A DNA stretch of 64,000 nucleotides from Phytohabitans maris. Lineage in GTDB: Bacteria > Actinomycetota > Actinomycetes > Mycobacteriales > Micromonosporaceae. This document shows positions 1 to 64,000 of the stretch, piece by piece. Location: assembly GCF_031085175.1 (NCBI RefSeq), contig NZ_JAVHUY010000029.1, positions 1 to 64,000 on the forward strand, written 5' to 3'. Position numbers and translations under genes: made by a program. How positions within the stretch are numbered: position 1 is the stretch's first letter; each line of letters opens with the position of its first letter. The notes under the pieces were generated by a model. That model saw only the letters and a program-made list of their open reading frames with translations. It was not told where the DNA came from and searched no databases.

Positions 1-1
1 G

Positions 2-343
2 GCTGCTCGGGCGGTGTTGCGGATCGGGTTGCGTAAGCGGGGGGAGTTGCCGGGGTTGCCGGGTGCGCCGATGTATCGGTTCCGGGAGCGGTCGATGCGG
101 GAGTATGTGGCTACGACGGGGGTGCCGGTGACGGCGGGTGGGGAGAACCGGTTCATGGACGTCGGGCTCGCGGCGGCGAATGCGCTTGGTGAGTTGGTCG
201 ATCATCTGGTGGCGTATCGGGGGCTGAGTCGGGAGCAGGCGTACGTGCTGGTGAGTGTGGCGGCGGATCTGCATATTTCGTCGGTCGTCAACATTCCGAA
301 CGTTCTGGTGTCCGCGGCGCTGCCGCTGGACGTCTTCGAGTGA
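2..343 (+). CDS. Acetamidase/formamidase family protein, C-terminal fragment (5' end outside window)
   Basis: The reading frame is open from base 2 to the TGA at 341-343, so only the last 113 residues are present. The segment MDVGLAAANALGELVDHL followed by LSREQAYVLVSVAADL and ISSVVNIPNVLVS matches the conserved C-terminal end of the acetamidase/formamidase (FmdA/AmdA) family, which hydrolyses short aliphatic amides to ammonia and the acid in the cytoplasm. The catalytic part lies upstream of the window. The first ATG in view (74) is internal, not a start. Codon use is less extreme than in neighbours, with many G-ending codons such as TTG and GGG. Nothing downstream on this strand is obviously linked, because the next 700 bp are non-coding. 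Confidence 0.8.
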   Translation, partial: AARAVLRIGLRKRGELPGLPGAPMYRFRERSMREYVATTGVPVTAGGENRFMDVGLAAANALGELVDHLVAYRGLSREQAYVLVSVAADLHISSVVNIPNVLVSAALPLDVFE

Positions 344-1060
344 CCAGACCTGCCCGGCCAGGCCCAGCTCGGCGCCGGTCGCTCCGCTGATCGTTTCCGG
401 CCGCCCGGACCACCCCTGGCTCACCGGCGCCCACCCGGATCGCTCCGTATCGGCCCGCCCGCGGCGGGCGCCGAAACCGCCGCACCGTCCGCTCAGGACC
501 GCCCAGCGTTTCCTCAGACAGGGATTCGCGCCGGTCCGCACCAGCTTTCGGCCGCATGCGCGGTCCCCGCGGAAACCTGGTGCGCGGCGGAGCGTTTCCC
601 GCGGGCACCGCTGCGGCCGTCGGCGAGCTGGCGCTCGCCGAGATCCCCGGCCTCCGCTACAAGGTCCGCGACAAAAGCCCGCCCCGGAGGAGCACAGACG
701 GGGCAGCTCCAGAGCTTCCCGCGCGCACACATCCGCCCCGACCGCGGTGCGGTGGTGAGCTGCCGTGGACACGCAGACCCTGGGCGGCAGCCGGCTCCCC
801 GCAGGGGCCGGGGTGAGATCGCCGACCGCGCAGGGTGAGGCCGCGGGAGCGACGGTCCGGACCACAACGGACATCGCGGCAGCCCAAGTCCTCTTTTTCG
901 GGGTTTGATCCTCTCCAGACGCCGACGGCCCAAGCCATCCCCGACTCGAAACCTCGCTGGGTGCCCGCGTCAAGGTCGACAAGCCGATGCGACCCGGCGG
1001 CGCCGTCCGCATGGTACGACTGCGCTAATAAGGTGCGGAACTGACAGAACGGGCGAATCG
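344..1060. other. Long non-coding region with a diverged repeat copy
   Basis: About 717 bp without a convincing gene; open frames here on both strands are compositional shadows. The right half carries the first copy of a direct repeat that recurs after the ltrA-like gene. I see no tRNA, riboswitch or clear promoter consensus. The region looks like eroded sequence. Confidence 0.6.
603..890 (+). repeat. Direct repeat flanking ltrA, copy 1 (interrupted)
   Basis: Bases 603-651 and 791-890 align with the continuous stretch 2334-2480 on the other side of the ltrA-like gene. Shared landmarks in the same order are GGGCACCGCTGCGGCCG, CGGCGAGCTG, CCGGCTCCCCGC, GGGTGAGGCCGCGGGAGC and GGACATCGCGG. In this copy about 140 bp (652-790) separates the two matching blocks. 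Both copies have the same orientation. Similarity is high by eye but not exact, so the duplication is not recent. Confidence 0.65.
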
Positions 1061-2263
1061 ATGGCGGGAAGTAGGGCGGAAGCGCTGCTGCGCAAACCCG
1101 GGCAACCGCCAGGGGCCAGCTACCTGGAACTCTTCTTCGACCTGGTGTTCGTATTCGCGCTCACGCAGCTCTCCCAGTGGCTCCTGGAGGAGATGACCTC
1201 TCGGCACCACATCGTCCTGGCCGGCCAGGCGCTGCTGTTGCTGCTGACGCTGATGATGCTCTGGTTCGCCACGGCATGGCTCACCGACCTGTTGGACCCG
1301 CGGCGGCCGGAGATCCAACTGGTGATCGCGGGCGCCATGTTCAGCGCGCTGGTGATGGCGGTCTCGCTGCCCGGGGCGTTCGGATCTCTTGGCCTGTCCT
1401 TCGCCGGCGCGTACGTCGGGGCCCACATCGGCCGCGGCCTCGTCCTCGTGGCCACGCTGCGGGGCCACGAAGCCCAGCGCCGATCGGTGGGCGCGCTGCT
1501 GTGGTTCACGCTGTCCGCCGTGCCCTGGATCATCGGCGCGACCTTCGCGCACGGTTTCGCGCGTGGAGCGTTGTGGACACTGGCGATAACCATCGAGTAC
1601 ACGGCGGTGATGCTGCTGTTCGCCCCGGTGCCGAGGATTCACCGCCCGAGGCTGGCACAGTGGCCCATCGCCGCCGAGCACATGGCCGAGCGGTACCAGC
1701 AGTTCTTCCTCATCGTCCTCGGTGAGCTGGTCGCGGTCACCGGCGCCACCGACGGGGCGCACTACCTGGAAAACGCCAGCGCCACGGCGGCGTTCTTCAT
1801 GTCGTTCGCCACCACCGTGCTGCTGTGGCTGACGTACCTCTACCGGGCCGGGGCGTTGCTGCCCGCCGCCTTCGCGGCCGTTCCCGTGCCGGCCCGCCTG
1901 GTCCGCCGCGCGTTGCTCGCTCACGTGGTCATGGTGGCCGGCATCGTCGCCACCGACGCCGGCTTCGAACTTGTCATCGCGAACCCGCGTGGATACGTCG
2001 ATCTGCCCTGGCTCTGCCTCATCGTCGGCGGTCCGGTCGCGTTCCTCGCCGGACGCGTCCTGTTCGGACACATGATATTCGCCCGCGTCTCCAAGTCCCG
2101 GGTGATCGGGGCGCTCCTGCTCGCCGGCATCTCGCCAGCGTTGATCTTCCTGCCGCCGTTGGCCATCACCATCACGGTCGCGCTCGTCCTGGCCGGCATC
2201 GTCACCTCCGACGTGGTCCTCGCCCGCGGACACCCGCCCAAACCGCCGTCACCGCCCAGCTGA
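1061..2263 (+). CDS. Low temperature requirement protein A (LtrA) family membrane protein
   Basis: A 400-residue polytopic membrane protein. The N-terminal signature YLELFFDLVFVFALTQLS (about residues 20-37) is the hallmark of the LtrA family. At least ten hydrophobic segments follow, separated by short basic loops, with the conserved RYQQFFLIVLGE motif in the middle. LtrA was named from a Listeria mutant unable to grow in the cold; its molecular activity is not established, so no function is assigned. The frame is open from 905, but the ATG at 1061 is preferred because the protein then begins just before the family signature; the ribosome site is weak. The gene is monocistronic, with non-coding DNA and matching direct repeats on both sides, which suggests it sits in a rearranged or transferred segment. 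Confidence 0.88.
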   Translation: MAGSRAEALLRKPGQPPGASYLELFFDLVFVFALTQLSQWLLEEMTSRHHIVLAGQALLLLLTLMMLWFATAWLTDLLDPRRPEIQLVIAGAMFSALVMAVSLPGAFGSLGLSFAGAYVGAHIGRGLVLVATLRGHEAQRRSVGALLWFTLSAVPWIIGATFAHGFARGALWTLAITIEYTAVMLLFAPVPRIHRPRLAQWPIAAEHMAERYQQFFLIVLGELVAVTGATDGAHYLENASATAAFFMSFATTVLLWLTYLYRAGALLPAAFAAVPVPARLVRRALLAHVVMVAGIVATDAGFELVIANPRGYVDLPWLCLIVGGPVAFLAGRVLFGHMIFARVSKSRVIGALLLAGISPALIFLPPLAITITVALVLAGIVTSDVVLARGHPPKPPSPPS

Positions 2264-2333
2264 CCGGGTCCGCGCCAAGGCTCTGGACAGATGTGCCCCG
2301 GTCCGCGTCAGCCGCGGACCGTTCGCTCCCGAG

Positions 2334-2480
2334 GGCACCGCTGCGGCCGGCGGCGAGCTGAAGCTCGCCGGGAGGCCCCGGCTCCCCGCGGGGGCCGCGG
2401 TGCGGGCGCCAACCGCGAAGGGTGAGGCCGCGGGAGCAGCGGCCCGGACCACGGCGGACATCGCGGTAGCCCAGATCTCC
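2334..2480 (+). repeat. Direct repeat flanking ltrA, copy 2 (compact)
   Basis: Continuous 147-bp version of the repeat at 603-890, in the same orientation. Together the two copies bracket the ltrA-like gene, about 1.45 kb apart. There are no terminal inverted repeats and no transposase, so this is not a complete insertion sequence. Confidence 0.65.
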
Positions 2481-2493
2481 TGCCGGGTGGCTC

Positions 2494-2610
2494 CCTCCAC
2501 ATAGGACCACCGTCAGCTTCACCCTCGGAGAACCTCACGTCCACAACCGCGAGGGCGAGAAGTGCGTCACTGCCCGCGACCTCATCCGGCCCGTCATTCC
2601 CGCCGCATAG
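2494..2610 (+). pseudogene. Possible C-terminal remnant of an unidentified gene
   Basis: The frame ending at the TAG 2608-2610 encodes a short tail containing VSFTLGEPHVHN and EGEKCVTARDLIRP, with a strong G/C preference at third codon positions, unlike the surrounding non-coding DNA. No start codon or ribosome site fits, and the upstream frame runs into repeat copy 2. It could be the stump of a gene truncated by the rearrangement that created the repeats. I do not recognise the family. Confidence 0.3.
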
Positions 2611-2756
2611 GTCTCGGCTCGGCGGGCTGCGGCTGAAGGTACGGGTCGGTGATTTCCCGTAGGGCGGCGAGCGCTTGAGCGGGATGTCGTGGCCGTGAGC
2701 GCGGTTCAACCCCCACCGCGTCAACACCCTCCTGGCCATCCGCCACCGTCGCGACC

Positions 2757-3644
2757 CTAAAGGCCTGAGTGCCGCATCGGCAGGACCGGGGCCACGTTGG
2801 TGAGGTGTTCGGACTGTTCCCATAGCCGGGCGGCGAGTGTCGCGTCGTAGGATCTGCGGCTCGATCGGACGAGGGTCGGGTGACCGCGTCGTTGCATGAA
2901 CCCGTCCGGCCCGAGGCAGGCGCCGCCGGTCAGGCCTGGCGCGGTTGCCGCGTAGAGGATCGGCAGCGCGCCCATCTGGGGAGCTTGCGCGGGCCCACCG
3001 GCAAGGAGCTTTCCCCGCAACGACGTGTCTCGGCGCTGCCCCTCGGTCGCGGCGACGCCGGGGTGCGCCGCCACCGAAATGGTCCGCCGGCCCGCCGCGG
3101 AGAGCCGTCGGTCGAGTTCGTAGGCGAACAGCAGGTTGGCCAGCTTGGACTGCGCGTAGGCCAGCCACCGCTGGTAGCGGCGGTGTTCCCAGTTCAGGTC
3201 GTGGTGAATCCGGCCGAGCACGTGCAGGCCGCTGGATACGGTGACGACGCGGTCGCGTACCCGGTTGATCAGCAGGCCGGTCAGTGCGAACGGCCCGAGG
3301 TGGTTGGTGCCGATGTGCCGTTCGAAACCGTCCGCTGTGGTGCCTTTGGGTACGGCCATGACTCCCGCGTTGTTGATCAGCACGTCGACGTCGCCGTCGA
3401 AGCCCTCGGCAAACGCGCGTACGGACGACAAGTCGGCCAGGTCGAGCCTGCGCACCTCGGTGTGCCCGTCGATCCCGTCCGCCACCGCGCGGGCCCTGTC
3501 GGGGTCCCGGCACGCCATGATCACCTTTGCGCCGGCCTCGGCGAGCACTCGGGCCGTTTCCGCGCCGAGCCCGCTGTTGGCGCCGGTGACGATCACCGTG
3601 CGACCGCTCGTGTCGGTGACGTCCGCCGCGGTCCACTTCGCCAT
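2757..3644 (-). CDS. Short-chain dehydrogenase/reductase (protochlorophyllide-reductase/retinol-dehydrogenase-like)
   Basis: A 295-residue NAD(P)-dependent oxidoreductase of the SDR superfamily. Visible motifs are the dinucleotide-binding TGANSGLG near residues 20-27, the NNAGV structural motif near residue 90, VSSG with the active-site serine, and the catalytic Y-x3-K (YAQSKLAN) about 30 residues later. ACRDPDRARAVA after the second strand is typical of the classical SDR group annotated as retinol dehydrogenase-like, and an Arg there favours NADPH. The substrate cannot be told. The ATG at 3644 is chosen because a strong GGAGGAG precedes it by 6 bp; the frame is open further upstream to 3767 but without a better site. 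A short gap separates it from the divergent VOC gene. Confidence 0.88.
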   Translation of the reverse strand: MAKWTAADVTDTSGRTVIVTGANSGLGAETARVLAEAGAKVIMACRDPDRARAVADGIDGHTEVRRLDLADLSSVRAFAEGFDGDVDVLINNAGVMAVPKGTTADGFERHIGTNHLGPFALTGLLINRVRDRVVTVSSGLHVLGRIHHDLNWEHRRYQRWLAYAQSKLANLLFAYELDRRLSAAGRRTISVAAHPGVAATEGQRRDTSLRGKLLAGGPAQAPQMGALPILYAATAPGLTGGACLGPDGFMQRRGHPTLVRSSRRSYDATLAARLWEQSEHLTNVAPVLPMRHSGL

Positions 3645-3965
3645 GTCGCGCTCCTCCGCCGCGCGCCAGACATCGCACGCTGTCGTCGGTCGCTTCCGGG
3701 ACAGTCGCGATCCGTGGTTCCACGGTGCCCGGCACCACGAGCCGACGCGTCGTGCGGCGGGCGACAACGCGGCTACCCCGCCGGGGGCAGCTCAGCGGCT
3801 CTCGTACTCCACTGGCAGTATTCGTCGGGTGCGCGAGCCAACGGGGGTTGGGTCCGCTCGCCCGGTCGGCCCGCCGGGCAAGCCGATCGACGTCGCGACA
3901 ACCCGGCGCGCCTGAACACGCACAACCGCCGCCGAACCCGGCGACCGGCCCGAAAGGAGATCATC

Positions 3966-4442
3966 ATGGACGACACCGACCAGCGGGGCCGCCAACCCGG
4001 GCGCGGGACGATCCGGCGGATGGACAACATCGCCGTCGTCGTCGACGACCTCGCGGCCGCCAAGGCGTTCTTCCTCGCGCTCGGACTGGAGCTGGAAGGC
4101 GAGGCGACAGTCGAGGGCAGCGCGGTGGATCGCCTCGTCGGGCTCGACGGAGTCCGATCGGACCTGGCGATGATGCGCACCCCGGACGGCCACGGACGGC
4201 TCGAGCTGACCAAGTACCACGCGCCGTCGAGCCGAGACGGTGACCCGCGCGCCCCGGTGAACACGCTGGGCATGCATCGCGTCATGTTCGCCGTCGAAGA
4301 CATCGACGACACCCTCGACCGCTTACGGCCACACGGCGCCGAACTCGTCGGCGAGATCGTGCGGTACGAGAACAGCTACCGGCTCTGCTACCTCCGCGGC
4401 CCCGCGGGCATCGTCGTCGCGCTGGCCGAGCAGATCAAGTGA
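3966..4442 (+). CDS. VOC superfamily (glyoxalase/bleomycin-resistance-like) protein
   Basis: A 158-residue protein with the two beta-alpha-beta-beta-beta modules of the vicinal oxygen chelate fold. The first starts at MDNIAVVVDDLAAAKAFF (about residues 19-36), the second at MHRVMFAVEDIDDTLDRL. It ends with the family-typical RGPAGIVVALAEQ, whose glutamate is usually a metal ligand. Members are metal-dependent lyases, isomerases, dioxygenases or drug-binding proteins; the substrate is not predictable. The ATG at 3966 follows an ideal AAAGGAGAT ribosome site. The gene is divergent from the SDR gene and convergent with capA, separated from it by a perfect hairpin. Confidence 0.85.
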   Translation: MDDTDQRGRQPGRGTIRRMDNIAVVVDDLAAAKAFFLALGLELEGEATVEGSAVDRLVGLDGVRSDLAMMRTPDGHGRLELTKYHAPSSRDGDPRAPVNTLGMHRVMFAVEDIDDTLDRLRPHGAELVGEIVRYENSYRLCYLRGPAGIVVALAEQIK

Positions 4443-4464
4443 CCGGTCGAGTCGATCCACCTGG

Positions 4465-4543
4465 CCGGCTTCGCCGGCGCCGGGCGACCAGCGGCTCTTG
4501 GCCGCTGGTCACCGGGTGAACGTCAGCGGCCACCGCATCAGCT
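4465..4543 (+). repeat. Repeat R1 with perfect hairpin (capA downstream side)
   Basis: About 79 bp that recur, roughly 80% identical by eye, at 5835-5913 on the other side of capA in the same orientation. The core is a perfect 10-bp stem, GACCAGCGGC (4486-4495) and GCCGCTGGTC (4501-4510), with a 5-base loop. Here it lies between convergent genes and could act as a bidirectional terminator. Its last bases overlap the end of capA. Confidence 0.75.
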
Positions 4544-5752
4544 GGCCAGGACCAGGCCGGCCCGCTGGGCGCCCCGGCTGAAGAGATATCCGCGGATCCG
4601 GTCCAGCGCCGCCCGATAGGTACTTCGCCGGCTCTCCGGCAGCCGCGGGTCAGCCAGCGCGCGGGAAAGCTCGACCAAGCGGATGTCCGGTTGCAGATCG
4701 ACCCAGGTAGGGATCGCCTCGATCTTCGTCACCGTCCACCGCCTCGGGGCCTGCTCGGTGAAGGTGACGCGGGCCATGATCCCTTCACGGTTGCCGTCGG
4801 TCGGCTCCGCGTGCCGGGCCAGTTCGTTGCCCATCCCGTAGACGACCCACTTGCCCCCGATCCGCTCGATCGGCTGGACGACGTGCGCGTGGTGCCCGAG
4901 GATCACATCGATGTACGGGGAAGCGAGCAGTTCCCGCGCCAGGTCTCGCTGATCGGCGTCCGGCTCGTGCCGGTACTCGGTGCCCCAGTGCAGGCTCAGC
5001 ACCACGATCTCGGCACCGACCGCGCGGGCCCGCTTCGCCATGGCGACGACCTTGGCCGGTTCGATCCGGTTGGCCAGCCATTGCTTGCCCGGCGGTCGGC
5101 TGAGCCCGTTGAAATGCGAGGCGTACGCCAGATGCGCCACCTTGACACCGCGGACCGTGTACACCAGCGGTGTGTTCGCCTGCTCGGCGCTGCGGAACGT
5201 GCCCGTGTGGCCGAGCTTGGCCGCTTCGAACGCCTCGATCGTCCGGACCACGCCCGCCTCACCCCGGTCGAGCGAGTGGTTGGAGGCCGTGGAGCAGCCC
5301 TCGTACCCGGCCCGCTTCACGCCCTGCAACACCTGGGGAGGCACGCTGAAGCTCGGGAACCCCTCGAACGGCCCGTCGGGACGGGCCAGCGGCGTTTCCA
5401 GGTGACAGATCGCCAGGTCGGCGCCGGAAACGGTCTGGCTCACCCCCTGGAACATCGGGAAGAAGTCGAACCCACCGCTTGTGGCGTCGCGCCGCGCCTG
5501 TTCCCAGACCGGCGGGTGGACGAGCACGTCCCCGGCGCCCAGCACGGTCAGCGTCCGAGCGCCGGCGGGGGTACTCGTCGCCGGTCCCGCACCGACCCAC
5601 TCGGCCGGCGCATTGTCCGCCGGCGCCGAGCGTGGGGAGGGCGGCCAACCGGAGCCGAAGGCGACGAACGCGATGCCGGCGACCAGCACCACGACGACCA
5701 ACACGCCGAGGCGACGGCGGCCAGGACGACGCTTGCCATCCCACACGGGCAC
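4538..5752 (-). CDS. CapA family protein (poly-gamma-glutamate-synthesis-type metallophosphatase fold)
   Basis: A 404-residue protein with a basic N-terminus and one membrane segment (LGVLVVVVLVAGIAFVAF, about residues 15-32), so it is probably an anchored extracytoplasmic protein. The CapA motifs are present in order: GDVLVH near residue 74, DLAICHLETPL, ASNHSLDRGEAG, LSLHWGTEYRHEP, VILGHHAHVVQP and YGMGNE. These line a calcineurin-like metal site. CapA proteins take part in poly-gamma-glutamate capsule synthesis or export, but actinomycete members often occur without the capBC ligase genes, and none are nearby, so the substrate is unknown. The ATG at 5752 gives the complete signal anchor. 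The gene is isolated between two copies of a hairpin repeat. Confidence 0.88.
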   Translation of the reverse strand: MPVWDGKRRPGRRRLGVLVVVVLVAGIAFVAFGSGWPPSPRSAPADNAPAEWVGAGPATSTPAGARTLTVLGAGDVLVHPPVWEQARRDATSGGFDFFPMFQGVSQTVSGADLAICHLETPLARPDGPFEGFPSFSVPPQVLQGVKRAGYEGCSTASNHSLDRGEAGVVRTIEAFEAAKLGHTGTFRSAEQANTPLVYTVRGVKVAHLAYASHFNGLSRPPGKQWLANRIEPAKVVAMAKRARAVGAEIVVLSLHWGTEYRHEPDADQRDLARELLASPYIDVILGHHAHVVQPIERIGGKWVVYGMGNELARHAEPTDGNREGIMARVTFTEQAPRRWTVTKIEAIPTWVDLQPDIRLVELSRALADPRLPESRRSTYRAALDRIRGYLFSRGAQRAGLVLAS

Positions 5753-5787
5753 GGCGCAAGGATAAGCCCGCCGTTTCGGGACCGGGG

Positions 5788-5814
5788 CATTTATCAGATC
5801 CTTGCCGGGCCAGT
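5788..5814 (+). repeat. Short element end related to those at 16926 and 60453
   Basis: The stretch with ATCAG-ATCCTTGCCGGGCCAG resembles 16932-16956 (ATCAAATGCCTTGCCGGGCCAG) and, in reverse complement, the right end of the hairpin element at 60337-60453 (AAAATCCTTGCCGGGC). No CTAG precedes it here. It is probably a degraded end of the same small repeat family. Confidence 0.4.
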
Positions 5815-5834
5815 GCGGTGGCCACTAACCTTTG

Positions 5835-5913
5835 CCGGCTTCTCCGGGCCCGGGTGACCAGCGGCCGAAGGCCGCCGGTCACCCGGTGAACGTTGGTGGC
5901 CACCGCTTTAGCT
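5835..5913 (+). repeat. Repeat R2 with hairpin (capA upstream side)
   Basis: Second copy of R1, in the same orientation. The hairpin is longer here: GGGTGACCAGCGGCC (5852-5866), loop GAA, and 5870-5884 with a single mismatch. It sits between the divergent capA and SDR starts, where a terminator would have no purpose. This argues that R1/R2 are a dispersed repeat, not just gene terminators. Confidence 0.75.
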
Positions 5914-6060
5914 CGCTCACGCGCCGTCTGACGGTGCGTCCCACGCTCTCTTCGGCGGACCTTCGTTCCCGGGTCGCCGGGACCTTGGGCCCTGCTGGAC
6001 GCGGCCCGGCTCAAGTGACGATCACCTTGTCCAGGGATCGTTTCAGCGGGTGAGGACACC

Positions 6061-6843
6061 ATGACACGTACATCTGTCGTCACAGGATCGGCGTCCGGCA
6101 TCGGTAAGGCCACCAAGGAACTGCTGGAAAGCCGCGGCGAACGGGTCATCGGCGTGGACCTGCACGGCGCGGACGTGACGGCCGACCTGACGACCGAGCA
6201 GGGCCGGGCCGCGATGGTCGACGGCGTGCGGGAGCTCAGCGGCGGGGCCGTCGACGCCGTGTACGCGGTCGCCGGGCTCAGCCAGCCGGCGCCGGCCACG
6301 GTCGCCGTCAACTACTTCGGTGCCGTCGCCACACTGGAGGGGTTGCGCCCCCTCCTGCTGACCTCGGCCGCGCCCCGCGCCGTCGTGGTCTCGTCCATGG
6401 CGGCCCTGCACCCGGTCGACGAGCCGCTGGTGGCGGCGCTCCGGGCGGGTGACGAGATCGCGGCGCTGAGCCGCGCGGAGGTCATGGCGAAGGAACCCGA
6501 GTCGCTGGGCCGGTTGATCTACAGCTCCAGCAAGCGGGCGATCTCCCAGTGGGTACGGCGGCAGGCGCCCACGGCGCTGTGGGCCGGCGCCGCCATCCCG
6601 CTCAACGCCATCGGGCCCGGCATCATCGCCACCGCGATGACGGCCGACCTTATCTCCACCGAGGAGAAGAAGGCGGCGCTGCTCGAGATGGTGCCGATGC
6701 CGCTCAACGGTGTCGCGGAGGCGGAGGCCGTGGCCCACCTCCTGGCCTGGCTCGGCGGCGTGCACAACACGCACCTGTGTGGCCAGGTGATCTACATCGA
6801 CGGTGGCAGCGACGCCGTCATCCGTGGCGACTCCATCTGGTGA
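6061..6843 (+). CDS. SDR family oxidoreductase (3-alpha-hydroxysteroid-dehydrogenase-like)
   Basis: A 260-residue short-chain dehydrogenase. It begins with TGSASGIGKAT (cofactor loop, residues 8-18) and GVDLHGADVTADL, where the Asp favours NAD(H). It lacks a canonical NNAG (AVAGLSQP occupies that place), has VVSSMAA with the catalytic serine, and YSSSKRAISQWVRR with Tyr and Lys. The long insertion before the Tyr (AALRAGDEIAALSRAE...) and the ending IDGGSDAVIRGDSIW are typical of the bacterial 3-alpha-HSD/carbonyl-reductase-like subgroup. It probably reduces or oxidises a carbonyl/hydroxyl on a small hydrophobic substrate; the actual substrate is unknown. GTGAGG precedes the ATG at 6061 at suitable spacing. 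It is convergent with the SARP gene, 40 bp away. Confidence 0.85.
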   Translation: MTRTSVVTGSASGIGKATKELLESRGERVIGVDLHGADVTADLTTEQGRAAMVDGVRELSGGAVDAVYAVAGLSQPAPATVAVNYFGAVATLEGLRPLLLTSAAPRAVVVSSMAALHPVDEPLVAALRAGDEIAALSRAEVMAKEPESLGRLIYSSSKRAISQWVRRQAPTALWAGAAIPLNAIGPGIIATAMTADLISTEEKKAALLEMVPMPLNGVAEAEAVAHLLAWLGGVHNTHLCGQVIYIDGGSDAVIRGDSIW

Positions 6844-6883
6844 AGCGGCGGCTCCCCGTCCGGTGAAGCGGTGACTTCGACCG

Positions 6884-9745
6884 CTAGGCCGGTGTGATCG
6901 GCTTGCCGGAGGCAGAGGCGGCGGCGGAGGCAGAGGCGGTGACGGAGGTGGCGGCTGCGCCCTGGGCGGCCAGCTTGGTCCGGACCTCGTCGGCGTCCGG
7001 ATGCTTGAGTTCGTCGAAGACGCACAAAGCCCGCTGCCATGCGGCCACGGCCGCCGCGGTGCTGCCGGCGGCGAGGTGGGTGTCGCCCAGGTGGTGCAGG
7101 ACGTCCGCCTGGTAGTACTGGTTGCCCAGCTGCCGGTACAGGTCGAGGGAGCGCTCGTACGCGTCGACGGCCTCGGTGAACTGGCCCAGGCGGTGGTGGA
7201 TGTAGCCGAGGCTGTCCCAGGTCGGGGCCTCCCCGTGCTGGTCGCCCTCGGTCTGGAAGAGCGCGAGCGCGTCCCGGCAGTGGGCCAGCGCCTCGCCGTG
7301 CCGCCCGAGCACGCTGTGGCACCAGCCGATCCCGTTCAACGCGTTCGCCTGGCCCACCCGGTGACCCGAGGCCTGAAACACCTGGAGCGCCCGCGTGGCG
7401 CGGTGCAGCGCCAGCGGGTAGTCGGCCCGCTTCGACGCCGCCCAGCCGAGGTCGAGGTACGTGTGCCCCTCGCCGTCGTCGCCGAGCCGGCCGAACAGGT
7501 CGGCGGCGGACGAGAGGTGGGACTCGGCCTGTGCGTAGCGGTCCCGCCGGGCGTGGGCCAGCCCGAGACCGCGGTGGGCGTGCGCCTGGCCGGTCGGGTC
7601 GGCCGCCCGCAGCGCGGCCTCCAGCGCGAGCTGATGCGTCGTCAGGGCGTCGTCCCACCGGCCGCGCCGGTCCATCTGGCTGGCCAGGGCCCAGGCGAGC
7701 TGCCACGCGTGTACGTCGAACCCGTCCCGCGCCGCCTGCGCGACCGCGGCCAGCAGGACCTGGTACTCGGCGGCGAACCACGCGGACGCGTCCCGCTGGT
7801 CGGCGAGCTCGCGGACCGCCACTCCGGCGCCGGGTGGAGCGACGGAGATCCGGCTCCGGTGCGGCTGCTGCAACAGCGCGGCGCGGTGCGCGGTGTGCAG
7901 GTAGTGGTCGAGGAGGCGGCGCAGCGCCGCGCTCCGCCGCTCGGCGGGCTCGACGCCGTGCGCCGTCTCCCCGGCGTACGCCCGGAGCAGGTCGTGGTGG
8001 GTGTACCGGCCGGGGGTGTGCTCGGTGAGCATGTGCGCCTCGGTCAGCGTGGCCAGCAGCGGGCGGACCCGCGCCGGTGGTTCACCGGTGAGGCTCGCCG
8101 CCGCGGGCAGGCCGATGTCGGGGCCGAGCGGCAGGCCGAGCAGGCGGAAGAGCCGTGCCGCCGGCGGCGCCAGCGTCCGGTACGAGGCCGAGAACGCCAG
8201 CCGGACGTCGGTGACCGCGTCGCCACCGCCGAGCCGGCTCAGCCCGGCGGACGTGCTCAGCAGGTCGCCGGCGACGTCGGCGAGCGGAAACCGCGGGTGG
8301 ATGGCGGCCCGCGCCGCCACGACGGCGAGGGCGAGGGGGAGGCGCCCGCACCGGGCGACGATGTCGTCGACCGCCTCGGGCTCGGCGGCCACCCGGTCCC
8401 GGCCGAGCCGCCCGGCGAGCAGGTCGCGCGCCTCGCCGTCGGCGAACGGTGCCAGCGTCAGCACGCGGGCACCCTCGCCCGCGACCAGGCCGGCGAGCTG
8501 GTGGCGGCTGGTCACCAGGACCACGCAGCCGGGCGTACCCGGTAGGAGGGGGCGGACCTGGTCGGCGTCGCCGGCGTCGTCCAGCACGACGAGGAACCGC
8601 CGTCCGGCGAGCAGGCTGCGAAACCGCGCGGCCCGGCCGGTCTCGTCGGCCGGGATCCGGTCGGGCGGCGTGCCGAGGGCCTCCAGGAACCCGTGCAGGG
8701 CGTCGGCCGGGGAGACCGGGGCGGCCGGGCCGAATCCGCGGAGGTTCACGTACAGCTGGCCGTCGGGGAAGCGGTCGGCGACGCGGTGCGCCCAGTGCGT
8801 CGCCAGGCTGGTCTTGCCGACCCCCGCCATGCCGGTCACCACCGCGATCAGCACGGCCGGGCGCTCCTCGCGCTCCACGCCGTCGAGCCAGCCGTCCAGC
8901 GCGCCGATCTCCTCGGCCCGCCCGGTGAAGGCGGCGACGCCGGGCGGCAGCTGCCGGGCCGGCGGGGGAGCGACCCGCACCGGACGGCCGCTGGGCGGCG
9001 CGAGGGTGGGATCGGCGGCGAGGATCCGCTCGTACAGCTGCCGCAGCGGGTCGCCGGGCGCCACCCCCAGCTCGTCTTCGAGCACCTGGCACACGTCCCG
9101 GTACGTGGCCAGCGCCGCCGACCGCCCGCCGCACCGGTACCGGGCCAGGATCAGTCGGTCCCACAGCCGTTCCCGCAGCGGGTGGGCCTGGACGAGCTGG
9201 TCGATCTCGGCGGCGACCTGGGCGTGGTGCCCTTCGGCCAGCGCGGCGTCCGCCCACAGCTCGGCGACGTGCAGCCGGCGCTGCTCCAGCCGGGCCGCCT
9301 CCGCGCTGAGCAGCGGGCCGCCGGAGAGCCCGGCCAGGGCTGGCCCGCGCCACAGGTCCAGCGCCCGGCGCAGCCGCTCGACCGCGGTGGCGGTGCCACT
9401 GGCGTGGACCGCCGCCTCCCCCTCGGTGGCCAACTCCTCGAAGCAGGCGAGGTCGAGCTCGCCCGGCCGGACCTCGAGCCGGTAGCCGGCGCGGTCCGTG
9501 GTCAGCCGCGACCCGCCGCCATCGGTGGCCAGGACCCTGCGGAGGTTGGCGACGTAGGTCCGCAGGTTGGACTCCGCGGCGCGCGGCGGCTCGGCCCAGA
9601 GCATCTCGGCCAGCCGGCCCGGCGTCACCGTCCGGTTGGCGTCGAGCAGGAGCGTCGCCGCGACGGCCCGGCTCTTTCCGGCGGGCAGCGGCGCCGCCCG
9701 GCGGTCGCCGCTGATCTCCAGCGGCCCGAGCAGCCGGAACTCCAC
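6884..9745 (-). CDS. AfsR/SARP-family regulator with BTAD, NB-ARC ATPase and TPR domains
   Basis: A 953-residue transcriptional regulator. Residues 1-90 form an OmpR-type winged helix (VEFRLLGPLEI ... LAEMLWAEPP ... LRTYVANLRRVL). About 95-245 is the bacterial transcriptional activation domain ending DELGVAPGDPLRQLYERIL. The STAND/NB-ARC ATPase follows, with Walker A GMAGVGKTS near residue 305 and Walker B RFLVVLDDAG. From about 660 to the end are tetratricopeptide repeats (AHAHRGLGLAHARR, ALNGIGWCHSVLGR, ADVLHHLGDTHLA). This is the AfsR layout: nucleotide- and ligand-gated activators, often of secondary metabolism. The GTG at 9745 is preferred over the ATG at 9796 because GGGAGGGGG lies just upstream and SARPs usually begin with EFRLLG. 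Its target is not evident. Confidence 0.92.
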   Translation of the reverse strand: MEFRLLGPLEISGDRRAAPLPAGKSRAVAATLLLDANRTVTPGRLAEMLWAEPPRAAESNLRTYVANLRRVLATDGGGSRLTTDRAGYRLEVRPGELDLACFEELATEGEAAVHASGTATAVERLRRALDLWRGPALAGLSGGPLLSAEAARLEQRRLHVAELWADAALAEGHHAQVAAEIDQLVQAHPLRERLWDRLILARYRCGGRSAALATYRDVCQVLEDELGVAPGDPLRQLYERILAADPTLAPPSGRPVRVAPPPARQLPPGVAAFTGRAEEIGALDGWLDGVEREERPAVLIAVVTGMAGVGKTSLATHWAHRVADRFPDGQLYVNLRGFGPAAPVSPADALHGFLEALGTPPDRIPADETGRAARFRSLLAGRRFLVVLDDAGDADQVRPLLPGTPGCVVLVTSRHQLAGLVAGEGARVLTLAPFADGEARDLLAGRLGRDRVAAEPEAVDDIVARCGRLPLALAVVAARAAIHPRFPLADVAGDLLSTSAGLSRLGGGDAVTDVRLAFSASYRTLAPPAARLFRLLGLPLGPDIGLPAAASLTGEPPARVRPLLATLTEAHMLTEHTPGRYTHHDLLRAYAGETAHGVEPAERRSAALRRLLDHYLHTAHRAALLQQPHRSRISVAPPGAGVAVRELADQRDASAWFAAEYQVLLAAVAQAARDGFDVHAWQLAWALASQMDRRGRWDDALTTHQLALEAALRAADPTGQAHAHRGLGLAHARRDRYAQAESHLSSAADLFGRLGDDGEGHTYLDLGWAASKRADYPLALHRATRALQVFQASGHRVGQANALNGIGWCHSVLGRHGEALAHCRDALALFQTEGDQHGEAPTWDSLGYIHHRLGQFTEAVDAYERSLDLYRQLGNQYYQADVLHHLGDTHLAAGSTAAAVAAWQRALCVFDELKHPDADEVRTKLAAQGAAATSVTASASAAASASGKPITPA

Positions 9746-9857
9746 GCGACCCCCTCCCGGCGCCGTGACGGGTGCCTGCCGCGCCCGCGCCAGCATAGTG
9801 GGTCCGGTCGATGCCGACCGGCCCCGTACATGCGTTCACGGCCGCCGATGTGCGAAA

Positions 9858-9869
9858 CGTGTGCACACG
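9858..9869. promoter_or_regulatory. 12-bp perfect palindrome in a divergent promoter region
   Basis: CGTGTGCACACG is a perfect palindrome midway between the SARP gene start (9745, minus) and the small membrane-peptide gene (9932, plus). A second dyad, CCGGTCG-ATGC-CGACCGG, lies near 9812-9829. Either could be an operator. No factor is assigned. Confidence 0.35.
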
Positions 9870-9931
9870 ACCGGCGAGGCTTGCCGCGCCGGCGGACACG
9901 GCCGCCGGCGGTACCGACGAGGAGGGGACAG

Positions 9932-10048
9932 ATGACGATGGCCGTGCTCCTGGCCGCGGCGGTCGCGGCGACGTCGATCTGGGGCTGCACCACGCGACCG
10001 GTGCGGCGCCGCTCGACGCTCGACCGGATCCTGCGGCCCGTGCCGTAG
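9932..10048 (+). CDS. 38-residue single-pass membrane peptide
   Basis: The ATG at 9932 follows an excellent GAGGAGGGG ribosome site 5-6 bp upstream and opens a 38-codon frame ending at TAG 10046-10048. The product has one hydrophobic stretch (MAVLLAAAVAATSIWGC, residues 3-19) followed by a basic tail (RPVRRRSTLDRIL). It resembles the short membrane peptides often found beside large regulators; no function can be assigned. The Cys at residue 19 is not in a full lipobox. It is divergent from the SARP gene and convergent with the HTH-STAND gene, only 27 bp away. The ribosome site is the main support. Confidence 0.55.
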   Translation: MTMAVLLAAAVAATSIWGCTTRPVRRRSTLDRILRPVP

Positions 10049-10075
10049 CGGGACGCCGTCGCGCGGGCGGTGTCG

Positions 10076-12649
10076 TCAGGTCAGGAGCGCGTCCAGCTGC
10101 CCGACCGCCGCGTGGTCCCCCAGCCGCGCGTACACCGTCCGCGCCCGCGTCCAGGCGTCCCGCGCGGCGGTCTCGGCGCCGGACGCCTGCTGCGCGTCGC
10201 CCAGGGCGCGCAGCACCCAGGCCCGCAGCGGCGGGCCGTCGAGCCCTTCCGCGATCGCCAGCGCCTCGGTGCAGAGCCTGACGGCCAGCTCCGGACGGCG
10301 CTGGCGGCGGTGCAGGTCGCCGAGGGCCATGAGCGCGAGCCCCTCGCCGAAGCCGACGCGGAGCCGGCGGCACGCCGCCAAGGCCGACTCCAGCGTCTCC
10401 TGGGCCTGCGGATGTCCCTGGTCGGCGAGCACCTGCCCGAGGGTGAGCATCGTCGCGGCCCACGCGCTGGCGTGTTCGCGCTCGTTCAGGATGGCCAGTG
10501 CCTGCCGCAGCCGCAGCTGCGCCGCGTCCGGGTCGCCGCCCCGCCGGTACAGCGAGGCGAGCGCCCGCAGGGTGATCGCCTCCCGCACGGGTGCCCCGCG
10601 CCCGCGGAGGGAGTCCAGCGCCCGCAGGTACGCCGCCTCCGCCTCGTCGCGGCGCCCCTGGAGCTGCAGCGCCATGGCCCGCGACAGCCAGAGGTCGCCG
10701 GCGAGCTCGGGATCCGCGCCGGCCTCCGTCGCCAGCGCCTCGTCGACGCGGCGGATCGCCTCCTCCGGGCGGCCGTGCTTCTGGTGGAAGAACGACATGA
10801 GCTCCAGCGCCTTGGCCCGCCCCCGCGGCTCGCCGTGCGCGGCGAAGAGCTCGGCCGCACGGCTCACCACCGCCATGTGGTCCTCCTCGCCGGCCTCCGG
10901 GCCGTTCGACCAGAGCACGCCGAGCGCCATCAGCATCGTCGCCTCGCCCAGGCCGTCGCCCGCGGCCTGGCAATGCCGCAGCACCAGCCGGCACAGGCGC
11001 AGGCCGTCGTCGTAGTAGCCGCGGGCGTCCAGGTAGGTGCTGCACGCCGCGGCGAGCGCCCAGGCGTGCGCGGTCAGCCCGGCGGCGCAGCACGCCTCCA
11101 CGGCCGAGACGAGCCCGGCCCGCTCGGCGTCGAACCAGCCCGCCGGCCCGGCTGCCAGCTCCGCCAGGACGTCCGGCGGGACCGGGTACCGGCCGGCGGG
11201 GCTGGGAATTCGCGGCAGCTCCCGGCCGGGCAGCCGGCTCGTGGCCTCCTCCGCCGCGGCCAGCCACGCCCCGGCGAGTCGGGTCAGCGCGGCCCGCCGG
11301 TCGGCCTCGGTCTCCTCCCGGGCGCCGAACTCCCGCGCGCAGAGCCGTACCAGGTCGTGCAGGCGAAACCTCGTCCGGCCCGTCGCGTCCGTCCCCACCG
11401 GATCGACCAGGTACGCCTCGGCCAGCACGTCGACCAGCTCCTCGGCCTCCTCCGGCCGCACGTCCAGCAGCGGCCCGGCGATCCAGGCCGCGAAGTCCGG
11501 AATGTCCACGATGGACAGCGCGCGCAGGGCGCGGGCGGCGCCCGGCCCCAGCGACCGGTAGCTCAGCGCGAGGCTGGAGCGGACGTCCAGGTCACCGGCG
11601 GTCAGCTCGCCCAGCCGCCGCCGGCCGTCGGCCAGCCGGCCGGCCAGCCACCCCAGCCCCCGGTGCGGCCGGGCCGCGAGCCGGGCGCCGGCGATCCGGA
11701 CCGCCAGCGGGAGAAAACCGCAGAGCTCACCGATCCGGTACGCGGCGGCGGGGTCCTCGGTCACCGCCTCCCGCCCCACCAGCGCGCCGAGCAGGTCCAG
11801 CGCCTCGGGCGGCTCCAGGACGTCGAGGTCCAGCCGCTTGACGCCGGCCAGCTCGGTCAGCCGGGAACGGCTGGTCACCAGCACCGCGCACGGGCCGGAC
11901 CCGGGCAGCAGCGGCCGGACCTGCGCGGCCGATCCCGCGTCGTCGAGGACGACCAGTACCCGCCGCTCGGCCAGCAGGGCCCGAAACAGGGCGGCCCGCT
12001 CCTCCGGCTCGGCCGGCACGGCCGCCCCGTCCACGCCCAGCCAGCGCAGGAACCGGCCCAGCACCGAGACCGGATCGGCCGGCTCGGCGCTCGCCCCGCG
12101 CAGGTCGGCGTAGAGCTGGCCGTCCGGGAAGCCCGCCGCCACGCGGTGCGCCACCCGCAGCGCCAGCGCCGTCTTGCCCACCCCGGCTCGGCCGGCGACC
12201 GCCGACACCACCGGCGCCACGCCGCCGGCGCCCGGAGCCAGCAGCGCCGTCAGCCACGCCACGTCCTTGTCCCGCCCGACGAAATCGGCGGCGTCGGCGG
12301 GGAGCAGCGCCGGCACCGGCCAGGGCCGGGCGCGCTCCGTACCCGCCCGGTCGGTGGCGTCGCCGGTGCCGGCCTGCTGGAGCCGCAGCCACGCGGCCTC
12401 CCAACCGCGCACCCCCTCGGCGTCCGCGCCGCAGGCGGCGACCAGCCGCCGCACGACGTCCAGCGCCGGAAGACCCGACCGGCGCCGGCTCAGCGCGTCG
12501 GCGAGGGTGCTCCGCGGGACCCCGGACAGCCGCGCCAGCCGGTCGAACGACGGGTTGCCGGCCCAGGCCTTCATCATCCTGAGCAGCGCGACGAACGCCG
12601 CGGGGCTCGCCACCCCCGAGGGATCAGGCGGACTGATCGTCGTCGACAC
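10076..12649 (-). CDS. HTH-NB-ARC-TPR regulator (AfsR-like STAND protein without a SARP domain)
   Basis: An 857-residue regulator. The first 75 residues form a Cro/XRE-like helix-turn-helix region (SFDRLARLSGVPRSTLADALSRR) followed by VRRLVAACGADAEGVRGWEAAW, a layout common in actinomycete STAND proteins. After FVGRDKDVAWL comes an NB-ARC ATPase with Walker A GRAGVGKTAL near residue 155 and RVLVVLDDAGSAAQVRPLLPG as Walker B. The C-terminal half is TPR repeats. There is no BTAD, so it differs in architecture from its two SARP-STAND neighbours although the ATPase cores are clearly related. The start is uncertain: GTG at 12649 includes the whole HTH, but its ribosome site is poor. A hairpin separates it from the operon upstream on the same strand. 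Confidence 0.85.
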   Translation of the reverse strand: MSTTISPPDPSGVASPAAFVALLRMMKAWAGNPSFDRLARLSGVPRSTLADALSRRRSGLPALDVVRRLVAACGADAEGVRGWEAAWLRLQQAGTGDATDRAGTERARPWPVPALLPADAADFVGRDKDVAWLTALLAPGAGGVAPVVSAVAGRAGVGKTALALRVAHRVAAGFPDGQLYADLRGASAEPADPVSVLGRFLRWLGVDGAAVPAEPEERAALFRALLAERRVLVVLDDAGSAAQVRPLLPGSGPCAVLVTSRSRLTELAGVKRLDLDVLEPPEALDLLGALVGREAVTEDPAAAYRIGELCGFLPLAVRIAGARLAARPHRGLGWLAGRLADGRRRLGELTAGDLDVRSSLALSYRSLGPGAARALRALSIVDIPDFAAWIAGPLLDVRPEEAEELVDVLAEAYLVDPVGTDATGRTRFRLHDLVRLCAREFGAREETEADRRAALTRLAGAWLAAAEEATSRLPGRELPRIPSPAGRYPVPPDVLAELAAGPAGWFDAERAGLVSAVEACCAAGLTAHAWALAAACSTYLDARGYYDDGLRLCRLVLRHCQAAGDGLGEATMLMALGVLWSNGPEAGEEDHMAVVSRAAELFAAHGEPRGRAKALELMSFFHQKHGRPEEAIRRVDEALATEAGADPELAGDLWLSRAMALQLQGRRDEAEAAYLRALDSLRGRGAPVREAITLRALASLYRRGGDPDAAQLRLRQALAILNEREHASAWAATMLTLGQVLADQGHPQAQETLESALAACRRLRVGFGEGLALMALGDLHRRQRRPELAVRLCTEALAIAEGLDGPPLRAWVLRALGDAQQASGAETAARDAWTRARTVYARLGDHAAVGQLDALLT

Positions 12650-12683
12650 GTCGAAAGAGTCTAAAGGGTCCCGTTCGCGATCA

Positions 12684-12723
12684 AAGCTCCCCTCGATCCG
12701 CTGGGACGGCGCGAGGGGAGCTT
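12684..12723 (-). terminator. Hairpin between the membrane-protein operon and the HTH-STAND gene
   Basis: Perfect 12-bp arms AAGCTCCCCTCG (12684-12695) and CGAGGGGAGCTT (12712-12723) with a 16-base loop, just after the stop of the 12748-13464 gene. There is no strong T run, as is usual in this type of genome. It probably ends the three-gene operon transcript. Confidence 0.6.
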
Positions 12724-12747
12724 CGACCGCGGGTGGGCGGCGCGTTA

Positions 12748-13464
12748 CTAGACGGCGGGGGTGGCGGTCATGCGGTGCGGGTCCAGGCTGGCGGTCAGCC
12801 GGATCCCGCCGATGGTGGTCGCGCGCTCGCTGTCCACGTTCTCCTTCGCCCACTTCCCCGCCTGGCCGCGCAGCTCGTCGCCCTGCGGGGAGAGGACCGC
12901 GTCGGCCAGGGTGGAGGCGAGCGTCGTACACGCGTTGGTCTTGAGGCCAACGCGGCACGTGGCCTCCACCATCTTTATCTTGTCGGCCGCGTCGTACCCG
13001 ACGGTGACGAACGTGTCCCGGTCCTCGTCGTCGGGCAGGCCGCACTCGGTCATCTTCTTGACCTGGACGTAGCCGTCGGGGTCGGCGTCCTTCTCGGCGC
13101 ACGTCCACGAGTTCGACTTCTTCATCCAGTCCTCGACGACCACGTCGAGCGTCACGCCGGTCATGTACTGCCGCTCCCCGCTGGGGAACTCGGCGGCGAG
13201 CGCGGGCGGGGTGTCGCTGTCGGGAGGTTCGGTGCTCGCCGCGCCGCCGATACCGCCGGCGAGCCCGCCGCACAACGCCGCCGCGACCAGCGTGCCGGCC
13301 AGCGCCAGCACGAAGCCGGCCTTGGCCGGGCGCCGGGGGAGCGCGCCGCCCGGTGGCGGGAAACCGGGACCGGGCGGCGCGGCGGCCACCGGACGCCAGC
13401 CGGCGCCGTCCCACCAGAACCTGCCGTCGGGGGTGTAGTGCTGGCCGGGGGGTGGAGCGGTCAT
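12748..13464 (-). CDS. Membrane-anchored protein with DUF2510-like WWDG motif, function unknown
   Basis: A 238-residue protein. The proline-rich cytoplasmic N-terminus contains HYTPDGRFWWDGAGWRP, close to the short DUF2510 motif (WWDG-x-W) that precedes membrane segments in many actinobacterial proteins. One membrane segment (AGFVLALAGTLVAAALCGGL, about residues 49-68) leads to an extracytoplasmic domain of about 165 residues with several cysteines that could form disulfides. No enzyme motif is visible. Its ATG at 13464 overlaps the upstream stop by one base (TGATG), which indicates translational coupling. It is last in a three-gene operon with another single-pass protein and a lipoprotein metalloprotease, so the three probably act together at the membrane. 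Confidence 0.75.
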   Translation of the reverse strand: MTAPPPGQHYTPDGRFWWDGAGWRPVAAAPPGPGFPPPGGALPRRPAKAGFVLALAGTLVAAALCGGLAGGIGGAASTEPPDSDTPPALAAEFPSGERQYMTGVTLDVVVEDWMKKSNSWTCAEKDADPDGYVQVKKMTECGLPDDEDRDTFVTVGYDAADKIKMVEATCRVGLKTNACTTLASTLADAVLSPQGDELRGQAGKWAKENVDSERATTIGGIRLTASLDPHRMTATPAV

Positions 13465-14027
13465 CAGAAATCGCCCTTGATGTTGAGCTCGACGCTGTAC
13501 GTCTCGGGATTGGTGAGCCGGTACTCGTAGTCGCCGATGACGGCCTGGGTGTCCTTGTTGCCGTTGACCTGTTCGGCGACCCACGCCTCGATCTGGGCGG
13601 AGGTCTCCGCGTCCCGGGCGTACGGCAGGGTGGCGAACCAGTTCAGGTACGCCAGGCCGGTCTCGGTGACCGGGTCGCTGCCGCCACGGTAGACGCTGAC
13701 GCTCATCGCGTGGATGAGCTCGTCGGCGACCTGGAGCGTAGCCTCGAAGCGCACCAGGCCGATCTTCAGATCGCAGGTCCGGTGGTTGAACTCCTCCGTG
13801 CAGGTGTGCCCCTTGTCCCGCAGCGCCTTGACCACCGTGGCGGCTTCGAGCCGGGGGATGCAGCTGTACGACCCGCAGGACTGCGAGGCCTGGCTCCCCT
13901 CGTAGCCGCGCGCGAGGAAGAAGGCGCCGGCGCCGGCGAGCAGCAGCACGGCCGCGCCGAGCGCGGGGAGCAGCAGCCACTTGCGGCGGCCACCCGGAGT
14001 GGGCGGTGCGGGAGGTGTCCGCGACAT
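13464..14027 (-). CDS. Single-pass membrane protein with extracytoplasmic domain, function unknown
   Basis: A 187-residue protein. A proline-rich, basic N-terminus (MSRTPPAPPTPGGRRKW) is followed by one hydrophobic segment (LLLPALGAAVLLLAGAGAFF) and an extracytoplasmic domain with a CGSYSC pair and two further cysteines. The domain contains LEAATVVKALRDKGHTCTEEF, reminiscent of small alpha/beta folds, but I do not recognise the family. The start is set at ATG 14027 because GGAGG lies 5 bp upstream; the ATG at 14039 has no ribosome site and would overlap the previous gene. Middle gene of the 15396-12748 operon; it overlaps the next gene by one base. Confidence 0.75.
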   Translation of the reverse strand: MSRTPPAPPTPGGRRKWLLLPALGAAVLLLAGAGAFFLARGYEGSQASQSCGSYSCIPRLEAATVVKALRDKGHTCTEEFNHRTCDLKIGLVRFEATLQVADELIHAMSVSVYRGGSDPVTETGLAYLNWFATLPYARDAETSAQIEAWVAEQVNGNKDTQAVIGDYEYRLTNPETYSVELNIKGDF

Positions 14028-14028
14028 C

Positions 14029-15396
14029 TCAGCCTCCATTTTGGACGTAGCTCTTCCACCGGCTCCGGAAGGAGTCGCTGGACATGCCGAGCACGTCCGC
14101 CGAGATGCCCTCGAAGACCGGCAGCTCGAGGATGGAACGGTCGGCCGAGTCGACCCGCTGGACGAGGCGGGCGTACAGCTCGGCGGCCGCGTCCCGTCCC
14201 TTCAACCGTTCGGCGAGGCTGAAGACCGTCGACCCCAGGGCGTAGTTGAAGCCGGCGTCCTTGCCGTAGAAGGCGTCGCTGAACGGCGTGGTGCCGCGGA
14301 ACTTGCCGGCCCGCACCCCGTCGGCCACATTGCCCCGGATCAGGGCGGCGCGGGACGGCTGGTCGATCGTCTCGCTGTACCGCGCGAAGCCCTCGACCAC
14401 CCATCGGGCCGGTTGCGCGGTGTCGCTGTAGCCGGCCAGGGAGGCCCGGGCGGTGACCGCGTGGGTCAGCTCGTGCCGGATGGTGGCCCACGGTTCGTTC
14501 TTTCCGGCCTCGATCGAGGCGAGGTTGACCAGGATCCGGGACGCGGCGTACTTGCCGGTGTAGGTCTGGCCGTCCTTGCGCACCCCGAGCTGCGGAATCT
14601 GGAAACCCAGCGCCTGCCGGACGACGTTGTCGGTGCCGCTGATGCCGAACCACCGCAGCACGCTCTCCTTCTTGCGGCTGAAGAAGAGGACGTTGCCGGG
14701 GAAGGACTCCCGGCCACCCCAGAGCTTCTTGACCGTGGCCAGCTCCTGGTTGGTGACGGCGCCGAACTCGTCGAGGTCGGTGACGCTCTCGTCGCCGACC
14801 AGCCAGACCGCCTCGCCCACCTTGAGCACCCTGAGCTTGTCGGTGTTCCACGGGGCGTCGGCGCGCGGCCCGGTGATGCCGAGCTCTTCCCGGTTCTGCA
14901 TGGTGGTCCGCACGATGTCGCCGATGACGTTCCTGTCGCCGGTCCTGGTCAGCCAGTAGAGGAACGACTCGCCGGGCGCGATGTCGCCGGGGCCGGCGTC
15001 CGCGGTGAGCTTGGCGATCCGGACCACCGGCGAAAACCACGAGCCACCCTTGTCGGGGCGCTCGTGCATGCCGTTGAGGACGTACCGGATCTCGGCGAAC
15101 TCGAACTGGCGCAGGTTGGCGAAGACCAGCTTCTCCCGCTCGATCAGGTCCTTGTTGGACGGATCGAGGTCGGCGAGGTACGCCTCCTCGTCCTCGTCCG
15201 CCAACGCCTTGGCCCGGCGCTCCAGGATCGGCCGGATCCGGCTCAGACCCGAGGCGGAGCCCTCGTAGTCCGCGCTCTGGATGACCGGCTTCTCCGGGCC
15301 GCCGCAGCCGGTCAGCAACAACCCGCCGGCCAGCAGGACCGAGCGCCTCGACCACCGGAGCCCCGATACGTCGTTCGGCGAGCTCAGCTCTGGCAC
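14029..15396 (-). CDS. Lipoprotein with zinc metalloprotease (HExxH) domain
   Basis: About 455 residues. The N-terminus has a twin-Arg-like WSRRSVLLAGGLLLTGC sequence, so it is a predicted lipoprotein with Cys31 as lipidation site. The C-terminal half contains IRHELTHAVTARA near residues 307-319, a gluzincin-like HExxH motif, and WVVEGFARY about 25 residues later, supplying the third zinc-ligand glutamate. This matches the peptidase MA-like family of extracytoplasmic actinobacterial proteins. The N-terminal 250 residues look like an NTF2-like/cystatin-type accessory domain. First gene of a three-gene operon. The start is uncertain: GTG 15396 has GGGGG upstream and gives the cleaner signal peptide; GTG 15414 is the alternative. 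Confidence 0.8.
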   Translation of the reverse strand: MPELSSPNDVSGLRWSRRSVLLAGGLLLTGCGGPEKPVIQSADYEGSASGLSRIRPILERRAKALADEDEEAYLADLDPSNKDLIEREKLVFANLRQFEFAEIRYVLNGMHERPDKGGSWFSPVVRIAKLTADAGPGDIAPGESFLYWLTRTGDRNVIGDIVRTTMQNREELGITGPRADAPWNTDKLRVLKVGEAVWLVGDESVTDLDEFGAVTNQELATVKKLWGGRESFPGNVLFFSRKKESVLRWFGISGTDNVVRQALGFQIPQLGVRKDGQTYTGKYAASRILVNLASIEAGKNEPWATIRHELTHAVTARASLAGYSDTAQPARWVVEGFARYSETIDQPSRAALIRGNVADGVRAGKFRGTTPFSDAFYGKDAGFNYALGSTVFSLAERLKGRDAAAELYARLVQRVDSADRSILELPVFEGISADVLGMSSDSFRSRWKSYVQNGG

Positions 15397-15649
15397 GCTT
15401 TCGCACCCCCACACAGATCGACGGACTGGCGACCGTCACCCGGACTGGTCCCGGCGCCCAGGCCGTACCCCGGGTGGGACCCTAGGTCACCGGCCGGCCC
15501 CGCCGCCGTCCGCTCGGACGACTCCGGACGATCCCGGATGGCGCGACCCCGGCCCGGCAAGGCGCCGGCCCGGCCGGACCCACGCTGCTGGTACCCTCCC
15601 CGTCGTCGTCCGGGCCGAGCGGCCGGGACAGGAGTGGGGTGACGCGGTC

Positions 15650-16912
15650 GTGCGAGTCGTCCGTCGCATGTCGACAGTCCTGGTGTTCGCCGTCGCGATG
15701 TGCCTGCTCGCGTCGTCGCAGGTGTACGCCGGAACGCCGGTCGTCGCGACCTCCGGCGTCCCGCTGCCCGACGGGGTGTACCCGGGCCAGGCCGGCTACG
15801 AGGCGGCCGGCTACTACCAGTACGCGCCGTCGATCGTCCAGACCTCCGACACGCAGCGGATCGTCTACTACTGCGCCAACCGCGTCCGCTACGACCGGGC
15901 CGCCGGCAACGCGCTCGCGGCCACGCACGACCACGTGCTCTTCAACGTCGGCACCCGGCAGTCCAACGGCGCGTACCGCTGGGGTGCCACCCAGGTGGCG
16001 CTCCGCCCGCGGCTCCAGCCCGGCGACCCCGACCACCATCCGGCCACCCCGGCCTGGGCGGCGTACCACATCTGCGACCCGGATGTCGTCAGTGGACGGT
16101 TCACGTACGCGGCGCCGGGGCTCGGGCGGCGCACGTACACCTGGGCGATGTTCTTCACCGGCGCCGACAACGACGACCACGGCGCCGACGGCCGCTTCAA
16201 CGTGGTCGGGGTCGCGCTCGCCACCTCACCGCTCGGGCCGTGGACGATCGTCGCGTCGCCCGTCGTCGACATCACCGAGCCGGACTACAACCCGGCCGGG
16301 TACGGGGTGGGCCAGCCGAGCGTCACCAGCGTCGACGGGCAGGGCCGGCTGCTGCTCTTCTACAGTGGACTGGACTGCGCCGCGCTGGACACGCCGAACC
16401 CGTCCTGCGACGGCACGGAGCGGGGCACCGCCCGGCGCACCCTCGACCTCGGCGACGCCAACGCGCCGGTCCTCGGCACCCGGTCGTTCGTCACGACGGC
16501 CGGCCTGACGCCGGAGCCGTTCCTGCCGGACTCCGGCCGGTTCCTGCACAACGCCTCCTGGGCGTACGACGGCAGCCGCGACTCGTTCGTCGTCTCCCGC
16601 GACACCGGTGCGCTGGAGGGCAACGAGGTCCAGCGGAACGTCGAGGTCGACCGGATCGCGGGGGCGAGCGTCTGGGCCGGCGGCGGCACCTGGACCGTGC
16701 TGGGCCAGATCACCGGCGCCCACTCCGGGTACCGGTGGAACCACAACTCCGGCCTCGTCCGCGACCCGTACGGCGGCCTGGCCTACCAGCGCCCGCTGGA
16801 CTACTCGGGCGTGGACGTCTACTTCGCCACCGAACCCGGCACCGGCGACGGCCCGCCACCCTGGGACGGCTACTTCTCGTACCGCATGCGGCACTCCGCC
16901 TCGCCCCTGTGA
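15650..16912 (+). CDS. Secreted five-bladed beta-propeller (GH43/GH32-like) protein
   Basis: A 420-residue secreted protein. The GTG at 15650 gives a signal peptide VRVVRR + STVLVFAVAMCLLASSQVYA with cleavage after VYA; the ATG at 15668 would also serve. The mature part has repeated propeller-type segments: YQYAPSIVQTSDTQRIVYYCAN, YTWAMFFTGADNDDHGADG, SPLGPWTIVASP, GVGQPSVTSVDGQGRLLLFYSG and FLHNASWAYDG. SPLGPW and GQPS resemble family 43 glycosidases and related beta-fructosidase-superfamily proteins. I cannot identify the full acid triad, so it may be a glycan-binding or inactive member. It is divergent from the metalloprotease lipoprotein operon and convergent with the large SARP gene. Confidence 0.7.
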   Translation: MRVVRRMSTVLVFAVAMCLLASSQVYAGTPVVATSGVPLPDGVYPGQAGYEAAGYYQYAPSIVQTSDTQRIVYYCANRVRYDRAAGNALAATHDHVLFNVGTRQSNGAYRWGATQVALRPRLQPGDPDHHPATPAWAAYHICDPDVVSGRFTYAAPGLGRRTYTWAMFFTGADNDDHGADGRFNVVGVALATSPLGPWTIVASPVVDITEPDYNPAGYGVGQPSVTSVDGQGRLLLFYSGLDCAALDTPNPSCDGTERGTARRTLDLGDANAPVLGTRSFVTTAGLTPEPFLPDSGRFLHNASWAYDGSRDSFVVSRDTGALEGNEVQRNVEVDRIAGASVWAGGGTWTVLGQITGAHSGYRWNHNSGLVRDPYGGLAYQRPLDYSGVDVYFATEPGTGDGPPPWDGYFSYRMRHSASPL

Positions 16913-16925
16913 CCGGGCTCGCCGG

Positions 16926-16956
16926 CTAGGGCCTGTATCAAATGCCTTGCCGGGCC
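16926..16956 (+). repeat. CTAG-flanked element end overlapping the SARP stop codon
   Basis: CTAG followed by GGCCTGTATCAAAT and CCTTGCCGGGC matches the reverse complement of the right end of the 60337-60453 element (CTAGCCCCTGTTTCGAAA and CCTTGCCGGGC). The stop codon of the large SARP gene (16938-16940, minus strand) lies inside the match, so the last few codons of that gene come from element-like sequence. Confidence 0.45.
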
Positions 16957-19900
16957 AGGTGGGCGCCGAGTTCGCGGCCGCCGACCGTGACCGCGCGCAG
17001 GGTGGCCGGCAGGCCGAGGCCGGCGCGCAGCTTCCGGGCCGCGGACCGGGCGCTCCGGGCGGCGTCGGGCTGGCCGCCGGCGGCGGCGACGGCGGCCCGC
17101 ACGTCGAGGGTACGGGCGGTCCAGTATGGACTGTCCAGCCGCTGCCAGATCGACAGGGACCGCTCCACCGCCGCCACGGCGGGCGCGGTCCGTCCACTGT
17201 GCAGGTAGAGGTCGGCCTGGCTGCGCAGCGTCAGAGCCTCACCGAAGCGCTCGCCGTACCGGCGGTACGCGGCCAGGCAGTCGTCGAGCATCCGCTCGGC
17301 GCGGTCCGGTTCCCCGCAGACGTCGGCCAGGTGGGCCAGCCAGTGCCGCGCGTGCACCTCGCCGGCGTGGTCGCCCACCTTCGCGGCGAGCTCGCCGGAG
17401 AGCTCCAGCTGCGCGGCCGCGTCGGACAGCCGGCCGGCGGCCAGGTACACCAGCCCCAGGCAACGGCGCCCCGCGGCCATCCCGTTGTGGTGCCCGATCC
17501 GGTTGGAGATGGTCAGCGCCTGCTCGGCGTCCCGCTCGGCCCGCCGGATGTCGCCGCGTTCCAGGTGGACGCTGACCAGCCCGCGACGGGCGTACGCCTC
17601 GGCCCGCGGGCTGCCGCTGCTCCGGGCGCTGTCGATCGCCCGGTCCAGCCACCCGGCCGCCTCCAGGTACCGGCCGCGCAGGCGCAGCAGCACGCCGAGC
17701 CCGGACGCGGCCGCCGTCTCGCCGGGGTCGTTCGTGTCCTGGTAGGCCCGCAGCGCCGTCTGGAACGCCGCGATCGCCTCGTCGTAGCGGTCCACCACCG
17801 TGTTCAGCTCGCCGAGGTTGCGGCACATCACGGCCTCGCCGAGGCGGTCGCCGGCCTGCCGGGCCGCCGCCAGAGCCACCTCGTGGACGTCCCGCCAGTC
17901 GTCGAAGTGGGTGGCGATCTCGAAGTAGCCGGCCAGCGCGGCGGCCAGCCGCCAGGCCACGCCCGCCAGCCCGGCCGCCGCCGCCTGCCGGATCAGCGCG
18001 CACAACGTGGTCCGCTCCGCGTTCAGCCAGCTCAACGGCGCGGCCGTGAGCCGGTGCAGGTCGGCGTCGGGCAGCCGCCACCCGGCGGGTACGGCCGGCG
18101 CCGGATCGAGGAAGCCGGCGTCGAGGCTCTCGTCGGCGCGGCGCGCCACCGTCAGGTACGCCGCGCAGACCCGGCCCAGGGCGGCCGTCCGCGCCGCCGG
18201 TGTGTCCTCCGCCTCGGCCCGTTCCCGGGCGAAGAGGCGGACCAGGTCGTGCAGCCGGTACCGGTGTTCGAGGGTCGCGTCGGTCGAGTCGAACTCCAGC
18301 AGATGGTTGTCGACCAGTTCGCCGGTGACCCGCTCGCCCTCGGCCGGGGTGCGGTCCAGCAGCGCGCCGACGACCCAGCCGGGGACCGTCGGCGTGCTCA
18401 GCAGCCCCAACAGCCGCAGGGCGCGGCGGGCGGGGGCCTGCAGCGTCTCGTAGCTGAGGGCGACGCTCGATCGCACCTCCAGGTCTCCGGCGACCAGCTC
18501 GTCCAGGCGGCGCCGCTCGTCGTCCAGCGCGTCCGCCAGCCGGCCGGCGGAGAGGTGCCGGCGGGTGGCCAGCCGGGCTCCGGCGATGCGCAGCGCCAGC
18601 GGCAGGTTGCCGCAGAGCCCGATGAGCCGGCGGGCGGCGTGCGGCTCGCGCTGGCTCCGGTCGTCGCCGGCCGCGGCGGAGAGCAGGTCGAGCGCCTCGG
18701 CGTCGCTGAGCACGTCCAGGCCGACGCGAGCCACCGCCTCCAGCCCGGCGAGGGCGGCCCGGCTGGTGACCAGCGCCGCGCTGTGGCCGGTGCCGGGCAG
18801 CAGCGGCCGCACCTGGCGCTCGTGCACCGCGTTGTCGAGCACCACCAGCACCCGCAGGCCGGCCAGCACGGCCCGGTACCGCCGGGCCCGCTCGGCCACC
18901 CCGTCCGGGATCTCCGCACCGGTGACGCCGAGGGTCTTGAGCAGCGAGGCCAGTACGTCGGCCGGTTCGGCGGTGCTGTTCTCCGGGCCGCGCAGGTCGG
19001 CGAAGAGCTGGCCGTCGGGGAAGGCGTCCCGCATCAGGTCCGCGACATGCACGGCGAACGCGCTCTTGCCGACGCCCGCCTTCCCGGTCACCAGCACGGT
19101 CCGGGCCGCCGCCGCCCCGGCCGGCCCGCGGCGGGCGTCCAGCAGGCCGAGTACCCGGTCGACCTGCTCGTGGCGGCCCACGAAGTCGGGTACCCGGCCG
19201 GGAAGCTGGTAGGACGCGGCCCGGGGCGCGGGCAGGTCGGGCGGCGGCGCGGGCGGCTCGGGCTCGTCGGCGAGCAGCTGCTGGTGGATCCGGCGCAGCT
19301 CGCTGCCGGGCCGCACGCCCAGCTCGTCGGAGAGGACGCCGGCCACGGTCGCGTACGCGGCCAGCGCGTCGGAGCGGCGACCGCACCGGTGCAGGGCGAC
19401 CAGCAGCCGGGCCCACAGCGGCTCCCGCAGCGGATGCTCGGCGACCAGCTCGCGCAGCTCGGCGACGAGCTCGGCGTGCCGGCCGACGGCGAGCTTCGCG
19501 TCCGCCAGGTCCTCCCAGGCGCACAGGCGCCGTTCTTCCAGCCGTTCGGCCTCGGCCAGCACGGTGGGCGTGTGCGGTACGTCGGCCAGCGGGCGGCCGC
19601 GCCACAGCGACAGCGCCTCGGTCAGCCGCGCCACGGCGGTCGCCGCCTCCCGCCCGGCCAGCGCCTCGCGGCCCTGGTCGACCAGGGCGGCGAACCGGCC
19701 GGCGTCCACCTCGTCCGGTGCGACGCTCAGCTCGTACCCGCCGGGACGGGTCAGCAGCCGCACCGGCGGCGAACCGAGGGCGCGGCGCAGCCGGTACACG
19801 TAGACCTGCAGCGTCTTCGCCGCCGACTCCGGCGGCTGGTCTCCCCACAGCTCGGCGATGAGGCGGTCGGCCGACACGAACCGGTTCGCGTTGATCAACA

Positions 19901-19997
19901 GGCAGGTGAGCAGGAGACGCCACTTCGCCGCGTTGAGCTGACTCCACTCCTGACCGTTCCACACATTCAGCCGGCCAAGGATCTGGTAGCGCATCAT
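16938..19997 (-). CDS. AfsR/SARP-family regulator with BTAD, NB-ARC ATPase and TPR domains
   Basis: A 1019-residue regulator. The winged-helix DNA-binding domain is at residues 1-90 (MMRYQILGRLNVW ... LIAELWGDQPPESA ... LQVYVYRLRRALG). The BTAD domain lies about 95-245 (LSDELGVRPGSELRRIHQQLL). The NB-ARC ATPase has Walker A GKAGVGKSAF near 305-312 and Walker B RVLVVLDNAV. TPR repeats run to the C-terminus (AMCRNLGELNTVVDRYDEAIAAF, AAASGLGVLLRLRGRY). It is a close architectural sibling of the 6884-9745 gene but clearly diverged. Its target is unknown; the secreted propeller gene and the double-HTH gene flank it. ATG 19997 or 19994 is the start (MMRYQ); the ribosome site is weak. The extreme C-terminus overlaps a repeat-like element end. 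Confidence 0.92.
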   Translation of the reverse strand: MMRYQILGRLNVWNGQEWSQLNAAKWRLLLTCLLINANRFVSADRLIAELWGDQPPESAAKTLQVYVYRLRRALGSPPVRLLTRPGGYELSVAPDEVDAGRFAALVDQGREALAGREAATAVARLTEALSLWRGRPLADVPHTPTVLAEAERLEERRLCAWEDLADAKLAVGRHAELVAELRELVAEHPLREPLWARLLVALHRCGRRSDALAAYATVAGVLSDELGVRPGSELRRIHQQLLADEPEPPAPPPDLPAPRAASYQLPGRVPDFVGRHEQVDRVLGLLDARRGPAGAAAARTVLVTGKAGVGKSAFAVHVADLMRDAFPDGQLFADLRGPENSTAEPADVLASLLKTLGVTGAEIPDGVAERARRYRAVLAGLRVLVVLDNAVHERQVRPLLPGTGHSAALVTSRAALAGLEAVARVGLDVLSDAEALDLLSAAAGDDRSQREPHAARRLIGLCGNLPLALRIAGARLATRRHLSAGRLADALDDERRRLDELVAGDLEVRSSVALSYETLQAPARRALRLLGLLSTPTVPGWVVGALLDRTPAEGERVTGELVDNHLLEFDSTDATLEHRYRLHDLVRLFARERAEAEDTPAARTAALGRVCAAYLTVARRADESLDAGFLDPAPAVPAGWRLPDADLHRLTAAPLSWLNAERTTLCALIRQAAAAGLAGVAWRLAAALAGYFEIATHFDDWRDVHEVALAAARQAGDRLGEAVMCRNLGELNTVVDRYDEAIAAFQTALRAYQDTNDPGETAAASGLGVLLRLRGRYLEAAGWLDRAIDSARSSGSPRAEAYARRGLVSVHLERGDIRRAERDAEQALTISNRIGHHNGMAAGRRCLGLVYLAAGRLSDAAAQLELSGELAAKVGDHAGEVHARHWLAHLADVCGEPDRAERMLDDCLAAYRRYGERFGEALTLRSQADLYLHSGRTAPAVAAVERSLSIWQRLDSPYWTARTLDVRAAVAAAGGQPDAARSARSAARKLRAGLGLPATLRAVTVGGRELGAHLARQGI

Positions 19998-20094
19998 TGT
20001 CCCCGCGTCATGCCTCGCGATGCTGCGACCCGCGTACGGCGCAGACACCCGGCACAGGAAAGCGGCTACGGCACGCGTTGACGAGGGCAATCGT

Positions 20095-20118
20095 TGTCAA
20101 TGCCTGTCCGGGTGTCAA
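20095..20118 (-). promoter_or_regulatory. Two TTGACA boxes upstream of the SARP gene (candidate -35 elements)
   Basis: On the minus strand TTGACA occurs twice, at 20118-20113 and 20100-20095, 98-121 bp upstream of the SARP start. The first has AACGAT 17 bp downstream as a weak -10. The TTGAC at 20079 and GTCAA at 20096-20100 also form an inverted repeat. Assignment is tentative. Confidence 0.3.
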
Positions 20119-20238
20119 CCCCTACGGAGGGTGACTGCCGGGGCCCGCGCTACCGGCGCGCTACCGCGGCGCATCGCCGGCCCGGTACACCCTGATCGTC
20201 ACGCCGCGGGCCCTGCCGGCGTGCGGGGGAGGTGGAGG

Positions 20239-20793
20239 GTGGCGGCGTCGCTTGGGATGCTGTCGTGCGGTGGCGGGTCGACCGGGTCGCAGACCACCCG
20301 GCCGGCCGAGCTGACCGGAGCGCAGTGGCGGATCCTGCGCCTGATGACGATGGGGATGAGCGACGTGGCCCTGTCCTCGGCCACCGGTGCGACGGTCAAG
20401 ACCGTCCGCCGCCACGTCACGGCGGTCCTGCTGGTGCTGGGGGCGCGGACCCGGTTCGCGGGCGGTGTCGAGGCGGCCCGCCGCGGCTGGCTACGCGCCG
20501 AGCACCTCGCCGCCGGCGGTGCGGACGACGGCTCGTTGACCCCGTTCGACCGGCGGGTGCTGGCACTGCTGGCCGCCGGCCACCGCGACGCCTACGTGGC
20601 CACGCTGACCGGCACCTGCGTGCGGACCGTGCGGCGGCGGATCACCGCGATCGTCGCGCACTTCGGCGTCACCAGCCGGTTCGCGGCCGGTGTGGAGGCG
20701 TACCGGCGCGGGCTGGTGCCCGCGGCGCTCGCTCATCCGGGCAGGGCCAGTGACGGCTCGCCGGTGCGCCGGAGCAGGTCGCCCGCCGCGTGA
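20239..20793 (+). CDS. Tandem double helix-turn-helix (LuxR/GerE-like) DNA-binding protein
   Basis: A 184-residue protein made almost entirely of two copies of one HTH domain. Copy 1 is about residues 28-90 (LTGAQWRILRLMTMG ... VKTVRRHVTAVLLVLG ... RFAGGVEAARRG). Copy 2 is about 97-160 (LTPFDRRVLALLAAG ... VRTVRRRITAIVAHFG ... RFAAGVEAYRRG). The two align without gaps and are about half identical by eye. The helices resemble LuxR/NarL C-terminal domains, but there is no receiver or sensor domain. It probably binds DNA as a covalent pseudo-dimer; this is inference. GTG 20239 is preceded by GGAGG. The 3' end overlaps the convergent small SARP gene by 61 bp. Confidence 0.7.
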   Translation: MAASLGMLSCGGGSTGSQTTRPAELTGAQWRILRLMTMGMSDVALSSATGATVKTVRRHVTAVLLVLGARTRFAGGVEAARRGWLRAEHLAAGGADDGSLTPFDRRVLALLAAGHRDAYVATLTGTCVRTVRRRITAIVAHFGVTSRFAAGVEAYRRGLVPAALAHPGRASDGSPVRRSRSPAA

Positions 20794-21665
20794 CGGGCGT
20801 GCCGGGCGGCCGAGTGCTCGCCCAGCGCCTCGCACCCGTCCGCGAGGGCCCGCAGGCCGGTCGCGAGCAGGTCGATGGAGAGCGGCCCGTCCGCCGGTAC
20901 GGGACGCGCGTCGGCGAGCGACCCGTCGCCGCGGAGGATCCGCTCGTGCAGCCGCCGCAGCTCGGGGCCGGGGTCGGTGCCGAGCTCGGCGGCCAGCACC
21001 CCACGCAGCTCGGCGTACGCGGCGAGCGCCTCGCCCGGCCGTCCGGACCGGCACAGGGCCAGGATCAGGCAGCCCCACAGCCGCTCCCGCAACGGATGCT
21101 CCTTGACCAGGGCCCGCAGCTCGGGGACCACCCGCTCGGGGCGGCCCAGGTCGAGCCAGGCGTGCGCCCACTGCTCGGCCACCGCGAGCCGCCGCTCCTC
21201 CACCAGCATCACCTTCGTCTGCAGCCCCGGCCCGCACGCCAGCCCGTCGAGCGCCCGCCCGCGCCAGAGCCGGAGTGCCTGCTCGAAGCTGTCCGCCGCC
21301 GCTCGCGGCCGCCCGTCGCGCAGCTCCCGGCCGCCCCGGTCGGCCAGGCCGTAGAACCGGTCCAGGTCCAGCTCGCCGGGGAGCACGGTCAGCTCGTAGA
21401 CGCCGGTCCACGGGGTACGCAGGCGGGAGCCCTGCTCGCCGGGTACCCGCAGCAGGCGGCGCAGGCCGGACAGGTACATCCGCAGGTTCGACCCGGCGGC
21501 GGCCGGCGGGTCCCACCAGACCGAGTCGACGAGGCGGGCGGTGGAGAGCGGCTCGTTCGCACTGAGCAGGAGCGCCGCGAGCACGGTCCGTTGCTTCAGC
21601 GTGCCGGAGTCCAGGCATTCGCCGTCCTGGCAGACCTCCGGCCGCCCCAGTACCCGGAATTCCAC
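20733..21665 (-). CDS. Stand-alone SARP transcriptional activator (winged helix + BTAD)
   Basis: A 310-residue regulator of the small DnrI/ActII-ORF4 class. The OmpR-like winged helix is at residues 1-95 (MEFRVLGRPEV ... LLLSANEPLSTARLVDSVW ... LRMYLSGLRRLL). The BTAD domain spans about 100-250 (YELTVLPGELDLDRFYGLADR ... VKEHPLRERLWGCLILAL ... LAAELGTDPGPELRRLHERIL). A C-terminal helical tail of about 50 residues follows (ALGEHSAARHARHAAGDLL). It has no ATPase or TPR region, unlike its neighbours. Such SARPs switch on adjacent gene sets. It is divergent from the murein endopeptidase gene that opens the secretome island, with an 8-bp perfect dyad between them, and its 3' end overlaps the double-HTH gene. 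Confidence 0.88.
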   Translation of the reverse strand: MEFRVLGRPEVCQDGECLDSGTLKQRTVLAALLLSANEPLSTARLVDSVWWDPPAAAGSNLRMYLSGLRRLLRVPGEQGSRLRTPWTGVYELTVLPGELDLDRFYGLADRGGRELRDGRPRAAADSFEQALRLWRGRALDGLACGPGLQTKVMLVEERRLAVAEQWAHAWLDLGRPERVVPELRALVKEHPLRERLWGCLILALCRSGRPGEALAAYAELRGVLAAELGTDPGPELRRLHERILRGDGSLADARPVPADGPLSIDLLATGLRALADGCEALGEHSAARHARHAAGDLLRRTGEPSLALPG

Positions 21666-21709
21666 GTCAACGTTCTATCCGGGAACGCCGGGCCCGGGCG
21701 AGGGGAGAA

Positions 21710-21735
21710 GTGGACACGGGGTCTGCGGTGTCCAC
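21710..21735. promoter_or_regulatory. Inverted repeat between the divergent SARP and endopeptidase genes
   Basis: GTGGACAC (21710-21717) and GTGTCCAC (21728-21735) are exact reverse complements, separated by 10 bp, with half-sites 18 bp apart. They lie 45 bp upstream of the SARP start and 46 bp upstream of the peptidase ATG. This is a plausible operator controlling both. The half-site also resembles a DnaA-box core (TGTCCAC). Confidence 0.45.
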
Positions 21736-21780
21736 ATTTGACCTCCCGGTGCGGTGGCCCCGACCGTACCTTCGGCGGGC

Positions 21781-22779
21781 ATGAGGACCCACAAGGCCGG
21801 GCGGCGCTGGTCGCGGTTGGCAACGCGCCTGCTCGTGGTGACGATGCTGGCGCTGCCCGCGGCCGCCTTCGGCGCGGGTGGGGCGTCCGCCTTCGGCGGC
21901 GCCTTCTACCCGGCCCAGCGCCTGGGCAACCGCGGCGTCGACGTGCTGGCCATCGAGTACCTGCTCCAGCACCACGGCCACGACGTGCCCGCCGACGGCC
22001 AGTTCACGTCCTCTGTGGACACCGCGGTGCGGGCGTTCCAGTCGGCCCGGGGGCTCGGCGTCGACGGGATCGTCGGCCCGAGGACGTGGGCCGCGCTGGT
22101 GGTGACCATCGGCCGCGGTGCGAGCGGTCCGGCGGTGCGGGCCGTGCAGGAGCAGCTCAACGAGAAGCGAAACGCCGGCCTCGCGGTCAGCGGCACGTTC
22201 GACGACGCCACCCACGCGGCGGTGGTGGCGTTCCAGGGGCATGCCGCGATCGCCGCCGACGGCATCGTCGGCGCCGTCACCTGGACCAACCTGGCCTGGC
22301 ACTACGCGTACCCGGACATGTCCGCCGGCCTCTGCGACCAGGACCCGGACGGAAACGGCACCGCCAACTGGGCCACCGGCGCGGCGGTGGCGCAGCTCGA
22401 AGCGGCCGCCGCCAGCTTCGCCGGCACCGGCCAGGGCCAGGTGCCGCTGGGCGACGCGAGCAGGGAGCACGGCGGCGACATCCCCGGCCACTCCAGCCAC
22501 GAGGTCGGCCTCGACATCGACGTGTGGCCGATCCGCACCGACTCGGCGCAGTGCACGGCCGGCCGGATCACGTGGCGGTCGTCGACCTACGACCGGGCCG
22601 CCACCCGCCAGCTCGTCCAGGCGATCCGGAGCGCGGCGCCCGGCCACGTGCGGCTCGTCTTCTTCAACGACCCGACCCTGATCGCCGAGGGGCTCACCAC
22701 GGAGTACGCCGGCCACGACAACCACCTGCACATCCGTTACTGCGAGCGGGTCCATCCGAACAGCCTCTACACCTGCTGA
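21781..22779 (+). CDS. Secreted murein endopeptidase (MepA/M74-like) with two peptidoglycan-binding domains
   Basis: A 332-residue protein. A basic N-terminus and hydrophobic core (LVVTMLALPAAAFGAGGASA) form a Sec signal. Two PG_binding_1 modules follow, at about 45-108 (GNRGVDVLAIEYLLQHHG ... DGIVGPRTWAAL) and 112-170 (DGIVGAVTWTNL). The catalytic domain contains HGGDIPGHSSHEVGLDID (residues 230-247) and GHDNHLHIRY (311-320), the metal-ligand pattern of penicillin-insensitive murein endopeptidases, which cut D-Ala-mDAP cross-links. It therefore probably trims the wall outside the cell. The ATG at 21781 is favoured over upstream frame extension because it gives a proper signal peptide. It opens the plus-strand secretome island and is divergent from the small SARP. 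Confidence 0.85.
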   Translation: MRTHKAGRRWSRLATRLLVVTMLALPAAAFGAGGASAFGGAFYPAQRLGNRGVDVLAIEYLLQHHGHDVPADGQFTSSVDTAVRAFQSARGLGVDGIVGPRTWAALVVTIGRGASGPAVRAVQEQLNEKRNAGLAVSGTFDDATHAAVVAFQGHAAIAADGIVGAVTWTNLAWHYAYPDMSAGLCDQDPDGNGTANWATGAAVAQLEAAAASFAGTGQGQVPLGDASREHGGDIPGHSSHEVGLDIDVWPIRTDSAQCTAGRITWRSSTYDRAATRQLVQAIRSAAPGHVRLVFFNDPTLIAEGLTTEYAGHDNHLHIRYCERVHPNSLYTC

Positions 22780-22894
22780 GCGCGGAAGTGCGGAAGATGT
22801 GCGGCTGCCTGTTCATCCTGTTGCTGGCCGCGCGCCCCACCCGTACCCGGCCGGGCCGGGCGGTGGGGCGCGCACGTGGAGCGGAGGGATCGCG

Positions 22895-24709
22895 ATGACG
22901 CTTCGGTTCGGTGCCGCCGGTTGGCCGGTGGCTCTGTTGGCGGCACTCGTGGTCGGGTCCGCGCCGACCGCCGGTCCCGCGTCCGCGGGTGCGCCCCCGC
23001 GCCGGCCGGTGACCGCGCCGGCGGCGCCCGATCGGGCGGGCGTCACGGAGGCGGTGCGGGCGGCCGAGGCGGCGCGGCGGACCGGCGTACCGGTCGAGAT
23101 CGTGGGCGAGCGCACCGAGACCGCGCGGGTGTTCGCGAACCCGTCCGGTACCCGCACGCTCGAGCAGCACCTGCTGCCGGTGCGGGCCAAGCGCGGCGGC
23201 GAGTGGGTCCCGATCGACACCCGGTTGGTCCGGGACGCGGCCGGTGGCGTCGTGCCGGGCGCGACCCCGGTCGGGTTGCGGCTCTCCGGTGGTGGCTCCG
23301 GTCCGCTGGTGACCGCTGAGCGGGACGGTGCCGAGTTGGCGTTGTCCTGGCCGGCGCCGCTGCCCGCGCCGGTGCTCGACGGTGACGCGGCGACGTACCC
23401 GGAGGTGTTGCCGGGGGTGGATCTGCGGGTCCGGGTCAACGCGGTGGGCTTCTCGCAGTTCCTCGTCGTCAAGGACGCCGCCGCGGCGGCGAACCCGGCC
23501 CTGCGCCGCATCCGGTTCGGTACCAGCACGCGGAACCTGACGCTGCGGGCCGGGCCGGACGGCAGCAGCGCGGCCGTGGACGCCGCCGGCCGAGCGGTTT
23601 TCGCCGCCGGACCGCCGGTGATGTGGGACAGCACGCCCGAGCCGCCCGAGGCGGCCGGTGTCGCGGCGGCGGACACCCGCTCCGCTGAGGCGAGTCCGGC
23701 GCCGGAGCGGCGGCGGGCGACGGGCGTGGAGGTCAATCCCGGTGAGCTGGTGGTGATTCCGGACCAGAAGATGCTCTCCGCCCCGCAGACCCGGTACCCG
23801 GTCTACATCGACCCGTCGTACAGCGCGGCCCAGTACCGGTGGACGCTGGTCAACCACGACGACCCCGCCAAGTCGTACTGGACCGACGACTTCTACCGCG
23901 AGGACGCGCGGGTCGGCTCGGTGTACGGCAGCGGCGACGGCCCATGGCGGACGTTCTTCCAGATGAACGTGGCCCGGGTGGCCCGCGCGACGGTCGCCCG
24001 CGCCTGGTTCTCGATCTCGATGACCCACACCGCGGACTGCGCGGAGACGAGCGTGGAGCTGTGGCACACCCGGCTGATCGACCCCGGGACACCGGTGACG
24101 TGGAACAACAGCGCGGGCCACTGGCTCGGCGGCGCGGCCCTGGACACCCGCAAGGGCAAGGCCAACAAGTCGGCCTGCGGCCAGCCGCCGAAGCTCATGG
24201 AGTTCGGCCTCAGCCCCGACACGGTCACGCCGGTCGTGCGGGAGGCCGTGTCGGGAGCGGACGGGCCGCAGGAGGCGATCGGCTTCGGGCTGCGGATCCC
24301 CGCCGCGAACGAGGGGACGCAGCTCTACTGGAAGCGGTTCAAGCCGTCCACCGCGCTGCTCAACATCGAGTACAACACCGCGCCGGAGAGCCCGACGAGC
24401 GTCTCCACCGTGCCGCCGTCGCCATGCGGGACCGCGGCCGCGCCGACCCCGCTGAGCACCGCCACGCCGACCTTCTCCGGGGTGGGCTACGACCCGAACG
24501 GCGACAACGTCACCAACGAGTTGGAGATCCTGTCCGGTGAGACGGTGCTGGCCGGCCTCTCCTCGGGCACGGTCGGTTCGGGCAGTGTGGTGCGCTGGTC
24601 GCCGGTCCCGTCCGGGACGCTCCCGACCGATCAGCCGGGTGCGGTGTTCAGCTACCGGGCTCGCACCCGGGACGCGGGGCTGGCCGGCCCGTACGGTGAG
24701 CGGTGCTAG
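22895..24709 (+). CDS. Secreted DNRLRE-type protein, N-terminal half of a gene split by an amber codon
   Basis: A 604-residue frame from ATG 22895 (GGAGG upstream) to TAG 24707-24709. A Sec signal (WPVALLAALVVGSAPTAGPASA) precedes a domain found in front of RHS proteins of actinomycetes: ANPSGTRTLEQHL ... WVPIDTRL ... YPEVLPGVDLRVRV, then a DNRLRE-like segment (WRTFFQMNVARVARATVARAWF ... CAETSVELWHT). The frame continues without a shift beyond the TAG. Reading tgc-TAG-ttc-aca-gtg-gac gives C-stop-FTVD, where related proteins have CEFTVD. The two halves are therefore one gene with a GAG-to-TAG change, a readthrough site, or a sequence error. Alone this half would lack the FG-GAP and lectin modules. 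Confidence 0.8.
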   Translation: MTLRFGAAGWPVALLAALVVGSAPTAGPASAGAPPRRPVTAPAAPDRAGVTEAVRAAEAARRTGVPVEIVGERTETARVFANPSGTRTLEQHLLPVRAKRGGEWVPIDTRLVRDAAGGVVPGATPVGLRLSGGGSGPLVTAERDGAELALSWPAPLPAPVLDGDAATYPEVLPGVDLRVRVNAVGFSQFLVVKDAAAAANPALRRIRFGTSTRNLTLRAGPDGSSAAVDAAGRAVFAAGPPVMWDSTPEPPEAAGVAAADTRSAEASPAPERRRATGVEVNPGELVVIPDQKMLSAPQTRYPVYIDPSYSAAQYRWTLVNHDDPAKSYWTDDFYREDARVGSVYGSGDGPWRTFFQMNVARVARATVARAWFSISMTHTADCAETSVELWHTRLIDPGTPVTWNNSAGHWLGGAALDTRKGKANKSACGQPPKLMEFGLSPDTVTPVVREAVSGADGPQEAIGFGLRIPAANEGTQLYWKRFKPSTALLNIEYNTAPESPTSVSTVPPSPCGTAAAPTPLSTATPTFSGVGYDPNGDNVTNELEILSGETVLAGLSSGTVGSGSVVRWSPVPSGTLPTDQPGAVFSYRARTRDAGLAGPYGERC

Positions 24710-24715
24710 TTCACA

Positions 24716-26560
24716 GTGGACACCAGCCAGCCGGATCCGCCGGTGCTGACGTCGGCGGACTTTCCGGGTCCGAGCCCGGTGAAGTCGGTCGGCGAGGTCG
24801 GCACGGTCACCTTCGCCCCGGGTGGCGGGGAGAGCGACGTCGCCGGCTACCGGTACGGGTTCAGCCAGGACGTCACGACCATGTGGGTGGCCGCCGGCGC
24901 CGACGGGCGGGCCACCGTGCCGGTGACGCTGTGGCCGGAGTACGCGACCGACACCGGTGACGTGCGCCGGACGCTGTACGCGCGGGCGGTGGACCGGGCG
25001 GGCAACGCCAGTAGGCTCGGCCCGGGACGCGAGTTGGTCGCCCGGGGCCGCGCGGTCAGCGATCCGGCGGTCTCCGCGGACGTCAACGGGGATCGGCGGG
25101 CCGACGTGACCGCCCTGGTGGACCACGGGCATGGCCAGACGGCGGTGTGGAATCTGCTTTCCGCCCCGGGCGGCGTCCATCCGGGGTACGTCGCCTGGGA
25201 CACCGGCGTCGGCGGCGGGTCTCCGGCCGATCTGGTGCGGAGCGTGACCGGTGACTTCGACCGGAACGGCCGCACCGACGTGGCCATCTTCCGCGAGGAC
25301 GCGGACCGGATGGTGCGGCTGTTCCTGCTTCCCGCCGACGGAAACCGGTTCTCGGCGGTGAGCGAGCCGGTGTGGACCGGCGACATGTTCCGGCTCTCCC
25401 ACCTGAGGGTGGCCGCCGGGGACTTCGACGCGGACGGCGACGACGACATCGCCGCCCTTCAGGGCCTGGCCGGCGGCCAGCTCAGGCTCTGGGCGTTCCT
25501 GTCCACAAGGGACGGCTTCGCCGCTCCCGCGCTGAGCTGGGACAGCGGCGCCTCCGGTGCCGGCGTGACCGGGGCCAACCTGGTGGCGATGGACGTCGAC
25601 GCGGACGGCGACGACGACGTCGTGGACATGCACGACATGGGCAACGCCCAGACGCAGATGCGGATCCACCACGCCACCGCCGGCGTGTTCGGCGCTCCGG
25701 TGACGCGGTGGGACAGCGGGGCCGGTGGCTTCGACGCCCGGCGGGCCCGGTTCGCCGGTGGAGACCTCGACGGCGACGCCGAACGCCGCCACGAGGTGGT
25801 CGCGCTCTACGACGACGGCGGCGCCACCGCCCGGCTGGTGGTCTTCAAGGGGCGGGGGACGGTGTGGACCCCGACCATCTGGTGGAGCAGTGGCGCGGGC
25901 GGGTTCGACGCCACCCGCGGCACCCTCGCCGCCGGCGACTTCGACGCCGACGGCCGGACCGACGTCGCGTCGCTCTACGACACCGGCGCCGGCAAGCGCC
26001 GCCTCTACACCTTCGTCTCGTCCGGCACCGGGTTCGCCGACAAGCGCGCCGACTGGGAAGGGTACGTCAGCGAGGCCAAACCGGCCGTGCACGTCGACCC
26101 GAACCGCCGGTACCGGATACACCCCGTGCACAGCGGCAAGTGCTTCGACGTACCCGGCGGGAGCGCGGCGAACGACGCGATCCTGGACCAGTGGGACTGC
26201 GTCGCCACCGCCACCTGGGAGACGTTCCGCTTCGAACGGGTCGGCGGCTCACCCTACTACCTGATCCGGACCGCCGCCGACAAGTGCCTGGATCTCAAGC
26301 TGTACAGCCTCTTGGACAACGCGCAGACCCTCCAGTACGCGTGCGACGAAGCCGGCGCGGCAAAGCCCAACCAGCAGTTCCGCCTCGATCTGGTGGGCGG
26401 CGGCGGATACGAACCCGTGGTGCGGTTGCGGGTCGTACACAGTGGAAAGTGCCTCCACGTCAGCGGCGCGAGCCTCGCCAACGGAGCGCAGATCGTGCAG
26501 GCCCCGTGCGCCGCGGTACCGCCGGACGAGCAACGGTTCACGCTCCGCCTGGAGCCGTGA
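24716..26560 (+). CDS. FG-GAP repeat and ricin-type lectin protein, C-terminal half of the amber-split gene
   Basis: A 614-residue frame in phase with the preceding gene. A GTG at 24716 could serve as start but has no ribosome site and no signal peptide, so independent secretion is unlikely. Residues 1-110 are a fibronectin/Ig-like linker. About 110-455 carry repeated FG-GAP/VCBS blades with calcium-binding loops (DVNGDRRADV, DFDRNGRTDV, DFDADGDDDI, DVDADGDDDV, DFDADGRTDV). The last 150 residues form a ricin-type beta-trefoil lectin (HSGKCFDVPGG ... ADKCLDLKL ... HSGKCLHVSG). Such proteins are typical companions of secreted RHS proteins, probably for glycan attachment. The stop is 83 bp before the RHS start. 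Confidence 0.8.
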   Translation: MDTSQPDPPVLTSADFPGPSPVKSVGEVGTVTFAPGGGESDVAGYRYGFSQDVTTMWVAAGADGRATVPVTLWPEYATDTGDVRRTLYARAVDRAGNASRLGPGRELVARGRAVSDPAVSADVNGDRRADVTALVDHGHGQTAVWNLLSAPGGVHPGYVAWDTGVGGGSPADLVRSVTGDFDRNGRTDVAIFREDADRMVRLFLLPADGNRFSAVSEPVWTGDMFRLSHLRVAAGDFDADGDDDIAALQGLAGGQLRLWAFLSTRDGFAAPALSWDSGASGAGVTGANLVAMDVDADGDDDVVDMHDMGNAQTQMRIHHATAGVFGAPVTRWDSGAGGFDARRARFAGGDLDGDAERRHEVVALYDDGGATARLVVFKGRGTVWTPTIWWSSGAGGFDATRGTLAAGDFDADGRTDVASLYDTGAGKRRLYTFVSSGTGFADKRADWEGYVSEAKPAVHVDPNRRYRIHPVHSGKCFDVPGGSAANDAILDQWDCVATATWETFRFERVGGSPYYLIRTAADKCLDLKLYSLLDNAQTLQYACDEAGAAKPNQQFRLDLVGGGGYEPVVRLRVVHSGKCLHVSGASLANGAQIVQAPCAAVPPDEQRFTLRLEP

Positions 26561-26643
26561 CCACGGATACCCGCGCCGGCAGCCTCCTGGGCGTCTCCTG
26601 CGTTGCCGGAACGACATGACCACGGACGACCTGGGGAGGACTC

Positions 26644-29600
26644 GTGGAACACGCGGCGCGTCGCCAGCTGGGACTGGCGTTGGCAACGATCATGGCAGCG
26701 TCGATGGTGTGCGGCATCCCGGAGCGGGCGGCGGCCGCGCCGGCGGAGAACCTCTCGCTCGCCAAGGAGCGATCGACGCCCGTCCGGCCGGTGTCGGCAC
26801 CGCAAGCCAAACCGGGCCTCGACGAGGAGCTGGCGCTGCGCGGCACCCCGGCCGTCTCCTGGCCCGCGCCGGGCAAGGCGGAGGTCGCGCTGAAGACGGC
26901 CGGCGCGAGCGCCGCCGGCACCGCGCGGGTCCGGGCGGGCGCGCTGCCGGTGTCGGTCGGCGCAGCCAAGAGCGCCGCCGCCCGGTCGGCAACGCCCGCC
27001 CAGGTACGGGTCGAGATGCTGCCACGGCGCGCGGACGGCTTGCTGTTGCGGGTGAACCGCGCGGACGGCGTGGCCGCCGCCGGCCAGATCGACCTCGAGG
27101 TCGACTACTCCTCCTTCCGCGACGCCTACGGTGGGGACTGGGCGACCCGGCTGCGGTTGATGGCCCTACCCGAGTGTGCGCTGTCCACACCGGACCTTCC
27201 GGAGTGCGCCGGTAGTCCGATCGCCACCCGCAACGACGGTTCGGGCCGGCTGAGCGGGGACGTCCCGGTGCGGGCCGAGAGCGGATCCGGCTTGTTCGCG
27301 GTCATCGCCGCCGCCTCCTCCGGCGCGGGCGACTTCAAGGCGACCGCGCTCTCGCCCTCCTCCACGTGGTCGGTCGGCACCTCCTCCGGCGACTTCGGTT
27401 GGCAGTATCCGATGGAGGTGGTGCCGGGCCTCAGCGGGCCGCAGCCGACCATGGAGCTCGGTTACTCCAGTGGCGGCGTCGACGGCCGGACCTCGTCGAC
27501 GAACAACCAGCCGTCGTGGGTCGGGGAGGGGTTCTCGCTCGACCCGGGAGGCTACATCGAGCGGCGGTACAAGTCGTGCGGCGAGGACACCGGCGGCGGC
27601 ACCAACAGCGGCCGCAAGACCGGCGACCTGTGCTGGGCGACCGACGCCGGACGCAGCCGAAGCTACGACAACGCGGTCATGTCGCTCAACGGGCGCGGCG
27701 GTGAGCTGATCCGTGACGACGCCACCGGGCAGTGGCGGACGCGCGTCGACGACGGCACCAAAGTGGAGCTGCTGACCGGCGCGGGCAACGGCGACGACAA
27801 CGGGGAATACTGGCGGATCACCACCCCGGACGGCACCCAGTACCACTTCGGAAAGCACAAGCTGACCGGATGGGCCACCGGTAACGAGCTCACCAACTCG
27901 GTCTGGACGGTTCCGGTGTTCGGCAACCACTCCGGCGAGCCGTGCTACAAGTCCACATTCGACACCGCGTACTGCGACCAGGCGTGGCGGTGGAACCTCG
28001 ACTACGTCGTGGACCGCAACGGCAACACCATGAGCCTGTTCTACGGGACCGAGAAGAACAACTACGCCCGCAACATCACCGCCACCAAGGTTTCGAGCTA
28101 CGTCCGGGGCGGCTGGCTCAAGCGGGTCGACTACGGGCAGCGCGACGGCGAGGTCTACTCGAAGCCGGCGGTCGCCCGCGTGCTGTTCACCGAGGCGGAC
28201 CGGTGCATTCCCGGCACCACCTGCGCCACCTCGTCGCCGGCGAACTGGCCGGACGTGCCGTGGGACCAGGCATGCACGAGCACCACCAACTGCAACAACA
28301 AGTTCAACCCCACCTTCTGGACGCAGAAGCGGCTGGCCACCGTGACCACCCAGGTCTGGGGCGGTACCGCGTTCCGCAACGTCGACTCGTGGACGTTGAC
28401 GCACTCGTACCCCAGCCCCGGCGACGGCACCCGGGCCGGGATGTGGCTGGCCTCGATCCAGCACAAGGGTCTCGTCGGCGGCGAGGCGAGCCTGCCGCCG
28501 ATCACCTTCGACGGGATCCAGCTGAACAACCGGGTGGACGGAGTCGACGGCATCCCGCCGATGAACTGGTTCCGCGTCAACAAGATCAATCTCGACTCGG
28601 GTGGCGAGATCACGGTCGCCTACTCACCCAAGGACTGCGCCGTACCCGGAGACGTGCCGGTGCCCGACTCGAACACCCGGCGCTGCCACCCCTCCCGATG
28701 GACGCCGGAAGGGCAGACCGGCGATCGCCTCGACTGGTTCAACAAGTACGTGGTCACCGAGGTGACCGAGGTCGATCGCACCACCGGCCTGCCGCCGGTG
28801 GTGACGCGGATCGAGTACCCCAACACGCCGGCCTGGCGCTTCGACGAGGCCGACGGCATGGTGCCGGACAACAAGAAGAGCTGGTCGCAGTGGCGGGGAT
28901 ACGACCGGATCCGGGTCCAGAAGGGTCCGGTCGGTGGCCTGCGGTCGGTGACCGAGTCGCTGTACTTCCGCGGCATGGACGGTGACCGGACCGCGTCCGG
29001 CGGGAAGAAGGAGGTCTGGATCACCGACTCGACCGGCACCCGGCTGCGTGACTCCGACCAGTTCGCCAACACCGCGCGGGAGAACACCAAGTACACCGCC
29101 GGCGGCGCGGTGCAGGAGAGGGAGATCACCGACCCCTGGCTGTCGGCGGCCACCGCCACCCGGACCCGGAGCTGGGGTACGACCCAGGCGTTCCGGGTCG
29201 AGGAGGGCAAGGTCCGGCAGAGCCAGGCCAAGGGTGCGGGAGCCTGGCAGAACACGGGCTCGGAGAACGTCTACGACGCCCAGGGCACGGTGCTGCGCTC
29301 CAACGACCTCAACGACGTGTCCAACCCGGACGACGACACCTGCACCCGCTACTGGTACACGAAGAACGAGTCACTGTGGATCATCAACCTGCCGTACCGC
29401 GTGGAGACGGTCGCGGTGAACTGTGACACCACCCCCGTCTACCCGGACGACCTCATCTCCGACGTCCGGCACTACTACGACGGCAGCACCACCCTGGGCG
29501 CGGCACCGGTGCGCGGCGAGATCACCCGTACCGAGGAGCTGTCGGGCTGGGCGAACGGGGCACCGACGTACGTGACCACGAAGCGGGCAAGCTACGACGT

Positions 29601-32600
29601 CTTCGGCCGCGAGACCGAGACGTACGACGTCAGGGGTGCCCGGACGACGACGGCCTACACGCCGGCGGGCGGTGGCCCCGTCACCCAGATCGACGTCACC
29701 AACGCGCTCGGCCACCGCAACCGCACCATCTACGAGCCGGCCTGGGCCGAGGAGACCGCGACGCTGGACGCCGACGACCGGCGGACCGAGCTGCGCTACG
29801 ACCCGCTGGGCAGGCTCACGAAGGTGTGGCTGCCGGGCCGGTCGACCAGCCAGACACCGAACGCCGAGTACAGCTACCTCGTGCGCACCACCGGGGCCAA
29901 CGCGGTCACCTCCAGGACCCTGCAACCCAACGGCGACTACGAAACCGAGTACGAGCTCTACGACGGGCTGATGCGGCCGCGGCAGACCCAGGAGCCCGCG
30001 CCCGGCGGCGGCCGGATCCTCAACGACAAGGTCTACGACTCGCGTGGCCTGGTGGTGAAGGAGAACGGGCCGTACTACAACGACGCGCCACCCGGCGCCG
30101 ACGTGGTCGTCGCGGACGACCAGACCATGCCGGCGCAGATACGCACCGTGTACGACGACCAGGAGCGCCCGACGAACGTCATGCTCATGGTGGACGGAGT
30201 CGAGAAGTGGCGCACCACGCACACCTACGACACCAACCGGCACGACGTCGATCCGCCCGACGGGGACACGCCGACCACACGCATCACGGACGTGGAAGGC
30301 AATCTGGTCGAGCTCCGCTCGTACCACGGCGCCTCGCCGACCGGCACGTACGACTCGACGAAGTACACGTACACCAACCGTGGGCAGCTCGCCACGGTCA
30401 CCGACGCCGCCGGCAACCTCTGGCGGTACGGCTACGACCTGCGGGGCCTGCGGATCCGCAGCGAGGAGCCGGACCGGGGCGGCACCGATTTCACCTTCAC
30501 CGACGCCGGGGACGTCGCCACGGCACGGGACGCGCGCGGTGCCACGATCGCCTACGCGTACGACATCCTCGGCCGGCAGACGGGGACCTTCGACGGATCG
30601 CCGAGCGGCGCCCGGCGGACCAGCCGGACCTACGACACGCTCGCCGACGGCACCCCGGCGCGGGGCAGTCAGATCTCCGCCACCCGGTACGTCGGCACCA
30701 GCGCCTACGTCTCCGAGACCACCGGGTTCGACGCCGCCGGGCGGCCGACCGGCTCGCGGATCACCATCCCGGCGAGCGAAGGAGCGTTGGCCGGCACCTA
30801 CGAGTTCACCCAGACGTACAAAGTGGACGGATCGTCGGCCACGATGAACGTGCCCGCCGCCGGTGGGCTCCCCGCGGAGCAGCTCGCCACCGGATACGAC
30901 AACCTCGGGCAGGCGACTACGTTCAGCGGCGCGAGCGGTTACGTCACGGCCACCGAGTACACCCAGTTCGGCGAGCTGCGCCAGATGACGCTCTCGAGCG
31001 GCGGGCCGGCCGCCCGGCTCGGATACGAGTACGAGTACGGCACGCATCGGATGGCCCGAGCCGTGATCTCCCGCGACACCGCGCCGCAACGCGTGGCCGA
31101 CCTCGCCTACGGCTACGACCCGGCCGGCAACATCACGTCGATCGCCGATCGGGCCGAGGGTGCCGCGGAGACGCAGTGCTTCCGGTACGACCACCTGCGA
31201 CGGCTCACCGAGGCGTGGACACCCACCTCGGGGGAGTGCGGGGCGGCACCGTCGGCGGGCGCGCTGGGCGGCCCGGCGCCGTACTGGCACTCGTGGACGT
31301 TCGACAAGACCGGCAACCGGCTCTCGGAGACCCGTACCGCCCCGGGTGGCGCCCGGACCACGAGCGCGTACACCTACCCGGCCGCGGGCCAGGACCGGCC
31401 GCACGCCGTGAGTCGAGTGACCACCACCGGACCGGACGGCACGGCGCAGGTCGAGGAGTTCGGCTACGACGCCGCCGGAAACACCGCGACCCGGCGCAAG
31501 GGAACCGGCGGGCAGACTCTCACCTGGGATGCCGAGGGCAAGGTCAGCAGCATTACCAAGGGGGGCGCCACCACGAGCTTCCTCTACGACGCCGGGGGTA
31601 ACCGGCTGATCCGGCGCGACGCCGGCGGCACGACCCTTTACCTCGCCGAGACCGAGCTGCGCCTGGCGAGCGACGGCACGGTGACCGGCACGCGGTACTA
31701 CAGCTTCGCCGGCCGTACCATCGCGGTTCGCACCTCGGCCGACAAGGCGCTGCACTGGCTGGGGCTCGACCACCACGGCACGCCGGAGATCGCCATCGAG
31801 GCGACCGGCCAGGACGTGAAGCGGCGCCGGCACACGCCGTACGGCGAGGTCCGCGGTGTGGCCGGAGCGTGGCCCGGCGAGAAGTCGTTCGTCGGCGGCA
31901 CCGCGGATCCCACCGGCCTGATCCATCTCGGCGCCCGCGAGTACGATCCGACGCTCGGCCGGTTCATCTCGGTCGACCCGGTGATCGACCACCAGGAACC
32001 GCAACAGATCAACAGCTACACCTACGCCAACAACAACCCGGTCACCTACGCCGACCCGAACGGCGACCGGTGGGTCATCACCACCCGACACGTCAAGAAG
32101 ATGACGGTCCGGAAGGTGACGGAGAAGCAGCCTTACTGGGTCAAGTTCTGGGTGGCCGTCACGACCTGGGAACCCGTGAAGTGGGTTACGAAGATCCCGT
32201 TCCTGGGCAGCCTCGTCAAGTGGGGCTGGAAGCAGGTCACGACATTGGTGGAGCGGAGCAAGCAGCTCTGGCGCACCATCGAGAAGACGATCAGAGAATG
32301 GGACACGCAGGTCGAGCGGATAAAGACCTGGGTCAAGGACGAGGTCAAGAAGGCCTGGAAGAAGGCCAGCCCGCACATCAACCGGATAAAGAAGCGAGCC
32401 GAGAGCATCGCCAAGGGAGCCGGCAAGATGGCCAGATCGGCCGGCCGGGGCCTGGCCAAGGCGGCGAAGTGGGCGGGGAACCAGATGAAGCCCGGCGGGG
32501 CGGGCTGGAAACTTCTCAAACTCGGTCTGGCCATCGGCGCGTTCACTCCCTTCTGCTCCGCCATCTGCGCCGTGGGCGCGGCAGCGATGACCGTGGTTGA

Positions 32601-32922
32601 CATGAGTATCGCCCTCAAGGACCGGAAGTTCCGGACCGCGGGCTGGGAGGCGGCCGGTCTGGTGACGTTCGGCCTCGGCCGGGCGGCGAAGGTCGGGATG
32701 GACTCGGCCCGCGCCGCCCAGACGGCGGCCCGTGCGATGCCGCGGGACGCGGCGGGTCGCGTCGACATGCTCACCAGGGCCAACGCCACCATCGCGAACG
32801 GCGAGAGGACGGAGGCGAGTATCGGCGGTACCGACGGCGCACTGTTCGTCAAGGACGCGGTCTCCTTCGCCGGCGAGATGGTGGGTGGGGAGAAGGGGGA
32901 GAAGTTCTTCGACATGGGTTAG
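26644..32922 (+). CDS. Secreted RHS-repeat protein (polymorphic-toxin-type) with unrecognised C-terminal tip
   Basis: A 2092-residue protein starting at GTG 26644 behind GGGGAGGA. The N-terminus is a Sec signal (LGLALATIMAASMVCG ... AAAA). An N-terminal beta-rich region precedes a long series of RHS/YD repeats (for example YDPLGRLTKV, YDLRGLRIRSE, YDILGRQTG, YDAAGNTATRR). The RHS-associated core runs to about residue 1805 (LIHLGAREYDPTLGRFISVDP ... YTYANNNPVTYADPNGD). In this family the RHS shell encloses a variable C-terminal toxin. Here the final 287 residues are Lys/Trp-rich and helical (KWVTKIPFLGSLVKWGWK), then a hydrophobic stretch (about 1957-1985), then an Ala-rich tail. I see no nuclease, deaminase or ADP-ribosyltransferase motif. 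No immunity gene is adjacent. Confidence 0.9.
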   Translation: MEHAARRQLGLALATIMAASMVCGIPERAAAAPAENLSLAKERSTPVRPVSAPQAKPGLDEELALRGTPAVSWPAPGKAEVALKTAGASAAGTARVRAGALPVSVGAAKSAAARSATPAQVRVEMLPRRADGLLLRVNRADGVAAAGQIDLEVDYSSFRDAYGGDWATRLRLMALPECALSTPDLPECAGSPIATRNDGSGRLSGDVPVRAESGSGLFAVIAAASSGAGDFKATALSPSSTWSVGTSSGDFGWQYPMEVVPGLSGPQPTMELGYSSGGVDGRTSSTNNQPSWVGEGFSLDPGGYIERRYKSCGEDTGGGTNSGRKTGDLCWATDAGRSRSYDNAVMSLNGRGGELIRDDATGQWRTRVDDGTKVELLTGAGNGDDNGEYWRITTPDGTQYHFGKHKLTGWATGNELTNSVWTVPVFGNHSGEPCYKSTFDTAYCDQAWRWNLDYVVDRNGNTMSLFYGTEKNNYARNITATKVSSYVRGGWLKRVDYGQRDGEVYSKPAVARVLFTEADRCIPGTTCATSSPANWPDVPWDQACTSTTNCNNKFNPTFWTQKRLATVTTQVWGGTAFRNVDSWTLTHSYPSPGDGTRAGMWLASIQHKGLVGGEASLPPITFDGIQLNNRVDGVDGIPPMNWFRVNKINLDSGGEITVAYSPKDCAVPGDVPVPDSNTRRCHPSRWTPEGQTGDRLDWFNKYVVTEVTEVDRTTGLPPVVTRIEYPNTPAWRFDEADGMVPDNKKSWSQWRGYDRIRVQKGPVGGLRSVTESLYFRGMDGDRTASGGKKEVWITDSTGTRLRDSDQFANTARENTKYTAGGAVQEREITDPWLSAATATRTRSWGTTQAFRVEEGKVRQSQAKGAGAWQNTGSENVYDAQGTVLRSNDLNDVSNPDDDTCTRYWYTKNESLWIINLPYRVETVAVNCDTTPVYPDDLISDVRHYYDGSTTLGAAPVRGEITRTEELSGWANGAPTYVTTKRASYDVFGRETETYDVRGARTTTAYTPAGGGPVTQIDVTNALGHRNRTIYEPAWAEETATLDADDRRTELRYDPLGRLTKVWLPGRSTSQTPNAEYSYLVRTTGANAVTSRTLQPNGDYETEYELYDGLMRPRQTQEPAPGGGRILNDKVYDSRGLVVKENGPYYNDAPPGADVVVADDQTMPAQIRTVYDDQERPTNVMLMVDGVEKWRTTHTYDTNRHDVDPPDGDTPTTRITDVEGNLVELRSYHGASPTGTYDSTKYTYTNRGQLATVTDAAGNLWRYGYDLRGLRIRSEEPDRGGTDFTFTDAGDVATARDARGATIAYAYDILGRQTGTFDGSPSGARRTSRTYDTLADGTPARGSQISATRYVGTSAYVSETTGFDAAGRPTGSRITIPASEGALAGTYEFTQTYKVDGSSATMNVPAAGGLPAEQLATGYDNLGQATTFSGASGYVTATEYTQFGELRQMTLSSGGPAARLGYEYEYGTHRMARAVISRDTAPQRVADLAYGYDPAGNITSIADRAEGAAETQCFRYDHLRRLTEAWTPTSGECGAAPSAGALGGPAPYWHSWTFDKTGNRLSETRTAPGGARTTSAYTYPAAGQDRPHAVSRVTTTGPDGTAQVEEFGYDAAGNTATRRKGTGGQTLTWDAEGKVSSITKGGATTSFLYDAGGNRLIRRDAGGTTLYLAETELRLASDGTVTGTRYYSFAGRTIAVRTSADKALHWLGLDHHGTPEIAIEATGQDVKRRRHTPYGEVRGVAGAWPGEKSFVGGTADPTGLIHLGAREYDPTLGRFISVDPVIDHQEPQQINSYTYANNNPVTYADPNGDRWVITTRHVKKMTVRKVTEKQPYWVKFWVAVTTWEPVKWVTKIPFLGSLVKWGWKQVTTLVERSKQLWRTIEKTIREWDTQVERIKTWVKDEVKKAWKKASPHINRIKKRAESIAKGAGKMARSAGRGLAKAAKWAGNQMKPGGAGWKLLKLGLAIGAFTPFCSAICAVGAAAMTVVDMSIALKDRKFRTAGWEAAGLVTFGLGRAAKVGMDSARAAQTAARAMPRDAAGRVDMLTRANATIANGERTEASIGGTDGALFVKDAVSFAGEMVGGEKGEKFFDMG

Positions 32923-32950
32923 CACCCCGCCTCCAGGTGCCGCGACGTGA

Positions 32951-32993
32951 TCAGGGCGTTCCCGGGTCGTTCCGCGACCCAGGGACGCCCTGA
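32951..32993 (+). terminator. Strong hairpin after the RHS gene
   Basis: A 19-bp stem with two mismatches, from TCAGGGCGT... (32951) to ...ACGCCCTGA (32993), with a short TTCCG loop, 29 bp after the RHS stop. No T run. Probable terminator of the RHS transcript. Confidence 0.7.
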
Positions 32994-33037
32994 CCGCGAA
33001 CGGGCAGGTGGCGCCGAGCGGACACCGCGAATGTGCG

Positions 33038-33043
33038 GATAAT
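33038..33043 (+). promoter_or_regulatory. Possible -10 element in an AT-richer patch before the M23 peptidase gene
   Basis: GATAAT lies in 33030-33100, a stretch clearly less GC-rich than its surroundings, 84 bp before the ATG at 33127 and after the RHS terminator. No convincing -35 is seen. An independent promoter for the M23-PL8 gene pair is likely, but this exact box is tentative. Confidence 0.3.
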
Positions 33044-33126
33044 GTGCCCCGCATGTACGAAGCTTATTGCCGTAACGAGCTACAGTACTGACGCTAATTT
33101 TCGCGCGATCCTGGGGAGGAGCGTCA

Positions 33127-34143
33127 ATGCCCGTTGCCCGCATGACCGCAGGAGGTGCCTGCCTGCGTACCGCGCTCGTGTTGCTGGCGGCACTCGCCAT
33201 CAGCACATCCGCGTTCGCCGTCGACACGCCGGCGTCCGCCGGCCCGGCAGCCGCCGCCGCGCCGGCCTGGCCGCTGGTCCGGGAGGGGCAGCAAGGCGCA
33301 CAGGTACGCACGGTGCAGCACCTGCTGCGCCAGCGCGGCGAGACGATCGTCGCCGACGGCATCTTCCTCGGGCTGACCAAGGCCGCGGTCCAGCGGTTCC
33401 AGTCGGCCAACGGCCTCAGCGCCGACGGCATCGTCGGACCGCTCACCTGGCCGGTGCTGTTGGTCCCGCTGGACACCGGCGCCACCGGCGAGGCGGTGCG
33501 GGCGTTGCAGGTCCAGCTCAACCGGTACGCCGCCGGGCTGACCGTGGACGGTGTGCTCGCCGGACCCACGGCGGAGGCGGTGAGCGCGTTCAAGACCGAG
33601 CGGGGCCTCGGCAGCGGCTCCACAGTGGACGTCGCGGTCTGGCAGTGGCTGGTCGGCGGGGCGCCGTCCGTCGGCGGGTACGCGCTGCCGCTGTCGCGCG
33701 ACGTGCTGCCGCGCGGCGAGTACGACGATCCGCACCACGACTACCCGGCGATCGACCTGCCGGTGCCGACCGGGACGGCCGCGTACGCCAGCGCCGCCGG
33801 CACGGTCGCCGCGGTGAACGACAGCAGCTGCGGGATCGGTGTGGTGATCACCGACGCGAACGGCGTCCGGCACATCTACTGCCACTTCTCGCAGCGGGTC
33901 GCCGCGGGCGGCTCCACAGTGGTCGCCGGCCAGCTCGTCGGCTACACCGGAAACACCGGCAACTCCACCGGTCCGCACCTGCACTTCGGCATCAGGACCG
34001 GCACCACCAACCGGTGCCCGCAGCCGTTCCTGCTGGCCCTCTACGACGGTGTCGCGCCGCCCGCCCCGGCCACGTTGCCGACCACGGGCTGCTACTACGC
34101 GACCCCGAGCCCCGCCCGACCGCTGCTCGACCACCTCCACTAA
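33127..34143 (+). CDS. Secreted M23 (LytM-type) metallopeptidase with peptidoglycan-binding domains
   Basis: A 338-residue protein starting at ATG 33127 behind GGGGAGGAG. The signal peptide ends AISTSAFA. Two PG_binding_1 modules follow (about 53-112, QGAQVRTVQHLLRQRG ... DGIVGPLTWPVL; and 118-176). A C-terminal M23 domain has zinc ligands H203/H204 and D210 (PHHDYPAID), the H249-x3-H253 pair (HIYCH) and GPHLHFGI (H284, H286). This family cleaves peptide cross-links of peptidoglycan; together with the MepA-like enzyme it gives the island two different wall endopeptidases. The spacing to the next gene is 16 bp, so it is probably co-transcribed with the PL8-family gene. Confidence 0.9.
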   Translation: MPVARMTAGGACLRTALVLLAALAISTSAFAVDTPASAGPAAAAAPAWPLVREGQQGAQVRTVQHLLRQRGETIVADGIFLGLTKAAVQRFQSANGLSADGIVGPLTWPVLLVPLDTGATGEAVRALQVQLNRYAAGLTVDGVLAGPTAEAVSAFKTERGLGSGSTVDVAVWQWLVGGAPSVGGYALPLSRDVLPRGEYDDPHHDYPAIDLPVPTGTAAYASAAGTVAAVNDSSCGIGVVITDANGVRHIYCHFSQRVAAGGSTVVAGQLVGYTGNTGNSTGPHLHFGIRTGTTNRCPQPFLLALYDGVAPPAPATLPTTGCYYATPSPARPLLDHLH

Positions 34144-34159
34144 GGACGGACGTACGCCG

Positions 34160-36247
34160 ATGAGGAGCCTCGACCGTCGCACGTTGCTCATCGGCGGGTT
34201 GGCGGCCGGTGGTGCCGCCCTCGGCGCCGGCCTCCCGGACAGGCCGGCGCGCGCCGGGGGCCGGACCGACCTCGCCGCCGCGGCGGACGACTTCGCCCGG
34301 ATGCGCGCCCTGTGGCGGGCGCTGCACGTCACCTCCGGGTACGACCCGGCCGACCCGGGCATCGCGCCGGTGCTCACGACCATCACCGGCGAGGCGCAGC
34401 GGTGGTGGTCGGCGATGGCGAAGTCTTCCAGCCGCACGTACCTCTGGTCGGACGCCCAACTCGGCGTCCACCAGTCCTTCGCGATCCGGGACTCCTTCGC
34501 GCGGCTGCGGGCCATGGCCCTGGCTTGGGCCACCCCCGGCTCCGGTCTGGCCGGCCGGGACGACCTGCGCGCCGACACGGTGGCCGGCCTCGACTGGGTC
34601 GTCGGCCACTGGTGCAACGAGAACCGCGACCCCGTCGGCAACTGGTGCTTCTACCGCGACGGCTCGTTCATCCAGCACCACTACTACCCCTACGCCGGCG
34701 CGTACGGGGCGTCCATTCTCGACGCGCTCGCCCCGGTGCTGCGCACCGTCGCCGGCACGCCGTGGCAGGTCGACGCCCCGATCGTCGTCGAGTGGCTGCG
34801 CGAGGCGTTCGATCCGCTGATCTGGCGCGGCGGCTTCATGGACATGACCCGCGGGCGGACCATCGCCCGCCCGGACGAGCAGAGCCCGGTCACCGGCCAC
34901 GCCACCCCGGCGGCGGCGCTCGGCCTGCTCGGCGCCGCGCCCGCCGCCGAGACGGCCTGGCTCCGGTCGCTGCTCAAGGAGTGGATGCTCGCGGACGGCT
35001 ACCGCGCCGACCCGACACCGGCCCGCAACGTGCCGCTCCGCCTCGCGGCCCGCGTGCTGCTGGACGACGCGACCGTCACCCGCCGCGGCCCGCTGGCGGT
35101 GAGCAAGGTGTACCACCACCAGGACCGGGTGGTGCACCGGCGGGCCGACTGGGCGCTGGCCATCGCGATGCACTCCAGCCGTATCGCGAACTTCGAGTAC
35201 CTCAACGGCGAGAACACCCGCGGCTGGATCACCGCCGACGGCGCCACGTACCTCTACACGGCGGCCGAGCAGTACGGCGACGCGTACTGGCCCACCGTGA
35301 ACTCGGCCCGGCTCGCCGGCACCACGATCGACGTCCGCTCCCGTGCCGCCGGCGAGGGCGACGGCTACCGCAGCGGGGTCAACTGGGCCGGTGGCGCCAC
35401 CCTCGACGGGCGCTACACCGCCGCCGGGATGAACCTCGACGCGCAGGGGTCGTCGCTGACCGCCAAGAAGTCGTGGTTCTGCTTCGACCGCGAGGTGGTC
35501 GCCCTCGGCGCCCGCATCAACGCCACCGACGGGCGGCGGGTCGAGACGACCGTCGACAACCGCCAGATCTCCGCGTCCGGAGCGGAGAAGCTTCTGGTGA
35601 ACGGCGTGGAACGGGTGGCACAGGCCGGGTGGGTGGAGGAGCCGCAGACCCGCTGGGTCCACATCGGAGGGACCGGCGGCTACGTCTTCCCGACCCCTAC
35701 GCTGGTCGACTTCCGGCGGGAGGCGCGCACCGGCCGCTGGACCGACGTCAACACGCACCCGACGTACGCGGGCTACACCGGCGCGCTCACCCGCAACTAC
35801 CTCGCCGCGTGGATCGACCACGGTACGGACCCGGCCAACGCCGGCTACGCGTACGTCATCCTGCCGACCGCCACGCCGGAGCAGACGGCGGCGTACGCGG
35901 CGCGACCGGACGCGGTGGTGGTCGCCAACACGGCCAGCGTCCAGGCGGCCCGGTCGTCGAGCGCGCGGGTCCTCGCGGCGAACTTCTGGGCCGCCGCCAG
36001 CGCCTCCGTGGTCACCAGCCTGGACCCGGGCTCGGTCGTGCTGATGGAGGGCGACGGTGAGATCGCCGTCGCGGTCGCCGACCCGACCCACCAGGCCAGC
36101 CGGATCCGGCTGACCGTCGACCTCGGCGCCACCCGCGTCGTCGCCGCCGACCCGGGCATCACCGTGACCGCGCTTGCCCCGCTCACGTTCACGGTCTCGG
36201 TGGCGGGCGCGGCGGGCGCGACCAGGACGCTTCGGGCCGCCCGGTGA
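34160..36247 (+). CDS. Polysaccharide lyase family 8 (hyaluronate/chondroitin/xanthan lyase-like), probably internally shortened
   Basis: A 695-residue Tat-exported protein (MRSLDRRTLLIGGLAAGGAALG). The N-terminal alpha/alpha-toroid and C-terminal beta-sandwich domains of PL8 are recognisable: YRDGSFIQHHYYPYAGAYG with the family His and, nine residues on, Tyr; RIANFEYLNGENTRGW; YLYTAAEQYGDAYWPT; and AAWIDHG near the end. From memory of PL8 alignments, a segment of about 100 residues is normally found between the GNWWDWEIG-type motif (here DPVGNW, about residue 160) and the YRDGSF motif. That segment carries the catalytic Asn (GANRVD-type). Here the two motifs abut (GNWCFYRDGSF). The frame is otherwise intact. 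The enzyme may be inactive or altered. The start ATG 34160 has AGGACGGA upstream. Confidence 0.8.
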   Translation: MRSLDRRTLLIGGLAAGGAALGAGLPDRPARAGGRTDLAAAADDFARMRALWRALHVTSGYDPADPGIAPVLTTITGEAQRWWSAMAKSSSRTYLWSDAQLGVHQSFAIRDSFARLRAMALAWATPGSGLAGRDDLRADTVAGLDWVVGHWCNENRDPVGNWCFYRDGSFIQHHYYPYAGAYGASILDALAPVLRTVAGTPWQVDAPIVVEWLREAFDPLIWRGGFMDMTRGRTIARPDEQSPVTGHATPAAALGLLGAAPAAETAWLRSLLKEWMLADGYRADPTPARNVPLRLAARVLLDDATVTRRGPLAVSKVYHHQDRVVHRRADWALAIAMHSSRIANFEYLNGENTRGWITADGATYLYTAAEQYGDAYWPTVNSARLAGTTIDVRSRAAGEGDGYRSGVNWAGGATLDGRYTAAGMNLDAQGSSLTAKKSWFCFDREVVALGARINATDGRRVETTVDNRQISASGAEKLLVNGVERVAQAGWVEEPQTRWVHIGGTGGYVFPTPTLVDFRREARTGRWTDVNTHPTYAGYTGALTRNYLAAWIDHGTDPANAGYAYVILPTATPEQTAAYAARPDAVVVANTASVQAARSSSARVLAANFWAAASASVVTSLDPGSVVLMEGDGEIAVAVADPTHQASRIRLTVDLGATRVVAADPGITVTALAPLTFTVSVAGAAGATRTLRAAR

Positions 36248-36301
36248 GGCGGACCCGATCGATGGCACAGGTTTCGAGGAGTCGAGTCTCAGGAGGGTTC
36301 G

Positions 36302-37273
36302 ATGGGTTCGCGTTCGATGGTCCTGGCAGCCGCGCTCGCCGCGCTGGTCGGCGCCGGGCTGACGGGGTCCGCCTCGGCGGCCGAGCCGCCCGCGGCTCAG
36401 GCGGCGCCGGCGGGGATGCACCGCTTCGTGGTGTCGATCGGGAAGGTGGACGCCGGTTCGCGGCAGAACTGGAACCGGCTCGGCATGTACACGCTGACCG
36501 ACAGCGGTGAGGTGTCGGAGGTGCACTGGCACTGGACCCAGCGGGAACGGGTCAGCCGGAGCTACACCGGTGTCCCGGCGGCCAACTGCGGGGCGCGCAA
36601 CTGCAACGTGCAGACCGGCAACGGCTTCCAGAGCGGGAGCGCCCCGGACCGTCTACAGGGGACGTACACGGTGAGCGGCTCGGTGCTGCGGATCACCTGG
36701 AGCACCGGGATATGGGAGGAGTGGACGGTCAGCGAGCCGGTGCCGGGCAAGCTGGCCAAGCTCGCCTTCCGGGGCAACAACTTCGGCGCCACCCACGGCT
36801 TCGGGTACGGCAGCGAGGCGGCCTTCACCACGCGCGCGTCGATGGCGCAGATCGCCGCGGCCAACCACGACGCGTTCGTCCACACGTACTACCTGTGGAA
36901 GACCGACTCCAACCAGGTCGGGTACGTCGACCAGGGCACCGGAAGCCCGTTCTGGTACCGGGACTTCACCGTCTGCACCGGCAGCCGCTGCGCGGCCGGG
37001 CGTACCGACAAGGCGCAGTACTACATCTCCCGGCCGAACACGTCCGCCACGGACCGGCGGGACACGCTCTGGCACTGGTTCACCGCGAACGCGGACGGCC
37101 GCGGCGAGTTCTGCTACACCGGCAACTCCCACGTGAAGCCGATGCTGGAGATCGTCGACAGCGACGGGGTGCTGCACGGCTGGGTCGGCGTGGAGGCGTC
37201 CATCAACCAGACCGTGCCGGCCCAGGGCGCCAACGCCGACGACATCGGCGTCTTCGCCATCGCCGATGTCTGA
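36302..37273 (+). CDS. Secreted protein of unknown function
   Basis: A 323-residue protein from ATG 36302 behind GGAGGG. A clear Sec signal peptide (MGSRSMVLAAALAALVGAGLTGSASA). The mature part is rich in aromatic residues and beta-type sequence, with four cysteines in a CGARNC and CTGSRC pattern that suggests two local disulfides. Segments such as SEVHWHWTQRERVSRSYTG, GNNFGATHGFGYGSEAAF and YYLWKTDSNQVGYVDQG have no motif I recognise. It lies 54 bp after the PL8-family gene and 10 bp before the NAGPA-like gene, so it is probably part of the same secreted set; its function is unknown. Confidence 0.75.
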   Translation: MGSRSMVLAAALAALVGAGLTGSASAAEPPAAQAAPAGMHRFVVSIGKVDAGSRQNWNRLGMYTLTDSGEVSEVHWHWTQRERVSRSYTGVPAANCGARNCNVQTGNGFQSGSAPDRLQGTYTVSGSVLRITWSTGIWEEWTVSEPVPGKLAKLAFRGNNFGATHGFGYGSEAAFTTRASMAQIAAANHDAFVHTYYLWKTDSNQVGYVDQGTGSPFWYRDFTVCTGSRCAAGRTDKAQYYISRPNTSATDRRDTLWHWFTANADGRGEFCYTGNSHVKPMLEIVDSDGVLHGWVGVEASINQTVPAQGANADDIGVFAIADV

Positions 37274-37283
37274 GGGCAAGGAG

Positions 37284-38936
37284 ATGCGACGGCCACTGGC
37301 TCTGGCACTGCTGCCGGCGCTCCTCACCGCCGCCGCGGTCGGGATCGGCCCGGGCGCCGGGTACGCCGATCCGGTGCGGCCGCCGGTCGCGGTCAGCCCG
37401 GCGTACGGCGGCGCGCGGGTCGAGGCCGCGGCGGCGGACGTCGGGACGTACGCGGCGACCCGGCTCGCGCCCGGCCTGACGCTGAGCGACTTCAGCACGA
37501 CCGGCCCCAACAAGGGCGCCATCCTCACCGCCGACCTGACCGAGCCGACGCTGAAACCGAAGTACCTCAACCCGGGTACCGTCGGTGCGACCGCGACGCT
37601 GACCACGCAGGCCAACCGGGCCGGCGCGGTGGCGGCGGTCAACGGCGACTTCTTCGACATCGGCGCGACCGGGGCGCCGCGCGGCGTCGGGATCGACGGC
37701 GGCGGCCTGCTGCACGGCCCCGCCTCGGGCTGGAACAACGCGGCCGCGCTCTACGCGGCCGGCGCCGGCACCCGGGGCGGGCTGGCCAGCGTCTTCCTGG
37801 ACGCGACGGTGACGCTGCCGGGCGGGGCGGTGCTGACCGCCAGCAACCTCAACTCGCCGAACATCGCCGCGAACGGCATCGGCATCTACAACCCGCTCTG
37901 GGGCGACGAGCCGCGCAGCCAGGTGCTCGACGGCGCGACCCGGTCCCGCGAGATCGAGATCAGCGGCGGCGCGGTGAGCAAGGTGAGCACCAGCCCGGGC
38001 GGCAAGGTGGCCGCCGGCACGGTGGTCGTGCTCGGCGTGGGTACCGGCGCGGACGCCCTCGCCGGGCTGCGGGTCGGCGACGTGGCGACCGTCGACTACC
38101 GGCCGCGCGGCGGCGACGGCGCGCAGGTCGCCATCGGCGGAAACCTCGTGCTGGTACGGGATGGCATGGTCACCACGACGTCGCATCCGCGCAATCCGCG
38201 CACGGCGGTCGGGTTCTCCGCGGACGGGCTGCGGATGTGGCTGGTCGTCGTCGACGGCAGGTCCGGCACCAGCGTCGGGATGACCTACGTCGAGCTGGCC
38301 AACTTCATGAAGTCACTCGGCGCCGACGACGCGCTCAACCTGGACGGCGGCGGATCGTCCACATTGGTCGCCCGGATGCCCGGCGCCACCGGCGTCTCGG
38401 TGCGCAACACCCCGTCCGACGGCGCGCAGCGCCCGGTGCCCAACGGCATCGGCTTCGTCTCCACCGCCCAACCGGCCGCCTGCGTCTCGGCCAACCTGAA
38501 CCTCACCGGCTACCCGGCGCTCTCCGCCGGCGCGACGGGGCCGGCCGTGACGGCCGCGCAGTGCCTGCTGATGGACGCCGGCTTCGGCACCGGCGCGGCT
38601 GGCCCCACCGGCACGTTCGACACCGGCACCGCCGCGGCCACCACCCGGTTCCAGCAGGACCGCGGGCTCACCGCCACCGGTACCGTCGACGCGCGCACAT
38701 GGACCGCGCTGCTCGCCGCCGGCGACACCCCGATCCTGCGCAACGGGTCGACCGGGTATCCCGTCACGCGCCTGCAACGGGCCCTGACCGCCGCGCTCGG
38801 GCGGAGCGTCGGCATCGACGGCGCGTTCGGTCCCGTCACCGAGCGCGCGGTCCGCGACTACCAGACCGCCCGCGGGCTCGGCGTGGACGGTGTCGTCGGC
38901 ACCCAGACCTGGGGCGCGCTCCAGGCCGGCAGGTAA
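37284..38936 (+). CDS. Secreted phosphodiester glycosidase (NAGPA) family protein with two peptidoglycan-binding domains
   Basis: A 550-residue protein. ATG 37284 gives a signal peptide (RRPLALALLPALLTAAAVGIGPGAGYA); the in-frame ATG at 37266 has no ribosome site. The central domain (about 100-400) matches the phosphodiester glycosidase family (PF09992): VNGDFFDIG, NPRTAVGFS, LVVVDGRS and the hallmark ALNLDGGGSSTL. Family members remove N-acetylglucosamine from phosphodiester-linked sugars; bacterial ones probably act on wall polymers. Two PG_binding_1 modules (about 415-475 and 485-550, ending DGVVGTQTWGALQAGR) anchor it to the wall. The last 235 bp are closely paralogous to the end of the next gene. 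Confidence 0.85.
   Translation: MRRPLALALLPALLTAAAVGIGPGAGYADPVRPPVAVSPAYGGARVEAAAADVGTYAATRLAPGLTLSDFSTTGPNKGAILTADLTEPTLKPKYLNPGTVGATATLTTQANRAGAVAAVNGDFFDIGATGAPRGVGIDGGGLLHGPASGWNNAAALYAAGAGTRGGLASVFLDATVTLPGGAVLTASNLNSPNIAANGIGIYNPLWGDEPRSQVLDGATRSREIEISGGAVSKVSTSPGGKVAAGTVVVLGVGTGADALAGLRVGDVATVDYRPRGGDGAQVAIGGNLVLVRDGMVTTTSHPRNPRTAVGFSADGLRMWLVVVDGRSGTSVGMTYVELANFMKSLGADDALNLDGGGSSTLVARMPGATGVSVRNTPSDGAQRPVPNGIGFVSTAQPAACVSANLNLTGYPALSAGATGPAVTAAQCLLMDAGFGTGAAGPTGTFDTGTAAATTRFQQDRGLTATGTVDARTWTALLAAGDTPILRNGSTGYPVTRLQRALTAALGRSVGIDGAFGPVTERAVRDYQTARGLGVDGVVGTQTWGALQAGR
38701..38935 (+). repeat. Paralogous peptidoglycan-binding module, copy 1
   Basis: Encodes WTALLAAGDTP ... DGVVGTQTWGALQAGR, the last module of the NAGPA-like protein. 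It is strongly similar at DNA level to 40420-40655 at the end of the next gene, with identical opening (GGACCGCGCTGCTCGCCGCC) and closing (GGCCGGCAGGT) sequences. Confidence 0.8.
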
Positions 38937-38957
38937 CGAGAACCAGAAAGGTCACTT

Positions 38958-40655
38958 GTGGACAGTACAGTCGTCGCGGTCGCCGCGCTGGCGAGCACGC
39001 TCGCCGCCGGCCTCGCCCCCGCACCCGTGGCCGCCACCGCCCAGGTGGTGTCGTACCACGGATACCGTGTCACCGTCCCCGCCAGCTGGCGCGTGGTGGA
39101 CCTGGACCGCACCCCGTCGGCGTGCGTCCGGTTCGACTCGCCCACCGTCTACCTCGGACATCCGGGCGACCAGTCGACCTGCCCGGCCGGTCTGGTCGGG
39201 CGCGGCGCCGGGCTCGTCGTCGAACCCATCGACGCCACGCTGGCCGGACGGGTGGGCGCCGACGCGCGGACCACCGCCCCGGGCACCGCCGCCGCGCCGC
39301 CGACCACGCCGTCCCGGGACGGCACGATCCAGGTCGCGGTCGAGAGCGCCGGGGTACTGGTCACCGCGGTGCACGGCGGGGCGGACGAGGTGGCCGTCCG
39401 GCAGGTGCTGGAGTCGGCCGGCCTCACCGCCGGCGCCGTCCCGGCCCGGCTGCCGGCATCCGCCCAACCGCCACGCACCGCTGCGGCGAGCCCGCAGCCG
39501 GGCACCTTCCTGGGCCGGGGCTTCGACGCCTGCGCCGCGCCGTCACAGGCCACGATGGACGCTTGGCTGACCTCGTCCCCGTACCGGGCGGTCGGTGTCT
39601 ACATCAGCGGCGGCCTGCGCGCCTGCGCCCAGCCCAACCTCACCGCGTCCTGGGTGGACACCCAGACCGCCAAGGGCTGGCACCTGATCCCGCTCGATGT
39701 CGGCCGGCAGGCGCCCTGCTCCAGCTACAGCTCCAAGATTTCCAGCACCCCGGCCACCGCGAAGGCGCAGGGCGGCGACGCCGCCGCGACGTCGGTGACC
39801 GCGGCGCAGGCGCTGGGAATCCCGGCCGGCAGCGCCATCTACGCCGACATCGAGGGGTACGGCAGCGGAGCCTCGTGCACGGCGGCCGTGCTGTCGTACC
39901 TGTCCGGCTGGACCGAGGCGCTGCACGCCCGCGGCTACCTGTCCGGGCTGTACTCCAGCGCCTCCTCCGGCATCCGGGACGCCGCCAACGCCTACACCAA
40001 CACCGGGTACACCCGCGTCGACCACATCTGGTTCGCCTGGTGGAACGACGCCGTCAACACCGACAGCGGCCCGTACGCGCCCGCCTCGTACTGGGGCGAC
40101 CACCAGCGGATCCACCAGTACCAGGGCAACGTCAGCGAGACCTGGGGCGGCAGGTCGGTCAACATCGACCGCAACTACCTCGACGTGGCCGCCGGCCCGG
40201 TCGAGCCACCGCCGCCCTGCGCCGGCACCAATGTGGACTTCGCCGCCTATCCACCGCTCGGCGAGGGAGCCACGGGTGCCCCGGTGACCGCCGCCCAGTG
40301 CCTGCTGGACCCCGCCGGCACCCCCTCCGGCACCTTCGACGCCGCCACTATCGCGGCGACCCGCGCCTTCCAGCAGGCCCACAACCTGCCCGTCACCGGA
40401 CAGGTCGAGGCGCACACCTGGACCGCGCTGCTCGCCGCCGGCGACACACCCACCCTCCGCTCCGGCTCCACCGGCCCGGCGGTACGCCGCCTCCAGCGGG
40501 CACTGACCGCTGCCCTGTCCCGCACCGTCGCCGTCGACGGCGTCTTCGGAAGCCAGACCGACCAGGCGGTACGCGACTACCAGACCTCCCGCGCGCTCGC
40601 CTCGGACGGGGTCGTGGGCGGGCAGACCTGGGGCGCCCTGCAGGCCGGCAGGTGA
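38958..40655 (+). CDS. Secreted DUF1906 glycoside-hydrolase-like protein with two peptidoglycan-binding domains
   Basis: A 565-residue protein from GTG 38958, with AGAAAGG upstream. A short signal region (AALASTLAAGLAPAPVAATA) precedes an unassigned N-terminal domain of about 130 residues (VSYHGYRVTVPASWRVVDL). A DUF1906 (Rv2525c-like) domain follows at about 175-400, with GRGFDACAAPSQATMDAW, AVGVYISGG, IYADIEGY, GLYSSASSG and IHQYQGN. Its TIM-barrel fold and acidic residues resemble GH25-type lysozymes, so wall glycan cleavage is plausible but unproven. Two C-terminal PG_binding_1 modules are close paralogues of those in the preceding gene, 21 bp upstream, so the two are probably co-transcribed and share a domain by duplication. 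Confidence 0.85.
   Translation: MDSTVVAVAALASTLAAGLAPAPVAATAQVVSYHGYRVTVPASWRVVDLDRTPSACVRFDSPTVYLGHPGDQSTCPAGLVGRGAGLVVEPIDATLAGRVGADARTTAPGTAAAPPTTPSRDGTIQVAVESAGVLVTAVHGGADEVAVRQVLESAGLTAGAVPARLPASAQPPRTAAASPQPGTFLGRGFDACAAPSQATMDAWLTSSPYRAVGVYISGGLRACAQPNLTASWVDTQTAKGWHLIPLDVGRQAPCSSYSSKISSTPATAKAQGGDAAATSVTAAQALGIPAGSAIYADIEGYGSGASCTAAVLSYLSGWTEALHARGYLSGLYSSASSGIRDAANAYTNTGYTRVDHIWFAWWNDAVNTDSGPYAPASYWGDHQRIHQYQGNVSETWGGRSVNIDRNYLDVAAGPVEPPPPCAGTNVDFAAYPPLGEGATGAPVTAAQCLLDPAGTPSGTFDAATIAATRAFQQAHNLPVTGQVEAHTWTALLAAGDTPTLRSGSTGPAVRRLQRALTAALSRTVAVDGVFGSQTDQAVRDYQTSRALASDGVVGGQTWGALQAGR
40420..40655 (+). repeat. Paralogous peptidoglycan-binding module, copy 2
   Basis: Second copy of the module at 38701-38935, at the end of the DUF1906 gene. 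The preceding module (CLNLTGYPALSAG-like, here CAGTNVDFAAYPPLGEG) is also related. The copies differ mainly in the middle, so they are an old tandem duplication or under gene conversion at the ends. Confidence 0.8.
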
Positions 40656-40732
40656 CCGCCGTGGACGTCTGACCCGTACCGGGGGCGCTGACTACGGGCG
40701 CTGGAGCGGGAGGGTCCGCCGTTGCGCGTATC

Positions 40733-41278
40733 TCAGGTCCCGACGAACTCCTCGCCCAGCAGCGCGCGCAGCCGGGTGAGCGCCCGCGCGCTGCGGGTCT
40801 TGACCACCGACGCGGAGACGTCGAGGATCTCGGCGACCGTCTCCACGCTCTGGTCCTCCCAGTAGCGCAGCACGACGATCGCCTGGTCGCGGAGCGATAG
40901 CGTGGCCAGCGCCCGCATCAGCGTGACGTGCACCTCGGCCGCCGGCTGCGGTGGCCGCACCGCGGACTCGGGCAGTTCGGCCACCACCACCTCGCCGCTG
41001 CTGCGCCGCTTGCGCTGGTCGAAGAGGGCGTTCATGAGCACGCGGCGGCTGTACGCGTTGAGGTTGTCGCTGCGCCGGACCCGCCCCCAGGAGGCGTACA
41101 TGCGGGTGAGCGCGGTCTGGGTCAGGTCCTGGGCCAGGTGCCAGTCGCCGCACAGCAGGAAGGCGGTGCGGCGCAGGCCGTGCGCGGTCGCCGCGACGAA
41201 CTCGGTGAACTCCTCGTCCTGGGCGGCCCGCTGCCGCTGGCGGGCCCGGCTCCACCGGGCGATCGGACCCTCGGTCAC
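40733..41278 (-). CDS. SigE-family RNA polymerase sigma-70 factor (ECF type)
   Basis: A 181-residue ECF sigma factor of the actinobacterial SigE family. Region 2 is EFTEFVAATAHGLRRTAFLLCGDWHLAQDLTQTAL ... YASWGRVRRSDNLNAYSRRVLMNAL (core binding and -10 recognition). Region 4 is LSLRDQAIVVLRYWEDQSVETVAEILDVSASVVKTRSARALTRLR (-35 recognition HTH). GTG 41278 overlaps the upstream stop as GTGA and follows GGGGGAAGG. The coupled upstream gene encodes a membrane protein that probably acts as its anti-sigma factor or signal sensor. In this operon the membrane protein comes first. It converges on the DUF1906 gene across 77 bp in which I see nothing notable. Confidence 0.9.
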   Translation of the reverse strand: MTEGPIARWSRARQRQRAAQDEEFTEFVAATAHGLRRTAFLLCGDWHLAQDLTQTALTRMYASWGRVRRSDNLNAYSRRVLMNALFDQRKRRSSGEVVVAELPESAVRPPQPAAEVHVTLMRALATLSLRDQAIVVLRYWEDQSVETVAEILDVSASVVKTRSARALTRLRALLGEEFVGT

Positions 41279-41862
41279 TCGCCTTCCCCCGCCCCCGGGC
41301 GACCCTCGCACGCAGTCCGGACGACGGCCTCCACCCCCGGTCGCCGCCGGAGCTCCTCCTCCATCGGCGGGCTCTGCTCCGGCTGGGCCAACGTGACCCG
41401 GAACGACTCCGGAATCTGCCTGGGCTTGACGGCGGCGATCAGGTCCGGCGCGTCCCGGTACATCTCCTTGAACTTCTCGTAGGCCGCCTCCCGCGTCTGG
41501 AACCGCACCTGCCGCACGCGCGGGTCGGACCGCAGCGACTCGTCGAGGTCGGCGAGCTGCCGATCGGTGACGTCATGCCTCAGGAAGACCGCGATCTCGT
41601 CCACCACCTCGACCGGCTGGCTGCACCCCGGCCCGATCGCCAGTGACATCGCGGTCGGTATCGAGGGTGGCGCGGTAGCCAGGTTCACGGCGACGACGGT
41701 GGCGAGCACCGTGACCACCCCCGCCACGCCGCCGGCGAGCAGGTGCCGGCGGCGGCGCCGGCGACGCCCGCCGGCCATGGCCTCCTGCGCCAGGTCACCG
41801 GGGGGCGGAAGGGGCTCGTCACCGAGCGCTCGTTCGAAGAGCACCCGAAGGTTCTGGTCCAT
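41275..41862 (-). CDS. Membrane protein with FtsX-like extracellular domain, probable anti-sigma partner
   Basis: A 195-residue protein. A short cytoplasmic N-terminus (MDQNLRVLFERALGDEPLPPP) ends in a run of arginines, followed by one membrane segment (LLAGGVAGVVTVLATVVAVNLA). The outer domain contains VFLRHDVTDRQLADLDESL, VRFQTREAAYEKFKEMY and PESFRVTL, which match the extracellular domain of FtsX (PF18075), the part that in FtsX contacts peptidoglycan hydrolases such as RipC. No FtsX permease helices are present. It is translationally coupled to the SigE-family factor, so a wall-sensing signal to the sigma factor is a reasonable hypothesis. AGGAG precedes the ATG at 41862. Confidence 0.8.
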   Translation of the reverse strand: MDQNLRVLFERALGDEPLPPPGDLAQEAMAGGRRRRRRRHLLAGGVAGVVTVLATVVAVNLATAPPSIPTAMSLAIGPGCSQPVEVVDEIAVFLRHDVTDRQLADLDESLRSDPRVRQVRFQTREAAYEKFKEMYRDAPDLIAAVKPRQIPESFRVTLAQPEQSPPMEEELRRRPGVEAVVRTACEGRPGAGEGE

Positions 41863-42140
41863 CGCTCGCTCCTGTCGCGTGGCTTGCCGTCCCCCTTACG
41901 ACTGGGTGGGCCGCCCAATCGGTCACACACCCGAGGCGATCGCGCTCCCCATCCTCCCGAAGCCGGCGCCGGCGGATCGGGCCCACCTCCCAACCGCGGT
42001 GAGACCTGCCGGTCAGCCCGGACGCCCGGGTACAAGGGCCCTGCCCGCATTGCCGGTGCGCCGCGCAGGCTGACGGTGGACGAGCGGGTACTCCGGGCGG
42101 CACTGCTGGCCGCTTGACCGGCGCGGAGAGTGGAGGAGCC

Positions 42141-42671
42141 ATGCGTGCACTTGTCGTGTACGAGTCGATGTACGGCAATACCCACCGGATCGCGGAGGCG
42201 ATCGGCGAGGGCTTGGCGGAGGGGTTCCAGGTCGACGTCGTGCCCGTCGAGCATGCCGGTGCGGGCCTGGTCGAGGCCGCGGACCTGCTCGTGGTGGGTG
42301 GCCCGACGCACGCGCACAGCCTCAGCCGGGCCGGAACCCGGGCGTCGGCGGCGGCCGAGGCGCGCAAGCCGGGCAGCACGCTCATCCTCGACCCGGCCGC
42401 GGAGGGACCGGGCCTGCGCGAGTGGCTGGACGCTCCGCTGGTGACACAGGCCAGGGCGGCCGCCTTCGACACCCGCATGGACGCCCCGGCGGTGCTGACC
42501 GGCCGGGCCGCCAAAGGCATAGCCCGCCGGCTACGCCAGCGTGGCCTGGAACTCGTGGGGGAGCCGGAGAGCTTCCTGGTCACGAAGCAGAACCACCTCG
42601 AACCCCAGGAAGTCGGCAGGGCCCGCGAGTGGGGCCGGCAACTTGTCGGCTCGCTCACCCCGCGCGGCTGA
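42141..42671 (+). CDS. Flavodoxin domain protein
   Basis: A 176-residue FMN-binding protein. The phosphate-binding loop YESMYGNTHRIAEAI (residues 7-21) and the second loop VVGGPTHAHSLSRAGTR are diagnostic of flavodoxin/NAD(P)H-quinone-type folds. It is longer at the C-terminus than short flavodoxins. These cytoplasmic proteins shuttle electrons or reduce quinones; the partner is not visible. The ATG at 42141 follows GGAGGAG. Its 3' end overlaps the stop of the decayed histidine kinase on the other strand by 17 bp, which suggests the region downstream has been rearranged. Confidence 0.85.
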   Translation: MRALVVYESMYGNTHRIAEAIGEGLAEGFQVDVVPVEHAGAGLVEAADLLVVGGPTHAHSLSRAGTRASAAAEARKPGSTLILDPAAEGPGLREWLDAPLVTQARAAAFDTRMDAPAVLTGRAAKGIARRLRQRGLELVGEPESFLVTKQNHLEPQEVGRAREWGRQLVGSLTPRG

Positions 42672-43030
42672 TCCGCCCGTTTCCGAGCGGGCCTGCGGGA
42701 AAGGCCACCTCAACGTCCAGGCCGCCCTCCGGCCGGGCGCTCGCGCGCAGCGCGGCGCCGTGGGCGACGGCGATGGCCCGCACGATGGCCAGGCCCAGCC
42801 CGTGCCCGTCGGGCCGGGTGCGGTCGCCGGCCAGCCGCTGGAACGGCTGGAGCAGGCGGTCGACCTCGGCCGGCGGGACGACCGGGCCGGTGTTCCAGAC
42901 CCGGACCAGCGCGCCCGCCCCGGTCGCCCCGGTGCTCACCTCGACCCGTCCGCCGGGGGCGTTGTGGCGGACGGCGTTCTCGGCGAGGTTTGTCACCAGA
43001 CCGGCGAGACGGCGGGCAGCCACCGCGCCA
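42655..43030 (-). pseudogene. Histidine kinase remnant (C-terminal HATPase domain only)
   Basis: The minus strand encodes the end of a sensor kinase: RRLAGLVTNLAENAVRHN (N box), VWNTGPVVPPAEVDRLLQPFQRL (near the D box) and GHGLGLAIVRAIAVAHG (G2 box), up to the stop at 42655. Upstream of RRLAGLV the kinase sequence stops abruptly at about 43015-43030. The dimerisation domain with the phosphorylated His, the sensor and the membrane segments are all missing. At the break the plus strand turns into a truncated ABC permease. A deletion removing the 5' ends of two divergent genes explains both. Confidence 0.75.
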
Positions 43031-43790
43031 TCCTCACCCCGTGGGCCAAGGCCGGCCTCGTCGTCAAGGACGGCACCCGGGCCGGTTCCAGCTACGCGGC
43101 GGTCATGCTGACCGGAGCGCACGGGGTACGCATGCAGCACGACTACGTCCACGACCGCGCCGGATCAACCGGTGGCGGCCCGCGCTGGCTGCGGCTGACC
43201 CGTTCCGGCGACACGGTCACCGGCGCCGAGTCCGCAGACGGTGCACAGTGGACCGACGTCGGCTCGGTACGGCTCAGCGGCCTGCCGTCCACTGTGGAGA
43301 TCGGGCTGTTCGCCACCTCGCCGCAGTACGCGGAGACGGTCGACACGCCGTTCGGCACGACCGGCGTCGCCACCGAACCGAGCCGGCTCACCGCCACCTT
43401 CGACCACGTCGACCCGGCCGGCGACTGGACCGGGACGGTGCTCGGCGGAGCGCGGGCGCGGGAGTCCGGCGGGTACGAGCGGGACGGCGACCGCTTCACG
43501 CTCCGCGGCACCGGCGACATCGCCCCGGCGGTGGCGGGCGCGACCGGCCTCGGTACCACGATCACGCAGACGCTGGCCGGCACGTTCGCGGCGTTCATCG
43601 TCATGGTCGTGGTCGGCGCGCTGACCGCGACCGGCGAGTACCGGCGCGGCCTCATCCGCACCGCCCTGGCCGCCACGCCCGGCCGCGGGCGCGTACTGGC
43701 CGCGAAGGCGCTCGTCGTCGGGTGCTGGCCCTGTGGGCGGCGGCCGCCCTGCTGGCCGGCGCGCTGGCCATCCAGGCCCGCGACGCCTGA
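43025..43790 (+). pseudogene. ABC transporter permease remnant (5' deleted, internal deletion/frameshift)
   Basis: The plus strand from about 43025 encodes PWAKAGLVVKDGTRAGSSYAAVM ... MQHDYVHDRAGS ... WLRLTRSGDTVTGAESADG, the large extracellular domain of an actinomycete ABC-2-type permease. It continues with [36 protein letters not shown] and [12 protein letters not shown]. No start codon or N-terminal helices are present. Near 43716 the frame shifts, and the final [22 protein letters not shown], the usual permease C-terminus, is in another phase. Roughly 200 residues between are gone. The gene is clearly non-functional. Confidence 0.75.
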
Positions 43791-43910
43791 GCCGCCAGGG
43801 CTGGCAAGCTCTGGCCGCCGCGTCCGCGAACGCGGACCGGGCACTGCTGTGTGCCACGGACCGGAACGGAACGCGTGGAAGGCGCGCCACGCGGCCCGAT
43901 ACTTGGCCGC

Positions 43911-44735
43911 ATGTCACTCGGCTCCCCGGCCGCGGTCCGCGCTGCCGCCGATCGGCTCAGCGCCGCGGCGGCCACCGGCACGCCCTGCGCACCGATCCGC
44001 GACCTGATCGGCCCCGGCGACGTCGCCACCGCGTACCGGGTGCAGCGGCTGGTGGTGCAGCGGCGGCTGGCCGCCGGTGCCCGGGTCGCCGGCCGCAAGA
44101 TCGGGTTGACCTCGGCGGCCGTGCGGCGGCAGCTCGGCGTGGACAGCCCGGACTTCGGCGTGCTCCTCGACGACATGGCGTACGGCCCGGCGGCGACGAT
44201 CCCGATGAGCCGGCTGCTCCAGCCCCGGATCGAGGCGGAGATCGCCTTCCGGCTCGGCGCCGACCTGGCCGGCGGCCGGGTCGGCACCCCGTTCACGGTG
44301 GCCGAGGTGCGCGCGGCGGTCGCGTACGCCGCACCGGCGCTCGAGGTCTGCGACAGTCGGGTCGCCGGCTGGGACATCAGCCTCGCGGACACCGTCGCCG
44401 ACAACGCCTCCAGCGGGCTGTACGTGCTGGGCGAGGTGCGCCGGCCGCTGAACGAGTTCGAGCCGGTGACGGCGGAGATGCGGATGACCGTGGACGGCGA
44501 GGTCGCCTCGACCGGTTCCGGCGCCGCCTGCCTGGGCGATCCGCTCGCGGCCGTCGCCTGGCTCGCCACGACCGCCCGCGATCTCGGCAGTCCGCTGGTG
44601 GCCGGGCAGGTCGTCCTCTCCGGGGCGCTCGGCCCGATGGTGCCGGTCGCCGCCGGAAACCAGGTGCGTGCGCGGATAACCGGTCTGGGGAGCGTCTCGG
44701 TGGCGTTCGACGGTGGAGACGGAGGGGAGCGGTGA
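43911..44735 (+). CDS. 2-keto-4-pentenoate hydratase / 2-oxo-3-hexenedioate decarboxylase family protein
   Basis: A 274-residue enzyme of the MhpD/DmpE-DmpH family. Motifs are [26 protein letters not shown] (residues about 60-85), [10 protein letters not shown] with the metal-binding glutamates, [15 protein letters not shown] and SSGLYVLG. These enzymes use Mg or Mn to hydrate 2-hydroxypenta-2,4-dienoate to 4-hydroxy-2-oxovalerate, or to decarboxylate oxalocrotonate; sequence alone does not separate the two. The next two genes catalyse the following steps, so hydratase is the natural reading. ATG 43911 has only a weak ribosome site. Its stop overlaps the next start (GTGA). Confidence 0.88.
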
Positions 44736-45682
44736 GCGTGAAGGTGGCGGTCGTCGGCTCGGGCAACATCGGGACCGACCTGATGATCAAGGTACTGCGC
44801 ACCTCGAAGGCGCTGGAGATGGGCGCGATGGTCGGTATCGACCCGGCCTCCGACGGGCTCGCCCGCGCGGCCCGGCTCGGTGTGCCGACGACGCACCACG
44901 GCGCCGACGGCCTCGTCGCGCTCGCCGGGTTCGACGAGATCGAGATCGTCTTCGACGCGACCTCCGCCGGCGCGCACAAGGCCAACGCGGCCGCGCTGGC
45001 GCCGTACGGCAAGCGGCTGGTCGATCTCACCCCGGCCGCCCTCGGGCCGTTCGTCGTGCCCGCGGTCAACCTCGACGACAACCTCGCCGCCGGCAACCTC
45101 AACATGGTGACCTGCGGCGGCCAGGCGACGATCCCCGTCGTCGCGGCGGTCTCGCGCGTCACGCCGGTGCCGTACGCGGAGATCGTCGCCTCGATCGCCG
45201 CGCGCTCGGCGGGGCCCGGCACGCGGGCGAACATCGACGAGTTCACCGAGACCACGAGCCACGCGATCGAGACGGTGGGCGGCGCGGCCCGGGGCAAGGC
45301 GATCATCATCCTGAACCCGGCCGAGCCGCCGCTGATCATGCGGGACACCGTGCTCTGCCTGATCGGCGATCCCGACCCCGCCGTACACGAGGAGATCCGC
45401 GCGTCGGTCCACGCGATGGTGGCCGCGGTCGCGGACTACGTACCGGGGTACCGGCTCAAGCAGGATGTGCAGGTAACGCCGGTGCCGCCCGACCAGCCTT
45501 TGTGGACACTCGCCGGCGGCGCGGCGGTGACCCACCAGGTCAGCGTCTTCCTGGAGGTGGAGGGGGCGGCCCACTACCTGCCCGCCTACGCGGGAAACCT
45601 GGACATCATGACGTCGGCCGCGCTGCGGGTCGGGGAGCGGATCGCCGGGCAGGTCGCCCAGCGGCGGGGAGCGCGGGTATGA
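44732..45682 (+). CDS. dmpF: Acetaldehyde dehydrogenase (acetylating)
   Basis: A 316-residue NAD- and CoA-dependent enzyme converting acetaldehyde (or propanal) to acyl-Co[22 protein letters not shown] is the Rossmann fold, and [12 protein letters not shown] contains the catalytic cysteine (about residue 129). [13 protein letters not shown] and the C-terminal [17 protein letters not shown] segment, which helps contact the aldolase, are family-typical. In characterised systems it forms a complex with the aldolase so that the volatile aldehyde is channelled. GTG 44732 overlaps the hydratase stop, and its own stop overlaps the aldolase start, indicating tight coupling. Confidence 0.92.
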
Positions 45683-46680
45683 CGCGGCTGTTCGTACAGG
45701 ACGTCACCTTGCGGGACGGCATGCACGCGGTCCGCCATCGGATGGCGCCCGGGCACGTCGGGCGGATCGTCGCGGCGCTGGACGCGGCCGGGGTGGACGG
45801 CATCGAGGTCGCCCACGGCGACGGGCTCGCCGGCGGGTCGCTGACGTACGGGCCCGGGTCGCACACCGACTGGGAGTGGCTCGAACAGGCCGCGTCCCAC
45901 GTCACCCGCGCCCGGCTGACCACCTTGCTGCTGCCCGGCATCGGCACCGTCCAGGAGCTCAAGCGCGCCTACGAGGCCGGCGTGCGCTCGGTGCGCATCG
46001 CCACCCACTGCACCGAGGCGGACATCTCCGCCCAGCACATGGCGTTCGCCCGCGAGATCGGGATGGACGTGGCCGGGTTCCTGATGATGAGCCACCTGGC
46101 GCCGCCCCGGGAGTTGGCGCGCCAGGCCGCCCTGATGGAGTCCTACGGCGCGCACTGCGTGTACATCACCGACTCCGGCGGCCGCCTGCTCATGGACGGC
46201 GTACGCGAACGGGTGCGCGCCTACCGGGACGTGCTCGACCCGGCCACCGAGGTCGGCATCCACGCGCACGAGAACCTGTCGCTGTCGGTGGCCAACTCGG
46301 TCGTGGCCGTCGAGGAGGGCGTCACCCGGGTCGACGCGTCGCTGGCCGGCCAGGGCGCGGGAGCGGGCAACTGCCCGATCGAGCCGTTCGTGGCCGTGGC
46401 GACGCTGCTCGGCTGGGAGCACGGCTGCGACCTGTTCGCCCTCCAGGACGCGGCCGAGGACCTGGTCCGCCCCCTGCAGGACCGCCCGGTCCGGGTCGAC
46501 CGGGAAACGCTCACCCTCGGCTACGCCGGGGTGTACTCGAGCTTCCTCCGGCACGCCGAGGCGGCCGCGGAACGCTTCGGGATCGACACCCGCTCCATCC
46601 TGCTGGAGGTCGGCCGGCGCGCCCTTGTCGGCGGTCAGGAGGACCTGATATCCGACATCGCCCTCGACCTCACCCGCTGA
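45679..46680 (+). CDS. dmpG: 4-hydroxy-2-oxovalerate aldolase
   Basis: A 333-residue class II pyruvate aldolase splitting 4-hydroxy-2-oxovalerate into pyruvate and acetaldehyde. [17 protein letters not shown] (residues 6-22) has the catalytic Arg-Asp-Gly and His. The metal-binding [15 protein letters not shown] and the C-terminal communication domain ([29 protein letters not shown]) are present. ATG 45679 overlaps the previous stop (ATGA). It completes a hydratase-dehydrogenase-aldolase operon, the lower meta-cleavage pathway. No ring-cleavage dioxygenase or hydrolase is in the window, so the upper pathway must be elsewhere. It converges with the monooxygenase operon across 67 bp. Confidence 0.93.
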
Positions 46681-46747
46681 ACAGCTTTCCCAGCGGGCGA
46701 GGTCGGCGCCCGGCTACCCGGTCGTCAGGCGCCAGCCGGCACGCGCG

Positions 46748-48100
46748 TCATGCCGCCGGCCGACGATCGGGGTGGGCCAGCCCCAGGTGCTCGCGGAGCG
46801 TCGCGCCGGTGTAGTCGGCGCGGAAGACACCCCGTTCCTGCAGCAGCGGCACGACCGTGTCGGCGAACTCGTCGAGTCCGTCCGGCACCAGGTGTGGCAC
46901 GAGGATGAACCCGTCGCTGGCGTCCCGCTGCACGAGGTCGTCGATGGACTCGGCGACCGTGGCGGGCGCGCCGATGAACGTCTGCCGTGTGGTCACCTCG
47001 ATGACCAGCTCGCGGATGGAGAGCCTCTTCGCCTCGGCCAGCTCGCGCCACCGTCGCGCGGTCTCCAGCGGGTCGCCGAACATCCGGGTGCTGGCCCGCC
47101 CTTTGGCGATGGTGTTCTCCCCGACGATCGGGTCCACGTCGGGCAGTGGGCCGTCCGGGTCGTAGGCGCTCAGGTCGCGGTTCCAGAGCTGTTCCAGGTG
47201 GCGGATGGCGGTCTGGCCGCTGACCTGCTGGTGGCGGATCACCCGGGCGCGTTCCTGGGCGTCCGCGTCGGTGTCGCCGAGGACGAAGGTCGCGGCCGGG
47301 AGCACCAACAGCTCGTCCTTGGTACGGCCGTAGCGGGGCAGCCTTCGCTTCACGTCCGCGTAGAACGCCTGTCCGGCCTCGAGCGTGCCGTGCCGGCTGA
47401 AGATGGCGTCGGCGGTGGCGGCGGCGAACTCCCGCCCCTTGTCCGAGTCGCCGGCCTGCAGGATCACCGGCCGCCCCTGGGGAGCGCGCGGCACGTTGAA
47501 CCGGCCGGCGATGTCGAAGTGCTCGTCCCGGTGGGCGAAGGCGCCCGCGTCGGGCCGGGACAGGAACACCCCGGACTCCTTGTCCGCGGCCACGTCGCCC
47601 TCGCGCCACGAGTCGAAGAGCTCCCATGCGGTACGCAGGAACAGCTCGGCCCGCAGGTACCGGTCCTCTTGGCGCAGGAAGCCGCCGCGGCGGAAGTTCT
47701 CCCCGGTGAACGCGTCCCAGGAGGTGACCACGTTCCAGCCGGCCCGGCCGCCGGAGAGGTGGTCGAGGCTGGCGAACTGGCGGGCCACCTCGTACGGCTC
47801 GTTGAACGTGGAGTTGATGGTGCCGGTGAGGCCGAGCCGGTCGGTGACGGCGGCGAGCGCGGCCAGCACCGTGAACGTGTCCGGCCGGCCGACCACGTCG
47901 AGGTCGTAGATGAGGCCGTTCTGCTCGCGCAGCCGCAGCCCTTCGGCGAGGAAGAAGAAGTCGAACTTGGCCCGCTCGGCGGTGCGTGCCAGCCGCTCGA
48001 ACGAGGCGAACTCGATCTGGCTGCCCGAGCGCGGGTCGCTCCACACGGTCGTGTTGTTGACGCCGGGGAAGTGCGCCGCCAGGTGGATCTGCTTGGTCAT
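46748..48100 (-). CDS. NtaA/DmoA-family FMN-dependent monooxygenase (LLM class)
   Basis: A 450-residue luciferase-like flavin monooxygenase. Family marks: HLAAHFPGVNNTTVWSDP at the start, FDFFFLAEGL, GLTGTINSTFNEPYEVARQFASLDHLSGGRAGWNVVTSW, RHDEHFDI-type GAFAHRDEHFDIAGRFNVPRAPQG and VILQAGDSDKG. This family includes the nitrilotriacetate, dibenzothiophene-sulfone and dimethyl sulfide monooxygenases; it uses FMNH2 from a partner reductase, which is not in the window. The substrate is probably an organosulfur or amino-carboxylate compound (inference). Third gene of the operon; ATG 48100 overlaps the upstream stop by four bases. Confidence 0.9.
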   Translation of the reverse strand: MTKQIHLAAHFPGVNNTTVWSDPRSGSQIEFASFERLARTAERAKFDFFFLAEGLRLREQNGLIYDLDVVGRPDTFTVLAALAAVTDRLGLTGTINSTFNEPYEVARQFASLDHLSGGRAGWNVVTSWDAFTGENFRRGGFLRQEDRYLRAELFLRTAWELFDSWREGDVAADKESGVFLSRPDAGAFAHRDEHFDIAGRFNVPRAPQGRPVILQAGDSDKGREFAAATADAIFSRHGTLEAGQAFYADVKRRLPRYGRTKDELLVLPAATFVLGDTDADAQERARVIRHQQVSGQTAIRHLEQLWNRDLSAYDPDGPLPDVDPIVGENTIAKGRASTRMFGDPLETARRWRELAEAKRLSIRELVIEVTTRQTFIGAPATVAESIDDLVQRDASDGFILVPHLVPDGLDEFADTVVPLLQERGVFRADYTGATLREHLGLAHPDRRPAA

Positions 48101-49257
48101 CGCGCGCCTTCCACTGTGGAGTACCGGTTGGCAGGGCGGGGGAGGCCGAGCAGACCGCGCAGGGTGGTCGCCTCGTACTCGCGTCTGAATGCCCCGCGGC
48201 GGCGTAGCTCCGGCACGAGCCCGCGGGTGATCGCGGTCAGGTCGTGCGGGATCGCGCCGGGCCGCAGCCGGAAGCCCGCGATGCCGGCGGCGTGCCAATC
48301 CAGCAGCACGTCGGCGAGCTGGGCGGGCGTGCCGGTGAAGACCGCCGCGTCCGAAGCGTAGGGCGCGCCGTCCCACGCGTCGAGCCGCTTCTTGCGGTCC
48401 GTCGCCCGGCTCGGCGTGCCGTCCAGGAACACCACCAGGTCGGCGAAGACCAGCGGTGGCGCGTCGAACCGGCGTGCGACCAGCGCGGCGCTGTCCACAT
48501 CGGACGGTGTCGTGTACACCAGGTCGGTGGCGCCGGCGGCGAACCGGTACGGCACCTCGGTGTGCGCGAGCGCGGTGACCGGTGGCTGGCCCTGCGGGGG
48601 GCGGGGCACGATCGACGGTCCGCGGATCCGGAACCAGCCGCTCTCGAAGTCGACGTAGTGCAGCTTGTCCCGGTCGACGAACCGCCCGGTCGCCGCGTCC
48701 CGGATCTCGGCGTCGTCCTCCCAGCTGTCCCAGAGCCGGCGGACCACCTCGACGTAGTCGGTGGCCTCGTCGAAGAGGTCGGTGACCAGGTCGGGCCCGA
48801 TCCGGTCGGGGATCTCCCGGCGGCCGAAGTGCTTCGCCTCGTGGGGCCGGCCGGAGACCTGTACCCGCCAGCCGGCCCGGCCGGTACTGGCGAAGTCGAG
48901 CGTCGCGATCGCCTTGGCGATGTGGAACGGCTCGGTGTGCGTCACCGTCGCGGTCGGTACGAGTCCGATGTGGCGGGTCAGCGGCGCGACGCGGGCGGCG
49001 ATGAGGACCGCGTCGAGCCGGCCGCGCACCTGGTCCACCCGCTCGTCCGGCCCGTCGGCACGGGCTGCCTGTACGCCCAGCGCGTCTTCGATGGTGACGA
49101 AGTCGAGCGTGGCCGCCTCCGCCTCGCGCACCAGGTCGGCCCAGTACCCGGCGGTGAACAGCTCGGCCGGCCGGGCGTCGGGCTCGCGCCAGGCGGCCGG
49201 ATGCCAGCCCGCGCCGTCCAGCGCGACGGCCAGGTGCGGCCCGCGCCCACTGGTCAT
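48097..49257 (-). CDS. LLM class flavin-dependent oxidoreductase
   Basis: A 386-residue luciferase-like monooxygenase, shorter and diverged from its neighbour. [18 protein letters not shown] opens the barrel; [62 protein letters not shown] and [15 protein letters not shown] follow the family pattern. The substrate is unknown. ATG 49257 is chosen over 49269 because it makes a four-base ATGA overlap with the upstream stop, like the other junction in this operon. Three different LLM proteins in one transcript suggest sequential oxidation of a related set of substrates. Confidence 0.88.
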
Positions 49258-50375
49258 GAGAGCCCCCATTCCTTGGCGAGCAGCTCGTACGAGCGGACCC
49301 GGTCGGCGTGGTCATGCGTGATCGTGGTGACCAGCAGCTCGTCGGCGCCGGTCGCGTCGCGCAGCACCCGCAGCCGCTCGGCGACCGCCTCCGGCGCGCC
49401 GACGAACTGGGTATCGATCCGGTCGGCGAGCAGCGCGCGGTCCTCGTCGCTCCACTCGTGCGCCAGGGCCTCGGCGGGGGAGAGGAACGGCTGGGCGCCC
49501 CGCCCGGTGCGGATGTCGCGGACCCACAGCCCGTACGGCGCGGCCAGCTCGCGGGCGGTCCCTTCGTCCGGTGCCACGACCGCGTCGGCGGAGACCAGCA
49601 CGTACGGCTCGTCGAGCGCGCCGGGCCGGAACGCCGCCCGGTACGCCGACACCGCCTCCAGCACGGTCGCCGGGCTGACGTGGTAGTTGGCCGCGAACGG
49701 CAGCCCTCGTTCGCCGGCCACCCGGGCGCTCTGCCCGGCGCTGCTGCCCAGGATCCACACTTGCACGTCCGCGCCCTCTCCGGGTACGGCGTGCAGCTCC
49801 ACGTCGTCCAGCGCGTAGGTGCCGGCGATCAGCGCGAGGATGTCGCCGACCTGCTCGTCGAAGTCGGGCGGCTCGGCCCCGGGCTGCTGCAGGGCGGCCG
49901 CCTGCGCGGCGAAGCGCGGCGACTTCAGCAGCGGCAGGAACGAGAACGGCGGCGGGATGAGCAGCCCGTCGACGACCCGCGCCTCGACCCGCGGCGGCGG
50001 CTCGGCCGGTGGCCGGGCGCCACGGGCCTCCGCCACGCGCTGGCCCGAACGGCCGAGGCCCAGGTCGATCCGGCCCGGATGGAGGGCGTCCAGGGTGCCG
50101 AACTGCTCGACGACCGACACGGCGGTCTGGTGCCCCAGCTGCACCGCACCGGACCCGACCCGGATCCGCTCGGTCGCCGCGGCGACGAGCCCGATGAGTA
50201 CGGCGGTCGCCGAGCTGGCCACGCCGGGCGCGAAGTGGTGCTCGGCCAGCCAGTACCGGTGGTAGCCGGCCTGCTCGGCCCGCTGGGCGAGGTCGACGGT
50301 GTTGCGCAGTGCCTGCGCCGGTGTGCTACCGGAGACCACCGGCGCGAGGTCCAGGATCGATAGTGGTGTCGCCAT
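49254..50375 (-). CDS. LLM class flavin-dependent oxidoreductase (MsnO8-like)
   Basis: A 373-residue luciferase-like protein of the group annotated MsnO8. [93 protein letters not shown] and [26 protein letters not shown] are characteristic. First gene of the three-gene operon. The ATG at 50375 has GAGG 8 bp upstream. An operator-like dyad lies 165 bp upstream. The flavin reductase normally needed is not encoded nearby. Confidence 0.88.
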
Positions 50376-50539
50376 GGTCGTGCCTCACTTGCGGGGTAGG
50401 CCGGGCGGGTTTACCTCGGACGTCGGGATGGCCTCGCGCGAGGAGGGCGGCGAGGTCGTCGCCGGTGCCGGCGGGGCGTCTCGCGGCTGGCGCGGGCCCG
50501 GCTGTCGCCACCTTTCCGTCTACGGCCATAGGCATAGTA

Positions 50540-50560
50540 TTCCTATCGGTCTACTAGGAA
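50540..50560 (-). promoter_or_regulatory. Candidate operator/promoter of the flavin-monooxygenase operon
   Basis: TTCCTA (50540-50545) and TAGGAA (50555-50560) are exact inverted repeats in an AT-rich island. On the minus strand TTGCTT just upstream and AATACT or TACTAT just downstream could be -35 and -10 boxes, so the dyad would sit in the promoter spacer, a place suited to a repressor. The regulator is unknown. Confidence 0.45.
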
Positions 50561-50802
50561 AGCAACCCCGCGTGGTTGGCGAACCGTTCAACCTGGCCCG
50601 GCGGCCGGTGGCCACGTCGCGCCGACTGTCCGGAAAGGACAGTGCGCGGTGGAGTGCCGGGGCGCCCCCTCGCGATCAACCCCGGGGTGAGTGGATCGCG
50701 TGCGGACCGCGACGCGGTAGCGCGAAATCCCGGTCTGAGCGCCGTCGCCGGTGTTCTTGACGGCCGCGTTACGCCGCGGTTACGGTGCTACTGCCGGTAT
50801 TC

Positions 50803-50825
50803 ATTCGACATCGAATATCTATTCG
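50803..50825 (+). promoter_or_regulatory. Overlapping dyads upstream of the DUF1593 gene
   Basis: ATTCGA-CA-TCGAAT (50803-50816) and CGAAT-ATCT-ATTCG (50812-50825) are perfect inverted repeats sharing their middle arm, about 100 bp before the ATG at 50923. Three ATTCG/CGAAT half-sites at regular spacing suggest an operator, for example for a LacI- or TetR-type regulator (inference). Confidence 0.4.
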
Positions 50826-50922
50826 CACGCAGACTCCGTCGCCGCCTCGCCACCACCCAACGTAGGCGCGTCGATGGCGCCTGCCCTCACCCCACCTTCC
50901 CCCCGAACCGAGAGGATGTGCG

Positions 50923-52440
50923 ATGCGCAAGCGACTCACCGAGCCCGCCGGTACCTGGCGAAGACTTCGCCGGCACCTGTGCGTCACCGCCCTGGTGGTG
51001 ACCCTCCCGATCGCCGGCCTCGCCGCCCCGGCGCGGGCCACCGCGGCGTCCGGCCACGACTGGACCGGGCGCGGCGGCGACAAGCCGAGGATCATCGTCA
51101 CGCAGGACGGCGAGGTGGACGACATGGACTCGTTCATCCGGTTCCTGTACTACGCCAACGAGTTCGACATCGAGGGCATCGTCTACTCCAGCTCGCGGTT
51201 CCACTGGGCCGGCGACGGCGCGTCGGTGCCGGCGTTCCGGTGGACCGGCACGGAGTGGGTCGACCACTACATCGACCTGTACGCCAAGCTCTACCCGAAC
51301 CTGCGCCGGCACGCCGACGGCTACCCCACGCCGGCGAAGCTGCGCTCGCTGTACAAGATCGGCAACATCGAGAACGTGAGCGAGATGGAGAAGGTGACCG
51401 AGGGCTCCGACTGGATCAGGAAGGTGATCCTGGACGACGAGCCCGGCCCGCTCTACGTCCAGGCGTGGGGCGGCCTGAACACCACCGCGCGCGCCCTCAA
51501 GTCGATCCAGGAGCAGTACGAGGGCTCCCGGTGGTGGCCGGCGATCCAGCGCAGGATCAGCCAGAAGGTGGTCATCTACAACATCCTCAACCAGGACGCC
51601 ACCCTGGCCGACTACATCAAGCCGAACTGGCCGGACCTGAAGATCATCGACAACCAGAGCCAGTTCTGGAGCTTCGCCTACCAGTGGAACCGGCGGGTGC
51701 CGGCCGACTACCAGTACGCGCTGAAGGCGCCGTACATGGAGGAGCACTTCCTCGCCGGCCACGGCGAGCTGCTCGAGCAGTACCGCACCTACCGGGACGG
51801 CAAGCCGACGCCCGGCGACGACCAGAACAACCGGTGGCGGCCGGACCAGAACCTCTCCTACGCCGTGCACGACTTCATCTCCGAAGGGGACTCGCCGGCG
51901 TACATGTACCTGTTCGACTTCAACGGGCTGCGCTCGTCGGAGGACCCTACGTACGGCGGCTGGGGCGGCCGGTTCGCGCCCAACGAGTCGGGCTGGATCG
52001 ACACGACCGACTTCAACCCGTTCACCGGTGTGGACGATCGCTCCTTCCCGCAGACCCGCTGGGTCGCCGACCTGCAGAACGACTTCGCCGCCCGCGCCGA
52101 CTGGGGCCTCACCCCGCGCTACCGGGACGCCAACCACAACCCGCGCGCCTCGGTCCGCGAAGGCCTCGACCTGCGGCTGAAGCCGGGCAAGCGGATCACC
52201 CTGCACGGCCACGGCACCGACCCGGACGGCGACCGGCTGACCTACCGGTGGTGGCAGTACACCGACGCTGACACCTATCCCGGCACGGTCACACTCGCGA
52301 ACGCCGGCACGCCCACCACCACCTTCACCGTCCCGGGCGACGCGACCGCCGGCGACACCATCCACCTCGTCCTCGAAGTCACCGACGACGGCAGCCCCGC
52401 CCTGAAGCACTACCAGCGCGTCATCGTCACCGTGCGGTAG
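50923..52440 (+). CDS. Secreted DUF1593 (nucleoside-hydrolase-like) protein
   Basis: A 505-residue secreted protein. The signal peptide is long with a basic start (MRKRLTEPAGTWRRLRRHL) and ends APARATA. The main domain (about 52-340) matches DUF1593 (PF07632), which has an inosine-uridine nucleoside hydrolase-like fold: RIIVTQDGEVDDMDSFIRFLYY with clustered aspartates, EGIVYSSSRFHW, GPLYVQAWGGLNTTARAL and VIYNILNQDATL. A C-terminal Ig-like domain (about 415-505) has GTDPDGDRLTYRWW. Members occur in carbohydrate-degrading loci, and one is linked to cellulose binding (Sde182). The substrate is unknown. AGAGG precedes ATG 50923. Confidence 0.88.
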   Translation: MRKRLTEPAGTWRRLRRHLCVTALVVTLPIAGLAAPARATAASGHDWTGRGGDKPRIIVTQDGEVDDMDSFIRFLYYANEFDIEGIVYSSSRFHWAGDGASVPAFRWTGTEWVDHYIDLYAKLYPNLRRHADGYPTPAKLRSLYKIGNIENVSEMEKVTEGSDWIRKVILDDEPGPLYVQAWGGLNTTARALKSIQEQYEGSRWWPAIQRRISQKVVIYNILNQDATLADYIKPNWPDLKIIDNQSQFWSFAYQWNRRVPADYQYALKAPYMEEHFLAGHGELLEQYRTYRDGKPTPGDDQNNRWRPDQNLSYAVHDFISEGDSPAYMYLFDFNGLRSSEDPTYGGWGGRFAPNESGWIDTTDFNPFTGVDDRSFPQTRWVADLQNDFAARADWGLTPRYRDANHNPRASVREGLDLRLKPGKRITLHGHGTDPDGDRLTYRWWQYTDADTYPGTVTLANAGTPTTTFTVPGDATAGDTIHLVLEVTDDGSPALKHYQRVIVTVR

Positions 52441-52459
52441 GCGCTGGATCGGGACCGGC

Positions 52460-52492
52460 CGGGGCGGGCGTCGCCGTGCGGCGCCCGCCCCG
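52460..52492. terminator. Bidirectional hairpin between convergent genes
   Basis: Perfect 11-bp arms CGGGGCGGGCG (52460-52470) and CGCCCGCCCCG (52482-52492) with an 11-base loop, between the DUF1593 gene and the convergent methyltransferase gene. Confidence 0.65.
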
Positions 52493-52531
52493 CGGACGTC
52501 CGGCGTGGCTACCGCAGCGGCCGCTGGACCG

Positions 52532-53575
52532 CTAGGGCCGCTCGGGTTTGCGGCCGATCACGGCACCGTTCGCCCCCGCCGCCTCGAACCAGACCGTGCG
52601 TACGTCTTGGAAGCCCAGGTCGCCCAGCCACGCGCTGTACTCGGCGGGCGTGTAGTTGCGGCCCTCGGTCTCGACCAGCATGTTGAGGCTCATCAGGGCC
52701 GCGGCCGCGGGGCCGGTCCGCTCGTCGTTGACCAGCAGCTCGGCGATGATCACCTGTCCGCCGCCGGGCAGTGCCGCCCAGCATTTGCCGAGGATCGCGC
52801 GGCAGCGGTCTTCCGCCCAGTCGTGCAGGATCATGGAGAGCAGGATCGTGTCGTACCCGCCGGGCAACGAGGGGTCGGCGAAGAAGTCGCCGGCCACCGT
52901 CTCGATCCGGTCCGCGAGGCCCGCTTCCTTGATCTTCCCGGCGGCGATGTCGGTGACCTTCGGCAGGTCGTAGACCGTCGCGGTCAGCTCGGGGTAGCGG
53001 TGGCACAGCTCGATGTCGAACGCCGCGGAGCCACCTCCGACATCGAGCAGCCTGCGCGCGCCGCTCAGATCGACGGCCTGGCCGAGCGTGCGGGCGGTGA
53101 ACGTCGAGAGCGAGTGCATCGCCTCCCAGAACACCGCGAGCAGCTGGGGATCCTCACCGTCGAAGAGCGAGCCTTGCCGGTCCGGATCCCAGGTGGTCGG
53201 GCGGTTCGTGCGGATCGCCTCGGCCAGCCTGCCCCACCCGGGATACAGCCGCTGGTCGAGCATCCGCACCCAGCCGCCGAAGTAGTCCGGCTTGCCGCGG
53301 ACCAGGAACCGCTCGGCGAGCGGGCTGTTGACGTAGCGGCTGCCGTTCTTTTCGAGCAGCCCGAGTGCGGCGCACCCGGTGAGCAGCATCTCCGCCGGTC
53401 GCTCCTGGATCGCGAGCGCCGCGGCAAGCCCTCCGGCCGTCGTACCGGCCGTGCCGGACAGGCGGGTGAACAGGTCGAGCTCATGGGCCGCGGCGAGCGT
53501 CTTGAAGGCCCAGAAGCCGGTCGTCAGCCGCATCAAGGGGGCGGGCGACAGTTCCCGATCGGCGTCCGCGGTCAT
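52532..53575 (-). CDS. SAM-dependent O-methyltransferase (acetylserotonin-methyltransferase-like)
   Basis: A 347-residue enzyme of the plant/actinomycete O-methyltransferase type (PF00891). The N-terminal dimerisation winged helix is at about 10-100 (GFWAFKTLAAAHELDLFTRL ... LLTGCAALGLLEKNGSRYVNSPLAERFLV). The SAM fold begins with RRLLDVGGGSAAFDIEL, followed by YDLPKV, VAGDFFADPSLPGGYDTILLSMILHDW with the usual His-Asp pair near the catalytic base, and GGQVIIAELL. Such enzymes methylate hydroxyls on aromatic or polyketide substrates. No biosynthetic genes are adjacent. The ATG at 53575 has GGAGG 5 bp upstream. Confidence 0.88.
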   Translation of the reverse strand: MTADADRELSPAPLMRLTTGFWAFKTLAAAHELDLFTRLSGTAGTTAGGLAAALAIQERPAEMLLTGCAALGLLEKNGSRYVNSPLAERFLVRGKPDYFGGWVRMLDQRLYPGWGRLAEAIRTNRPTTWDPDRQGSLFDGEDPQLLAVFWEAMHSLSTFTARTLGQAVDLSGARRLLDVGGGSAAFDIELCHRYPELTATVYDLPKVTDIAAGKIKEAGLADRIETVAGDFFADPSLPGGYDTILLSMILHDWAEDRCRAILGKCWAALPGGGQVIIAELLVNDERTGPAAAALMSLNMLVETEGRNYTPAEYSAWLGDLGFQDVRTVWFEAAGANGAVIGRKPERP

Positions 53576-53692
53576 GAGACCTCCAGGGTGTCGTCGTCGG
53601 TCATGGTGATCGGCTACCTGGACGACACTGGCGTCGCGTCCTACACGGCCGTCCATACACCGTTGCGTAGACCTCCCGGTGCGGAACGGGAG

Positions 53693-55276
53693 TCAGTCGA
53701 CGAGGTACACCGTGTCCTTGTGTGACAGGTGACCGCCGGTGAAGCAGAGCCGGTACGCGGGCGAGCGCGTGTCGGGGTGGACGCGGTAGAAGCGGCATTC
53801 GTCGGTGCCGGCCGGATCGGCGGGGGTGCCGTCCGGCCGCCGGGTGCCGCTGACCTGGTAGGCGGGCAGGTACTGCGCCACCGACGGCAGCGGGTCGCCG
53901 AGGCGCAGCTGCTGGTACACGTCCTGGTTGAGCACGGAGCGGTACCGGTCGTCGGTGTCCAACGTGAACGCGAGCACCAGCACGGCGGCCGCGGCCACCG
54001 GCACCCAGATCGCGTCGATGACGGTACGCCGCACCTTGCGCCGGGCCAGGGCGAGCTCGCGCCGCGAGGTCCCGGTGCCCCGCGGCGGGGTGGTGGCCGC
54101 GCCGGCGCTTCGCGGGAGCCGGGCGGTCACCGCGAAGCCTCCGTCCAGCGGCTCGGTGCGCAGTGTGCCGCCGGCCAGCCTGACCCGCTCGTGCAGGCCC
54201 AGCAGGCCGTGGCCGTCCTGGGGCGGGGATGCCGGTGGCGCCGGCGGCGGCTCGTTGACGACACTGACCACGGCGTCGGCGCCGTCCCGGTGCAGCGTCA
54301 CCGTGACCTTCGCACCCGGCGCGTGCTTGGTCGCGTTGGTCAGCGCCTCCTGGACGACGCGGTAGACGGCCCGGTCCGTCATCGGCGTGAGCGGCGCCGA
54401 GCCCGGCGGGGAGAGCTCGCCGACCAGGATCACCGGCATCCCGGCGGCCGCCGCCCGGTTGACCAGCGACCGTACCGTGTCGTCGGCCGGCACCAGGGAT
54501 GGGCTCTCGCCGTCTTCGCGCAGCACGCCGACGACGTCGCGCAGCCGTTGCGTGGCCGCGGCGGCGGCCCGTCGCAGCTCCGCGGCGGCCTGCCGGCCCC
54601 GCGGCCCGACGTCGGGGGCCACCTGGAGTGCGGCGGCCCGTAGCGCGATCATGCTCAGCTCGTGGCCGAGCGAGTCGTGCATGTCCCGGGCGATCCGCGA
54701 ACGCTCGCGCAGCCGCACGCGGTCGCCGGCGAGCTCCTGCTCCCGTTCGAGCCGCTCGGCGAGCTCCCAGCCGGTGCTGACGAGCTCGGCGTGCTGGCGC
54801 GCGTAGCGGCCGGCCATCCAGGGCAGGACGAGCGTGACGAGGACGTTCGTGACGAGCCCGAACCAGTCCGACATCGTGGCGCCCGGGATGACCGGCACGA
54901 GCAGCAGGCCGACCGCGCACGCCGCCGTGAAGAGCAGCATCGGCGCCCGCCGCCCGGCGCGGCGGCGGCCCAGCAGGTAGGCCAGCAGCACGTGGGCGAC
55001 CATGAAGTTGGCGCTGAGGAGCTCGGGCGTGGCCGCCAGCCCCAGCGCCACCGGCACCGCGGCCGCGACCACCGGCGCGCGGCGGGATACGAGCACCGCG
55101 AACGCCAGCAGCGGTACGGCGGCGATCCGCACCCACAGCAGCGGCACCGCGGACAACCCCGCCGCTGCCGCGTCGTCGTCCGGGATGAGCAGTGGGGCCG
55201 TGATCACGAGCCAGAGCAGCAGGTCGGCCGCCCACCGGCTGCTCAGGATCCGGTCCAGCCGCGCCACGAACCTCAC
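53693..55276 (-). CDS. Sensor histidine kinase (HisKA_3 type) with an extra C-terminal membrane/extracytoplasmic tail
   Basis: About 527 residues. The N-terminal half has several hydrophobic segments, then a coiled region leads to the phospho-acceptor RSRIARDMHDSLGHELSMI and a HATPase domain (VQEALTNATKHAPGAKVTV; GHGLLGLHERVRLAGG). Unusually, after the kinase core comes RRELALARRKVRRTV, another membrane segment (AIWVPVAAAAVLVLAFTL) and about 90 extracytoplasmic residues with paired cysteines (ECRFYRVHPDT ... YRLCF). The tail may sense or be a separate fused domain. The start is uncertain (GTG 55276 chosen; frame open to 55351). It is divergent from a MacB-type permease and pairs with the response regulator at 57895-58557. 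Confidence 0.85.
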   Translation of the reverse strand: MRFVARLDRILSSRWAADLLLWLVITAPLLIPDDDAAAAGLSAVPLLWVRIAAVPLLAFAVLVSRRAPVVAAAVPVALGLAATPELLSANFMVAHVLLAYLLGRRRAGRRAPMLLFTAACAVGLLLVPVIPGATMSDWFGLVTNVLVTLVLPWMAGRYARQHAELVSTGWELAERLEREQELAGDRVRLRERSRIARDMHDSLGHELSMIALRAAALQVAPDVGPRGRQAAAELRRAAAAATQRLRDVVGVLREDGESPSLVPADDTVRSLVNRAAAAGMPVILVGELSPPGSAPLTPMTDRAVYRVVQEALTNATKHAPGAKVTVTLHRDGADAVVSVVNEPPPAPPASPPQDGHGLLGLHERVRLAGGTLRTEPLDGGFAVTARLPRSAGAATTPPRGTGTSRRELALARRKVRRTVIDAIWVPVAAAAVLVLAFTLDTDDRYRSVLNQDVYQQLRLGDPLPSVAQYLPAYQVSGTRRPDGTPADPAGTDECRFYRVHPDTRSPAYRLCFTGGHLSHKDTVYLVD

Positions 55277-55377
55277 GCTACGTGTCCCGGGCGGCCGCGA
55301 CACCTCTCGAAGGTTAGTAGTGGTCGCTGACGTTCGGGAGCAGCCGCGCACCCGCCGCCGTTCCTAGGTTCGTCGGC

Positions 55378-57894
55378 GTGAAGACCGGTGTGTTCCGCGC
55401 TGCCATGCGCGACGTCCTCGCGCACAAGGCCCGGCTGGCGATGACCATGCTCGCCGTGCTGCTCGGCACCGCCTTCGTCGGCGGCACCCTGGTCTTCACC
55501 GACACGCTGTCCGACGCGTACCTCGACAGCGCGCAGAAGAGCTTCACCGGCGTCGACGTGCAGCTGCGGGCGCAGCGGCGGGCCGGCCACGACACGGCGC
55601 GGCTGGTCGACGAGCGGCTGCTCGACCGGGCCCGGGCGCTGCCCGGCGCCGCCTCCGCCCGCGGGGTGGTCTCCGGCTTCACCGCGCTGGCCGGCAAGGA
55701 CGGCGAGATGCTCGGCGACGGCTGGGCCACGGTCGGCGCCAACCGCGGCGACGAGGACCGCCGCTATCCGATGGCCGAGGGCCGGGCGCCCCGGGCCGCG
55801 GGCGAGGTCGCCATCGACGCCAAGACGGCCGAACGCGCCGGCTACGCGGTCGGCGACACGGTGCGGCTGTCGGTCAGCGGACCCGTCCTCGAAGAGCGGG
55901 TCACCGGCATCTTCCACACCGACGACGGCAGCGTCGCCGCCGGCGGTACGCTCACGTTCTTCGACACCCGGACCGCCCAGGCTCTGTTCGCCGAGCCGGG
56001 GCGCTACAACCTGATCGAGCTGACCGCGAAGCCGGGCACCTCCGCCGAGGAGCTGCGGCGCCAGGCGCAGGGCATCGTGCCGCCCGGGACGGAGGCGCTC
56101 ACCGGCGCCCGGCTCGCCGCCGAGCAGGCCGACTCGAACGCGGTGAGCGTCCGGAGCCTCAGCCCGGTGCTGCTCGCCTGCGCCGGCATCGCCCTCTTCG
56201 TCGGCAGCTTCCTCATCGTCAACACGTTCACCATGCTCGTCGCCCAGCGGACCAGGCAGCTGGCGCTGCTACGCGCCGTCGGTGCCAGCCGCCGCCAGCT
56301 GACCGGCTCGGTGCTGGCCGAGGCCGCGGTGGTCGGCCTTGCCGCCACCCTGGCCGGCCTGGTGACCGGGACCGGCGCCGGTGCCGGGGTACGCGCGCTG
56401 CTGTCGGTCACCGGCGACACGATGCCCGACGGTCCGCTGGTCGTCGCTCCCCGGACGGTCGCGATCTGCCTGGCCCTCGGTGTGGGTGTCACGCTGCTCG
56501 CCGCCTGGCTGCCGGCCCGCCGCGCCGCCAAGATCCCGCCGGTGGCCGCGATGAGCGCCGTGCACGCGCCGCGGACCACCCGATCGCTGGTGGTTCGCGA
56601 CACCGCCGGCGGGCTCTTGGCCGCGGGCGGGGCCGCGCTGGTGATCGCCGCGACGGCGATGACCGACGGCCGGCTCCCGCTGGCCCTGGGCGCCGTGCTG
56701 TTGCTGGTCGGCGTCATCGCGCTGACGCCGCTGCTGTCCCGGCCGCTGATCGCCGCCGCGCGGCCGGCGCTGCGCCGGTTCGGCATCAGCGGCACGCTGG
56801 CCGGGCAGAACGCGGTGCGGAACCCGCGCCGCACCGCCGCCACCGCGTCCGCGCTGACCATCGGCCTCACCCTGATCACCGCTCTGACCGTCACCGGGGC
56901 CAGTGCGGACAAGGCCGTCCGCGAACTCGCCGGCGCCGGCGTCTACCGCGCCGACTACTACGTCTCCATGGCCAACTCCGGCCCGCTCGCGCCGCGGACC
57001 GAGAAGACGCTGGACGACCTGGACGAGGTCGTCGCCACCTCTCCCCGGCGCGAGATCCCGGCCCTGGTCGCGGGAACGGAGCAGATCGTGGTCGGCTTCC
57101 GCACGGCGGTCATCGACCAGCTGCTCGAGTTCGACTTCACCGAGGGCGGCTTCGCGCCGGGCGACACGGTCGTCGTCGACGAGGAGACCGCCACCGCCAA
57201 CGGCTGGCGGCTCGGCGACACCGTCGAGGTCACCTGGCCGGACGGCGCCCGCGGCGCCCTGGCGCTCAGCGGCTTCTACCGCAGCGCCTTCGACGACGGC
57301 TACAAGGTCGACGTCTCCGTGCTGGACCCGCATCTCGACCGCCCGACCGCCCCGGAGATCCTCGTCCGGACCGCCGACGGCACGAGCGAGGCGACGAAGC
57401 GCACGCTACGGGCGGCGCTCGGCGACAGTCCGGCGATCCGGGTCCAGGACCGGCAGGAGGTCGCCGACGGCATCACCGGCTCGATCGCCCTCGTGCTGAA
57501 CATCCTCTACGGGATGCTCGCGCTCGCCGTCGTCGTCGCGGTCCTCGGCGTCGTCAACACGCTCGCCATGTCCGTGCACGAACGCGTGCGGGAGATCGGC
57601 CTGCTCCGCGCCGTCGGCCTGGACCGCCGTGGTGTCAGGCGCATGGTCCGCCTGGAGTCGCTGGTCATCTCCCTCTTCGGCGGGCTGCTCGGCATCGGGC
57701 TCGGTGTCTTCCTCGGCTGGGGGATCGGCGAGATCGTCGCCGCGATCGGCATCGACACCTGGACTCTCGTGCTGCCCTGGGGCCGTCTGGCGCTCTTCGT
57801 CGCCGTGTCCGCGCTCGTCGGCCTCGTCGCCGCGCTCTGGCCCGCCCGCCGCGCGGCGCGGACCGACGTGCTGACCGCGATCAGCGCCGAGTAG
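55378..57894 (+). CDS. FtsX/MacB-type ABC transporter permease (two-domain)
   Basis: An 838-residue permease. It has the duplicated MacB_PCD-FtsX layout: first helix near residues 18-37, a large extracytoplasmic domain, FtsX domain 1 (LLACAGIALFVGSFLIVNTFTMLVAQRTRQLALLRAVGASRRQ), mid helices, a second periplasmic-type domain, then FtsX domain 2 (VVVAVLGVVNTLAMSVHERVREIGLLRAVGLDRRGVRRMV). Such permeases export lipoproteins, peptides or antibiotics with a separate ATPase; none is adjacent here. The GTG at 55378 has no ribosome site, but TAGGTT lies 8 bp before it, which fits a leaderless transcript. Its stop directly abuts the stop of the response regulator. Confidence 0.9.
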   Translation: MKTGVFRAAMRDVLAHKARLAMTMLAVLLGTAFVGGTLVFTDTLSDAYLDSAQKSFTGVDVQLRAQRRAGHDTARLVDERLLDRARALPGAASARGVVSGFTALAGKDGEMLGDGWATVGANRGDEDRRYPMAEGRAPRAAGEVAIDAKTAERAGYAVGDTVRLSVSGPVLEERVTGIFHTDDGSVAAGGTLTFFDTRTAQALFAEPGRYNLIELTAKPGTSAEELRRQAQGIVPPGTEALTGARLAAEQADSNAVSVRSLSPVLLACAGIALFVGSFLIVNTFTMLVAQRTRQLALLRAVGASRRQLTGSVLAEAAVVGLAATLAGLVTGTGAGAGVRALLSVTGDTMPDGPLVVAPRTVAICLALGVGVTLLAAWLPARRAAKIPPVAAMSAVHAPRTTRSLVVRDTAGGLLAAGGAALVIAATAMTDGRLPLALGAVLLLVGVIALTPLLSRPLIAAARPALRRFGISGTLAGQNAVRNPRRTAATASALTIGLTLITALTVTGASADKAVRELAGAGVYRADYYVSMANSGPLAPRTEKTLDDLDEVVATSPRREIPALVAGTEQIVVGFRTAVIDQLLEFDFTEGGFAPGDTVVVDEETATANGWRLGDTVEVTWPDGARGALALSGFYRSAFDDGYKVDVSVLDPHLDRPTAPEILVRTADGTSEATKRTLRAALGDSPAIRVQDRQEVADGITGSIALVLNILYGMLALAVVVAVLGVVNTLAMSVHERVREIGLLRAVGLDRRGVRRMVRLESLVISLFGGLLGIGLGVFLGWGIGEIVAAIGIDTWTLVLPWGRLALFVAVSALVGLVAALWPARRAARTDVLTAISAE

Positions 57895-58557
57895 CTATCC
57901 GTCCGCGTCGTCGACGAGCCCCGCCTGGTACGCCAGCACCGCGGCCTGCACCCGGTTTCTCAGCTCCAGCCGGCTCAGCATCGCGCTCACGTACACCTTC
58001 ACCGTGCCCTCCACCAGGAACAGGCGCTCGGCGATCTCCGCGTTGGACAGGCCGGCGCCGACCAGGGCGAGCACGTCCCGCTCCCGTGGGGTCAGCGTCG
58101 CGGCCCGCTCCCGGGCCGCCGCCTCGCGGGTCATCACGCCACCGCTCAGCCGCCGGATCACGTGGTGGGCGACCTGCGGTGACAGGAACGCGGCACCCCC
58201 GTGCACGGCCCGCACCGCGGCCATCAGCTCGTAGGGATCGCCCGACTTGAGCAGGAAGCCGCTCGCCCCGCTGTCCAGGGCACCGGCGATGTACTCCTCC
58301 TCGGAGAAGGTCGTGAGCATCACCACCGAGACCTCGGGGACCGCCCGGCGAAACTCCGCCGCCGCGGCCAACCCGTCGAGCACCGGCATCCGGACGTCCA
58401 GCAGCGCCACGTCCGGCCGGCGGGCCCGGGCTAGCTCGATCGCCTCCCGCCCGTCGCCGGCCTCGGCCACCACCTCGATGTCCGGCGCGGCGGCCAGGAT
58501 CGCCTTCACCCCGGCCCGGACGATCACCTCGTCATCGGCGAGCAGGACCCGGATCAC
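57895..58557 (-). CDS. NarL/LuxR-family response regulator
   Basis: A 220-residue two-component regulator. The receiver domain (residues 1-120) has LLADDE, the phospho-Asp in VALLDVRMPVLDG (about residue 52), LTTFSEEEY and LLKSG with the conserved Lys. The LuxR-type HTH is at the C-terminus (LTPRERDVLALVGAGLSNAEIAERLFLVEGTVKVYVSAMLSRL). It is the natural partner of the histidine kinase at 53693-55276 although the permease gene lies between them. GTG 58557 is chosen; TACGGT a few bases upstream suggests a leaderless start. A TTG at 58563 is the alternative. Confidence 0.92.
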   Translation of the reverse strand: MIRVLLADDEVIVRAGVKAILAAAPDIEVVAEAGDGREAIELARARRPDVALLDVRMPVLDGLAAAAEFRRAVPEVSVVMLTTFSEEEYIAGALDSGASGFLLKSGDPYELMAAVRAVHGGAAFLSPQVAHHVIRRLSGGVMTREAAARERAATLTPRERDVLALVGAGLSNAEIAERLFLVEGTVKVYVSAMLSRLELRNRVQAAVLAYQAGLVDDADG

Positions 58558-58741
58558 TCCCAAACCGTATCCCGAGTGGCGGGTCGACCGGACCGCGCGC
58601 CCGGCCGCGAAATCCGTGTGTCGCGGCGCCTGGGTACGATGTCGCCGAGCACATTCGGGACATTGGCGTCGCGAGGGTACGTCCGAGGATCAATATCGGC
58701 TTAGGTGAGCAAACGCCTCCTCATGTCAGGGGATCACGGTA

Positions 58742-60340
58742 GTGCCGGACGAGGGTGACGACACCGCACAGGGGCCATCCGGTACGGCGGGCGGGGTGCG
58801 CCTCGCCGGGCGTTTCCGGGTGGCGAACGGCCAACCGGTCCGGGAGGGGCGCGGCGAGGTCCTCTACGCCGACGACGAGAAGCTGGGCCGGCAGGTCGTC
58901 CTCAAGCGGACCAGCCGGGGTGAGGCGCGGGCCTGCGCGCGGGTACGGCACCGCCACATCGTCACCGTCTACGATGTACTGGAGATCGACGACGGGGCAT
59001 ACCGCGGGGTCTGGCTGGTCATGGAGCGACTGCCCGGCGGCAGCCTGTCCGGCCAGCGGTTCGGCGTCCAGCAGGCGGCCAGGATCGGTGAGCAGCTCGC
59101 CGATGCGCTGGTCGCCCTGCACAGCGCCGGTCTGGTCCACTGTGATGTGAAGCCGGCCAACGTGGTCCGTGACCGGGACGGCACGGTGAAGCTGGCCGAT
59201 TTCGACGCCGCGCAGCGGATCGGTGGGATGGACACGATCTCCCCCGATGTCCCGATCGCGTACACCACCAACTACGCCGCGCCGGAGCTGATCAATGGCT
59301 TGCCGGTGGCCGCGTGCGACGTGTTCTCCCTCGGTGCCACGGTGCACGCCCTGGTCACCGGCGTGCCGCCGCGCCCGTGGGCGGATGCGAATCCCGACGG
59401 TGCCGGGATGGCCGGCCTGGCCGCCCGCCCCGACGGTATCCAGATCCACGACGCGGCCGGCCCGCTGCGCCCGATACTGGAAAAGCTACTCAAAGCCGCG
59501 CGGCAGGACCGCCCGACCGCCGAAGAGGCCAGGCGGATGCTCGCCGAGTTCGCGCAGACCTCGGGCGCACTCCCTCTGCCGGCGCCGGCACCGCCGCCGG
59601 CCGATGGACCGGACGCGGGCAGCCCGCCGGCTTCCGCCCCACGATCGCCCGCGCCGGTCGGCGAGGCCGTCACGCCCCTGTCGCCGGCCCAGGCCGGCGA
59701 GATGTCGACGGTCCGCCGACGGGGGCGTGGGCGGGCGCTCACCGCCATCGCGGCCGCTATGGCGGTCGCGCTGATCGTCGGTATCCTCGCGTGGCCCGAA
59801 AAGGGCGATGAATCCGGCGCCGGCCCACCGGCCGCGACGCCCAGTCACACCGCGAACGCCAGGCCGGAGGCGAGCCGGACCGCGCCGCCGACGCGCACGG
59901 CTACGGCACCGACGGCGACCCCGCGGGCGGCCGGGGCGGTGGGCCAGAACGGCGGACCGGCGAGCAGCCGGGCGGTGCCCGCGCAGGGCGGAAGCACCCG
60001 GTCCGGCTCGGGCCAGGGCTCGGGTACCCCGGTTGGGCCCCGAATCGAGGTCTCCGTCGGGCCGCGGACCTCCGCCGACGGCTGCTCGGGAAACTGCTTC
60101 TTCGTCGAGTTCCTCGCCACCGGGCTCAAGCCCGACACGGACTACCACTTCGAACCGTGGTCCGACACCTGGGGCCAGGCGAACCCCGGCGTGACCTTGA
60201 ACTCCGGCGGCGACGGCAGGATCCATTCCGACGACCGCTTCCCGTTCGACGGCGACAACCACCGGGTGTGGGTGATCGGGGAGTCCAAGGACGGCGGCGA
60301 CCCGTTCAGGTCCAACACGATCACCTGGCCGAGCGACTAG
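58742..60340 (+). CDS. Serine/threonine protein kinase with transmembrane segment and extracytoplasmic domain
   Basis: A 532-residue PknB-type receptor kinase. The N-terminal kinase domain (about 20-275) has the Lys of VVLKRTS (K55), EARACARVRH, the catalytic loop HCDVKPANVV (D135, HCD instead of HRD), LADFDAA (D153, DFD instead of DFG) and YAAPEL. The glycine-rich loop is not recognisable. A Pro-rich linker and one membrane segment (ALTAIAAAMAVALIVGILAWP, about 341-361) lead to a Ser/Thr/Pro-rich stretch and a small outer domain with a CSGNC disulfide and YHFEPWSDTWGQ. It probably senses the envelope. GTG 58742 has a weak GGGG ribosome site. It faces the FHA gene. Confidence 0.88.
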   Translation: MPDEGDDTAQGPSGTAGGVRLAGRFRVANGQPVREGRGEVLYADDEKLGRQVVLKRTSRGEARACARVRHRHIVTVYDVLEIDDGAYRGVWLVMERLPGGSLSGQRFGVQQAARIGEQLADALVALHSAGLVHCDVKPANVVRDRDGTVKLADFDAAQRIGGMDTISPDVPIAYTTNYAAPELINGLPVAACDVFSLGATVHALVTGVPPRPWADANPDGAGMAGLAARPDGIQIHDAAGPLRPILEKLLKAARQDRPTAEEARRMLAEFAQTSGALPLPAPAPPPADGPDAGSPPASAPRSPAPVGEAVTPLSPAQAGEMSTVRRRGRGRALTAIAAAMAVALIVGILAWPEKGDESGAGPPAATPSHTANARPEASRTAPPTRTATAPTATPRAAGAVGQNGGPASSRAVPAQGGSTRSGSGQGSGTPVGPRIEVSVGPRTSADGCSGNCFFVEFLATGLKPDTDYHFEPWSDTWGQANPGVTLNSGGDGRIHSDDRFPFDGDNHRVWVIGESKDGGDPFRSNTITWPSD

Positions 60341-60453
60341 GCCCTGTTTCAAAGAATTGTCGAGGCGAGCCGGAGTCCAGGCGGCGATCCGGCGCCGCCG
60401 GTCGTCGTCTGGGCCCGGCGCAGCCCGGCAAGGATTTTCGAAACAGGGGCTAG
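60337..60453. mobile_element. MITE-like hairpin element with CTAG ends
   Basis: CTAGGCCCTGTTTC at 60337-60350 and GAAACAGGGGCTAG at 60440-60453 are inverted repeats with one mismatch, and the whole stretch of about 117 bp is an imperfect palindrome. CTAG at both ends looks like a 4-bp target duplication of the type made by some IS5-related elements (inference). It encodes nothing. It lies exactly between two convergent genes; the left CTAG contains the stop codon of the kinase. Related single ends occur at 16926 and 5788. As RNA it would be a strong terminator on either strand. Confidence 0.55.
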
Positions 60454-60460
60454 CTACACC

Positions 60461-61249
60461 CTATTCGAGGTCATCGATCATCTTGAGGTCGTTGGGGGTG
60501 AGTGTCGCGGTCTTGACAGTCAGTTCGACCAGCAGGTTGTGGCTGAGCTTGGTGCCGACCGGCTGATCGACCTCGGCCTCCACCAGGCCGCGAACCCCTT
60601 TCGCGTGCAGGTGCAGCCGGACCGGCTCGATGACGTGGTCGATCTTCCGCAAGGTCCACTTCTCGTCCGGCCACAGCTCGTTGAGGTGGTCCACCGTGCC
60701 TTGCCTGGTCAGCGGCTGCGGGTCCGGGTCGCCGCTGCGCAGGTAGCGCTGGCCGAGGACGGCCAGGACCCGCCGCTGCCGCGGGGTGAGCGGCCAGACG
60801 TGCTGTTCCACTGTGCGCCCGTCCGGGACCGGGTACGGCTGCCGGCCTCCGTGCGGGCCGTTGATGTACAGGTGCAGGATGTGTTTCCGGTCGTTCGACC
60901 CGGTGATGACCAGCGTGGTGTGTCCCGGATCCAGCGGATGCTCCTCGTCCGCCTTGTGGATTCGGCGGCCGCCGGAGATCTCGATGGGCAACGATCCGGT
61001 GTTTCGCAGCCACCACCACTGCTGTCGATGCACCAGCACACCGTGGGTGCGGCTGACCCGCAGGTCGTCCTCGCCGAGCCGCAGCCCCTCCGTGGCCGGG
61101 TCCGGGGCGCGTCCGAAACACAGCCGTGCCCCGGGACCGGCCTCCACGGCCACCGCGCCGTTGAACCCCCGCACGACGAGTGCGTCCGGGCTGGTCCACG
61201 GCTCGCCCTGGCGCGGGACACCGCTACCGTCGATGCGCGCGATCGCCAT
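60461..61249 (-). CDS. FHA-domain protein with C-terminal winged-helix-like region
   Basis: A 262-residue protein. The forkhead-associated domain spans about 25-115 (ARLCFGRAPD ... LRVSRTHGVLVHRQQWWWLRN), with the phosphothreonine-binding Arg, Ser and His. The C-terminal part, LTPRQRRVLAVLGQRYL ... QGTVDHLNELWPDEKWTLRKIDHVIEPVRLHLHAKGV, reads like a winged-helix DNA-binding domain. FHA domains bind phospho-Thr made by Ser/Thr kinases; the convergent kinase gene is the obvious partner, so it may be a phospho-dependent transcription factor. ATG 61249 follows GGGGAG. The stop is 7 bp from the hairpin element. Confidence 0.85.
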   Translation of the reverse strand: MAIARIDGSGVPRQGEPWTSPDALVVRGFNGAVAVEAGPGARLCFGRAPDPATEGLRLGEDDLRVSRTHGVLVHRQQWWWLRNTGSLPIEISGGRRIHKADEEHPLDPGHTTLVITGSNDRKHILHLYINGPHGGRQPYPVPDGRTVEQHVWPLTPRQRRVLAVLGQRYLRSGDPDPQPLTRQGTVDHLNELWPDEKWTLRKIDHVIEPVRLHLHAKGVRGLVEAEVDQPVGTKLSHNLLVELTVKTATLTPNDLKMIDDLE

Positions 61250-61353
61250 GATCTCCCCTATGACTCCGCACAGTGTACGGAGCGGCATCCCGACCGCGCC
61301 CCGCCGGTGAGCTCGTAGAGACGCCGAACCCCGTACCGAGTGGTGCCAGCCGG

Positions 61354-61929
61354 TCAGCCCGACACCAGGCGCAGCACGGCCGCGCCGTCGGCGGACCAGC
61401 CGACCAGCTGCATGTGCTGCGCCCCCGGCTGCGGAGTCGGCCGCACGGGCACGCCAGCGGCCGGACATCCGGTGAAGCCCGCGCCACCGCCGGCCCGGTA
61501 GAACGTCACGACGGACCCGCACGTGCCCTTCAACGTGCCGGAGCCTTCGTAGCCGGTGCTGAAGGTCAGCTTGAAGTCCAGCGAGTCGTCGCGCCGCACC
61601 TTGGTCACCGCGAGGGTGCCACCGCGCACCTTGATCCGGACCGGCCGCGGCACGTACACCTCGCAGGTGCCGTCCGCGCAAGCCGCGTACCGGCGCCGGT
61701 CGGCGGCCGTGGGGCGGGGAGCGGGCGACGGTGAGGCCGTCGCGACGCTGGGGGACGGGCTGGCGGACGCGGCGACCGCGGTCCCCGCCGGCGTCGCGGT
61801 CCCGGTCGCGGACGCGCGACCGCCGCCGGACGAGCCGCATCCGGCCACGAAAAGGGCCGCGACCACAGCGGCGGCAGCTCGCCACGGAGCCTTCCGGGGC
61901 CGCGCGAGGGTCAACTGGGCAACGGTCAT
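61354..61929 (-). CDS. Secreted lipoprotein of unknown function
   Basis: A 191-residue predicted lipoprotein. The signal (RKAPWRAAAAVVAALFVAGC) has a good lipobox VAGC at about residue 31. A Ser/Thr/Pro/Ala-rich spacer of 45 residues leads to a C-terminal domain with CADGTCEVYVPRPVRIKVRGGTLAV and two more cysteines (GTLKGTCGSVV, GFTGCPAAG), probably two disulfides. I do not recognise the family; similar small domains occur on actinomycete lipoproteins near kinases. ATG 61929 follows GGAGGAG. It is upstream of, and on the same strand as, the FHA gene (104 bp apart). Confidence 0.75.
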   Translation of the reverse strand: MTVAQLTLARPRKAPWRAAAAVVAALFVAGCGSSGGGRASATGTATPAGTAVAASASPSPSVATASPSPAPRPTAADRRRYAACADGTCEVYVPRPVRIKVRGGTLAVTKVRRDDSLDFKLTFSTGYEGSGTLKGTCGSVVTFYRAGGGAGFTGCPAAGVPVRPTPQPGAQHMQLVGWSADGAAVLRLVSG

Positions 61930-62034
61930 CGGTTCTCCTCCGCACTCGCCGGAGCACTCGCCGGACCCGCACGTTCTAGCGCGAACGTCCTGGGACCCCT
62001 CCCGCCGCCGACCGGATACCGTGCGGTCGGGCTG

Positions 62035-63036
62035 ATGGCAGGGGACGCCGTCATGGCCCTCGGCGGCGCGGGGAGGGGACAACTGGCCTTGGACGACGTA
62101 GAGGTCACGTACACACCGCCGCCCAGAAGGCTGGACGACGACAAGGCCGGCGCCCTCGGCAAGATACGCCGCTCCATCTACACGCTCTACCGCCGGCTCT
62201 CCGCGGCCACAATGGACGGCTACTCCACCAGCGTCGATCCCGGCGATGTCCACCTCGGCGACCGGGAGGATCCGCCGGCCGGGATCGCGCGCATCGTCCG
62301 TGCCCTGGTGAAGCATCTCCGGCTGCCGGACACCCGGATGACCGTCGCGATCCAGGCGATGCCGCCTGGCCACGCCGGGCGGGTCACGCTCGGCGCGTGG
62401 CAGCGCGACGAGTACTTCGTGGAGATCGACTCGGGGATCGTCGCGCGGCGGCGGGACGTCGGCGCGGTCCTCGCCCACGAGGTGACGCACGTCTTCCTTC
62501 AGTACCACGACCTCCGGTACGAAGACGAGATCCTCACCGACACCGCCGCCGTGTACCTCGGCGTGGGCTGGCCCCTACTCAACGCCCACCGCACCGATTA
62601 CACCTACTCGTATTCGTATTCACAACGGCTCGGCTACCTCAGCCTGGGGGAGTACGGCTACATCCTGGGCAGGCGGGCCATCCGCTTCGGGGAGGACCCA
62701 CTGCCGTTGCTGACCGGCCTCCAGGGGCAGCGGGCCTACGAACACGGATACGGCCGTGCGTTGGGCGAGTGGGGCGTACCACCGCTGGCGTCGGCCACCG
62801 CGGCCGGCCGGCGCCGGTACGAGAAGGATCGCGACCGCGTGCGGCGCCGCCTGGACCGTGGCGTGCCGCGGCCCTACGACGCGGCCCGCGGCGACGGCTA
62901 CACCTTCTCCGGCCGCTCCCCGCTCAAGGTCGCGTTTGCCTGCCCGGGGTGCGGCGTGCACGTCCGGCTGCCGGCCTACACGAGCGTGGAGGTCCGGTGC
63001 GAGGTTTGTGACAGCCTCCTCGACTGCGACGCGTAG
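62035..63036 (+). CDS. Putative zinc metalloprotease with C-terminal zinc ribbon, cytoplasmic
   Basis: A 333-residue protein without signal peptide. VLAHEVTHVFLQYH (about residues 145-158) is an HExxH zinc-peptidase motif; YEDEILTDTAAVYLGVGW about 10 residues later supplies a glutamate or aspartate as third ligand. Residues about 305-332 form a four-cysteine ribbon (CPGCGVHVRLP ... VRCEVCDSLLDC). This pairing of a peptidase-like domain with a zinc ribbon is seen in little-studied actinobacterial proteins; its function is unknown. ATG 62035 and ATG 62053 are both possible; the second has AGGGGA upstream. It is divergent from the lipoprotein gene. Confidence 0.75.
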   Translation: MAGDAVMALGGAGRGQLALDDVEVTYTPPPRRLDDDKAGALGKIRRSIYTLYRRLSAATMDGYSTSVDPGDVHLGDREDPPAGIARIVRALVKHLRLPDTRMTVAIQAMPPGHAGRVTLGAWQRDEYFVEIDSGIVARRRDVGAVLAHEVTHVFLQYHDLRYEDEILTDTAAVYLGVGWPLLNAHRTDYTYSYSYSQRLGYLSLGEYGYILGRRAIRFGEDPLPLLTGLQGQRAYEHGYGRALGEWGVPPLASATAAGRRRYEKDRDRVRRRLDRGVPRPYDAARGDGYTFSGRSPLKVAFACPGCGVHVRLPAYTSVEVRCEVCDSLLDCDA

Positions 63037-63122
63037 GGGTACCGGGCCGTTACCCTCGTCGACGTGCTCGTCTCCCTTCTCGCCAGCGGTTCGCCGGCTG
63101 GTGACCGGCTGCGGGACTCGCC

Positions 63123-63671
63123 ATGACCGCGGCGGAACACGACCGGCCGGCCGCGTCGGTCGGGCAGCTTCGGGCCCTGGCCCATCCGCTGCGGCTGCGG
63201 ATCCTGCGGCTGTGCCGTGACCGTGAGCTGACCAACAAGGAGCTCGCCGACGCGCTGGGGATCGCTCCCGGTACCGCGTTGCGGCATGTGCGGGAGCTGG
63301 TTCAGGCCGGGTTCCTGGTCGCGGGCGAGGCCCGTACCGGCAACCGGGGCGCCCGGGAGCGGCCGTACCGGTCTACCGGCATCTCGACCGCCCTGGCCGT
63401 GCACCACGTCGGTCACGCCGAGCTGTCCCGCCAGGTCGAGTTGGCCACCGTCGCCGCGTACCACGCCGAGCTCGCCGCGGCACCGCCCGAGGCCATCCGC
63501 AGCCACCTGCGATGGACTCTGCGCCTGCCGCCGGCCGCGCTGGCCGAGATGACCGAACGGATCGAGGCCATCCTTGGCGAGTACGCCGACCTCGCCGATC
63601 GCCACGGCGGCGGCGAGGCGATCACCACCAACCTGCTGTGGAGCCTGCACGACGTACCGCCGCCACCGTGA
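63123..63671 (+). CDS. ArsR/winged-helix transcriptional regulator
   Basis: A 182-residue regulator. The N-terminal winged helix (residues 14-85) has LRALAHPLRLRILRLC, LTNKELADALGIAPGTALRHVRELVQAGFLV and a wing with RPYRSTG, matching the HTH_20/ArsR class. The C-terminal half (LSRQVELATVAAYHAEL ... LAEMTERIEAILGEYADLADRHGG) is helical and probably mediates dimerisation or ligand binding. No Cys metal site is present, so it is not a classical metal sensor. ATG 63123 has a poor ribosome site. It converges on the amidohydrolase gene, 19 bp away; its target is unknown. Confidence 0.85.
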   Translation: MTAAEHDRPAASVGQLRALAHPLRLRILRLCRDRELTNKELADALGIAPGTALRHVRELVQAGFLVAGEARTGNRGARERPYRSTGISTALAVHHVGHAELSRQVELATVAAYHAELAAAPPEAIRSHLRWTLRLPPAALAEMTERIEAILGEYADLADRHGGGEAITTNLLWSLHDVPPPP

Positions 63672-63690
63672 CCACCCGACCGGCCGGGCG

Positions 63691-63999
63691 TTACCCACGC
63701 TGTCCACTGTGGACGAGTTTGCCGTCCTGGTGGACCGAGACGATGCGGTCGGCGAGAGTGGCGACGTCGAGCGGGTCGCCGTCGACGACGACGAGGTCGG
63801 CGCGTTTGCCCGGTTCGACGGTGCCCAGATCGGCGTCGAGCCCCATCAGCTCGGCCGCCGACCGGGTCGCCGACCGGAGCGCCTGCGCCGGCGTCATGCC
63901 GCAGTCGACCAGGAGCCCGAGCTCCTCCAGGTTACGGCCGTGGGCGGTGACCCCCGAGTCGGTGCCGAACGCGATCCGGATCCCGGCGGCTATCGCGCG
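63691..63999 (-). CDS. Amidohydrolase family protein, C-terminal fragment (5' end outside window)
   Basis: The minus strand is open from the window edge to the stop at 63691, giving 102 residues. AFGTDSGVTAHG contains the metal-binding Asp of the amidohydrolase superfamily. It is followed by NLEELGLLVDCGMTPAQALRSATRSAAELMGL and the typical C-terminal small beta domain GTVEPGKRADLVVVDGDPL. This is the imidazolonepropionase/Xaa-Pro dipeptidase-like subgroup, metal hydrolases of cyclic amides or peptides. The substrate cannot be told from this part. The ATG at 63897 is internal. Confidence 0.85.
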   Translation of the reverse strand, partial: RAIAAGIRIAFGTDSGVTAHGRNLEELGLLVDCGMTPAQALRSATRSAAELMGLDADLGTVEPGKRADLVVVDGDPLDVATLADRIVSVHQDGKLVHSGQRG

Positions 64000-64000
64000 G

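Follow-up and report, generated by a model that had tools for sequence, protein, structure and literature searches.

WapA-type Rhs proteins of Gram-positive bacteria are contact toxins for which retention in the peptidoglycan wall has been suggested (PMC12704120), and a downstream gene proposed to confer immunity lies behind almost all of the teneurin-like RHS genes studied in PMC13018210. A second theme is represented by the PGBD-Rv2525c-TelC operons of Actinomycetota, which also carry VanY and have been proposed to be conflict systems (PMC12419801). The island analyzed here, which lies in a window comprising the whole stretch of 64,000 nucleotides taken from contig NZ_JAVHUY010000029.1 of Phytohabitans maris, shares features with these systems and departs from each. 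As in the WapA-type toxins, a giant Sec-exported RHS protein is accompanied by a partner or domain that binds the wall or surface; unlike them, the partner in the island is a separate lectin-type protein, several wall enzymes adjoin, and the RHS protein has neither a recognized C-terminal toxin nor an immunity gene within 205 bp downstream. The island also lacks the downstream gene reported for teneurin-like RHS genes. As in the TelC-PGBD-Rv2525c operons, an Rv2525c TIM barrel is joined to PG_binding modules without an immunity gene, and NAGPA domains and wall peptidases belong to the wider theme described there; unlike those operons, the island has MepA and M23 rather than VanY, together with PL8 and RHS genes.

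General Pfam profiles found no TelC domain in the DUF1906 protein or in its first 201 aa, and no linked VanY or 3TM/Ig partner was found by Pfam in the island, which has M74 and M23 domains instead. A further likeness is found on plasmid pHAU01 of Herpetosiphon aurantiacus, where Haur_5192-5194 encode three consecutive secreted proteins having the double module in common, with Amidase_2 and a MepA relative of 64% identity among them, although this cluster lacks PL8, NAGPA, DUF1906 and RHS. The recurrence of a single module on enzymes of different kinds within the locus is also reminiscent of a cellulosome-type array, in which case murein would be the scaffold. We found no account of this combination in open-licence PMC papers, in agreement with the earlier note, which had recognized no described system. 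On balance, we lean towards reading the locus as a strain-specific mosaic, formed when a mobile RHS cassette came to lie among wall-tagged lytic and glycan-cutting enzymes.

The host genome (9.87 Mb in 95 contigs, GC about 73%) carries the island as nine open frames at 21781-40655, all on the plus strand and with coding-type third-position GC. The earlier proposal of a one-strand run of secreted genes thus held, as did its assignment of PG_binding_1 to four unlike catalytic domains, since Pfam placed the module twice in each of the M74/MepA, M23, NAGPA and Rv2525c/DUF1906 proteins (Table 1). The gene order is M74/MepA, lectin-type, RHS, M23, PL8, a secreted protein of no known family, NAGPA and DUF1906. 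Signal-peptide-like starts were found in seven of these eight genes by a simple hydrophobicity rule, which the DUF1906 gene fails because no basic residue precedes the hydrophobic stretch at the called start. The nearest neighbors on both sides, a SARP-type regulator on the left and an ECF sigma factor on the right, are on the minus strand, and Rfam and tRNA scans returned nothing.

Table 1. Features of the island and of the region to its left, in window positions.
Feature	Position	Strand	Basis
SARP-type regulator of 310 aa, pointing away from the island	20733..21665	-	NCBIfam AfsR/SARP, BTAD domain
Inverted repeat GTGGACAC-N10-GTGTCCAC, candidate operator, between SARP and MepA genes	21710..21735	.	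Sole window match at <=2 mismatches
Secreted M74/MepA-type endopeptidase, two N-terminal PG_binding_1	21781..22779	+	Pfam; start ATG 21781
Lectin-type RHS partner (FG-GAP, ricin B), split by TAG	22895..26560	+	Pfam; start placed by G080 homologue
RHS protein, 2092 aa, Sec-type signal and RHS core	26644..32922	+	Pfam/NCBIfam
Strong hairpin, 5 bases after RHS stop	32928..33016	+	Folding energy against shuffles
Secreted M23 endopeptidase, two N-terminal PG_binding_1	33127..34143	+	Pfam
PL8 lyase with Tat-like signal and an 86-residue gap following residue 163	34160..36247	+	Pfam; G080/G026 comparison
Secreted protein, no known family	36302..37273	+	No Pfam, NCBIfam or PDB match
NAGPA-type phosphodiester glycosidase, two C-terminal PG_binding_1	37266..38936	+	Pfam
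Rv2525c/DUF1906 glycoside-hydrolase-like protein, two C-terminal PG_binding_1	38958..40655	+	Pfam; Foldseek

The nine frames count as eight genes because frames 22799-24709 and 24716-26560, separated by an in-frame TAG at 24707-24709, correspond to a single 1231-aa frame in G080, a genome of another genus. The earlier description of the genes as intact or split therefore stands for the lectin gene and fails for PL8, which shows a single gap of 86 residues when set against its homologues in G080 and G026 and hence is not intact. The nearest solved structures to PL8, xanthan lyases of the same family (1j0m, 6f2p), are also unaligned at the deleted segment, which we take to be the part that would contain their catalytic Asn. 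The damage to both PL8 and the lectin gene may mean that the island is partly in decay, or it may reflect assembly errors at these places. The gene at 36302-37273 remained without family (predicted structure at pLDDT 35) and had no match in five other same-genus genomes. Two of its nine homologues outside the window adjoin island-type genes, PL8 in G026 and DUF1906-PG_binding in Streptomyces sp. MP131-18, and the other seven, from Nonomuraea and six class-level genomes, do not, so that any link to the island enzymes would be weak.

Analysis of PG_binding_1 across the host genome gave 16 matches grouped as 10 genes, with eight matches in four genes falling in the island. Four of the ten genes came within 18.7 kb in a fraction of only 6.5e-6 of 2,000,000 uniform placements; the grouping is non-random. 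A similar gathering was seen elsewhere. Another PG_binding gene lay within 10 kb at nine of the 12 MepA loci outside the window, and a second one lay within the same distance at seven of ten loci with a PG_binding-tailed DUF1906 gene, against none of nine with an untailed one (Fisher p 0.003, or 0.019 when four Amycolatopsis count as one). These counts leave out L003, which is the Virgisporangium aurantiacum locus L022, and L028, which shares a contig with G250, and contig ends shorten one side of the L024, L034, L036, G031 and G207 loci.

The partners at these loci vary. In Amycolatopsis (four named species and G262, possibly a second assembly of one of them), MepA, M23 and DUF1906 genes adjoin, with PG_binding-only and GH75-PG_binding genes farther along; M23 occurs with DUF1906 in Goodfellowiella and G326, DUF1906 with MepA in Streptomyces meridianus, NAGPA (54%) with MepA in G031, and MepA with an M15-PG_binding gene in G011 and G207. 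The gene pair NAGPA and DUF1906 of the island recurs on contig NZ_BOPG01000102.1 of V. aurantiacum. This species belongs to the Micromonosporaceae. The solved relatives of the M23 protein include TagE, zoocin A, LytM and lysostaphin. Foldseek matched the model of the DUF1906 protein (pLDDT 71.5) to 1sfs (E 8.9e-5) and to Rv2525c (4pmr, E 4.6e-3), giving modest support for a predicted Rv2525c-like fold; Rv2525c has reportedly been suggested to act as a peptidoglycan hydrolase.

Comparison of homologues indicated that the wall-binding tail is exchangeable between PG_binding and Golvesin_C. Among the 14 closest family loci, whose NAGPA catalytic domains are 78-84% identical to that of the island, 13 end in Golvesin_C and one in PG_binding, leaving V. 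aurantiacum and the island as the only two genomes among the closest family relatives with a PG_binding tail on NAGPA. DUF1906 domains likewise varied, some having a PG_binding tail, some Golvesin_C and some neither. When 38 PG_binding pairs were placed in a tree, those at the C-termini of the NAGPA and DUF1906 proteins of the island and V. aurantiacum, together with the G080 PG_binding protein, formed one clade, apart from the pairs at the N-termini of MepA and M23, with support of 92/91 that is below the 95/80 mark in a tree with many open forks. This shared clade connects the island with the G080 locus, and the tree suggests that NAGPA took its PG_binding tail from a local lineage, the direction being our reading of it.

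The divergent SARP gene is a candidate local switch and may control the island. The inverted repeat beside it was the sole window match at <=2 mismatches (0.05 expected, for a pattern chosen after it had been sighted), and apart from its own copy it had no match in the other loci compared; a sigma-70 promoter scan found 0 promoters. On the right flank, ECF sigma and FtsX_ECD genes converge on the island. ECF homologues at 80-87% identity were found in three genomes of the same genus (G001, G002 and G003, the last also with FtsX_ECD), where none of the other window genes occurred in the 40 kb around each ECF gene; as these sites stand without the island, we rejected ECF and FtsX_ECD as its regulators. 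Right-flank DNA was scattered over different places in the same-genus genomes.

These distributions bear on the possibility that the tagged enzymes remodel the producer's own wall, acting in sporangium opening or spore separation, with the RHS and lectin-type proteins as surface adhesins. The PG_binding modules are of the spore lytic type, SleB and SleC are among the fold matches, and Virgisporangium, a sporangium former, is in the same family. However, MepA-PG_binding relatives at E 1e-40 were found in only seven of 249 genomes of the order, host included (DUF1906 relatives in 23), too patchy for a developmental core, the island genes are absent at the ECF/FtsX site of the three same-genus genomes, and relatives lie on a Chloroflexota plasmid, making this role unlikely.

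The lectin and RHS genes behave as a cassette. DNA similarity between the island and G080 extends over 22788-26599 (85.4%) and 26634-32916 (87.3%), with a left border 9 bases past the MepA stop and a right border at the RHS stop, and thus takes in both genes plus roughly 107 bp ahead of them, without any MepA or M23 sequence. The lectin homologue in G080 is unbroken and matches the two parts of the split gene at 81% and 87% identity. The G080 pair is accompanied by PL8 (65-66%), by a PG_binding protein of 222 aa and by two SARP genes in a different order, the pair being inverted relative to PL8 so that RHS and PL8 converge; over 276 aa, the island SARP shares 69% identity with the N-terminal portion of one of these SARPs, which is 1015 aa long. 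Neither MepA nor M23 was present in the 60 kb around it. Values of dS between the island and G080 were 0.24 for RHS, 0.32-0.41 for the lectin gene, 0.45 for alaS, 0.61 for PL8 and 0.72 for SARP. The RHS value, lower than those of PL8, SARP and alaS, our single housekeeping control, suggests that the cassette was exchanged recently. Plasmid DNA searched with RHS returned only pieces of 1%, and no match to its C-terminus. Each of the three other RHS genes of the host genome also adjoins a lectin-like partner (29-36%), and their C-termini are unrelated.

The RHS protein combines a secretion signal with an RHS core, and its cationic last 286 aa contain 52 K/R against 25 D/E, with a hydrophobic segment around 1957-1992. 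Pfam and NCBIfam recognized no toxin domain there (a Senescence match at E 0.0075 was below the cut-off), and no immunity gene lay in the 205 bp between RHS and M23, where the only frames span 19-51 codons and a hairpin is present; G080 was alike. The C-terminus is 70% identical to that of G080, against 85% for residues 1-1800, which suggests that it is evolving faster and has not been replaced, judging from this one close relative. Across 330 family genomes, the only full-length match at 70% was in G080, G093 reached 41% and four others matched weakly and partially. The hairpin region (32920-33030) folds at -65.1 kcal/mol (z -3.86), a value matched by none of 200 shuffles, and the RHS stop of G080 is also followed by a hairpin (z -4.12), making it probable that a transcript ends after RHS. 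A terminator scan was at shuffle level. Without a recognized toxin domain or immunity gene, this RHS protein offers a testable case and may not be a toxin.

The sharp cassette borders and the scattering of right-flank DNA in same-genus genomes would also fit accidental juxtaposition in a rearranging accessory region, with RHS and enzymes functionally unlinked. We consider this explanation improbable, since G080 has the RHS cassette in common with the island and, along with it, SARP, PL8 and a PG_binding protein from the same tail clade, which exceeds what chance neighbors would provide.

The earlier note had proposed that endopeptidases of two specificities and glycan enzymes open the producer's wall to let the very large RHS protein out or through. 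The common strand, the tight spacing, the flanking of RHS by MepA and M23, and the PL8, PG_binding and SARP genes beside RHS in G080 are in keeping with this model. However, on the refuting condition that the note itself had set, the peptidases and RHS were syntenic in no relative: no RHS was detected near 12 MepA and seven M23 loci elsewhere by tblastn with the window RHS core (E 1e-15), in a search that covered 10-37 kb on most sides but, for two loci at contig ends, 0.2-2 kb on one side, and that a very divergent RHS could escape. The G080 cassette stands without peptidases, and no PG_binding gene occurred in the 19-40 kb surrounding the three other host RHS genes. Across seven genomes, three of 62 RHS cores had a PG_binding gene within 10 kb where 1.5 were expected, indicating no general link, and one of the three, in G002, was only 27% identical. 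The hairpin stands between RHS and the downstream enzymes. In G262, MepA and a lectin-like frame of 1700 aa (25% identity) are some 12.5 kb apart, and the next 20 kb upstream contained no RHS. The association of RHS with wall enzymes thus survives in part, as PL8, a PG_binding protein and SARP in one other genus, and not for the peptidases, leaving delivery through a peptidase-opened wall weakly supported and very unlikely.

Lastly, an origin as a phage lysis or tail module remnant, brought to mind by the PG_binding and peptidase domains common in endolysins, was rejected as extremely improbable because no full-length relatives were found in viral genomes (viral contigs lacked a MepA-PG_binding relative and gave only a weak 70-residue NAGPA match, and 280 phage records match MepA-PG_binding partly, none covering 80% among the 10 matches listed), seven of eight genes have signal-peptide-like starts, and the subset of window genes scanned included no phage structural genes.

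We therefore return to the mosaic island, which would consist of two units. In the first, the double PG_binding_1 would hold secreted enzymes on murein, from the N-terminus of peptidases and the C-terminus of glycan-type enzymes; genes of this unit gather in many actinobacteria and on the Herpetosiphon plasmid, and the module can take the place of a Golvesin_C tail on one catalytic domain. The second would be the mobile cassette of lectin-type and giant RHS proteins. The tagged peptidases and glycan enzymes may form a wall-held cutting kit directed against the walls and capsules of competitors, or working at the cell's own surface, with RHS as a surface or contact protein that was acquired separately and occupies the same niche, and not as cargo needing peptidases. 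Because tagged enzymes and RHS seem to move as separate units in relatives, a cutting kit looks likelier than a door-opener for RHS; the G080 locus, which joins PL8, a same-clade PG_binding protein and SARP to RHS, implies that RHS may be less independent than this.

Although the island varies known themes, the portable wall tag is an interesting lead. A broader proposal, which we advance tentatively and regard as doubtful, is that the double PG_binding_1 serves as a dockerin-like, portable tag for murein display, which actinobacteria would place on unlike enzymes grouped in islands and exchange for other tails, giving the cell a strain-specific enzyme coat with the RHS/lectin cassette as an exchangeable displayed part. 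Tag exchange, if true, would mean that wall-binding modules recombine onto enzymes as interchangeable addresses, and that such islands amount to a naturally occurring collection of lytic and capsule-cutting enzymes displayed on the wall.

The lectin-type gene of the island is broken in two by an in-frame TAG codon, whereas its homologue in G080, a genome from another genus of the same family, is unbroken. The PL8 lyase lacks 86 residues that are found in both of its closest relatives. The ECF sigma and FtsX_ECD gene pair is kept in G003, a genome of the same genus, with no island beside it. Four regulators occupy a 15 kb stretch of the - strand.

Genes with the PG_binding module are also clustered elsewhere, on a Herpetosiphon plasmid and in Amycolatopsis regifaucium. 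G080 carries two divergent copies of alaS (loci L127 and L129), which compare with alaS of P. maris at 83% and 45%.

Coordinates of features in the window and at two other loci
Feature	Location	Strand	Position
PGA_cap protein, capsule-synthesis-type	window		4538-5752
Four regulators, BTAD and/or NB-ARC-TPR domains	window	-	6884-21665
TAG in lectin-type gene	window	+	24707-24709
PL8 lyase	window	+	34160-36247
ECF sigma/FtsX_ECD pair	window		40733-41862
Two adjacent luciferase-like monooxygenases	window		48097-50375
Secreted Sde182-like nucleoside-hydrolase/cellulose-binding protein	window		50923-52440
Three PG_binding hydrolases in a row	Herpetosiphon aurantiacus plasmid pHAU01 (L138)		7694-10807
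Cluster extending into FG-GAP, PhoD, PG_binding-only and GH75 chitosanase-PG_binding genes	A. regifaucium (L077)		2654-9339
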